Part shown: piece by piece, positions 1 through 35,590 of the stretch
Position numbering within the stretch: the first letter of the stretch is position 1
How the letters are laid out: every line of letters starts with the position of its first letter
Source: Clostridia bacterium
GTDB lineage: Bacteria; Bacillota; Clostridia; Christensenellales; Aristaeellaceae
Length of the DNA stretch: 35,590 bases
Direction of reading: 5' to 3'
Assembly (NCBI GenBank): GCA_017448975.1
Contig: JAFSKN010000005.1
Span: 1-35,590, forward strand
Made by a program: the position numbers and the translations under genes
Notes under the pieces: generated by a model
Database searches by the model: none
Told to the model about the DNA's origin: nothing
What the model saw: the letters and a program-made list of their open reading frames with translations, nothing else

Positions 1-1950
1 CGTGGTGCCGTCCGACCACGTGCCGTTGACGACCTTGTAGGTCACGGTGTAAGTGGCCGTGATCGTCACGGGAATACAATTGACTTCTGAATCGTTATGG
101 TTTTCATCGCCCTTCGCCATGTACCATACATAGTAGGTTCCGGCTTCGGTTTTTGCAGGAATGGTTGTGGTATAAGGTTCATTGGCAGCGTCCTTCGTTC
201 CAAGGGCGTATTGCATTTCGCCGCCTGTGGCTTCACCTGCGGTCACAAGCGCCTGCGCCTGTCCATTGTAAGTCATCGTTTTTGCTTCTGGTGCTTTTGT
301 GACAACTGCCGCATCCTTCTGCGCGTAGGTATAGGTGTAGGTCGTATCCGCTGTGATCTCCGTGTCCGCGCTCGGGGTCACATTCCAGCTTCCGGCCTTG
401 TAGTTCGTTCCGGGCTTGTCGCCCACTGCCGGAATCTGGTTTGCCGCCAGTTTCAGGGTGTCGCCCTCGTAGCCCGTCAGGGTCACGGTCTTATCTGTCG
501 TGGTTTCATCGTTCCAGGAACCGTTGACTACTTTGAAGGTGACAGTCTGGCTGATACTGTCCTTTGCAGCATAAGTATAGGTGTAGGTCGTTGCCGCTGT
601 GATGGCCGTGTCGGTGCTGGGAACAACATCCCATGCGCCAGCCTTATAGGTATCGGCGGGCTTGGTGCCCACAGCCGGGATTTGATTCTCTGCCAGTTTC
701 AGCGTGTCGCCTTCCAGCCCAGTCAGGGTGACGGTGATATCCGCGGTATTGCCATCGTCCCAGGAGCCATTGACCACCTTGAAGGTGACGGTCTGGCTGA
801 TGGCGTCCTTGGCGGCGTAGGTATAGGTGTAAGTCGTTGCCGCTGTGATTGCGGTTTCAGTGCTGGGAACAACATCCCATGCGCCAGCCTTATAGGTATC
901 GGCGGGCTTGGTGCCGACAGCCGGGATTTGATTCTCCGCCAGTATCAGCGTGTCGCCTTCCAGCCCGGACAGGGTAACGGTAATATCGGCGGTATCGCCA
1001 TTATCCCAGGAGCCATTGACCACCTTGAAGGTGACCGTCTGGCTGATGCCATCCTTGGCGGCGTAGGTATAGGTGTAGGTCGTTGCCGCTGTGATCGCCG
1101 TTTCGGTGCTGGGAACAACATCCCATGCGCCAGTCTTATAGGTATCGGCGGGCTTGGTGCCGACAGCGGGGATTTGATTCTCCGCCAGCTTCAGCGTATC
1201 GCCCTCGTGCCCAGTCAGGGTCACGGTCTGTTCGCCAGTCAGGGCTTCATCATTCCAGGAGCCGTTCACTACCTTAAAGGTCACTGTGTACGAAATAAAT
1301 CCCCTGATCGTCAGTTCCTGATTGTCGGAGGCAAGGGCCGTATCCGTTGCTTTTACGCGCACATAATATGTACCGGGAACAAGTCCGGTAATTTCGCTGC
1401 CTGTTCCGGCCGTCCATTCCTCAGCATCCGACTTCTTGTACTCCATCTCGGTCGTAACGCCGGTGAGCTTTCCATCGTTGTTGTCTGCGGTCGTGCAGTC
1501 CACTGCGGCGGCTGTTGTGGGCGCGTCCGGTTTCGTCTTTGCCGTGGGCGCGGTCAGCGTGATGGCTGCATCAGCGGTGGGCGTGCCGGAAACCGTGATC
1601 TGCGTGTAGCTGTCGCGGGTCACGGAGATACCGTTGACAGTGGCAACGCTGTAATCTGTTGGGAAATAATATCCGTCATTTGCGGTATAGACCACGTCCG
1701 CCATTGCACCGGACAGATTGCTCTGTGACGCCTCGCCGGAACCCGCGGTCTTGGTCATATGTTCGCCCGGCGTGACGGTCACACTATGTGCAGCAGCTAT
1801 GGTCAGCGTAATGGTCATCGTCCCGCTTGTGTTCGTCGGAGTGATCTCCGTTGTATTACCTTCCGCATACGCGGTCTGGCTCATGCCGGCAGCCATCCCA
1901 AGCAGCATTACCAGCGCAAAGGCCATGCACAAAATCCTTTTTATCTTCAT
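1..1950 (-). CDS. Repeat-rich secreted surface protein (3' end beyond window)
   Basis: An open minus-strand frame of 650 codons runs from an ATG at 1950 to the window edge without a stop, so the C-terminus is missing. The start follows an AGAGGTG ribosome site. Residues 1-29 form a signal peptide (basic MKIKR, hydrophobic core, likely cleavage after TAYA). After about 190 residues with Ig-like character come four tandem repeats of 82-83 residues (about residues 223-550), each with VTFKVVNGSW near the start and TTYTYTYA near the end. Then comes a different module with TYNGQAQALV and GTYYVWY motifs, and the start of another VVNGTW unit at the edge. Such beta-rich repeats occur in Gram-positive adhesins. 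It is the third gene of an operon, 22 bases after the lipoprotein gene. No sorting signal can be seen because the end is absent. Function inferred only as cell surface or adhesion. Confidence 0.85.
   Translation of the reverse strand, partial: MKIKRILCMAFALVMLLGMAAGMSQTAYAEGNTTEITPTNTSGTMTITLTIAAAHSVTVTPGEHMTKTAGSGEASQSNLSGAMADVVYTANDGYYFPTDYSVATVNGISVTRDSYTQITVSGTPTADAAITLTAPTAKTKPDAPTTAAAVDCTTADNNDGKLTGVTTEMEYKKSDAEEWTAGTGSEITGLVPGTYYVRVKATDTALASDNQELTIRGFISYTVTFKVVNGSWNDEALTGEQTVTLTGHEGDTLKLAENQIPAVGTKPADTYKTGAWDVVPSTETAITAATTYTYTYAAKDGISQTVTFKVVNGSWDNGDTADITVTLSGLEGDTLILAENQIPAVGTKPADTYKAGAWDVVPSTETAITAATTYTYTYAAKDAISQTVTFKVVNGSWDDGNTADITVTLTGLEGDTLKLAENQIPAVGTKPADTYKAGAWDVVPSTDTAITAATTYTYTYAAKDSISQTVTFKVVNGSWNDETTTDKTVTLTGYEGDTLKLAANQIPAVGDKPGTNYKAGSWNVTPSADTEITADTTYTYTYAQKDAAVVTKAPEAKTMTYNGQAQALVTAGEATGGEMQYALGTKDAANEPYTTTIPAKTEAGTYYVWYMAKGDENHNDSEVNCIPVTITATYTVTYKVVNGTWSDGTT
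305..1284 (-). repeat. Four tandem 246-249 bp coding repeats
   Basis: Four in-frame copies begin at about 1284, 1035, 789 and 543 on the minus strand. The spacing is 249, 246 and 246 bp. Copies two and three are nearly identical in DNA, while the first and last are more diverged, which is the pattern left by recent internal duplication. Each encodes one surface repeat domain with a conserved IPAVG..P core. Confidence 0.85.
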
Positions 1951-1972
1951 ATACACACCTCTTGCATATTGT

Positions 1973-2401
1973 TTATTTCACTTCAATGGTCAGTTGGATC
2001 TCCGCTCCGTTGAGTGGGGTGTGGTCTTGCAGGGAAAAGCAATCGTAATGGAGCGTCGCGGGGTATTCACCCGCATCCAGCGCCCTTGTGAGCGTGATGC
2101 GGGTGAACGCCTCGCCGGGGGAGAGCGCCTTGCCCGTCCAGAGGGTTTCGCCGTCCTCCATCGTCAGGGTGAGGACGAAGGTACAGGCGTTCTCCGGCGG
2201 GTTTTTGAGGTTCACGGTCTGCGCGGTCTTGCCCGCCGTGAAGCTCAGCTTCTCATAGCCCGGTATGGCAATGTTCGCGCCGCTGCCGGGATTTGCCTCC
2301 GCGAACCGCTCCACCCTGTCGCCGCCCGCGCCGCAGGCGGTCAGCAGGAGCGCAAGGGCAAGTACAAGAAAGGCCGCGAGGATATTCGGTTTTCGGTTCA
2401 T
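1973..2401 (-). CDS. Small secreted lipoprotein of surface locus
   Basis: This 142-residue protein starts MNRKPNIL and has a lipoprotein signal peptide: a basic start, a long hydrophobic run and a LTAC lipobox near residue 23. I chose the ATG at 2401 over one ten codons upstream because it gives a compact signal peptide. The mature part is a single predicted beta-sandwich-like domain, with FTAGKTAQTVNLKNP, LSPGEAFTRITL and a terminal LNGAEIQLTIEV. I recognise the pattern as recurring beside clostridial surface-protein genes but know no named family or function. It lies between the BIG2 protein gene (64-base gap) and the repeat protein gene (22-base gap), so it is probably co-expressed with them as an anchored envelope component. 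Confidence 0.8.
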   Translation of the reverse strand: MNRKPNILAAFLVLALALLLTACGAGGDRVERFAEANPGSGANIAIPGYEKLSFTAGKTAQTVNLKNPPENACTFVLTLTMEDGETLWTGKALSPGEAFTRITLTRALDAGEYPATLHYDCFSLQDHTPLNGAEIQLTIEVK

Positions 2402-2465
2402 AGGCCCACGGCCTTTCAAGTTGCTGCGCATATAAGGGCTTTCTCAGCATTCGATTCTGCTTCTC

Positions 2466-3770
2466 TTAATCATGGTCTTGATAGTTGAGATAATCACTGC
2501 ATCCATATGTAGCGCCGTCAATAATGGCATCACCGGATTTGACGCGCTTCTTATCTGACACATTAGCAATTATCGTTCCGCCACAGCATAACACACCGTC
2601 GTCCATATCCATATTATGACAAACCTTCCCGCTATAACTCCCCCAAGTGCCTATGCTTAGACAAGCCGGAGCGTTGCCGCTTTGGATAAATTGCTGCCAT
2701 GTAGTGCCGGGAGCTACAGTATAATTCCCATCAGTAAAATTAGGATCACTTCCTCCAACACGCTTTACGGTAAATGTGATTGGGCGTGTATGGACGGCTA
2801 GTATGAACTTGTCGCTTGTTGATGTACCTGAACCGCTTACGATATAGATACCGTCGGTATTATCCTTGATTTTATAGGCTGTAACATTTGGCATCGTACC
2901 ATTACTGCCACGCTTGAATTTATAACATCCATTATTCTCAACCAGAGTGATTACACCATTGGAATCTTGGAAACTCACGGCAGGCGTAGTGTTAAAATAA
3001 ACCTTCCCAGCATAAAACGTATCTCCGACGTGAAGCACTGTACCGGCACTCAGCGAAGTATAAGTTACCTTTCCCGTTATGGTGCAGGTAGCTGTTTTAT
3101 CACCTGCCGTTGCGGTGATCGTAGCCGAGCCGTAGCCCTTTTTACCCATGATCGTGTATTCGCCCGTTGTCTCATTGATGGATACATAGTCGGGATCGCT
3201 GCTCGACCATGTGACGGTCTTATCCGTCGCGTCATCGGGCAGGACGGTTGCCGTGAGCGTTCCCGTGGAATTGACGAAAAGGGCTTCCGTGGGGGCGTTG
3301 TTGATTGCAACGCTGGATACGGGAATACCCGCGTTTTCCACCTTCGCCGTAAAGGTCACGGTGTCCTGATAGGTGCCTGCGGGCTTGTCGTCGTAATTCT
3401 CAACAATGATGCCCATAGTCTTGGTCGTTGCGGTATCGGAAAGCTCGGTAAACTCCCAATCGGTGGTCTGGCTGCCGCTCTCCGCCGTGGTCAGGGTGTA
3501 GCCCACGGAATTGTCACCGGACTTGAGCGCCCAGCTATTCGCGGAGCTTGCGGTCACGGTCAGCTTCTTGCCGGTGGCCAGCGTGCCCGTGGCGCTGATG
3601 CCGCCCGTGGCGTTCCAGCCGCTGTTGGCTACGCTCAGCGTGGACGGGATGGTGATTGTATAGGTGGTATCTCCGTCCGCCGCATACGCCGTCAAAGTCA
3701 TCCCCGGCATCAGCCCCAGCACCAGCGCAAGGCTTAGCAGGATGCCTAAAAATCGTTTCTTCATCTTCAT
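2466..3770 (-). CDS. Secreted BIG2-domain protein
   Basis: A 434-residue protein starting MKMKKRFLG at 3770, eleven bases after an AGGAGG site. A longer start at 3803 would place that site inside the gene. Residues 1-31 are a signal peptide ending in TAYA. Residues about 32-145 form a beta-rich module (TYTITIPSTLSV, GTYQDTVTFTAKV). Residues about 145-235 are a bacterial Ig-like group 2 domain with the typical VLPDDATDKTVTWSSSDP and ATITATAG motifs. The last 200 residues have no family I recognise, contain scattered cysteines (CHNMDMDD, CCGG) and come from DNA visibly richer in A and T than the rest. It is the first gene of the surface operon and has no LPXTG or membrane anchor, so it is either released or held by partners. 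Confidence 0.85.
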   Translation of the reverse strand: MKMKKRFLGILLSLALVLGLMPGMTLTAYAADGDTTYTITIPSTLSVANSGWNATGGISATGTLATGKKLTVTASSANSWALKSGDNSVGYTLTTAESGSQTTDWEFTELSDTATTKTMGIIVENYDDKPAGTYQDTVTFTAKVENAGIPVSSVAINNAPTEALFVNSTGTLTATVLPDDATDKTVTWSSSDPDYVSINETTGEYTIMGKKGYGSATITATAGDKTATCTITGKVTYTSLSAGTVLHVGDTFYAGKVYFNTTPAVSFQDSNGVITLVENNGCYKFKRGSNGTMPNVTAYKIKDNTDGIYIVSGSGTSTSDKFILAVHTRPITFTVKRVGGSDPNFTDGNYTVAPGTTWQQFIQSGNAPACLSIGTWGSYSGKVCHNMDMDDGVLCCGGTIIANVSDKKRVKSGDAIIDGATYGCSDYLNYQDHD

Positions 3771-3841
3771 AAGCTGTTTATCCTCCTGATATTCTTTCTT
3801 CACGGCTGTTATGGCCGCCGCGTCACCATATTAAACACAGC

Positions 3842-3894
3842 AAAAAACCGCCGAACCTGACAGGGCATACTTACCCCGTCAGAATCCGACGGTT
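3842..3894 (-). terminator. Intrinsic terminator hairpin in leader of surface operon
   Basis: Read on the minus strand, a long stem (AACCG..CGGTT outside, CTGAC..GTCAG and GGG..CCC inside) is followed by six T residues. It lies about 70 bases before the BIG2 gene start and about 100 bases after the predicted transcription start. No gene ends here on this strand, so it either ends a short leader RNA or acts as an attenuator for the operon. Confidence 0.75.
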
Positions 3895-3960
3895 ATCCAT
3901 CACGAATGTAGTATTCAGTTTCAAGCGCCCCGCAGGACGCAAAAAGAGCGCAGTTAGCCT

Positions 3961-3993
3961 GTGCTGTGCTGAGCTGTGCTGTGCTGTGCTGTG
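3961..3993 (-). repeat. Pentanucleotide simple-sequence repeat (CACAG on minus strand)
   Basis: Six GTGCT units on the plus strand, one changed to GAGCT, plus a partial seventh. On the minus strand this is a CACAG tract. It starts a few bases after the -10 box of the surface operon promoter, so it covers the predicted transcription start and first transcribed bases. Such tracts can change length by replication slippage. Confidence 0.85.
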
Positions 3994-3995
3994 CG

Positions 3996-4024
3996 AGTAT
4001 AGTCATGTTCCGCATGGCTGCCAA
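3996..4024 (-). promoter_or_regulatory. Promoter of surface-protein operon
   Basis: Minus-strand TTGGCA (4024-4019), a 17-base spacer, then TATACT (4001-3996). The next gene on this strand is the BIG2 protein gene at 3770, which implies a leader of about 220 bases containing the CACAG tract and a terminator hairpin. Confidence 0.65.
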
Positions 4025-4385
4025 GCCCTTTTCTGTATTTTTTGCGTTCTTTCCGTATGAAAGAGAATCCGTTTGTGCTCACTCCTTCCTGACCTTTGCA
4101 CAGAAGGAGGTCTCTTTATTTTAGCATATCCCGCCCCATAAATCTATTAAATTCTGTTTCCTTTTTGCGAAAATTGCGCGAGATTTTGCAATGCTTTTGT
4201 AAATATTTCGCCGCAGCCCCGCCACGGGGGAGGGGTTTTATGTTTTTCTCCCCTTGCCAGTTTGTGTTCTTTTTTAATGACGCTGGATGAAATCAACGCC
4301 GAAATCGCCGCGGCGCGGGCCGAAAGGAAAAGGAGAGAGCAGGCTTGAAGCGCTACTAAACGCTGCAATATCAAGGGAAATTTCA

Positions 4386-4414
4386 TTGACAAGCCGCCCC
4401 GGCGGTAGTATAAT
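4386..4414 (+). promoter_or_regulatory. Consensus promoter of pfp
   Basis: A perfect TTGACA (4386-4391), a 17-base spacer and a perfect TATAAT (4409-4414). It lies about 100 bases upstream of the pfp start, fitting a highly expressed glycolytic gene. Confidence 0.85.
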
Positions 4415-4515
4415 ACCCCGCGTTGAGATCTTTTGGCGGGTGATGGCGTTTTTTCGGGAATCATGTCCTGCCGGTGGATCAGACCAATAAAAATGCAAAG
4501 AAAGAGGCAACAAGC

Positions 4516-5784
4516 ATGAAGGGTAATGTTCTCGTCGGTCAGTCCGGCGGCCCCACCGCCGTCATCAACTCCAGCCTCGCGGGCGTTTTCAAAACTGCGA
4601 AGGAACGCGGCTTCAGCAAGGTCTACGGCATGCGCTACGGCATCCAGGGCTTCCTGGATGAACAGTACGTGGATCTGTCCGACCATATCAAGAACGAACT
4701 GGATCTGGAGCTGCTCAAGCGCACGCCTTCCGCTTTCCTGGGCACCTGCCGCTATAAGCTGCCGGAAATCCATGAGGACAAGGCGATCTATGAGCGTATT
4801 TTCGAGCTGCTGGATAAGCTGGACATCGAAGTGTTCATCTACATCGGCGGCAACGACTCCATGGACACCATCCGCAAGCTGTTCGACTATTCCCTGCTGA
4901 CCGGCGCGAAGCAGCGGTTCGTCGGCTGCCCCAAGACTATCGATAACGACCTGGCGATCACCGACCATACCCCCGGCTTCGGCAGTGCCGCCAAGTATAT
5001 CGCCACCTCCACCAAGGAAATCATCTGCGACGCCATGGGCTTCTCCTACAAGAAGAAGAACGTGAACATCGTGGAAATCATGGGCCGCAACGCGGGCTGG
5101 CTCACCGGCGCGGCCGGTCTGTCCCGCAGCGAGGACTGCGAAGGCCCCGATCTGATCTATCTGCCCGAGCTGCCCTTCAGCATTGAAGGCTTCGTGGAAG
5201 AAGTGCGCAAGCTCCTGGAAAAGAAGGACGTCGTGGTGGCCGTGGTGTCCGAAGGCATCAAGACCGCCGAGGGCAAGTATGTGTGCGAATACGCCACCGA
5301 CAACGCCACCAAAGACGCGTTCGGCCACATTCAGATGTCCGGCACCGCCGCCTATCTGGCCACTGTTGTTAAGAACGAGCTGGGCTGCAAGACCCGCGCC
5401 GTGGAGCTTTCCACCCTGCAGCGCGCCGCCGCGCACCTGGCCAGCAAGATCGACGTGGACGAAGCGTTCAACGTGGGCGGCGCTACCGTGAAGGCCGCTG
5501 ACGAAGGCTCCTCCGGCGTCATGGTCGTGATCGACCGCGTGTCCGACGATCCTTATCAGAGCGCCACCGGCGTTTACGATGTGCACCGCATCGCCAACGG
5601 CGAAAAGGTGGTTCCCCGCAAGTGGATCAACAAGGAAGGCAACTACGTCACCGAGGAATTCCTCGATTACGTGCGGCCCCTGATCCAGGGCAATTACACC
5701 CCCATGATGGTTGAGGGCCTGCCCCGCCACCTGAGCCTGAACCTGAAAAACTACGATTGGTCCGCTCCCCGGGTCAAGAAGTAA
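4516..5784 (+). CDS. pfp: PPi-dependent 6-phosphofructokinase
   Basis: A 422-residue phosphofructokinase. It phosphorylates fructose 6-phosphate to fructose 1,6-bisphosphate in glycolysis and, if PPi-dependent, works reversibly. The N-terminal GQSGGPTAVINSS (residues 8-20) is the phosphoryl-donor loop. GGNDS at 111-115 has Asp where ATP enzymes have Gly, and PKTIDND at 139-145 has Lys where ATP enzymes usually have Gly. In known enzymes that Asp/Lys pair marks use of pyrophosphate. The Asn before the Asp is a variant of the usual GGDD. Later MGRNAGWLTG (substrate binding) is present. Start chosen at 4516 (AAAGAGG eight bases upstream); a longer frame begins at 4474 but lacks a ribosome site. 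Codon use is strongly biased, as in highly expressed genes. Single-gene unit with its own promoter and terminator. Confidence 0.93.
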   Translation: MKGNVLVGQSGGPTAVINSSLAGVFKTAKERGFSKVYGMRYGIQGFLDEQYVDLSDHIKNELDLELLKRTPSAFLGTCRYKLPEIHEDKAIYERIFELLDKLDIEVFIYIGGNDSMDTIRKLFDYSLLTGAKQRFVGCPKTIDNDLAITDHTPGFGSAAKYIATSTKEIICDAMGFSYKKKNVNIVEIMGRNAGWLTGAAGLSRSEDCEGPDLIYLPELPFSIEGFVEEVRKLLEKKDVVVAVVSEGIKTAEGKYVCEYATDNATKDAFGHIQMSGTAAYLATVVKNELGCKTRAVELSTLQRAAAHLASKIDVDEAFNVGGATVKAADEGSSGVMVVIDRVSDDPYQSATGVYDVHRIANGEKVVPRKWINKEGNYVTEEFLDYVRPLIQGNYTPMMVEGLPRHLSLNLKNYDWSAPRVKK

Positions 5785-5803
5785 TACCGGGCCATGCGGC
5801 CAG

Positions 5804-5848
5804 AGCCCCCGGAAAGAATGTTTTTGCTCTTTCCGGGGGCTTGTTCTT
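5804..5848 (+). terminator. Terminator after pfp
   Basis: A perfect 14-bp stem (5804-5817 with 5828-5841, AGCCCCCGGAAAGA and its complement) with a 10-base loop, followed by TTGTTCTT. It begins 19 bases after the pfp stop. Confidence 0.85.
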
Positions 5849-5860
5849 AAGAGAGGTCTT

Positions 5861-6694
5861 ATGAGCAAATATCGCTTGATTGCTCTGGATATCGACGGCA
5901 CCCTGCTGAACAGCAAGAAGGAAGTGACGCCGGACACTTTGCAAGCCGTCCGTCGGGCGGCGGAAGCGGGCGTCGCCGTGGTGTTCTGCACGGGCCGCGC
6001 CGTGTCCGAGCTGGAGGAGTTTTATGCCCTGCTGCCGGAAATCCGTTACGCCGTGTTTGCCAGCGGCGGCGGGCTGTATGACATACAGAAAAGGGAAGCC
6101 TTTTCCCTGCGCGGCATTCCCCGGGCGCAGGCGGAAGAAATCATGGCCCTGGCGGCAACCAAGGATTTGATGCCCCAAATCGTTTTGGGGGATAAAGACG
6201 TGATTCAGGCCTCCCACATGGACAACCTGGAACACTACCATATGGGCATTTACCGGCCTTTGTACGAACGGGCCATGACCCTGACCCCGGATATTTTCGC
6301 GTTTTTCCGCGCCTGCCGGGACGAAATTTTGAAGATCAACATGTACCACGCCGATCCAACGGAAAGGATTCGCACCAGGGCGCAGCTTGAACAGCTTCAT
6401 ATGGAAAAGGTCTATTCGGAAGTGTCTTCTCTGGAGTGCTCCGCCTTAGGCGTCAATAAGGGCACGGGCCTTCTGCGCCTCTGCGACGCCTTAGGCATCG
6501 ACCGGGCCGCTTCCGCCGCTGTGGGCGATGCGGAAAACGATATCCCCATGCTGCAAACGGCGGGCCTTGGCGTCGCCATGGGCAACGGCACCGATGCGGT
6601 GAAAAACGCGGCGGACCGGGTGGTGGCCGACATGGACCACGGGGGATGCGCAGAAGCGATCGAGATGATATTGCAGGACACGGCGCGTGTGTGA
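5861..6694 (+). CDS. Cof-type HAD-IIB family phosphatase
   Basis: A 277-residue haloacid-dehalogenase hydrolase of the Cof/IIB type, likely dephosphorylating sugar phosphates or similar metabolites in the cytoplasm. Motif I is LDIDGTLL with nucleophile Asp10 and acid Asp12. Motif II is the CTGR segment near residue 43. Motif III Lys lies in GVNKGTG near residue 199. Motif IV is VGDAENDIPML. The C2-type cap lies between motifs II and III. Length is typical for the family. The ATG follows GAGAGG by four bases. The gene begins just after the pfp terminator. The exact substrate cannot be read from sequence. Confidence 0.9.
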   Translation: MSKYRLIALDIDGTLLNSKKEVTPDTLQAVRRAAEAGVAVVFCTGRAVSELEEFYALLPEIRYAVFASGGGLYDIQKREAFSLRGIPRAQAEEIMALAATKDLMPQIVLGDKDVIQASHMDNLEHYHMGIYRPLYERAMTLTPDIFAFFRACRDEILKINMYHADPTERIRTRAQLEQLHMEKVYSEVSSLECSALGVNKGTGLLRLCDALGIDRAASAAVGDAENDIPMLQTAGLGVAMGNGTDAVKNAADRVVADMDHGGCAEAIEMILQDTARV

Positions 6695-6705
6695 AATGCA
6701 GGTTC

Positions 6706-6726
6706 TTGGGGGCTCTCCGCCCCCAA
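6706..6726 (+). terminator. Hairpin after HAD phosphatase gene
   Basis: A perfect 8-bp TTGGGGGC/GCCCCCAA stem with a 5-base loop sits 12 bases after the stop. It lacks a T run. A second hairpin (CCAAAGGTC...GACCTCTGG) follows at about 6735-6755. It may end transcription or belong to the repetitive intergenic DNA that follows. Confidence 0.4.
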
Positions 6727-6833
6727 ACCCCTGACCAAAGGTCTTCGACCTCTGGACACCAATAGGCGAAAAAGCTTGGTTGGTAAAACCGGACAACTGC
6801 CGCCTGTCACGTCTGGGATACGAAAGTTAGGGG

Positions 6834-7114
6834 GCTTCTGGCCTAAGAAAGCCGGGATAATCCCAGGGAAAAAGCTCGCTTTTTCCTAAGGGATTATTCC
6901 CCGGCTTTCCCCGGATGCAAAGCATCCGGGTTGGCCGCCAAAGGCGGCCGGGCCAGAAGCACAACGTCGGCAAGCCGGACCATTTCTTTCAAGCAACAGC
7001 GGAAAGTTGCCTTTTAACGTGTCAAGCTTATTCCGCGAGTGAGGGTCCAGGGAGGTCACCTCCCTGGCGCGGGGTCTGGGGCCGCGGAGGCCCCAGGATG
7101 ACCAAACCCCTACA
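6834..7114 (+). repeat. Four-way-junction intergenic repeat, copy 1
   Basis: The closing stem GCTTCTGGCC (6834-6843) pairs with 6951-6960. Inside are arm 1 (6848-6908, long, with an inner GGGAAAAAGC/GCTTTTTCC tip), arm 2 (CCGGATGC/GCATCCGG, 6911-6929) and arm 3 (GGCCGCC/GGCGGCC, 6933-6949). After 86 bases come a hairpin at 7047-7067 (CCAGGGAGGT with its complement) and another at 7076-7096 (CTGGGGCC/GGCCCCAG). The homology with copy 3 ends at CCCTACA (7108-7114). No coding capacity is credible here. It fills the gap between the HAD gene and the sugar-isomerase promoter. Confidence 0.8.
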
Positions 7115-7131
7115 TTGCAGGGCTAAAGGGC

Positions 7132-7160
7132 TTGTCATTTCCCGCGATACAGCGTATACT
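7132..7160 (+). promoter_or_regulatory. Promoter of sugar-isomerase-like gene
   Basis: TTGTCA (7132-7137), a 17-base spacer and TATACT (7155-7160), 32 bases before the GTG start. It begins 17 bases after the end of repeat copy 1. Confidence 0.7.
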
Positions 7161-7192
7161 GGAACAGAAAAACGGGGAATCGGGGTGAGAAG

Positions 7193-8014
7193 GTGCGCCG
7201 TGTGCTTTGCTCCACAGGAGCGCTGATCGGCAGGCCCAACGGGCGGGATTACCGGCTGCTCAAGGGCTGCGCGGAAAACCTGCGCTGCGACGGGCTGGAA
7301 TTCATGATGTACGATTCCTGGTACGATCAGGCGGAGGACGTGGCCCGGTTTCTAAAGAATTTGAACCTGCCCATCCCGGTGATGCACTGCGAAAAGAGCA
7401 TTGGCGAGGCTTTGAGCCAGGGACCGGGGGAAGCCTGGGACCGGGCCATGGAGCGCTTTCAAATCAATTGCCAGCTGGCGGCGTTTTTAGGCGCGGACAG
7501 ACTGGTGACCCACCTGTGGAACGGACCGACCTCCGATCAGCGTTTTACATGGAATCTGCGCGCTTATCCGCAATTGAAAGCCACGGCGGAAAAGTGCGGG
7601 ATCGATCTGCTGATCGAAAACGTGGTGTGCGCCCAAAGCGATCCCCTGACCCGGTGGAAGGAGATTTTGGCCGACGATCCCAAGGCCCATTTTGTTTTCG
7701 ATACCAAAATGGCCGCTTTCCACGGGCAGATGGAAAGCCACTACGCCCCGGAAAACCGCTTCCTGTGGACGGACGGGCACATCCGTCACCTGCATGTGAA
7801 CGATTACGGCGGGGGCTATATGGACTGGAAGCGCCTGGGCACCCTGCATCCAGGACAGGGCATCGTGGATTTTGAAACGCTGTTTTCCTTTCTCGCGTCC
7901 CTGCCCTATGCGGGGGATTACACGGTGGAGGCCACGTCTTTCCTGCCGGACGGCGTGATTCATTGGCAGGACTTAAACCGCACGTTTGCGTTCATTCGCG
8001 CGCTTGATCGATAG
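7193..8014 (+). CDS. Sugar phosphate isomerase/epimerase-like TIM barrel protein
   Basis: A 273-residue protein of the AP-endonuclease-2-like TIM barrel superfamily, which includes xylose-isomerase-like sugar epimerases. Visible features fit a metal-binding barrel: DGLEFMMYD near residue 33, VMHCEKS near 63, VTHLWNG near 105, LLIENVV near 139 (Glu ligand), FVFDTKMAAF near 167 (Asp) and HLHVNDYGGG near 200 (His/Asp). VEATSF near the C-terminus provides the last Glu. The start is a GTG after GGGGTGAGAAG. It has its own promoter and is followed after 12 bases by the AAA+ gene, so the two are probably co-transcribed. The substrate is unknown. Confidence 0.82.
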   Translation: MRRVLCSTGALIGRPNGRDYRLLKGCAENLRCDGLEFMMYDSWYDQAEDVARFLKNLNLPIPVMHCEKSIGEALSQGPGEAWDRAMERFQINCQLAAFLGADRLVTHLWNGPTSDQRFTWNLRAYPQLKATAEKCGIDLLIENVVCAQSDPLTRWKEILADDPKAHFVFDTKMAAFHGQMESHYAPENRFLWTDGHIRHLHVNDYGGGYMDWKRLGTLHPGQGIVDFETLFSFLASLPYAGDYTVEATSFLPDGVIHWQDLNRTFAFIRALDR

Positions 8015-8026
8015 GGGGGGAAGAAC

Positions 8027-9085
8027 ATGGACCGCAAGGACGAAATCATCCAATTGCAGAATGAAATCATGCAGGGGCTGTTAAAGCAGCGGATGCAGCT
8101 CATCGGCGAGGATTTGTGGGGCTTGAAACCGGCTGGCATGCCCACCGTTCCCGGAACGGAAGAAAAGCCGGGCTCCGCCGATCCTGCCGCAAAGACGGAA
8201 AAAAAGAAAGAAGAAAAGGCGGAGCAGGCGGACAAGGAAGAACCCGCCGAAAGCATTGAAGACCTGAAAAAGGAACTCCACGGCTATATCGGGCTGGATC
8301 GGATCAAGGACGAGGTGGACAGCCTGATCAACTGGATCGAAATCTGCAAAGCCCGGCAGCAGCACGGCCTGCCTACGCCCGATTTGGCCTTGCATATGGT
8401 GTTTTCCGGCAATCCCGGCACGGGCAAAACCATGGTGGCCCGGCTCATGAGCCGCATCTACAAGAGCTTGGGCGTGCTTTCCAAGGGCCATCTGGTGGAG
8501 GTGGACCGGTCCGGCCTGGTGGCGGGCTACGTGGGCCAGACGGCCATCAAAACCGCCGAGGTGATCGAAAAGGCCATGGGCGGCGTGCTGTTCATCGACG
8601 AAGCCTATGCCCTCACCAACCGGGACGGCAGCGATTACGGTCTTGAGGCGGTGGACACCCTGCTCAAAGCCATGGAAGATCACCGGGACGATCTGGTGGT
8701 GATCGTGGCGGGGTATACGGAATTGATGAAGGAATTTGTGGAATCCAACCCCGGCCTGGAATCCCGCTTCAATCGCTTCATGTTCTTCCCGGACTACACC
8801 GTGGAGGAAATGACGGGCATTTTCACCATGCGCTGTGAAAAGAGCGGCTACACCCTGGAGGACGCCGCTAAGGATACCCTGAAGGACATCCTGACCCGGG
8901 AAAGCAGGGACATCGAAAGCTTCGGCAATGCCCGGGGCGTGCGCAACCTGTTTGAAAAGGCCATCGCCGCCCAGGCGGACCGGCTTTCCGCGGGCAAAAC
9001 GGAAATCACTAAGGAATCGCTCATGTGTTTGACCCGGGCCGATTTGCTGGCCGCCGTGGGGGAAAAGGAAACGGAGCAGGGGTAA
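8027..9085 (+). CDS. CbbX/SpoVK-type AAA+ ATPase
   Basis: A 352-residue protein. Residues 1-80 hold a short helical start and a charged, Lys/Glu-rich linker. Residues about 85-340 are one AAA+ domain: Walker A GNPGTGKT (128-135), a pore-loop-like GYVGQT (167-172), Walker B VLFIDEAY (187-194), sensor-like VVIVAGY (224-230) and the arginine-finger segment SRFNR (246-250). This matches the CbbX/SpoVK family, hexameric remodelling ATPases of the cytoplasm. No RuBisCO or sporulation gene lies nearby, so the client is unknown. The start follows a GGGGGG tract, 12 bases after the upstream stop. Confidence 0.9.
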   Translation: MDRKDEIIQLQNEIMQGLLKQRMQLIGEDLWGLKPAGMPTVPGTEEKPGSADPAAKTEKKKEEKAEQADKEEPAESIEDLKKELHGYIGLDRIKDEVDSLINWIEICKARQQHGLPTPDLALHMVFSGNPGTGKTMVARLMSRIYKSLGVLSKGHLVEVDRSGLVAGYVGQTAIKTAEVIEKAMGGVLFIDEAYALTNRDGSDYGLEAVDTLLKAMEDHRDDLVVIVAGYTELMKEFVESNPGLESRFNRFMFFPDYTVEEMTGIFTMRCEKSGYTLEDAAKDTLKDILTRESRDIESFGNARGVRNLFEKAIAAQADRLSAGKTEITKESLMCLTRADLLAAVGEKETEQG

Positions 9086-9237
9086 GAAACGTATCGCAGA
9101 CAGGGGATGGCCTCGCCTTTCCTGTTATCTGGTGGCTTTATTCATGAAAGAGCCGCGCGTATCGATTGATGAATGCTGAGAAGCTTCCCATAAGATGAGT
9201 GTGGAGACTTCAAAAAACGATGTATGGGATTATTAGT

Positions 9238-10602
9238 ATGAAGAACAAAACTACGAAAAAAATGGCAATCGTATTCGCGGTCACACTGGCCGTCATCGGC
9301 ATCGTCTTTGCTGTGAACGTGATCAATGTAAAATCGTATAACAATATGGTGCATTGCGCGACGTATTCCGGCACCGCGTTGTTTTCAGAGAATGCAAAAT
9401 CGGGCGATATCTCTGTAAGCGCTATCCCCCGGGGCAGTTCCTGGACGAAAGCCTTTGATCTCAATAACGAGGGCCTGAAAGAGCATAATTACCAGGCCTA
9501 TACATACGATATTACTGTTTCAAACAACACCAAGGACGAAGTCCGGTCTTACTCTTTCAAGCTGACATTTGGCAAGCAGGTGTTTCTCCTCTCCGGGTGG
9601 AATGGCTCTGTCGAGATCCACCAGAAGGTGAACGGCGGCGAGTTGGTTTCCAGTATTCCTGATCTCCGCGACTATAAAGCGTCCGAATACGCGGTTAAAA
9701 CAGTAGTCTTTGACGGGGATACGCTGATCTCCATGAAGCCTGGAGATTATCTCGTTTATTACCCCAGCACCAGCGATAACGCGGTCGAAATGCCGATCGC
9801 TCCGCACGAAGGCACTGTACCGGGCTTTATTCTGTATACCGAGATCGGGACGGACATTGGGGACTCTACCCTGGAGATCAGTTACAAATTTCACAGGGTG
9901 CTGACGACCGAGCCCTTGTTCTGGATATCAGCCGGTGCCATGTGTGTTTGGCTGATCGCGCTGATCATTTTCGTGATCACCTCAGCGAAGATCAGGAAAT
10001 ACAGGCTGCGGCACGAACGTGATAATAAGATCATCAATGAATCCATTGAAACCTTTACGGGTTTTATTGATGCAAAGGACCCCTATACAAACGGCCACTC
10101 AAAGCGGGTTGCGAAATATACCCGGTTCATTGCGGAAAAAATGGGTTATGAGGGAGAAGAACTCGACCGCATCTATTACGTGGCGCTCCTGCATGACTGC
10201 GGAAAAATCGGCGTGCCAGATAACATCCTTGGCAAGCCGGGCAAACTGACGGATGAAGAATTCCAAATTATTAAATCCCATACGGTACGCGGCGGGGAAA
10301 TCTTGGATCACTTCAAAAGCCTCGAAGGTGTGAATGAAGGCGCGCTTTATCATCACGAAAGGTACGACGGCAAAGGCTACCCCAAAGGGCTGGCAGGCGA
10401 GGATATTCCCCTGATCGCAAGGATTATCTGTGTTGCGGACTCCTTCGACGCCATGAATTCAAACCGGGTTTACAGGAAAAAGCTTACCAAGGAGTACATT
10501 CTCAATGAGATTGAGTCCAACAAGGGCCGCCAATTCGATCCGGCGGTGGCGGATGTGATGCTGAAGCTGCTGCGCAATCCCGATAACCTTCTCGATTTCT
10601 GA
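9238..10602 (+). CDS. Membrane HD-GYP domain protein with extracytoplasmic sensor
   Basis: About 454 residues from the ATG at 9238 (alternatives: ATG 9220 and GTG 9199; ribosome sites are weak for all, and 9238 gives a clean MKNKTTKK membrane anchor). Residues about 9-28 are a transmembrane segment. Residues about 30-220 are extracytoplasmic and look like a carbohydrate-binding CBM2-like sandwich (YDITVSNNT, LTFGKQVFLLSGWNGS, MKPGDYLVYYPS); this assignment is inference. A second transmembrane helix (about 226-247) leads to an HD-GYP domain with GHSKRVA, HDCGK near 319, HHERYDGKGYPKG near 371 and VADSFDAM. HD-GYP proteins with HHE and GYP motifs usually hydrolyse cyclic di-GMP. Stands alone between neighbours. 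Confidence 0.88.
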   Translation: MKNKTTKKMAIVFAVTLAVIGIVFAVNVINVKSYNNMVHCATYSGTALFSENAKSGDISVSAIPRGSSWTKAFDLNNEGLKEHNYQAYTYDITVSNNTKDEVRSYSFKLTFGKQVFLLSGWNGSVEIHQKVNGGELVSSIPDLRDYKASEYAVKTVVFDGDTLISMKPGDYLVYYPSTSDNAVEMPIAPHEGTVPGFILYTEIGTDIGDSTLEISYKFHRVLTTEPLFWISAGAMCVWLIALIIFVITSAKIRKYRLRHERDNKIINESIETFTGFIDAKDPYTNGHSKRVAKYTRFIAEKMGYEGEELDRIYYVALLHDCGKIGVPDNILGKPGKLTDEEFQIIKSHTVRGGEILDHFKSLEGVNEGALYHHERYDGKGYPKGLAGEDIPLIARIICVADSFDAMNSNRVYRKKLTKEYILNEIESNKGRQFDPAVADVMLKLLRNPDNLLDF

Positions 10603-10712
10603 CCGGGGGCCAAGGGAGATCGCCGGGAATGCAACCGGCCTTGGACCGAGAAATAAAAAAATCATCCCAGTAAGAAGCTCTCCCCACTCTCCCCACTGGG
10701 AAAAGGAAATGC

Positions 10713-10741
10713 TTGACCATTCCTTCCTCCCGTGGTATAAT
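10713..10741 (+). promoter_or_regulatory. Promoter of T-box/pheST transcript
   Basis: TTGACC (10713-10718), a 17-base spacer and TATAAT (10736-10741), directly upstream of the T-box leader. Confidence 0.8.
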
Positions 10742-10749
10742 GCCGCCAT

Positions 10750-11000
10750 CGGCCGTGAAGGAGAACAACGCCTCCATTGCCGCGTTTCACGAGAGAAGGG
10801 CCGGCCATGGGCTGGAAGCCGCCCGAAACGCGCGGGGGAAATTCGCTCCGGAGCCGCGAGGCTGAATACTCAGTAGGCCCCGCCGTATGCCCGCGTTAAG
10901 GGATTCGCGAGAGCGGCATTTTTTCCGATGTCGCTGAAATTGGGTGGTACCGCGTGCGCCTATCACGCCCCATGACGTTTGTCATGGGCGTTTTCATTTT
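10750..11000 (+). ncRNA. T-box leader of pheS-pheT
   Basis: A leader of about 250 bases with the conserved T-box bulge GGGTGGTACCGCG at 10942-10954. It is followed by a terminator stem (10965-10976 with 10981-10991) and a T-rich tail. Upstream lie the GAGAGAAGG segment of stem I and AATACTCAGTAGGC, typical of the linker elements. A candidate Phe specifier TTC is at 10842-10844. Uncharged tRNA-Phe should stabilise the antiterminator and allow pheST expression. The T-box class is certain from the bulge; the specifier position is my reading without folding. Confidence 0.9.
10965..11000 (+). terminator. T-box regulated terminator
   Basis: ACGCCCCATGAC (10965-10976) pairs with GTCATGGGCGT (10981-10991) around a 4-base loop and is followed by TTTCATTTT. 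The left arm can instead pair with the T-box bulge region in the antiterminator. It ends just before the AGGAGG site of pheS. Confidence 0.85.
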
Positions 11001-11017
11001 ATAGGAGGAAGATGCAC

Positions 11018-12046
11018 ATGGATATTCGGGAAAACCTTGCGCAGATCGGCGAGGAGCTGCGAAAAGAACTGGAAAGCGCGGACGCGCTGTCCGCCCTGGA
11101 CGCCCTGCGGGTGAAGGTGCTGGGCAAAAAGGGCAGCCTGACGGCGCTGCTGCGCGGCATGGGGCAATTGAGCCCCGAGGAGCGGCCCAAGATGGGTCAG
11201 GTCATCAACGAAGCCCGGGAAAAGCTCACCGCCCTGCTGGATGAAAAGCAGGCGGAGCTGGCCCGGAGAGAAAAGGAAGCCCGGCTCGCCAAGGAAGCCA
11301 TCGACGTGACCGAACCCCGGCCCGTGCCCCTCATGGGCACGGAGCATCCCATGAATCTGGTGCTCAACGAGGTGCTGGACTGCTTCACCTCCATGGGCTT
11401 TTCCGTGGTGGAGGGCCCCGAAGTGGAACTGGACCTGTACAATTTTGAATTGCTGAACGTGCCCAAGAATCATCCCGCCCGGGACGCCCAGGACACCTTC
11501 TACATCGACGACAACGTGGTGCTGCGCAGCCAGACCAGCCCTGTGCAGGCCCGCACCATGCTGAAGCAAAAGCCCCCTATCCGCATCGTGTGCCCCGGCC
11601 GGGTGTTCCGCGCGGATGAAGTGGACGCCACTCACAGCCCCGTGTTCCACCAGATCGAGGGTCTGGTGGTGGATAAGGACGTGACCATGGCCGATTTGAA
11701 GGGCACCTTGGACGCTTTCGCCAAGCGGCTGTACGGCCAGGACATCGAAGTGCGCTTCCGCCCCTCCTTCTTCCCCTTCACCGAACCCAGCGCCGAAGTG
11801 GATTTGACCTGCTTCAACTGCCACGGCAAGGGCTGCCGCGTCTGCAAGGGCACCGGCTGGATCGAGGTGCTGGGCTGCGGCATGGTGAACCCCAAGGTGC
11901 TGGAAATGTGCGGCATCGACAGCAAGGTATATTCCGGCTTTGCTTTCGGCATTGGCGTGGAACGCATCACCATGCTGCGCTACGGCATCAAGGACATGCG
12001 GCTGCTGTATGAGGGCGATCTTCGCTTCCTCCGGCAGTTCAGGTGA
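11018..12046 (+). CDS. pheS: Phenylalanine--tRNA ligase alpha subunit
   Basis: The 342-residue alpha subunit of the cytoplasmic alpha2-beta2 Phe-tRNA synthetase (EC 6.1.1.20), carrying the class II catalytic core. Residues 1-85 are the coiled-coil tRNA-binding arm. Core motifs follow: HPARDAQDTFY, FRADEVDATHSPVFHQIEGL, FTEPSAEVD, the cysteine-rich FNCHGKGCRVCKGTGW, and FAFGIGVERITMLRYGI (motif 3) near the end. Length and order are normal. I chose the ATG at 11018, nine bases after AGGAGG; the ATG at 11012 would be only three bases from it. Controlled by the T-box upstream and paired with pheT. Confidence 0.97.
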   Translation: MDIRENLAQIGEELRKELESADALSALDALRVKVLGKKGSLTALLRGMGQLSPEERPKMGQVINEAREKLTALLDEKQAELARREKEARLAKEAIDVTEPRPVPLMGTEHPMNLVLNEVLDCFTSMGFSVVEGPEVELDLYNFELLNVPKNHPARDAQDTFYIDDNVVLRSQTSPVQARTMLKQKPPIRIVCPGRVFRADEVDATHSPVFHQIEGLVVDKDVTMADLKGTLDAFAKRLYGQDIEVRFRPSFFPFTEPSAEVDLTCFNCHGKGCRVCKGTGWIEVLGCGMVNPKVLEMCGIDSKVYSGFAFGIGVERITMLRYGIKDMRLLYEGDLRFLRQFR

Positions 12047-12062
12047 GGAACGAAAAGGAACG

Positions 12063-12258
12063 GCGGGAGGAGGCTTTTGAGTCAAAAGCCCCCTCCCGCG
12101 CCCACCCGAAAACCACTTTTGACATAAAAAGCAAAGCAAGGAACAATCTCCTGCTATCACGGGGAACAATGCTGGAAAGCGGCGACGCGCTCCATCCCGA
12201 AATGGTTTTCGGAGGGGGCGCGGGGGAACCGCTTTTGGCACAAAAGCGGTTCCCCCGC
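12063..12258. repeat. Palindromic element between pheS and pheT
   Basis: The first hairpin at 12063-12099 has an 18-base arm with one mismatch. The last at 12220-12258 has a perfect 18-bp stem (GCGGGGGAACCGCTTTTG and its complement) with loop GCA. Both share the plan GCGGG..GCTTTTG / CAAAAGC..CCCGC, but their inner bases differ and stay paired. The middle carries an imperfect inverted pair: CGCGCCCACCCGAAAACCA at 12097-12115 and the region 12200-12222. The last stem ends 19 bases before the pheT start. It is unlike the four-way-junction repeats in sequence but similar in style. Confidence 0.75.
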
Positions 12259-12277
12259 AAGAAAGAGAGGGATTTTT

Positions 12278-14668
12278 ATGAAAGTTTCGATGAAATGGCT
12301 GAAACAATATGCCGATATTCCCGTTTCTCCTGCGGAATACGAAAGCCGCATGGTCATGACTGGCACGGGCGTGGAGGGCACGGAACCCATCGCCCCCGAG
12401 CTGGAGGGCGTGGTGGTGGGCCGGGTGCTCACCTGCCGGGCTCATGAAAACAGCGACCATCTGCACGTGTGCACCGTGGACGTGGGCGAAGGGGAGCCTT
12501 TGCAGATCGTGTGCGGAGCGCCCAACGTAAAAGAGGGCATTTTGGTGCCCGTGGCGAAGATCGGGGCCAAGCTGCCCGGCGGCATAGCGATCAAAAAGGG
12601 CAAGCTCCGGGGCGTGGAATCCCAGGGCATGCTGTGCTCCGGCCCCGAAATCGGCGTGCCGGTGGAGCTGTACCCCTCCGTGGGCACGGCGGGCCTGCTG
12701 ATCTTCAATGAAGATTATCCTCTGGGCGCGGACGTGAAGCCCATTTTCGGCCTGGACGACACGGTGATCGATTTTGAAATTCTCGCCAACCGGCCGGACT
12801 GCCTCTCCGTCTGGGGCGTGGCCCGGGAAACCGCCGCCGCCATGGGCACCGAACTCAAGCTGCCCAAGATCGAAGTCAAGGAAGTGGGCGGCGACATCCA
12901 CGATTTCGCCAGGGTGGACGTGCTGGAAGATACCCTGTGCCCCCGGTATGCCGCCAAGGTGGTCAAGAACGTGCGCATCGGCGAAAGCCCCGCCTGGCTG
13001 CGCCAATACCTCCACGCGGCGGGCATGCGCTCCATCAACAACATGGTGGATATCACCAACTTCGTCATGCTGGAAACCGGCCATCCCATGCACGCCTTTG
13101 ACCTGGACAAGGTGCGGGGCCGCCACATCATCGTGCGCAAAGCGGCCCAGGGCGAAAAGCTGACCACCTTAGACGGCAAGGAGTACGCCCTGAACGGCAC
13201 CGAGCTCATGATCTGCGACGAACAGGGCCCCACGGGCCTTGCGGGCATCATGGGCGGCGAGGAAAGCGAAATCACCGAAAACACCAAGGAAGTGCTCTTT
13301 GAGTGCGCCTCCTTTGACCGGGCTTCCATCCGCGTCACCGCCCGTTCCTTGGGCATCCGCACGGAATCCTCCGGCCGGTTTGAACGCGGCGTGTCTCCCG
13401 CCACCGTCATGGACGCCCTGAACCGGGCCTGCCAGATGGTGAACGAACTGGACGCGGGCGACGTGATCTCCGGCGTGATCGATATTTATCCCCGTCCCGT
13501 GCAGCCCGTCACCCTCACCGTTTCCTGCGCCCGGATGGCCCGGCGCGCGGGCGTTGACATTGCCCCGGAGGAAATGGAAAGCATCCTGAAAAAGCTTTTG
13601 TTCACTGTTTCCCGGAACGGGGATGAAATGGTGGTCACCGCCCCCGCTTTCCGCCAGGATATGGAGCAGGAAGCGGATATCTGCGAAGAAGTGCTTCGCT
13701 ACGCAGGCTACGACCGCATCCCCATCACCCACCTGCGGGGCGAAACCCCCATGGGCGGCCTGAATGAAACGGGCCGCAGGGAAGGGGAGCTCCGCCGCCA
13801 GCTCACCGGCATGGGCTTCTATGAAACCATGACCTTCTCCTTCATTTCCCCCAAATCCATCGCCCTGCTGGGCCTGCCCGAAGATGATCCCCGGAATCAG
13901 CCCCTGATGATCCGCAACCCTCTGGGCGAGGATACCTCCTGCATGCGCACCACCCTGCTCCCGGGCCTGCTGAAAACCCTGGCTACCAACATCAAGAACG
14001 GCAACGAAAACGGCAGGGTGTATGAGCTGGGCACCATTTACGACGCGAAGAACAAGACCGCCGACGGCCTGCCCACCGAGACCCACGAGCTGGTGATCGG
14101 CATGTACGGCGACGCGGACTTCTTTGCCATGCGCGGCGTAGTAGAAGCCCTGTGCCGTCAGGCGGGCATTGAATACACCGTGACGGGCTGCGGCGCGCCT
14201 TATCTGCATCCCGGTCGCCGGGCCGCCCTGATTTCTGACGGCAAGCCCCTGGCGCTGGTGGGCGAAATGCACCCCGACGCGGCGGAGAAATTCGATCTGA
14301 CCGGGCGGGTATACTTAGCCTGGATCGATCTGCCCCTGTTCTTCTCGCTGTCCCAGCCCATGGGCGAGGTAAAGCCCATCGCCCGGTTCCCGGCGGTGAT
14401 CCGCGACCTGGCCCTGGTCATGAAGGACAGCCAGCAGGTGGGGCCCCTCATGGCCGCCCTGCGTTCCGGCTGCGGCGCCATGCTGGAGGATATCCGCATG
14501 TTCGACGTGTTCCGGGGCATCCAGATCGGCGCGGGCAACAAGTCCGTGGCTTTCTCCCTCACCTTCCGCGCGGCGGATCATACCCTCACCGACGAGGAAA
14601 TCACCCGCCTGACCGAAAAAGCCCTGAAAATCAGCAAGGAACAGTTCGGCGCGGTGCTGCGGGCGTAA
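12278..14668 (+). CDS. pheT: Phenylalanine--tRNA ligase beta subunit
   Basis: The 796-residue beta subunit of Phe-tRNA synthetase, which recognises tRNA-Phe and edits mischarged tyrosine. Domains in order: N-terminal tRNA-binding (EMAP/OB) fold at about 39-150 (VVGRVLTCRAHENSDHLHVC, VCGAPN), B3/B4 editing domain at about 210-385 (MVDITNFVMLETGHPMHAFD, IMGGEESE, ESSGRFERGV), B5 at about 400-470, a catalytic-like core and a C-terminal FDX-ACB anticodon-binding domain at about 703-796 (FPAVIRDLALVM, SVAFSLTFRA). Length is normal. The ATG follows GAGAGGG by six bases. It is separated from pheS by 231 bases occupied by a palindromic element, which is unusual for this operon. Confidence 0.97.
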   Translation: MKVSMKWLKQYADIPVSPAEYESRMVMTGTGVEGTEPIAPELEGVVVGRVLTCRAHENSDHLHVCTVDVGEGEPLQIVCGAPNVKEGILVPVAKIGAKLPGGIAIKKGKLRGVESQGMLCSGPEIGVPVELYPSVGTAGLLIFNEDYPLGADVKPIFGLDDTVIDFEILANRPDCLSVWGVARETAAAMGTELKLPKIEVKEVGGDIHDFARVDVLEDTLCPRYAAKVVKNVRIGESPAWLRQYLHAAGMRSINNMVDITNFVMLETGHPMHAFDLDKVRGRHIIVRKAAQGEKLTTLDGKEYALNGTELMICDEQGPTGLAGIMGGEESEITENTKEVLFECASFDRASIRVTARSLGIRTESSGRFERGVSPATVMDALNRACQMVNELDAGDVISGVIDIYPRPVQPVTLTVSCARMARRAGVDIAPEEMESILKKLLFTVSRNGDEMVVTAPAFRQDMEQEADICEEVLRYAGYDRIPITHLRGETPMGGLNETGRREGELRRQLTGMGFYETMTFSFISPKSIALLGLPEDDPRNQPLMIRNPLGEDTSCMRTTLLPGLLKTLATNIKNGNENGRVYELGTIYDAKNKTADGLPTETHELVIGMYGDADFFAMRGVVEALCRQAGIEYTVTGCGAPYLHPGRRAALISDGKPLALVGEMHPDAAEKFDLTGRVYLAWIDLPLFFSLSQPMGEVKPIARFPAVIRDLALVMKDSQQVGPLMAALRSGCGAMLEDIRMFDVFRGIQIGAGNKSVAFSLTFRAADHTLTDEEITRLTEKALKISKEQFGAVLRA

Positions 14669-14679
14669 GCGAAGATCTC

Positions 14680-14701
14680 AGGGGCCTCCGCGGCCCCTGA
14701 T
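14680..14701 (+). terminator. Hairpin after pheT
   Basis: CAGGGGCC and GGCCCCTG pair around TCCGC, starting about 11 bases after the pheT stop. Only a short T-poor tail follows, so termination here is likely but not certain. Confidence 0.5.
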
Positions 14702-14739
14702 TCCGCAGCCTCAATGGTCGCAACTCCCCCTCATGGGGA

Positions 14740-14860
14740 GATTGCTCCCTTTCGGCTGATCTCACCGCCGATGAGATTCCCGCCACAGGCGGTCATCGGC
14801 GGTTCGCCCCTGCGGCAGGGGACTTCGCCCCCTGCACCCCATCCGGCGATCAAGAATCGC
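14740..14860 (+). repeat. Left hairpin module of intergenic repeat, copy 2
   Basis: Contains a nested palindrome (CCGCCGATGA ... TCATCGGCGG with inner CCGCC/GGCGG, about 14767-14807) and a GCAGGGG..CCCCTGC hairpin. The same module, reversed, lies at about 35490-35590 beside repeat copy 3. It is absent beside copy 1, which has other hairpins there. Confidence 0.7.
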
Positions 14861-14906
14861 ACAAAAATAAACAATATGCGCTTGCTTGGGAAGAATTATA
14901 CAGCAA

Positions 14907-15074
14907 GCTCCTGGGCAAAGAAAAACGAGGTATATGCCAGGGAAAAAGCGAGCTTTTTCCTGGTCATATCCTCGTTTTTCAGGTGCGCTTTGCGCACCAA
15001 TGGGCGGCTTTGCCGCCCGCCCAGGAGCGATAATAAGCGACCTGGAGATGGGTCCAGGGAGGGAACCTCCCTGG
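14907..15074 (+). repeat. Four-way-junction intergenic repeat, copy 2
   Basis: Closing stem GCTCCTGGGC (14907-14916) pairs perfectly with 15019-15028. Arm 1 is 14920-14980 (GAAAAACGAGG outside, GGGAAAAAGC/GCTTTTTCC tip), arm 2 is GGTGCGC/GCGCACC (14982-14998) and arm 3 is GGGCGGC/GCCGCCC (15002-15018). A CCAGGGAGG/CCTCCCTGG hairpin follows at 15054-15074. The order and sizes of the arms match copies 1 and 3 although most stem sequences differ. Confidence 0.8.
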
Positions 15075-15085
15075 TTCGGGGGTAT

Positions 15086-15112
15086 GGGGGCTGAAGAAGC
15101 CCCCCTGTTTTT
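15086..15112 (+). terminator. Terminator between pheT and metH
   Basis: A GGGGGCT/AGCCCCC stem with a short loop, followed by CTGTTTTTT. Its T run makes it a plus-strand terminator. It lies directly downstream of the metH stop, which reads the other way, so it may shield metH from pheT read-through. Confidence 0.65.
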
Positions 15113-17473
15113 TCACTCTCCGAAAGCTTTTCGCACGATAGAAGCAGCGCCTCTGGCGTCCTTGGCGTAGCCGTCGGCCCCGATGGCCTGGGCGTATTCC
15201 GGGGTGACCACCGCGCCGCCCACCATCACGAAGGGCGGGTTTGGCAATTGTTTCAGCAGGCGCACGGTTTCCGCCATGGCGGGCAGGGTGGTGGTCATGA
15301 GGGCGGAAAGGCCCACCAAATGAATGTCCTGGCGCACCGCCGTTTCCACCACGGTTTCCGGGGCCACATCCCGGCCCAAGTCGATCACCGCGTAGCCGTA
15401 ATTCTGCAGCACGGTTTTCACGATGTTTTTGCCGATGTCGTGGATATCGCCCTGCACGGTGGCCAAAATCAGCTTGCCCTTCACCACCTGTTCCGCGCCT
15501 TCCCGGGACAGGCGTTCTTTGATTTCCTCAAAAACGGCCTGGGCCGCCTGGGCGGCGGACAAAAGCTGGGGCAGGAATACCACGCCCTTTTCATAGTCCA
15601 GCCCCACCTTGTCCAGGGAGGGGATCAGCCGCTGTTCCACCAGTTGAAGCGGCGCTTCTGTTTTCAGCAGTTCCTTTGCCAGCTTGGCCGCCTCGGCTTT
15701 CAGGCCCCGCAGAATGGCGTCCTCCAAGGTCATGGAAGCGGGGGAGGGGGCGGCGGCCGTCTTGGCTTCCGGCTGGGCCTGGGCGAAGCGGGCCACATAG
15801 GCGGCGCATTGGGCGTCTTCGCCGCTCAGCACCCGGAAGGCGGCCACGGCGTCCATCATTTCCCGCTGGTTGGGGTTCACGATGGGCAGGGTCAGCCCGG
15901 CGTGGAGAGCGCGGATCAGAAAAGTTTGAGTGACCAGGGGGCGGTTGGGCAAGCCGAAGGAAATGTTGCTGACGCCCAGCACGGTCTGCAAGCCCAGTTC
16001 CGTGCGTACCCGATGCACGGCTTTCAGGGTTTCTTCCGCCTGCTCCTGCTGGGCGGACACGGTGAGGGTCAGGCAGTCGATCCACACGTCCTGCCGGGGG
16101 ATGCCATAGGCCATGGCCCGGTTCAGAATCTTTTCCGCGATGGCGAAGCGCTTTTCGGCCGAATCGGGCAGGCCGGATGCGTCCAGCGTCAGGCCCACCA
16201 CCGCCGCGCCGTACTTTTTCACGATGGGCAATATGGCGTCCATGGATTCGTCCTTGCCGCTGACGGAATTGACGGCGGCCTTGCCGTTGTACACCCGCAG
16301 GGCGGCTTCCAGGGCGGCGGGGTCCACGGAATCCAATTGCAGGGGCAGGTCCACCGCCGCCTGAATGGCTTTCACCGTCCGGGGAAGCATGGTTTTTTCG
16401 TCCACCCCCGGAAAGCCCACGTTCACGTCCAAAATATCCGCCCCGGCGTCCATTTCCTGCACGGCCACGGATACGATGTAGTCCAGGTCGTTTTCCAGCA
16501 AGGCCTGCTGAAACCGCTTTTTCCCCGTGGGGTTCACCCGTTCCCCGATCACCCGCACCCCGTCCAGGGTCACGGCGGCGGTGGGGGTGCAGATCAGGGG
16601 CGGGGGAGAAACGGCGATCACCGGCGTTTTTTCGGGCAGCGCCTGTTTTAAGGCCGCGATATACCGCTCGTCCGTGCCGCAGCAGCCCCCCACCAGGGTG
16701 GCCCCCGCCTGCATGATGGAAACCATGGCGGCGGCAAATTCCTCCGGCGGCAGGTCGTAATGGCCGTCCTCCGGATCAGGAAGGCCCGCGTTGGGCTTGG
16801 CGATGAGGGGCAGGGCGGTATGGCGGCGCAGCTCCTGCACCAGGGGCAGCAGCTCCTTGGGCCCCAGGGAACAGTTCACGCCGATGGCGTCCGCCCCGAG
16901 GCCGGTCAGGGTATGGGCCATGGACGCCGCCGTGCAGCCCGTGAAGGTGCGGCCCGAGGCTTCAAAGCTCATGGTGACGAACACGGGCAGGGCGGTCTTT
17001 TCCTTGGCGGCCAGCAGGGCGGCCTTGGCCTCGTACAGGTCGGTCATGGTTTCGATCACCACCAAATCGGCCCCCGCCGCCGCCCCGGCTTCCGTCATTT
17101 CCGCGAAAATGTCATAGGCCGCTTCAAAGGTCAGGGTGCCCAAGGGCTCCAGCAGTTCGCCGATGGGGCCGATATCCAGCGCCACCAGGGCGTTTGTGCC
17201 CCGGACAGCTTCTTTCGCCAGGCCCACGGCGGCGGCGATCACATCGGCGCTTGTCCGGTTCGTCCGGGCCAATTTATGGCGGTTGGCGCCGAAGGTGTTG
17301 GCGTAAACGATCTGGCTTCCGGCATCCAAATAGGCCCGGTGAATGGAAAGAATCCAGTCGGGCCGGGTAAAATTCAGCAGCTCCGGCACGGTGCCCGGCT
17401 CCATGCCCATCTTTTGCAGCATGGTGCCCATGGCCCCGTCCAATAAAGTAATGCGGTCAGGCTGAAGATGCAC
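15113..17473 (-). CDS. metH: B12-dependent methionine synthase lacking activation domain
   Basis: A 786-residue cobalamin-dependent methionine synthase. It moves the methyl group of methyltetrahydrofolate to homocysteine in the cytoplasm. Residues 1-290 are the homocysteine domain, with zinc ligands Cys201 (GVNCSLGP) and Cys264/Cys265 (GGCCGT). Residues about 300-550 are the pterin-binding domain (GERVNPTGKKRF, DVNVGFPG). Residues about 580-665 are the cap, and about 666-786 the B12 domain with DIHDIG at 676-681, whose His binds cobalt. The C-terminal AdoMet reactivation domain of long MetH is absent but is encoded by the gene just upstream, with a 17-base overlap. The start is a GTG, eight bases after AAAGGGG. 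Confidence 0.95.
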   Translation of the reverse strand: MHLQPDRITLLDGAMGTMLQKMGMEPGTVPELLNFTRPDWILSIHRAYLDAGSQIVYANTFGANRHKLARTNRTSADVIAAAVGLAKEAVRGTNALVALDIGPIGELLEPLGTLTFEAAYDIFAEMTEAGAAAGADLVVIETMTDLYEAKAALLAAKEKTALPVFVTMSFEASGRTFTGCTAASMAHTLTGLGADAIGVNCSLGPKELLPLVQELRRHTALPLIAKPNAGLPDPEDGHYDLPPEEFAAAMVSIMQAGATLVGGCCGTDERYIAALKQALPEKTPVIAVSPPPLICTPTAAVTLDGVRVIGERVNPTGKKRFQQALLENDLDYIVSVAVQEMDAGADILDVNVGFPGVDEKTMLPRTVKAIQAAVDLPLQLDSVDPAALEAALRVYNGKAAVNSVSGKDESMDAILPIVKKYGAAVVGLTLDASGLPDSAEKRFAIAEKILNRAMAYGIPRQDVWIDCLTLTVSAQQEQAEETLKAVHRVRTELGLQTVLGVSNISFGLPNRPLVTQTFLIRALHAGLTLPIVNPNQREMMDAVAAFRVLSGEDAQCAAYVARFAQAQPEAKTAAAPSPASMTLEDAILRGLKAEAAKLAKELLKTEAPLQLVEQRLIPSLDKVGLDYEKGVVFLPQLLSAAQAAQAVFEEIKERLSREGAEQVVKGKLILATVQGDIHDIGKNIVKTVLQNYGYAVIDLGRDVAPETVVETAVRQDIHLVGLSALMTTTLPAMAETVRLLKQLPNPPFVMVGGAVVTPEYAQAIGADGYAKDARGAASIVRKAFGE

Positions 17474-18119
17474 AGGTCATTCCCCTTTCCCGAAAAGCGC
17501 AGTTTTGCTTGAAAGCGCAGTAGGCGCAGCCCCGGATGCGCGCCGGCTGGGGCTTGTCCGATAGGCCGATCACCGCCGTGACCGATTTCATGGGATTCAA
17601 CAGATAGGAGGGCGCGGCGCAGACCCCCAACCGTTTTTCCCCGTTCAGGGCGCGAAGAAAATCGCGCTGCAAAGATAGAGGCAGATCGCCGTAGCCGGGG
17701 CTGAACCGGTCGGTCAGGTACAGGCCGGGATGATGGGCGGCGATTTCCTTTTCCGCCGCGTCGCAGCCCTGCTCCACGAAGCTGCTGCCGCATGCGTCGA
17801 TATACAGGGCCTGGGCCATGTCCCGGGCCTGGGCGGTGCGCAGCAGGCGGTCAAATTCCGCGCCTAAGGTGCACAGCAGCAAGGCGGCTTTTTCACATTC
17901 CGCCAGCATGGTTTTTGCAAGATTTCCCGGCAGAATCAAGCCCGCCTCCGGCAGAGAAACGCCCTGTTCGGTGCGTTCGACGGCGAATACCCGATAGGTA
18001 TACCGGGGCGAAGCGCGTTTTTCCACCTGCTCCGCCGCCTGCCGCGCGGCGCCCAGGGCGTTTTCGTCCGGCGTCTTTACGCCCGCAAAGCGCAGGGCCT
18101 GTTTCACATCCACGTTCAT
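17457..18119 (-). CDS. Stand-alone methionine synthase reactivation domain protein
   Basis: A 220-residue protein similar to the AdoMet-binding activation domain of MetH. Key segments are RFSPGYGDLPLSLQ near residue 138 (substrate loop) and GVCAAPSYLLNPMKSVTAVIGL near 165. The Cys-rich tail GCAYCAFKQNC is common in stand-alone versions. It should reductively methylate inactive cob(II)alamin on MetH using AdoMet. The ATG at 18119 follows AAAGGA by eight bases; longer frames extend into the promoter. Its 3' end overlaps the metH start by 17 bases, so the two are translationally coupled and act as one split enzyme. Confidence 0.88.
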   Translation of the reverse strand: MNVDVKQALRFAGVKTPDENALGAARQAAEQVEKRASPRYTYRVFAVERTEQGVSLPEAGLILPGNLAKTMLAECEKAALLLCTLGAEFDRLLRTAQARDMAQALYIDACGSSFVEQGCDAAEKEIAAHHPGLYLTDRFSPGYGDLPLSLQRDFLRALNGEKRLGVCAAPSYLLNPMKSVTAVIGLSDKPQPARIRGCAYCAFKQNCAFRERGMTCASSA

Positions 18120-18149
18120 GGGCGCTGTCCTTTCAAGTATTCCTGCTTC

Positions 18150-18178
18150 ATTATAGCGGAATCCCCGCCGCCGCGCAA
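18150..18178 (-). promoter_or_regulatory. Promoter of the metH operon
   Basis: On the minus strand TTGCGC (18178-18173), 17 bases, then TATAAT (18155-18150), about 30 bases before the activation-domain gene start. It begins only a few bases after the terminator of the preceding GNAT gene. Confidence 0.7.
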
Positions 18179-18182
18179 GGAA

Positions 18183-18212
18183 ATACAAAAAAAGACCGGT
18201 CGGACCGGTCTT
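18183..18212 (-). terminator. Terminator of GNAT gene
   Basis: Minus-strand stem AAGACCGGTC/GACCGGTCTT (18192-18212) followed by a run of seven T residues, 20 bases after the GNAT stop. Confidence 0.9.
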
Positions 18213-18231
18213 GTCAAATGCGCAGGATCCT

Positions 18232-19035
18232 TTAGTCAAGATCCATCCCCGGCAAGGCGGTGACGGTGCGCACGAAAACGCCGTTCAGATGGCGCATCAG
18301 GGCCACCTGGGGAACGTTTCGCCGGAAAATATGGGTGAACATGGTGTTCACGCCTCTTTCCCGCAGCAGGGCAGACGCCGCGCCAAGCAGATTTTTCGCC
18401 ATGCCCTGGCGGCGGTACTCGGAACGGGTATAGATCATCAGCAGCGTGGCGGAGCTGCCCGCCCCGGTGATGATGCATTCGGTAACGGGCTGGCCGCTGC
18501 GGTAAAAACCCAGGGCCATAAAGTGCTGCTGCTGCTGCCACAATTGCAGGTAATCCCGGGTAAAGGGCTGGATGCGGTAAGCGTTGATCCGGCTCAGAAA
18601 AGCGTTCTGGCTTGCTTCGTCCTGCAAAGGAACGGAGGCGAACACCATGCCCATGGGGGCCTGGGGCACTCCGATAGGCGGCAGAAAACGGAACATATCC
18701 TCGCCGTCGTCGTTTTTCAGGCCGCAGGATTCGTAAAACCGCAGCATTTGCAGATCGTCCGGCGGCACCTGGGTATACAGCCGGGCGGGCAGAGCGGGCT
18801 GCTGGGCTTTCAGCTGATAAGAGCGGGCCAGCAGCGCGCCGAACATCAGCGCCCGGGCCGAGGGCTGGCAGTCGATTTGCAGAAACAGGTGATTGGGGCG
18901 CTCGGGGTACAGTTCGCCCTGAAAAAATTGCATCACATACCCCGTGCCCAGCTGAATCTGCTGGTCATTGGCGACAAAAAATACGTTTTCGGGCGCGATG
19001 CCCTGAAATTCGGCTTGCGGATGGGTAATACGCAT
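18232..19035 (-). CDS. Tandem GNAT-family acetyltransferase
   Basis: A 267-residue protein that appears to contain two GNAT-like halves. The N-terminal half (about 1-120) ends in ARLYTQVPPDDLQMLRFYESCGLKND-like sequence typical of the final part of a GNAT fold but has no clear acetyl-CoA loop. The C-terminal half (about 130-260) has YTRSEYRRQGMAKNLLGAAS, the acetyl-CoA-binding motif A, and then RNVPQVALMRHLNG. Thus probably only the C-terminal half binds acetyl-CoA. The acceptor is unknown. The ATG follows AAGGGG by seven bases. It lies 46 bases after the GuaA-like gene and is likely co-transcribed with it. Confidence 0.78.
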   Translation of the reverse strand: MRITHPQAEFQGIAPENVFFVANDQQIQLGTGYVMQFFQGELYPERPNHLFLQIDCQPSARALMFGALLARSYQLKAQQPALPARLYTQVPPDDLQMLRFYESCGLKNDDGEDMFRFLPPIGVPQAPMGMVFASVPLQDEASQNAFLSRINAYRIQPFTRDYLQLWQQQQHFMALGFYRSGQPVTECIITGAGSSATLLMIYTRSEYRRQGMAKNLLGAASALLRERGVNTMFTHIFRRNVPQVALMRHLNGVFVRTVTALPGMDLD

Positions 19036-19058
19036 AGAATTCCCCTTGCTTCGGTGTA

Positions 19059-19077
19059 GTTACTGCAAAGCAGTAAC
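19059..19077 (-). terminator. Short hairpin between guaA-like and GNAT genes
   Basis: A perfect GTTACTGC/GCAGTAAC stem with a 3-base loop, four bases beyond the stop of the guaA-like gene. It has no T run, so it may mark an RNA end or processing site rather than a strong terminator. Confidence 0.4.
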
Positions 19078-19081
19078 GATA

Positions 19082-20533
19082 TTATTGCCATTCCACCCCG
19101 GAATATTTGTACGCGGGGGTCAGATCGTAAGTGACCCGGCACACGGATTTCTGATCCCGCAGGATCAGGTCGGTCACGTTTTCCATCACGTCGTAGGGCA
19201 GCCGGGCGGCGTAGGTAAGGCTCCTCTCCGCCGCGTGAACGGCGCGCAGGCAGATGACGGACTTTTCTTCGCAGCCGGGCATGGGGATCAGTACCGCGAA
19301 GTACTGCCACAGCCGTTTGGCCGCGCTGGAACGGAGCAGCTCGCCCCGGAATAAGGCGTCCGCCGCCCGCAGGGTGTTGAGTCTTTCTTCGGTCACTTCC
19401 CCCAAGACGCGCAGGGCCAGGCCGCTGCCGGGGAAGGGCTGGCGGGATATCAGGTCGGCGGGGATGGCCAGGAAATCGGCGATCCGGCGGATCTCATCCT
19501 TGAACAGCTCCCGCAGCGGCTCGATCAGCTGTACATGTTCGCCCAGAGCGGGGCAGAGGGCGCCGCCTCCGTACATGATGTCGTTACAGCTGGTGCCGCG
19601 AACCAACGCGGTGATGGGTCCCATCTTTTCTTCTTCTTCCCGCAGGATGTCCTGAATCAAGCGGATGATCACGCGGCGCTTTTCAGCGGCGTCTTTTATG
19701 CCCCGCAGGGCGTCCAAGAATCTGGCCTGGGCGGAAATGCGCGTAATGTCCAGGCCGATCTCGTCCCGGTAGTAGGCGATAAACTCGTCGCCCTCCCGCG
19801 CCCGCAAAAGGCCGGTATCCACAAAAATGCATTTCAGCCGGTTTCCCAGCGCCTTGTGGGCCAGGAGAGCGCTTACGCCGCTGTCCAGTCCGCCAGTCAT
19901 GGCGCACACAACGCGGCCATCCCCCGACACACGGCGGATTTCTTCCACCGCCCGGGTGACGAAGGCGTCGTCATCCCACCAGGAGGTGCAGCCGCAGATG
20001 TTCAGGGCAAAATTCCGCAGGATCAGGGAGCTTTCCGGGTCGTTCTGTTCGATCTGGAGCTGCGCGCCATACAGCGGCAGGCTTTCATGGGCATAGCCGA
20101 TGACGGTTTCCTGCGCGGAAATCACGGGGCGAATTTGGCCCGGCAGGTGGAATTCCCGGACGCAGGGCAGCATCCGTTCCCCGCTTTCCATGCCCGCCAA
20201 AAGGGGGCAGTCGGCATAGCTCACGGGCATCACAGCGCCCTGGTAAGCGATATCGCCCACCGTGCCGCCTAACATGGACAGCAGCAGCCCGGCGGCGTCG
20301 CCTAAGGCTAAAATGGGAATATCCGCTAAAGGAATGCGGCTGTCCAGACCGGTCGGGGTCTGGCCCGACACGCCGCCCGCCAGCAGCAGCCCTAAGGGCT
20401 CATGGGCCCGAATTTCCTCCAGGGAAACGCTGCCCGGAACGATCTTGCAGAACACCCTTTCCGAACGCAGCTTTCGCGTTATCGCCCGGCTGGCGTCATT
20501 ATCAAAATTCAACACCAGCAACATATCGCGCAT
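19082..20533 (-). CDS. guaA: GMP synthase-like protein with degenerate glutaminase domain
   Basis: A 483-residue protein with the full GuaA layout. The C-terminal ATP pyrophosphatase (about 195-395) has a P-loop AMTGGLDSGVSALL (211-224, normally SGGVDS), FVDTGLLR, RGTSCNDIMYGG and PFPGSGLALRVLGEVTEERL, followed by the dimerisation domain ending in YKYSGVEW. The N-terminal glutamine amidotransferase half is damaged: the place of the catalytic Cys (GICYG) reads GDAAG at 78-82, and the FHPE triad motif reads LQIE at 159-162, so Cys and His are lost. It may make GMP from XMP with free ammonia, or serve another role. Start follows AAGGGGTG by seven bases. A second, intact guaA elsewhere cannot be excluded. 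Confidence 0.85.
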   Translation of the reverse strand: MRDMLLVLNFDNDASRAITRKLRSERVFCKIVPGSVSLEEIRAHEPLGLLLAGGVSGQTPTGLDSRIPLADIPILALGDAAGLLLSMLGGTVGDIAYQGAVMPVSYADCPLLAGMESGERMLPCVREFHLPGQIRPVISAQETVIGYAHESLPLYGAQLQIEQNDPESSLILRNFALNICGCTSWWDDDAFVTRAVEEIRRVSGDGRVVCAMTGGLDSGVSALLAHKALGNRLKCIFVDTGLLRAREGDEFIAYYRDEIGLDITRISAQARFLDALRGIKDAAEKRRVIIRLIQDILREEEEKMGPITALVRGTSCNDIMYGGGALCPALGEHVQLIEPLRELFKDEIRRIADFLAIPADLISRQPFPGSGLALRVLGEVTEERLNTLRAADALFRGELLRSSAAKRLWQYFAVLIPMPGCEEKSVICLRAVHAAERSLTYAARLPYDVMENVTDLILRDQKSVCRVTYDLTPAYKYSGVEWQ

Positions 20534-20609
20534 GGGTATTCACCCCTTACTGACACAAAATGAAACCCTTAAATATTTCATATTCGACGCGGAGCTGTAA
20601 AATCCTGCT

Positions 20610-21548
20610 TTATTGGCCGGACAGCTCCCCGATCATGCGCCGCAGGGCCATGCGGGTTTCCAGGTTGGCGATGCCGTTTTCCTGGATGCCGTACTTCCGC
20701 TGCACGGTTTTGATACAGTCCGTGGTGATGGCGCCGTACCGGCCGGTGGTATATTTTTCTTCCAGCAGCCCGGCCTGCACCAGTTCCATTTGCAGGGCTT
20801 TCACCTTGGGCCCGTCATGACCGAATTTCAGGGTATAATCGGCCAGATCGTGCACGGTGCCGTAGCCCAAAATGCGCCAGTAATCAATAGCGTAATCGTT
20901 GCGTTCCACACCCTGTGGGGCGGGCCTGGTCACGTTGTTGCCCTCGATCACATGCACCCGCACCTTGCCGGAGGCGTCGGTGGCGCAGTATTCCACCATG
21001 GCAACATGGCTGGTGTCCCCGCTGGCGTTATCGGTGAGGAACACCCAGTCCCCCGGCTGTGGAATGTAGCTGTTTTTTTCAATGGCTGAGCCGGTATCGC
21101 TCCACCACTGGGTGCCGTAACCCGGCAGGAAGCCTGTGCGGGCGATATAGCGGCCCTGGGCGATGAACCAGTCCCGTCCCACGTTGGTGCCGCTGTAATT
21201 GGGGTATACCTTGTTCAGCAGTTTGGTATGATGCAGCTTATCCACCTGGTACACGCACCAGCACTGGAACTCGGCGCACCACTCGGCGGTGGGATATCCC
21301 GCCCAGGTGCCGTACTTCGTTGCCCCGCTGCGTTCCTCCGTATAGCCGATTTCTCCCCGGGCGGCGTCCAGCAGCCACAGCACGTAATCGGGCATCGGAT
21401 AGGCGGGCCGGATCAGGGTTTCTCCCTCTTGCAGAGTGATCCCGGCTTCGTAGGCAGACAGCGAAGCTTCGTTTCCCTCCGCCAGCGCGGGCGCGGCAAG
21501 CAGCGAAACGCACAGCAGAAAGCAAAGAAGCATGAAAGGGCTGCGCAT
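20610..21548 (-). CDS. Secreted CHAP-domain cell wall hydrolase with peptidoglycan-binding domain
   Basis: A 312-residue exported protein. Start chosen at 21548 (MRSPFMLL, eleven bases after GGAGG); the longer frame runs back over the upstream gene end. Residues 1-24 are a signal peptide ending ALA. Residues about 55-215 are a CHAP-type amidase/endopeptidase: GEIGYTEE, the catalytic Cys in AEWCAEFQCW, QPGDWVFL, and the His in DTSHVAMVEY. Residues about 240-310 are a PG_binding_1 repeat (LKFGHDGPKVKALQMELVQAG). It should cut peptidoglycan peptides outside the membrane. It lies 64 bases after the giant SH3b/MucBP gene and is likely co-expressed with it. Confidence 0.88.
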   Translation of the reverse strand: MRSPFMLLCFLLCVSLLAAPALAEGNEASLSAYEAGITLQEGETLIRPAYPMPDYVLWLLDAARGEIGYTEERSGATKYGTWAGYPTAEWCAEFQCWCVYQVDKLHHTKLLNKVYPNYSGTNVGRDWFIAQGRYIARTGFLPGYGTQWWSDTGSAIEKNSYIPQPGDWVFLTDNASGDTSHVAMVEYCATDASGKVRVHVIEGNNVTRPAPQGVERNDYAIDYWRILGYGTVHDLADYTLKFGHDGPKVKALQMELVQAGLLEEKYTTGRYGAITTDCIKTVQRKYGIQENGIANLETRMALRRMIGELSGQ

Positions 21549-21578
21549 GTTTTTTTCTACCTCCGTTTTGATGGAAAC

Positions 21579-21605
21579 GGGGCCGGAAGACGGACTTCCA
21601 GCCCC
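21579..21605 (-). terminator. Hairpin between giant envelope gene and CHAP gene
   Basis: GGGGCTGGAAG pairs with CTTCCGGCCCC on the minus strand, about 8 bases after the upstream stop. The tail (GTTTCC) is a poor T run, so it may only reduce read-through to the CHAP gene. Confidence 0.4.
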
Positions 21606-21612
21606 GAGGGAA

Positions 21613-24600
21613 TCATGCGTTGGGGTCGTTGCTGTCGTACAGGTCCTTATAGCGTTCCGTGCGGCGGACACGTTTCCTGGGGGCGGCCGGCGCTGCCTCG
21701 CCATTCTGGGCAGGCATGCTCTCCGGGCTGAACGGGCCTGTTTTGCTCTGAGGGTTCAGCTGCTGGGCGCCGCCCGCCATGGGGGAGGGCCTGAAAGCCT
21801 GAGATACCGGGGCAGACGGTTTCATTTTACCGCCGATGGGGTATCCTGTCTTTGGCTGACCGGCAGAACGGTCGAAGACCTGCGTGCCCTGCGGATAGGA
21901 AGCGTTGTCCCGCCGCGGGGGCTGATATTGCTGCGTGGACTGCCGCACAGGCTGATACGCGTTGGCCGCGCCCTCTTTTGCCTGCTGCGGAGCCGCGCCC
22001 ACGGGAGGATAAATCCCGGTGCCCTGAGGCGTGCGCTGCGCGGTCTGCGGTTCGCCGGCGTGGGGCGGGATAAAGGCCGCGTTGGGATTGTTGGGATATG
22101 TGGGACGGGCCGGAATCTGGCCAGGAGTATTCTGGGGCGTGCGCAGCTGGGGACGATTGGGAGCGCTGCGCGCGGCGCGGGCCTCCTGCATCAGTATTTC
22201 CTCCCTGCGCATTTCATTCTGCCTGCGAATGTAAGCGTAGTATGCTCCGCCGGCGCCTATGACGAGTAAGCCAGCCATAACCCAAGGCCAGGGAGAGGCT
22301 AACTGCTGCGTATTGCTTTCAAGGGAGATCGCGTCTTTGTCCGGCACCACCGGGGCGATTTCCGGGGTGGGTGTGGGGGAAGGCGTGGGAGAAGGCGTCT
22401 CAGTGGGCAGCCGTTCCGGATCCGGCGTGGGGGTGGAGGGATTGAAGGGCTCGTAGGAAGCCGTCAGAGCCGGATTCTGCCACACGGTCTTGTTGTAATC
22501 CTCCACCGGCTGAATCTGGCTGGTATCAGCGCCGGACGTGGTATCGTTGCTGCTGGCGTTCATGTATTCGCTGCTCTGGAGGAAATCGGACAGCTCGCCA
22601 AGCGTGAGCACATGGAAGTAATCGCCGCGGATATAGCCTTCCACGCCGCCCTGGCTGATGTGATACCAGGTGCCTTCGTCGTTGATGACGGTGCCCATGA
22701 CCAGGGCGAAAGCGTAGTTGTCCAGCAGGCGGATGGCGTTGCTCTTTTTGGTGGTGGGTTCGCTGCGCAGGTTCACACGGCCGCTGCTGCTCATCACGTG
22801 GCCGTAGCTGCTCAGGCTGCTGTCGGTCACAGACACGGGCGTGGGCGCGGGCGCGGCGGAGGGCGTGGGCGTACCGGCGGCGAGGGTTTCTTCATAAACC
22901 AGGATTTCTTCCGCGCTCATCATGCGCAGCTGATCCTGGCGGATGTAGCCCCACGTGCCGTTGTACTGCACCAGATGCCAGGCGGCGCCGCCCGCGTATT
23001 GCTGGCCGTACACCTGTGCAACTGCCATATAGGGCAGCAGATCGAGGATTTCGCCGTTGGTATCCGGGAAATTGCGCATGGGCACGCCGTTGCCCAGGGT
23101 CATGGCAAGGCCTTCGGTCTGTTCCAGCACAGGGACAGTGGGCGTGGGGGTGGGCTGCAGCTGATCCAGATAGAACCGCGCTTCTTCGACGGAGATGAAC
23201 CGCAGGGCGGACTGAAGAACGAAGCCGCGGCTGCCGCTGCCAAGAACCTGCACGAAATCCCAGATGACGCCGTCCACATAGGTTTCACTGTCGACCTGAA
23301 GCAGCGTATCTGTGGGCAGCATATCGATGGGAGTATCCACATTCTCACGCAGCGCCGTCCGCGCGGTTGTGATGGCGTAGCCTCGATAGGAAGGCATATC
23401 CGTCGGCGCGGCGGTAGGTTCCGGCGTAGGCTCCGCGGTGGGCTCCGCGGTGGGTTCCGCGGTAGGTTCCGGCGTAGGCTCCGCAGTGGGCTCCGCGGTG
23501 GGTTCCGCGGTAGGTTCCAAGGTGGGTTCCGCGGTGGGCTCCGCGGTGGGTTCCGCGGTGGGTTCCGCAGTGGGTTCCGCAGTGGGCTCCGCGGTAGGTT
23601 CCGCGGTAGGCTCCGCGGTGGGCTCCGCAGTGGGCTCCGCGGTGGGTTCCGCAGTGGGTTCCGCAGTGGGCTCCGCGGTGGGTTCCGCAGTGGGCTCCAA
23701 GGTAGGCGCTTCTGCCGGTACAAGGGGAGTCTGCGTGGGCATAGGAGAAGCAAGCTGGGCCTGAATGACGTCGCTTTCTGCCTCGCTGGCTGCCTGGACG
23801 AATTCTGCCATCATGTAGCCGTCAATTCCATTGTAGCATATGGAGTACCATTCCACGCCGTCCACGGTCAGGGGTTCATAAATCCATACACGGCTGTTCT
23901 TTTTCACTTCGCAGATTATTCCCGCGTTCTTGCTGGTGTTCCTGCGGAAGTTTACATTTTTCAGCGTGGTGCCCCACCGGTCGGTCACCGTGGCTTCGGG
24001 CGCTTCCGTTGCCTGAGACGTAGGCTCCGGGGTGGGTTCATAGGTGTAGCTGAACAGGGCGGCGGTCTCCTCTTCGGTGAGGAATCGGATCACGCCTTCG
24101 CTCATGTAGCCCATGACGCCGTTGATTTCCACAGAATACCAAACCTTGCCGTCGCTGTTGGTCACCTTGCCCAGCGCGTGGCCCAGCATGCCGTAGGTGA
24201 CCACCGCCACAATGTTGCTTTCGGCAGTGGAGGGGGTGGAGCGCACGCGAACGGACACGCCCGAGGGATAGAAATAGGCATCCATCGGCGTATCATAATC
24301 CGGAATCTGGGGCGCGGGGGTCTCCGTCGCAAGGGAAGCGTACAGGAATACCACTTCGGATGGCGTCAGATTGCCTTCCGCGTCCAGAACCACGGTGGCA
24401 GAGGTAAAACCGGGAACGGGAACATAATTTGCTTCCAGATCCAGGGGCGGGAGGTCGATGGTGTTCGTACCCACATAGCAGATCCACTGCTGGGGAGAGG
24501 CCACGTCCCGTCCTGTGGCCGCGTCCTGGTAACGGATGGTCACATAGGCGTTGACTTCATTGCGGAAGCGGAAGATCACCTCGGCGGGATAGGCCGCGCC

Positions 24601-27102
24601 AGTGTTGTCCACGGCCACATAGACCGCCGGGTCGGACGCCAGCTCATAGCCCAAGCTGCCGTCCACCTGTGCCCAGTCCACTTCCACCTTGTTTTCCTGG
24701 CCTTCCACGCAGGTGGCGGAATAGGAATAGAACACTTCTTCCTTGGGGGAAAGATACTTAACGTTCACCAGCGCCACTTTGGGAGCCGCGGGCTCCGTGA
24801 CCAGGCGATAGGCAAAGAAGATTTCATCGGGATCGGGGCCGTTTTCGTCCGCATGCACGATGGCGGTCTGCGGCCCGTCAGGCAGGTAGCCGTCGATCAG
24901 GTCCGTAGGCGCGGCGGTGATTTCGGTATCGCCTAAGCCGCACCACACCATGCCGGGAGAAGCCACTTCCGCTCCGTCCGGATCCACATAGCGCACGTAC
25001 ACCACGAAGGGTCCGGGTTCCGGGGTGGGTTCAGGCACATCGGTAGGCGCGGGTTCCTCAACGGGCTCCTGGGTGGGTTCGGCGGTGGGTTCCGGAGTCG
25101 GTTCAAGCGTGGGTTCGGCAGTGGGCTCCTGAGTGGGTTCCGCCGTAGGCGCCACGTATTGATACAGGAACACGATTTCGCTCAGGTTGGCTTCGCCGTC
25201 GGCGTTCACCGTGACGTAAACAGTGGAATCATCCAGCAGCACGTAATCCGGCAGCAGGTTTTCCGGCGCGGCGGTAACGGGCGTTACGGCGTCCAGGGGC
25301 AAAGTGACCGTGCCGCGCAGCGCCACGTCCGCACCGGTTTCCGCGTCGAGATACAGGACAGGCAGAACCGGCGGTTCGGCGGGTTTGTATTCATAGATGA
25401 AGGTGATTTCGCTGGGATACGCCCCGTTGGCGTCCATGGAAACGGTCTTGAATTCGTCATCGTTCTCTGAAAGGAAATACCTGGAGAGGAGATGCTCAGG
25501 CTGCGGGAAGATCACATAATTTCCTTCCGCATAAAACCATTGCTCTGAATCGTCCGCCACAGGCATTCCCTGGGGATCGGTGTAGTGAACGGTCACAAGA
25601 GCGGGTTTTACTTTGCGGGGATAGGTAAAGGTGACTTCGCTTACGCTGCCGCCATCCAGGCTCACTGTCAGGGAATAAGAGGCGGGCTGCGCGGGCTGGT
25701 AATCCTCACCGGATACAGCGGCGGCCGGGAAAATTTCATGGCTGCCTTCACCGAAGGTGAGGATATCGTCCGGCGCGATGGTTTCACCCTGATCGTCCAC
25801 ATAATGCACGGTCACGTCCACAGACTGCACCAGCCGGCGGTAGGTGAAGGTGATTTCCGCGGGAGAAGCCCCGTCGGCGGTGACGAAGACTTCATACCAT
25901 TTGGGAGAGGCGGACTCATACAACTCGAAGGAAATCGCGGCGGCGGGGTATACCCGGCTGGAGCCGGGCTGAACAGTCTGCGTCATATCCTCGGCGATCC
26001 GGTTTCCTTCCTCGTCCACATAATGGATCAGGATATTGGCGGGCATCACATCCCGGAAATACCGGAAAGTAACTTCGGCGGGAAACGCGCCCTCGGCGGT
26101 GACGGTCACGGCCGCGTCGCCGGTCCCTTCTACGGTGTAATCGGCGATGGCCGGGGCCAGCAGCACGTGTGTGCCGCCCGCTAAGGTGGTCACGTCGTCC
26201 GGCATCAGCGGCTCGCCGTTTTCATTTACATAATGCACGGTAACGCTGGCCGCGGCCACCTTGGGGGCATAGGTAAAGGTGACTTCCGCGGGGGCTGCGC
26301 CGGTTTCGTTTACGGTGACGGTATACTGGTCGCTGCCGGTGAGCGTGTATCCGTCGATGGCGGGGGCGAATACCTGGTGCTGACCCGCGTCGTAGATATA
26401 ATTCTGATCTGGGAGCAGGGAATTGCCGTTTTCGTCCACAAAATGCACGGCCACGTTGACGGATACAGTGATACGGGCATAGGTAAAGGTCACCTCGGCG
26501 GGATTCGCGCCCGTTTGATCCACGGTAACGGGATACGAATCGGCGCCGGTCAGGGTATAGCCCTCGATGGACTCGGCGGATACGGTGGAGACGCCTTCGC
26601 CGAAGGTCATGGTCTGATCAGGCAGCAGGCGATAGCCGTTTTCGTCCACGTAATGGACGGTGACAGGGGCGGGAGCGATTTCGGCCTGCTGGGGAAGCGG
26701 CTGATAAGAAATGTACAGCGAATAAACCGCCACCCGTTCGCCCGCGGCGTTATAGCCGTAAATGTTTATGCAGGGCTGATCCAGGCTGCCCATGGCGTCC
26801 GTTACGTATTCCAAAAGCGCGTCCTGGCCGGGCTCGAAAGCAGCGATACTGCCGCTCAGATCGCTGATATTCAGGGAAAGGCCGGTCAAGGGCGTTTCCG
26901 GGGACAGAACGAGCCAGAAACGGGTTTCTTCCGGCGCATCGGTGACGGGCACGGCGGGAGCGCTCCATTGCATCCCGCCGTTATCGTCCGTCCACTGCAC
27001 GGAAATGCTTATGTCCTGGGCGGAAACGGCAAAGGCGCCAAAGGGCAGCAGCAGGCAGAATAAAACCAGGAAAATTGAAACGATACGGATGATCCCTTTC
27101 AT
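21613..27102 (-). CDS. Giant envelope protein: MucBP-like and SH3b repeats, membrane anchor, cytoplasmic tail
   Basis: An 1829-residue protein starting MKGIIRIV at 27102 (AGGAGG twelve bases upstream). Residues 1-29 are a signal peptide. About 142-920 hold ten repeats of 65-75 residues like MucBP/beta-grasp adhesin domains (VTVHYVDENG at the start, PAEVTFTY at the end), broken by a Pro/Thr/Glu linker. Five SH3b-like domains follow: about 940-1020, 1040-1105, 1237-1311, 1325-1404 and 1430-1508, with LRENV, VNLRSEPT and GYIRGDY motifs. A PTAE tract lies at about 1131-1232. One transmembrane helix is near 1607-1625. It is followed by about 200 Pro/Gln-rich, probably disordered residues that should be cytoplasmic, ending in a basic RKRVRRTERYKDL. 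There is no LPXTG motif. Likely binds or spans the cell wall next to the CHAP hydrolase; the precise role is unknown. Confidence 0.9.
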   Translation of the reverse strand: MKGIIRIVSIFLVLFCLLLPFGAFAVSAQDISISVQWTDDNGGMQWSAPAVPVTDAPEETRFWLVLSPETPLTGLSLNISDLSGSIAAFEPGQDALLEYVTDAMGSLDQPCINIYGYNAAGERVAVYSLYISYQPLPQQAEIAPAPVTVHYVDENGYRLLPDQTMTFGEGVSTVSAESIEGYTLTGADSYPVTVDQTGANPAEVTFTYARITVSVNVAVHFVDENGNSLLPDQNYIYDAGQHQVFAPAIDGYTLTGSDQYTVTVNETGAAPAEVTFTYAPKVAAASVTVHYVNENGEPLMPDDVTTLAGGTHVLLAPAIADYTVEGTGDAAVTVTAEGAFPAEVTFRYFRDVMPANILIHYVDEEGNRIAEDMTQTVQPGSSRVYPAAAISFELYESASPKWYEVFVTADGASPAEITFTYRRLVQSVDVTVHYVDDQGETIAPDDILTFGEGSHEIFPAAAVSGEDYQPAQPASYSLTVSLDGGSVSEVTFTYPRKVKPALVTVHYTDPQGMPVADDSEQWFYAEGNYVIFPQPEHLLSRYFLSENDDEFKTVSMDANGAYPSEITFIYEYKPAEPPVLPVLYLDAETGADVALRGTVTLPLDAVTPVTAAPENLLPDYVLLDDSTVYVTVNADGEANLSEIVFLYQYVAPTAEPTQEPTAEPTLEPTPEPTAEPTQEPVEEPAPTDVPEPTPEPGPFVVYVRYVDPDGAEVASPGMVWCGLGDTEITAAPTDLIDGYLPDGPQTAIVHADENGPDPDEIFFAYRLVTEPAAPKVALVNVKYLSPKEEVFYSYSATCVEGQENKVEVDWAQVDGSLGYELASDPAVYVAVDNTGAAYPAEVIFRFRNEVNAYVTIRYQDAATGRDVASPQQWICYVGTNTIDLPPLDLEANYVPVPGFTSATVVLDAEGNLTPSEVVFLYASLATETPAPQIPDYDTPMDAYFYPSGVSVRVRSTPSTAESNIVAVVTYGMLGHALGKVTNSDGKVWYSVEINGVMGYMSEGVIRFLTEEETAALFSYTYEPTPEPTSQATEAPEATVTDRWGTTLKNVNFRRNTSKNAGIICEVKKNSRVWIYEPLTVDGVEWYSICYNGIDGYMMAEFVQAASEAESDVIQAQLASPMPTQTPLVPAEAPTLEPTAEPTAEPTAEPTAEPTAEPTAEPTAEPTAEPTAEPTAEPTAEPTAEPTAEPTAEPTLEPTAEPTAEPTAEPTPEPTAEPTAEPTAEPTPEPTAAPTDMPSYRGYAITTARTALRENVDTPIDMLPTDTLLQVDSETYVDGVIWDFVQVLGSGSRGFVLQSALRFISVEEARFYLDQLQPTPTPTVPVLEQTEGLAMTLGNGVPMRNFPDTNGEILDLLPYMAVAQVYGQQYAGGAAWHLVQYNGTWGYIRQDQLRMMSAEEILVYEETLAAGTPTPSAAPAPTPVSVTDSSLSSYGHVMSSSGRVNLRSEPTTKKSNAIRLLDNYAFALVMGTVINDEGTWYHISQGGVEGYIRGDYFHVLTLGELSDFLQSSEYMNASSNDTTSGADTSQIQPVEDYNKTVWQNPALTASYEPFNPSTPTPDPERLPTETPSPTPSPTPTPEIAPVVPDKDAISLESNTQQLASPWPWVMAGLLVIGAGGAYYAYIRRQNEMRREEILMQEARAARSAPNRPQLRTPQNTPGQIPARPTYPNNPNAAFIPPHAGEPQTAQRTPQGTGIYPPVGAAPQQAKEGAANAYQPVRQSTQQYQPPRRDNASYPQGTQVFDRSAGQPKTGYPIGGKMKPSAPVSQAFRPSPMAGGAQQLNPQSKTGPFSPESMPAQNGEAAPAAPRKRVRRTERYKDLYDSNDPNA
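23405..23703 (-). repeat. PTAEPTAEP coding minisatellite
   Basis: About 100 codons of nearly pure PTAE/PTxEP repeats in units of 12 and 18 bp (GGTTCCGCGGTG-like on the plus strand) with only synonymous and a few Ala/Pro/Leu changes. It encodes a stiff linker between SH3b domains two and three. The plus-strand reading (GSAVGSAV) is an artefact. Confidence 0.9.
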
Positions 27103-27154
27103 AACAACACGATGCCTCCTTCGGAAATCATCGAATGATCGCGAAACTACCTCA

Positions 27155-27183
27155 ATTGTATTATAGAATACAATCTGTGTCAA
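27155..27183 (-). promoter_or_regulatory. Promoter and candidate operator of giant envelope gene
   Basis: Minus-strand TTGACA (27183-27178), 17 bases, then TACAAT (27160-27155), 53 bases before the start codon. A perfect inverted repeat ATTGTATT/AATACAAT (27174-27155, 4-base centre) covers the spacer and the -10 box, a position suited to a repressor. It also lies upstream of the divergent Nudix gene. Confidence 0.7.
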
Positions 27184-27296
27184 TGCTTCGGCTCATGAAA
27201 AACCTGGAGATTCGCGGATAATTCCCCACATCAGGCAGGATTTGAGCGTCGGATGTGGAATATAGGACGGGAATGCTTGCGATGGAGGAATATACG

Positions 27297-27923
27297 ATGA
27301 TCAAAGACGAGTCTCTGCAGGAAAAATTCCTTGCCAGCGAAGAGATATATCCCGGGAAAATCATCCGCGTGGAAAAGTGGCAGGTGGAGCTGCCTAACGG
27401 CGAAAAGGCCCTGCGGGAAATCGTGCGCCACAACGGCGCGTCGGCCATCGTGCCGGTGGACGACCAGGGCATGGTCACGCTGGTGCGCCAGCACAGGGTG
27501 GCCATCGGCCAGTGCACCTGGGAAATTCCGGCGGGTAAGCTGGACACCCCCAGCGAGGACCCCTTCGCCGCCGCCAAGCGGGAGCTGGAGGAGGAAACGG
27601 GGCTGCGCGCCGAGAACTGGCGGAAACTGACCACCATTTACACCACCCCCGGCTTCTGCAATGAACAGATCGCCATCTATCTGGCAACCGGTTTGAGCCA
27701 GCGGAACGCCCATCCGGACGAGGACGAATTTTTGGGCCTTACCCGGATGCCGCTTTCCGAGGCAGTGTCCCTTTGCATGTCCGGGGAATTCCGCGACAGC
27801 AAAACGGTGGTGGGGCTGCTTCTGGCCCATCAGGTCCTTGCGGCGGCGGATCAGCCGGTGCTGAACGCCTCCACAGCCATACAACGGTTCACAAACGCGT
27901 GCTCATCCCGGGAAGCAAAATAA
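27297..27923 (+). CDS. Nudix hydrolase, ADP-ribose pyrophosphatase type
   Basis: A 208-residue Nudix protein. It starts MIKDESLQEKF at 27297, eight bases after GGAGG; earlier in-frame ATGs lack a site. The Nudix box spans about residues 81-104 (IPAGKLDT ... AAKRELEEETGL) with the REL.EE.G core intact; one extra residue lies in the loop before the first Glu. Upstream VRQHRVAIGQCTWEIPAG and downstream YTTPGFCNEQIAIYLA are typical of ADP-ribose pyrophosphatases, which split ADP-ribose to AMP and ribose 5-phosphate. Divergent from the giant envelope gene. Confidence 0.9.
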   Translation: MIKDESLQEKFLASEEIYPGKIIRVEKWQVELPNGEKALREIVRHNGASAIVPVDDQGMVTLVRQHRVAIGQCTWEIPAGKLDTPSEDPFAAAKRELEEETGLRAENWRKLTTIYTTPGFCNEQIAIYLATGLSQRNAHPDEDEFLGLTRMPLSEAVSLCMSGEFRDSKTVVGLLLAHQVLAAADQPVLNASTAIQRFTNACSSREAK

Positions 27924-27957
27924 ATACCAAATCATTGCCAAAAAAAGAGAATGTCAA

Positions 27958-28101
27958 ATGAAAAAAGAAAAATATCCCGTATACCGGCTGATCCTTTTCA
28001 TTCTGTTCCTGCTGCTGGCGCTGGGCGTGGCGCTGCTCACGCTTGGGCTGCTGACGGGAGACGGCGGCCCCTTCGCGGGCTTGCCGGTACAATCCGTTTA
28101 A
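27958..28101 (+). CDS. Small single-span membrane protein
   Basis: A 47-residue frame starting MKKEKYPVYR, seven bases after AAAGAGA. A strongly hydrophobic stretch (about residues 11-33) forms one transmembrane helix, and the tail is GDGGPFAGLPVQSV. It sits between the Nudix gene (34-base gap) and the acetyltransferase gene (25-base gap) in the same direction. I know no family. The basic start, ribosome site and tight spacing support a real gene. Confidence 0.6.
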   Translation: MKKEKYPVYRLILFILFLLLALGVALLTLGLLTGDGGPFAGLPVQSV

Positions 28102-28126
28102 TATTTTTGAAGGAATCGATCCACCC

Positions 28127-28693
28127 ATGCAGTTTTTTCAGGGGATTTTTTCCCATCTCCCCATCCTGAAAACGGAAAGACTGATCCTGCGGCCCCTGCG
28201 CATGAGCGACGCCAGGGATTTGTTCGCGTACGCCCAGGACCCCCAGGTGAGCCGCCATGTGCTGTGGGACACCCATGAAACCCTGCGGGATTCCCGGCAG
28301 TTCCTGCGGGGGGCCATCCGGCAGTACCGCCAGGGCCTGCCGGGGTCTTTTGCCATCACACTGAAGGATTCCGGCCGCATGATCGGCACCATCGGCTTTA
28401 TGTGGGTCAATTATGAATACAAAAGCGCCGAGGTGGGGTACAGCCTGAGCAGGGAGTACTGGAACCGGGGCATCATGACCGAGGCGCTGCGGCAGGTTGT
28501 GGAATTCGGCTTTCAGGAATTGCGCCTCAACCGCATCGAAGCCCAGCACGATGTGGACAACCCTGCCTCCGGCCGGGTGATGGCCCACGTGGGCATGCAG
28601 TACGAAGGCACTCTGCGCCAGCGGATAAAAAACAAGGGCCGGTTCGTGGACGTGGCGCTGTACGCCATTCTGCGGGGCGATCCGCGAACGTAA
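28127..28693 (+). CDS. RimJ/RimL-type GNAT acetyltransferase
   Basis: A 188-residue GNAT protein of the RimJ/RimL group, which acetylates N-termini or small amines with acetyl-CoA. Typical motifs are LKTERLILRPLRMSDARDLF at the start, GTIGF, AEVGYSLSREYWNRGIMTEALRQV-type acetyl-CoA motif (about 102-125) and LNRIEAQHDVDNPASGRVMAHVGMQYEG (about 142-170). Length is normal. GAAGGA lies 12 bases before the ATG, a loose spacing. Follows the small membrane protein gene. Confidence 0.9.
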   Translation: MQFFQGIFSHLPILKTERLILRPLRMSDARDLFAYAQDPQVSRHVLWDTHETLRDSRQFLRGAIRQYRQGLPGSFAITLKDSGRMIGTIGFMWVNYEYKSAEVGYSLSREYWNRGIMTEALRQVVEFGFQELRLNRIEAQHDVDNPASGRVMAHVGMQYEGTLRQRIKNKGRFVDVALYAILRGDPRT

Positions 28694-28797
28694 AAAGTGG
28701 AAAGCGGAGAGCTGTATTGTCAGCAATACTGTTGGCTGCCGCACTGGACGCTGTCCATCTATATTTTCACTTTTTACTTTCCGCTTTTCACTTTTTT
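28691..28797 (+). terminator. Inverted repeat after acetyltransferase gene
   Basis: TAAAAAGTGGAAAGCGGA (28691-28708) is an imperfect inverted match to 28778-28797 (TTTCCGCTTTTCACTTTTTT), overlapping the stop codon. The T6 end suits a terminator, but the 70-base centre and A/T-rich arms also resemble a small mobile repeat. Confidence 0.45.
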
Positions 28798-28818
28798 ATC
28801 AGAAAAGGAGGCCTGTCC

Positions 28819-29856
28819 ATGCAGCAGCACCAAATGACCGCCCCCGGCCCTTTGCTGGACGCAAACGGAGGCTTGGCGGAAAGGGGCTACGCCCTGTCCC
28901 TCGTCAAGGATTACGATCGTGGGGCGGTGAAAGCCCCTGCCATGCGCATCAAGGAATGGGATTATTACTGCATCGTGTCGGACCGGTACGCCCTGGCCCT
29001 GACCATTGCCGACAACGGCTATCTGTACATGGACAGCGTGTCCCTCCTGGATTTTGACGATCACAGCCAGGCCACCTGGTCCAGCATCCTGCCGCCCTTC
29101 GGCAAGCGGCGGCTGCCCGCCACCAGCGCCGTGGGAGATATCAGTGTGTCCGGCAGGGATTACGCCATCACTTTTGAGAACGACGGGAAGCGCCGCCGCT
29201 TATACGGGCACGTGGATCGTTTTCCCAACGGGAAAGGACAGCCCCTATTGTTCGACGTGACCCTCACCGGCGCGCCAAAGGATTCCATGGTCATCGCCAC
29301 GCCCTTCGCAGGCCATCCCAAGGCTTTTTACTACAATCAGAAGATCAACTGCCTGCGGGCGGAGGGCAAGGCCGTGTACGGCGACAGGGAATACCTGTTT
29401 TCTCCCGCCCATTCCTTCGCCGTGCTGGACTGGGGGCGCGGCGTATGGACGTATGACAATACCTGGTACTGGGGCTCCGCCTCTGGCCTTGCGGACGGCG
29501 TGCCCTTCGGCTTCAACATCGGCTACGGCTTCGGCGATACCAGCGCTGCCAGCGAAAACATGCTGTTCTATCACGGACAGGCCCACAAGCTGAGCCGGGT
29601 CACCTTTGAAATCCCCATGAAGGACGGAAAAGAGGATTACATGGCGCCCTGGAAATTCACCAGCGACGATGAACGCTTTGAAATGGACTTTGAACCGATC
29701 ATGGACCGCTGCGCTGACATCAACGTGGGGATCATCCGCTCGGATCAGCATCAGGTGTTCGGCCGCTTCACGGGCCGGGCCGTGCTGGACGACGGCCGGG
29801 AAATACGAATCCGCCGTTTCCCCGGCTTCGCGGAAAAGGTGCACAACCGGTGGTGA
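28819..29856 (+). CDS. DUF2804 family protein
   Basis: A 345-residue protein of the DUF2804 family, of unknown function. It starts MQQHQMTAPGPLLDANG, seven bases after AGGAGG; the longer frame runs into the upstream inverted repeat. Family-like features are the N-terminal RIKEWDYYC, LPATSAVGDISV, HAFAVLDWGRGVW-type segment (SFAVLDWGRGVW), TYDNTWYWGSASG and GFNIGYGFGD. No signal peptide or membrane helix. The beta-rich, tryptophan-containing C-terminal half resembles lipocalin-like folds, but this is only an impression. Confidence 0.8.
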   Translation: MQQHQMTAPGPLLDANGGLAERGYALSLVKDYDRGAVKAPAMRIKEWDYYCIVSDRYALALTIADNGYLYMDSVSLLDFDDHSQATWSSILPPFGKRRLPATSAVGDISVSGRDYAITFENDGKRRRLYGHVDRFPNGKGQPLLFDVTLTGAPKDSMVIATPFAGHPKAFYYNQKINCLRAEGKAVYGDREYLFSPAHSFAVLDWGRGVWTYDNTWYWGSASGLADGVPFGFNIGYGFGDTSAASENMLFYHGQAHKLSRVTFEIPMKDGKEDYMAPWKFTSDDERFEMDFEPIMDRCADINVGIIRSDQHQVFGRFTGRAVLDDGREIRIRRFPGFAEKVHNRW

Positions 29857-29887
29857 CCGTTCTTGTTTAAATGTGAGAAACGCGGTC

Positions 29888-29912
29888 AATTATTTGAGAA
29901 TAATTCTTTTTT
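29888..29912 (+). terminator. Terminator after DUF2804 gene
   Basis: AATTATT (29888-29894) and AATAATT (29899-29905) form a short A/T stem followed by CTTTTTT, 31 bases after the stop. A weak stem, but the T run is good. Confidence 0.5.
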
Positions 29913-29916
29913 CTGG

Positions 29917-29945
29917 TAGACAATCGGCCGGGAGTGTGCTATAAT
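29917..29945 (+). promoter_or_regulatory. Promoter of sugar ABC operon
   Basis: TAGACA (29917-29922), 17 bases, then a perfect TATAAT (29940-29945). The first gene starts at 30029, giving a leader of about 75 bases with AAAAGGAG before the ATG. Confidence 0.75.
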
Positions 29946-30028
29946 AAAGCGACTTTTCGGAAAAAACAATGATCCCTCGCGTTCCTTATTCGGCGGACGC
30001 CGAAAAAAAATAAAAGGAGTGGTTTCCA

Positions 30029-31027
30029 ATGAAAAAGTTCCTCGCGTTCCTGCTGGCGGCCATCATGGTGCTGGGTCTGTGCTCTTTCGCTTCCGCTGAA
30101 GCGAAGACGTACAAAGTTGGTGTGGCGATCTATCAGTACACCGACAACTTCATGACCCTGTACCGCAACGAAATCGAAGCGTACTTCAAGACCCTCGAAA
30201 CCGACGACGTGAAGTACGAAGTGATGCCTGCCGACGGCAAGAACGACATGGCCGAGCAGACCAACCAGATCCGCAACTTCATCACCCAGGGCGTGGACGT
30301 CATCATCCTGAACCTGGTGCAGACCTCCTCCGCTGACGCCGTGATCGACGAAATCGTGGCCGCCGGCATTCCCCTGGTTCTGATCAACCGCGAACCCCTG
30401 GGCGACAACGGTGACGAATCCTACGAAGGCATCCTGAACAACGACAAGGTTTGCTACGTGGGCGCTGACGCCCGTCAGAGCGGCACCTTCCAGGGCGAAA
30501 TGGTTTGCGAACTGGACAACCACGGCGACATCAACGGCGACGGCAAGATCAGCTACGTCATGATCGAGGGCGACCCTGAAAACATCGACGCCCAGTACCG
30601 CACCGAATTCTCCGTCAAGGCCCTGAAGGACGCGGGCTACGAAGTGGAATGCCTGGACGATCAGGTGGGCAACTGGGACCAGACCAAGGGTCAGGAACTG
30701 TGCGCCAACGCGCTGAACATCTACGGCGATAAGGTCGAAGTCGTGTTCTGCAACAACGACGCTATGGCGCTGGGCGCCGCCACCGCGATCGTGGCCGCCG
30801 GCCGCACCGTGGGCGAAGACATCTACCTGCTGGGCGTGGACGCGCTGGAAGAAGCTGTGCAGCTGGTGAAGGACGGCGAAATGACCGGCACCGTGCTGAA
30901 CGACCACATCGGCCAGAGCCATGCGGCTGTGGACGTGGCTGTGAAGCTGCTGAACGGCGAAGCGATCGAGAACTACTACTGGATCGACTACGTGAAAGTC
31001 AACAAGGCTTACGTGGACGCCATGTAA
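30029..31027 (+). CDS. mglB: Galactose/methyl-galactoside-type sugar-binding protein
   Basis: A 332-residue periplasmic-binding protein of the sugar family 2 (MglB/RbsB-like). Residues 1-23 are a signal peptide (MKKFLAFLLAAIMVLGL) with likely cleavage at ASA/EA; the Cys18 context (GLC) is not a lipobox. The mature part begins KTYKVGVAIYQYTDNFMTL and has the EF-hand-like calcium loop DINGDGKISY (167-176) seen in MglB, then VFCNNDAMALGAA and LLGVDALEEA. It should bind a hexose outside the membrane and deliver it to MglC. Very strong codon bias indicates high expression. A hairpin separates it from mglA. Confidence 0.92.
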   Translation: MKKFLAFLLAAIMVLGLCSFASAEAKTYKVGVAIYQYTDNFMTLYRNEIEAYFKTLETDDVKYEVMPADGKNDMAEQTNQIRNFITQGVDVIILNLVQTSSADAVIDEIVAAGIPLVLINREPLGDNGDESYEGILNNDKVCYVGADARQSGTFQGEMVCELDNHGDINGDGKISYVMIEGDPENIDAQYRTEFSVKALKDAGYEVECLDDQVGNWDQTKGQELCANALNIYGDKVEVVFCNNDAMALGAATAIVAAGRTVGEDIYLLGVDALEEAVQLVKDGEMTGTVLNDHIGQSHAAVDVAVKLLNGEAIENYYWIDYVKVNKAYVDAM

Positions 31028-31068
31028 TTCCGTTCCGGCGTTCTTTGGCCTGAATAACCAATGAAAAG

Positions 31069-31103
31069 CTGGGTGGGCCGGTTTCCCTGGCTCACCCAGT
31101 TTT
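31069..31103 (+). terminator. Attenuating hairpin between mglB and mglA
   Basis: CTGGGTGGGCC (31069-31079) pairs with GGCTCACCCAG (31089-31099), with one G-T pair, and is followed by TTTT. It lies 41 bases after the mglB stop. Partial termination here would give more binding protein than transporter, as is common in such operons. Confidence 0.7.
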
Positions 31104-31193
31104 CCTAAAGGCAGCGTTTTTCGCAGCGCGCCCGCAGGGCGGACGCGGTGCGAAGGGCACTGCAAACAACTTAAGAAAGGGGGCATTATCCCT

Positions 31194-32705
31194 ATGCCTG
31201 AATACGTTCTGGAAATGACGGACGTAAGCAAATCCTTCCCTGGCGTAAAGGCGCTGGATCATGCGCAGTTAAAGCTGCGCCCCGGCAAGGTACACGCGCT
31301 GATGGGCGAAAACGGCGCCGGGAAATCCACGCTGATGAAATGCATGTTCGGCATCTACAAGATGGACGAAGGGCAGATCAAGCTGGACGGCCAGCCCGTC
31401 ACCATCCACGACCCCATGGACGCCCTGAAAAAGGGCATCGCCATGGTGCACCAGGAGCTGCAGCCCATCCCCGCCCGCACCGTGGGGGAAAACATTTTTC
31501 TGGGCCGCTATCCCCTGAAAACGTTCCTGGGCTGCATCAAAGTGGTGGATCACAAGAAAATGTACGCCGACACCGCCGAATTGCTCAAAAAGGTGCGCAT
31601 GACCTTTGACCCGCACCAGAAGGTGGGCGAGCTGAGCGTGTCGCAGATGCAGAGCGTGGAAATCGCCAAGGCCGTGTCCGCCAACTGCCGGGTGCTGATC
31701 CTGGACGAACCCACCTCCTCCCTGACCGCCAACGAGGTGGAGGCCCTCTTCCGCATCATTGCGGATTTGAAGGCCGAAAACGTGGCCATCGTCTATATCA
31801 GCCACAAGATGGACGAGATCCTGCGCATCGGCGACGACGTGACCATCATGCGCGACGGCAAATACATCGGCACCTGGGAAGCCAAAGACCTGACCACCGA
31901 AAAGATCATCACCCAGATGGTGGGCCGCGAGCTGACCAACCTGTACCCGCCCAAATCCAACGAGCCCGGAGAAGTGGTTTTTGAGGTCAAGGATTTCACG
32001 TCCATCAACCCCCGATCCTTCCGCAACGTGAATTTCCAGCTCCGCCGGGGCGAAATTTTGGGCGTGGGCGGCCTGGTGGGCGCGCAGCGCACGGAGCTGA
32101 TGGAGGGCATTTTCGGCATCCGCAGCCACAGCAAGGGGCAAATCCTCTACAAAGGCAAGGAACTGAAAATCAGCCGCCCCAAGGACGCCATCGATCAGGG
32201 CATTGCGCTGCTCACGGAAGACCGGCGCGGCAGCGGCATCATGGGCGTACTCAGCGTGGCCGACAATATTTCCATCGCCTCGCTGAACAAATATCTGGAT
32301 CACGGCATCGCCATCAACGCCAAAAAGGTGGAGCAGCTGGTGCAGGACAACGTGAAAAAGATGAACATCAAAACGCCGTCCTCCAAAACCCAGATCAAAT
32401 CCCTGTCCGGCGGCAACCAGCAAAAGGTGCTGGTGGGACGCTGGCTGGCCAACAACCCCGACGTGCTGATCTTAGATGAACCCACCCGCGGCATCGACGT
32501 GGGCGCCAAATACGAAATCTACTGCATCATTGCCGATCTGGCAAAAGAAGGAAAGAGCATCATCATGATCAGTTCCGAAATGAGCGAGCTGATCGGCATG
32601 AGCGACCGCATCATGGTCATGTGCGACGGCCGGGTAACCGGTTTTGTGAACGGAAGCGAAGCCACCCAGGAAAACATCATGGCGCTGGCCACGCAGTTTG
32701 AGTAA
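31194..32705 (+). CDS. mglA: Sugar ABC transporter ATP-binding protein
   Basis: A 503-residue fused double ATPase of the MglA/RbsA type that powers sugar import at the membrane. The first half has Walker A GENGAGKST (38-46), a Q-loop MVHQELQPI, VGELSVSQMQSVEIAKA and LILDEPTSSLT. The second half has a degenerate Walker A region (VGGLVGAQRTELMEGIFG), the signature LSGGNQQKVLVGRW and LILDEPTRGIDVG. This asymmetry is normal for the family. The ATG follows AAGGGGG by ten bases. It lies 18 bases before the permease gene. Confidence 0.95.
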   Translation: MPEYVLEMTDVSKSFPGVKALDHAQLKLRPGKVHALMGENGAGKSTLMKCMFGIYKMDEGQIKLDGQPVTIHDPMDALKKGIAMVHQELQPIPARTVGENIFLGRYPLKTFLGCIKVVDHKKMYADTAELLKKVRMTFDPHQKVGELSVSQMQSVEIAKAVSANCRVLILDEPTSSLTANEVEALFRIIADLKAENVAIVYISHKMDEILRIGDDVTIMRDGKYIGTWEAKDLTTEKIITQMVGRELTNLYPPKSNEPGEVVFEVKDFTSINPRSFRNVNFQLRRGEILGVGGLVGAQRTELMEGIFGIRSHSKGQILYKGKELKISRPKDAIDQGIALLTEDRRGSGIMGVLSVADNISIASLNKYLDHGIAINAKKVEQLVQDNVKKMNIKTPSSKTQIKSLSGGNQQKVLVGRWLANNPDVLILDEPTRGIDVGAKYEIYCIIADLAKEGKSIIMISSEMSELIGMSDRIMVMCDGRVTGFVNGSEATQENIMALATQFE

Positions 32706-32723
32706 ACGAGGGAGGCAAAAAAG

Positions 32724-33737
32724 ATGGAAAAGAAAAACCAAAGCATTGGCGCTAAAATCTGGGCGGTTGTCAAAGGCAACCCCATCGTCATCCTGCTGCT
32801 CATCGCCGCCGTCGTCGTGGGCTTCCTGAAGGATAACTTCGTTTCCTGGGCCAACTTCGGCAACCTGATGAGCAATACTGCCGTGCGTTTCCTGATCGCC
32901 CTGGGCGTCAGCGGCTGTCTGATCACCAAGGGCACCGACCTGAGCGCGGGCCGTCAGGTGGGCTTCGCCGCCGTTGTGGCGGGCATCCTGTGCCAGCGCG
33001 GCGATTATTCGGGCCGCCTGTGGAAATGGGCCCCTGAAATGAGCATCGGCGTGGTGCTCCTCATCGTGGTCGCCCTGGGCCTGTGCTGGGGCTTGATCAA
33101 CGGCCTGATCGTGACCAAGCTGCACGTGCCTCCCTTCATCGCCACCCTGGGCACCCAGACCATCATTTACGGCATCTCCCTGGTGATCTCCGACGCCCAG
33201 CCCATCGGCGGCTTCCAGAAGATTTATACCAGCCTGATCAATGGGCGCATCGGCAACGTGCGCGGCTTCCACCTGCCCTATCTGCTGTTCGTGGGCCTGG
33301 TGCTGGGCATCCTGTTCTGGTTCATCTACAATAAAACCCGCCACGGCAAGTACATGTACGCCATCGGCGGCAACGACGTGGCGGCTGAGGTCAGCGGCGT
33401 GAACACCACCAGCACCCTGATGGGCATTTACGTCACCGCGGGCGTGATGTACGCCATCGCCGGTTATCTGCTGGCGGCCAAGTCCGGCGGCGCTTCCGCC
33501 TCTATGGGCCAGGGCTACGAATTGGAAGCCATCGCGGGCTGCACCATCGGCGGCGTATCCACCACGGGCGGTATCGGCACCGTGCCGGGCATCCTGGTGG
33601 GCGTGCTGGTGTTTGAACTGCTCAAGATCATTCTGCAGTTCTTAGGCGTGAACCCCTATTACAACTACGTGGTGCAGGGCCTGGTCATCGTGCTGGCCGT
33701 GTCTCTGGACATCCGCAAGTACATCGCCAAGAAGTAA
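32724..33737 (+). CDS. mglC: Sugar ABC transporter permease
   Basis: A 337-residue MglC/RbsC-type permease with about eight to ten membrane helices. Typical features are GTDLSAGRQVGFAAVVAG, NGLIVTKLHVPPFIATLGT, RHGKYMYAIGGNDVAAEVSGVNT and IGGVSTTGGIGTVPG. The calcium loop in the binding protein and the calling pattern of this trio point to galactose or methyl-galactoside. GGGAGG lies eight bases before the ATG. Its stop codon overlaps the start of the next gene. Confidence 0.95.
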   Translation: MEKKNQSIGAKIWAVVKGNPIVILLLIAAVVVGFLKDNFVSWANFGNLMSNTAVRFLIALGVSGCLITKGTDLSAGRQVGFAAVVAGILCQRGDYSGRLWKWAPEMSIGVVLLIVVALGLCWGLINGLIVTKLHVPPFIATLGTQTIIYGISLVISDAQPIGGFQKIYTSLINGRIGNVRGFHLPYLLFVGLVLGILFWFIYNKTRHGKYMYAIGGNDVAAEVSGVNTTSTLMGIYVTAGVMYAIAGYLLAAKSGGASASMGQGYELEAIAGCTIGGVSTTGGIGTVPGILVGVLVFELLKIILQFLGVNPYYNYVVQGLVIVLAVSLDIRKYIAKK

Positions 33738-34003
33738 TGAAAAACACCGCGAAAAAAGAAAAGGAACTGGAGGCCAGGGAGCGTGCCCTGCGGGAAAGAG
33801 AGCAGGCCCTGGAAAAGCGGGAAAGGGAATTAAGCCCCTTCTCCCAGGCCATCAAGATCAAAAAAGAAGAGTGGTACGATAAGGTGAAGCTGACCGTCCG
33901 GCAGATGGACGTGATCATCTGGATCGTATACGCCCTGCTGGCCGCGGTGATCGTGCTGATCGTGCTGGAGGCGACGGGGGTCTATAAACTTTTCGGACCG
34001 TAA
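33737..34003 (+). CDS. Small coiled-coil membrane protein coupled to mglC
   Basis: An 88-residue protein whose ATG overlaps the mglC stop (TAATG), so it is probably translated by coupling. Residues 1-34 are an extremely charged helix (KEKELEARERALREREQALEKRERELS), likely a coiled coil. Residues about 58-80 are a transmembrane helix (VIIWIVYALLAAVIVLIVLEA). I recognise no family. Its place as the last gene of the sugar operon suggests a role with the transporter, but that is inference. Confidence 0.75.
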   Translation: MKNTAKKEKELEARERALREREQALEKRERELSPFSQAIKIKKEEWYDKVKLTVRQMDVIIWIVYALLAAVIVLIVLEATGVYKLFGP

Positions 34004-34005
34004 AA

Positions 34006-34040
34006 AGCGGGGCTGTTGCGAATGCAGCAGCCCCGTTCGT
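34006..34040. terminator. Bidirectional terminator between mgl operon and AEC transporter
   Basis: CGGGGCTGTTGC (34008-34019) pairs with GCAGCAGCCCCG (34024-34035). On the minus strand it is followed by CTTTTT, a good end for the transporter gene; on the plus strand only TTCGTGT follows. It sits between two converging genes. Confidence 0.75.
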
Positions 34041-34055
34041 GTACCCGGAGGACGG

Positions 34056-34985
34056 TCAGCCGATCACCGCCAGCAGCACGAAGCCCAAAAGCGTGACCAC
34101 GGTGGACAGGGAAAGCACGGAGGAAAGGTATACCCGCTGCTTTTCGTCCGTGGAGAAAACGGGCAGCACGTAGGGCGGCGGCAGCAGGAACATGAGCCAC
34201 ACCGCCCGATCCCATTGGGCCTGGGGCCAAAGCAGATGGAACAGGCCCAGCACGGCGGCCCCCAGGACGGCCATGATCACAAGCCGCAGGCCCACCGCTT
34301 TCAGCGCTTCCCTCCAGGGAATATCCCGGAATACCAGATCATAGCCGATCGCCAAAAGGATCAGGGCGCTGACAGGGGCGGAAATAAAGTCCGTGCAGGC
34401 ATCCAGCACTCCCGCCGCGCCGGAGGGGATCAGCGCCCGATAGATACCCGTCACCCCCAGCAGCACGCCTGTCAGGATCGCTAAAATAATGGGGGAGAGG
34501 GCCATTTCCCGGAACAGTTGCTTTAAATCAGGCTTTTCCTTACTGTCCATGCCCAGCAGCAGCTTGTACAGCGTGAAAACGAACAGCACCTGCCCCAAGT
34601 CGATCCGGGCGAAGTCCGCCAGCCGTTCAGCGCCGTACAGCAGCGTAAACAAGGCGTATCCAAGCATGCCCGCCTCAAAGCCGGTGGTGAGGAAGGGAAG
34701 GAAGCGGTTTTCCATGCGCAGCGCTTTGCCTGAACACTTTCCCAGCAGCCAGGCCAGAACGCACAGCAAAAACATGATCAGCGGCACCACCAGCGTAGCC
34801 AGGGAATATTCCGCCGCCGCGAAGGTATGCAGCAGCACGGCGGGCAGCCCGATCTGCACCGCAACGTTTTTCAGCGCGTCAATGCCCGCCCGGTCCATCA
34901 GCCGCTTTTTCCGGCACAGGATGCCGATCAAAAGCATCAGCACCACGGGCAGAACGATGCGCAGCACTTCTGAAAAACGAGCCAA
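34056..34985 (-). CDS. Auxin efflux carrier (AEC) family transporter
   Basis: A roughly 310-residue membrane protein of the auxin-efflux-carrier family, which in bacteria moves small organic anions such as malate. It has two five-helix halves: LRIVLPVVLMLLIGILCRKKRL, VQIGLPAVLLHTFAAAEY, FEAGMLGYALF, then ALSPIILAILTGVLLG, FISAPVSALILLAIGYDL and FLLPPPYVLPVF. I prefer a TTG start at 34985 because GGGAGGGAAAGG precedes it and the hydrophobic part begins there; the longer frame to 35063 would start at the promoter. Expression seems to depend on a MerR-type promoter. Substrate unknown. Confidence 0.82.
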   Translation of the reverse strand: MARFSEVLRIVLPVVLMLLIGILCRKKRLMDRAGIDALKNVAVQIGLPAVLLHTFAAAEYSLATLVVPLIMFLLCVLAWLLGKCSGKALRMENRFLPFLTTGFEAGMLGYALFTLLYGAERLADFARIDLGQVLFVFTLYKLLLGMDSKEKPDLKQLFREMALSPIILAILTGVLLGVTGIYRALIPSGAAGVLDACTDFISAPVSALILLAIGYDLVFRDIPWREALKAVGLRLVIMAVLGAAVLGLFHLLWPQAQWDRAVWLMFLLPPPYVLPVFSTDEKQRVYLSSVLSLSTVVTLLGFVLLAVIG

Positions 34986-35028
34986 AGCCTTTCCCTCCCG
35001 CGACCGCTTCCGTCTGCCGTTCCATGGG

Positions 35029-35057
35029 TTGACAACGGCACGGGTCTGTGATAGGAT
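35029..35057 (+). promoter_or_regulatory. Plus-strand promoter of truncated regulator
   Basis: TTGACA (35029-35034), 17 bases, then TAGGAT (35052-35057), reading toward the short frame at 35121. The TTAGAGT dyad just downstream would sit at the early transcribed region, where a bound regulator could block it. Confidence 0.55.
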
Positions 35058-35058
35058 C

Positions 35059-35089
35059 ATCATAATCCTTAGAGTTTACTCTAAATCAA
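35059..35089 (-). promoter_or_regulatory. MerR-type promoter of AEC transporter
   Basis: On the minus strand TTGATT (35089-35084), a long 19-base spacer, then TATGAT (35064-35059). The spacer contains the perfect dyad TTAGAGT-AA-ACTCTAA. A 19-base spacer with a central dyad is the hallmark of promoters activated by MerR-family regulators, which twist the DNA to align the boxes. Confidence 0.75.
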
Positions 35090-35120
35090 CCGGTTGAGAA
35101 GGAGAAAACGAAGGTTACGC

Positions 35121-35240
35121 ATGAATTATAAATTGGGATTTGTAGGGAGGGCCACCCTGGGGCCTCCGCGGCCCCAGACCCCGCGGCAGGGGATGATCCC
35201 CTGCACCCTCTCCTGCGGATATTACCTGACGCGGAAATAA
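35121..35240 (+). pseudogene. Possible 5' remnant of a MerR-family regulator gene
   Basis: The frame starts MNYKLG, six bases after GAAGG, divergently from the AEC gene and beside a MerR-type operator. MerR proteins often begin this way. After six codons (35140) the sequence turns into repeat copy 3 (TGTAGGG onward), and the frame then continues only as repeat-derived codons to a stop at 35240. I infer that the regulator gene was cut off by the repeat or a deletion at its edge. Six codons are weak evidence for family membership. Confidence 0.4.
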
Positions 35241-35418
35241 AGCAGTTTCCCGCTGTTGTTTGAGGGAAACGGCCAAGCTTGCTACCGTTGTGCTTCTGGC
35301 CCGGCCGCCTTTGGCGGCCAACCCGGATGCTTCGCATCCGGGGAAAGCCGGGGAATAATCCCTTGGGAAAAAGCGAGCTTTTTCCGGGGGATATTCCCGG
35401 CTTTCTGGGGCCAGAAGC
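35141..35418 (-). repeat. Four-way-junction intergenic repeat, copy 3 (inverted)
   Basis: Inverted relative to copies 1 and 2. Closing stem GCTTCTGGCC (35292-35301) pairs with 35409-35418. Arm 3 is GGCCGCC/GGCGGCC (35303-35319), arm 2 CCGGATGC/GCATCCGG (35323-35341) and arm 1 35344-35404 with the GGGAAAAAGC/GCTTTTTCC tip. On the other side lie GCAGGGGAT/ATCCCCTGC (35187-35204) and CTGGGGCC/GGCCCCAG (35157-35177), matching the tail of copy 1, and the end TGTAGGG at 35141. Confidence 0.8.
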
Positions 35419-35489
35419 TATCAAACTTCCGTAAACCCCAGCGCGGCATGCGGCGTTTGTTCGGTATATCCTTGCAAGCTGCTTCGCCA

Positions 35490-35590
35490 AGTGGGGGTCC
35501 AGGGGCGTCACGTCCCTGGTCGGGGGACGAACCGCCGATGACCGCCAGTGGCGGGAATCTCATCGGCGGTGAGATCAGGCGAAAAGGAGC
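35490..35590 (-). repeat. Left hairpin module of intergenic repeat, copy 3
   Basis: A near-identical reversed copy of the module at 14740-14860, including CCGCCGATGA..TCATCGGCGG with inner GGCGG pairs (about 35531-35568) and a CAGGGACGTGACG..-type hairpin. It runs to the window edge. No gene is visible from 35241 to the end. Confidence 0.7.

Follow-up and report, generated by a model that had tools for sequence, protein, structure and literature searches.

The repeat family described here, tentatively referred to as E, is probably a non-autonomous, MITE-like DNA element of about 400 bp, with inverted hairpin ends and a central four-way palindrome, that is moved in trans and whose fold is kept as DNA. 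It occurs in high copy number, ends in inverted repeats, lies downstream of genes, and differs between lineages in its stem sequences and between related genomes in site occupancy and orientation. The stretch of DNA analyzed (35,590 nucleotides, referred to as the window) is contig C36 of the 80-contig MAG G000 (the source genome; 85% complete). By PheT, the named relatives closest to it are MAGs of rumen Christensenellaceae/Clostridiales, with identities of 96% (L032), 96% over a partial sequence (L048), and 95% (L033).

Three copies of E were read directly in the window, and all cores follow one plan: a closing stem of 10 bp, a long arm tipped GGGAAAAAGC/GCTTTTTCC, and two short arms with loops of 3 bases. 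A first-pass annotation of the window had described the three copies and this plan, and both are present as it stated, including the differing stem sequences. The coordinates it gave take in the middle and right part of the element, with the left part lying beyond them (the full extents are ~6706-7097, 14679-15105, and 35129-35590), and the further hairpins it had seen after the core are indeed there and are the inverted ends of E. Its placing of all copies between genes is borne out for copies 1 and 2, which are flanked on both sides by Pfam-matched genes; copy 3 is truncated by the contig end at 35590, and a single flanking gene is visible. Copies 2 and 3 carry a second inserted module, referred to as M. 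The parts of the three copies (E1 to E3) are as follows:

6706..6726 (+), left outer hairpin A of E1 (direct reading and comparison with other copies)
6735..6755 (+), left inner hairpin B of E1 (direct reading and comparison with other copies)
6834..6960 (+), four-way-junction core of E1, with closing stem P1, long arm P2, and short arms P3 and P4 (direct reading; covariance model, 138 bits)
6961..7046 (+), right linker of E1, alike in sequence between copies, covarying fold not found (flank comparison, fold test)
7047..7067 (+), right inner hairpin B' of E1 (direct reading, flank comparison)
7076..7096 (+), right outer hairpin A' of E1 (direct reading, inverted-end comparison)
14679..14699 (+), left outer hairpin A of E2, starting 10 bases past the pheT stop codon
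14702..14813 (-), module M, lying between the left hairpins A and B of E2 (approximate edges)
14815..14835 (+), left inner hairpin B of E2 (direct reading)
14907..15028 (+), four-way core of E2, of the GCTCCTGGGC closing-stem subfamily (direct reading; model, 84.5 bits)
15054..15074 (+), right inner hairpin B' of E2 (direct reading)
15086..15104 (+), right outer hairpin A' of E2, with TGTTTTTT (a T run) close behind (direct reading)
35129..35142 (-), type 2 terminal tip of E3, the + strand reading TAAATTGGGATTTG (tip search)
35150..35191 (-), hairpin region of the right end of E3 (direct reading)
35292..35418 (-), four-way core of E3 (direct reading; model, 135 bits)
35494..35590 (-), left end of E3 and partial module M, truncated by the contig end (direct reading)

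Copies of E are numerous in the source genome. A 281-bp DNA query had at least 40 long matches (40 being the number of candidates scored), and a covariance model trained on 23 copies of the 126-nt core found 67 copies on the proper strand with E-values of 1.2e-13 or lower (150 of 2840 first-look candidates scored), well past anything chance would give. The 3.08-Mb genome does hold copies beyond those in the window. The whole model is spanned by 65 of the 67, and the two partial copies are cut by contig ends. Another 67 matches with E-values up to 0.01 lie mostly at the same places on the opposite strand; some nine weak matches are elsewhere, several of them at contig ends. The flanks of the 67 copies place the core centrally between inverted ends of two hairpins each, in the order tip (in many copies), hairpin A, hairpin B, left linker, core, right linker, B', A', and tip, the two ends being inverted copies of one another in plan. 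The terminal tips are of two types, AACACTTTAAGTC and CAAATTGGGATTTG. The tip 1 pattern (at most one mismatch) occurs 46 times in the source genome vs. three times for the reversed control, and the tip 2 pattern (at most two mismatches) 50 times vs. once. At least 33 of the 46 tip 1 sites are no more than 300 bp from a contig edge (at least 16 at starts and at least 17 at ends), and these 33 all point off their contig; of the 12 tip 1 loci inspected, 11 continue as end hairpins of the E type and the twelfth as a different inverted repeat. This crowding at contig ends, as would be expected for young identical repeats, implies that the true copy number is probably above 67, with the most alike copies breaking the assembly.

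Besides the main core subfamily (GCTTCTGGCC), the source genome has a minority of nine copies with GCTCCTGGGC, whose right linker is short. Linker sequences are alike between copies, and a covarying consensus fold was not found in them; RNAalifold returned five nearly invariant pairs for the right linker, and did not pick an AGGCG/CGCCT stem spotted by eye in the left linker. As in MITEs, E is short and non-coding (judged from stop-to-stop frame lists), has inverted ends with tips on many copies, and is dispersed, with orthologous occupancy differing between relatives as described below.

Module M is about 106 bp long and interrupts or separates the end hairpins in 16 of the 67 E copies (17 matches), in both orientations, three of the 17 matches being M within M. 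Of 12 other M places inspected, at least four (L361, L364, L365, and L366) break a different palindromic repeat, and M seems to prefer hairpins. It was found in five of 32 genomes, all of the same genus (G000, G094, G140, G125, and G135), and was not found in this search in G030, G069, and G115, which also belong to that genus.

E itself is present in nine of 120 sampled genomes of the family, the source genome included (core model run under stricter filters, with scores for 29 candidates in each genome; 91 genomes of the sample without a match are given as a total rather than singly). Five of the nine are of the source genus (29 genomes, five of them drawn into the sample), three of genus g12, and one (G055) of genus g10; the core model did not find E in G009, a g10 genome. 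All eight same-genus genomes scanned, again with the source genome, contain E, and three sister species have 35, 41, and 72 model matches at E-values of 1e-6 or lower, some places being matched on both strands. The stems are lineage-specific and the fold is unchanged. The closing stem is GCTTCTGGCC in the source genome and mostly also in G125, G135, G140, and G094, GCTTCCGGGCA in seven of nine cores in G011 and six of six in G105, and GCTCCCGGGCA in six of eight cores in G056, while G030, G069, and G115 each have several kinds. A search of phages and plasmids at distant sensitivity gave no match, and none of the titles or abstract beginnings found in a library of open-access papers on rumen, Clostridial, or Christensenellales repeats and cruciforms names such a family.

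Orthologous sites in related genomes show E present, absent, reversed, or replaced. In a hand count over the three nearest species, the core was present in six of 17 site-by-genome comparisons; two of these six were damaged, and three were in the opposite orientation. (Left out of the 17 for contig breaks or changes were window copy 2 and C34:3257 in G135, and C34:5950 and C34:9283 in G140; also left out were C64:23635, the sites C34:1116, C34:3257, and C34:5950 in G125, and the matches in G136 and G094.) Window copy 1 is absent from the orthologous gap in G135, and other inverted-repeat elements take its place in G140 and G125, the one in G125 having ends (GGACGCTTTAAATCA ... TGACTTAAAGTGTT) that resemble tip 1. 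G125 (L048) retains window copy 2, and in G140 (L032) this copy is damaged; in G135, the 702 bases that remain at its site before the contig ends contain no core. In place of the copy at C34:5950, G135 has a 14-bp gap, and in place of the one at C64:37208, G125 has a 12-bp gap and lacks other upstream bases as well; as intergenic DNA turns over fast, some such “empty” sites may be deletions. Core-less remnants of E are found in G140 at C34:3257 and in G125 at C64:38524. In G135, E is reversed at C34:1116 (damaged there by M), C34:9283, and C64:37208, and has the same orientation as in the source genome at C64:38524. At one further site, where the source genome has no E, G140 and G125 carry copies that face opposite ways and differ in their linkers, suggestive of separate insertions. 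Inspection by eye of copies with both tips and of near-empty sites showed no evident target-site duplication. Together with copy number, lineage-specific stems, and inverted ends, the differing site occupancy lends good support to the first-pass proposal of a non-autonomous mobile element.

For 51 of the 67 copies, the gene context could be scored on both sides by a crude longest-reading-frame rule, giving 21 convergent, 29 co-directional, and one divergent setting. E therefore lies downstream of at least one gene in 50 of 51 cases, as is characteristic of REPs and REPINs, and many copies are probably transcribed. Relative to the co-directional genes, the orientation of E varies (17 vs. 12). 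A rough count by eye of neighboring genes in the window gave about three convergent, two divergent, and 15 co-directional pairs. REPs are described as preferring similar positions relative to genes (PMC3733652, in excerpt).

Covariation in the core is very strong, and the stems pair despite sequence change. Among 96 distinct cores of relatives, chosen from model matches in 11 genomes, 97.0% of cells pair and 47 of 51 pairs show two-sided changes, with a covariation score of 0.594 vs. 0.185 for shuffled and at most 0.112 for slid alignments. In the source genome (66 of the 67 copies, leaving out C75:18), two-sided changes are seen in 31 of 51 pairs. None of 500 shuffles matched the observed pair counts on any measure in either set. 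Both alignments were fitted to the model and thus lean towards structure, although the closing stem and short arms are clear even on simple inspection.

Selection of the fold as RNA would be expected to leave more G-T than A-C intermediates on the strand that is transcribed. Over the two sets together, P1, P3, and P4 have 31 G-T and 25 A-C mispairs (binomial p 0.50, the cells not being independent; three duplicate rows were kept), with 10 vs. 14 in the source genome and 21 vs. 11 in the relatives, the latter leaning towards G-T and hence RNA. The long arm P2 has 122 G-T vs. 59 A-C, one ambiguous pair giving 61 of the 122; leaving this pair out gives 61 vs. 45. Long-arm tips were readable in 111 of 165 cores and are TC in 61, GA in 21, TT in 13, AA in 13, and otherwise in three. 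CT or AG was found in none of the 111, and the occurrence of both TC and GA in the absence of these indicates that tips invert. TT and AA are complements as well as reverse complements of each other, so that only TC/GA tells inversion from other change. The whole long arm was recognized as inverted in two of the 165 cores and as standard in 75, the other 88 being not classifiable. Such patterns are produced by template switching in DNA replication, which can maintain stems and has been described for RNA genes (PMC8794818, in excerpt). Since G-T and A-C counts are similar in the clean stems and the hairpin tips invert, maintenance of the fold is more likely at the DNA level than at the RNA level. 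The first-pass annotation had taken compensatory change as a sign that the fold is selected as RNA or as extruded DNA; the evidence now disfavors the former and points to a process in DNA.

In the preferred explanation, a transposase acting in trans would read the ends of E and move the element, and the fold would be kept in DNA, single-stranded or cruciform, while the element is transposed or replicated, and not as a working RNA, with template-switch repair of the arms perhaps helping to keep it. Survivors would be found behind genes because copies inserted in promoters would be lost. Against this explanation stand the failure to find a transposase in a search that covered Y1_Tnp, or an autonomous copy, the lack of an evident target-site duplication, the chance that some empty sites are deletions, and the excess of G-T in P2 and in the relatives' other stems. 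A ~3.4 kb contig common to G069 and G115 was considered as an autonomous element and rejected, since E lies there with a large reading frame on each side and with E ends in local tandem copies.

Mutation alone might also keep the fold, with template switching repeatedly correcting quasi-palindromes that are under no selection. The similar G-T and A-C counts, the mostly strict Watson-Crick pairs, and the inverted tips would all fit, and the process is the one cited above for RNA genes. We nevertheless regard this as unlikely, as all four stems, including a closing stem across ~105 nt, keep the same order in three genera, and under mutation alone arms should also arise and vanish freely.

The first-pass annotation had also considered a structured RNA, which would here be a 3'-UTR terminator, stabilizer, or trans-acting RNA dispersed in the genome with its fold selected as RNA. 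The very strong covariation, the downstream position of nearly all scored copies, the terminal hairpin of E2 closely trailed by a T run, and the G-T excess in P1, P3, and P4 of the relatives speak for it, and the bcr intergenic repeats of Bacillus cereus are often found within mRNAs (PMC3446304, in excerpt). However, wobbles are rare and hardly commoner than A-C in the clean stems of both sets, the tips invert, and the orientation relative to co-directional genes is not only variable but differs between sister species. Rfam had no match at gathering score in the window, and at four E loci the sole match above gathering was a tRNA lying outside E, in keeping with the earlier remark that no named family was recognized. 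A structured RNA is thus disfavored, and we consider it rather improbable.

A more speculative possibility, which we hold doubtful, is that E is recognized by shape, a structure-specific recombinase or junction-cleaving enzyme acting on the extruded junction and end hairpins of any sequence. If so, this would explain why nearly every base pair can change while the fold is kept, why the element and its arms are inverted, and why M is found within hairpins, both those of E and those of other palindromic repeats.

The REP type proposed in the first-pass annotation, in the strict sense of a REP or REPIN moved by a RAYT (Y1) transposase, is highly improbable and was rejected on 32 genomes even though E is palindromic, intergenic, in high copy, and behind genes as REPs are (PMC3733652, in excerpt), because Y1_Tnp shows no association with E (4 of 12 E-bearing vs. 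5 of 20 E-lacking genomes, two of the four matches barely exceeding the cut-off and none being detected in the other eight), and the one Y1_Tnp gene of the source genome is flanked by a different palindrome.

Single-strand transposition of the IS200/IS605 type (PMC6006769, in excerpt) is a further comparison. E resembles this type in its subterminal hairpins and in that no target duplication was seen, but has inverted repeats with tips, and no matching Y1 gene was found in 8 of 12 E-bearing genomes. With REP, BIME, and REPIN sequences it shares inverted hairpins, positions between convergent or co-directional genes, and lineage-differing sequence, whereas those are short hairpin doublets and E is ~400 bp long without a Y1_Tnp association (PMC3116915, PMC3733652, both in excerpt). 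The bcr1-bcr18 repeats of B. cereus are, like E, non-coding, folded, intergenic, and in high copy, with several families per genome and features of mobile elements; the conserved four-way junction, the hairpin-built inverted ends, and the lack of an evident target duplication would set E apart from them (PMC3446304, in excerpt). E is best classed as a new MITE-like family of cruciform repeats, with a mechanism of movement that we infer.

In its behavior, E is closer to a small mobile DNA element than to a classical RNA gene, and it accounts for many of the contig ends in its own assembly. Nearly all base pairs of its four-way junction have been exchanged in one lineage or another with the fold kept and with signs of a DNA-level process, which cautions that strong covariation alone does not prove a functional RNA, and makes E a natural system in which template switching and cruciform biology can be tested in bacteria.

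A module of about 106 bp, which we refer to as M, is carried by some copies of E, the MITE-like intergenic element of roughly 400 bp. One window copy of M lies between hairpins A and B of the second E copy, with approximate edges:

14702-14813: module M, ~106 bp

M is present in 16 of the 67 E copies of the genome, where it is inserted inside or between hairpins, and it also occurs in another palindromic repeat and nested within M itself. Among the genomes searched, M was found in five of eight from the same genus and in none of 24 others.

At least two more palindromic intergenic repeat families lie near or surround M in this genome (L357-L368), one with arms GGGGGAAACCATTCTTTGG and a second of the form TTCGCGGGGGG..CCCGCCCGCG. 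The lone gene for a Y1_Tnp transposase (L031, 1111-1875) lies among copies of a palindrome resembling AACACAGAGAACCGTCCCCTGTGTT that stand on its flanks, perhaps its own REP.

A separate inverted-repeat element, made of heptad-like repeats of the types AGGAGGT and GAGAGTG, is found at the kind of intergenic site that E uses, and its ends in some cases resemble tip 1, one of the two terminal tip types of E:

G140 and G125, site matching window 6695-7190: heptad-repeat element (L215, L216)
own genome, C28:124618: heptad-repeat element (L317)
G140: heptad-repeat element (L259, L262)

Repeats also occur within window reading frames (21613-27183, minus strand; 311-1229, plus strand): the window encodes a large MucBP/SH3 surface-type protein with a coding array of a 12-bp repeat, and a different frame bears four direct repeats of 246 bp each.

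In the same-genus relative G125 (C133:8900-11250, L257), a gene that looks like a cytosine methyltransferase, together with a second gene, fills the gap that in the own genome contains E (C34:9283); by appearance the two are a putative restriction-modification pair. Around one E copy, a stretch of 3.1 kb is 99.9% identical between two other relatives, G115 and G069 (L146 and L152), possibly reflecting a shared contig or recent exchange.
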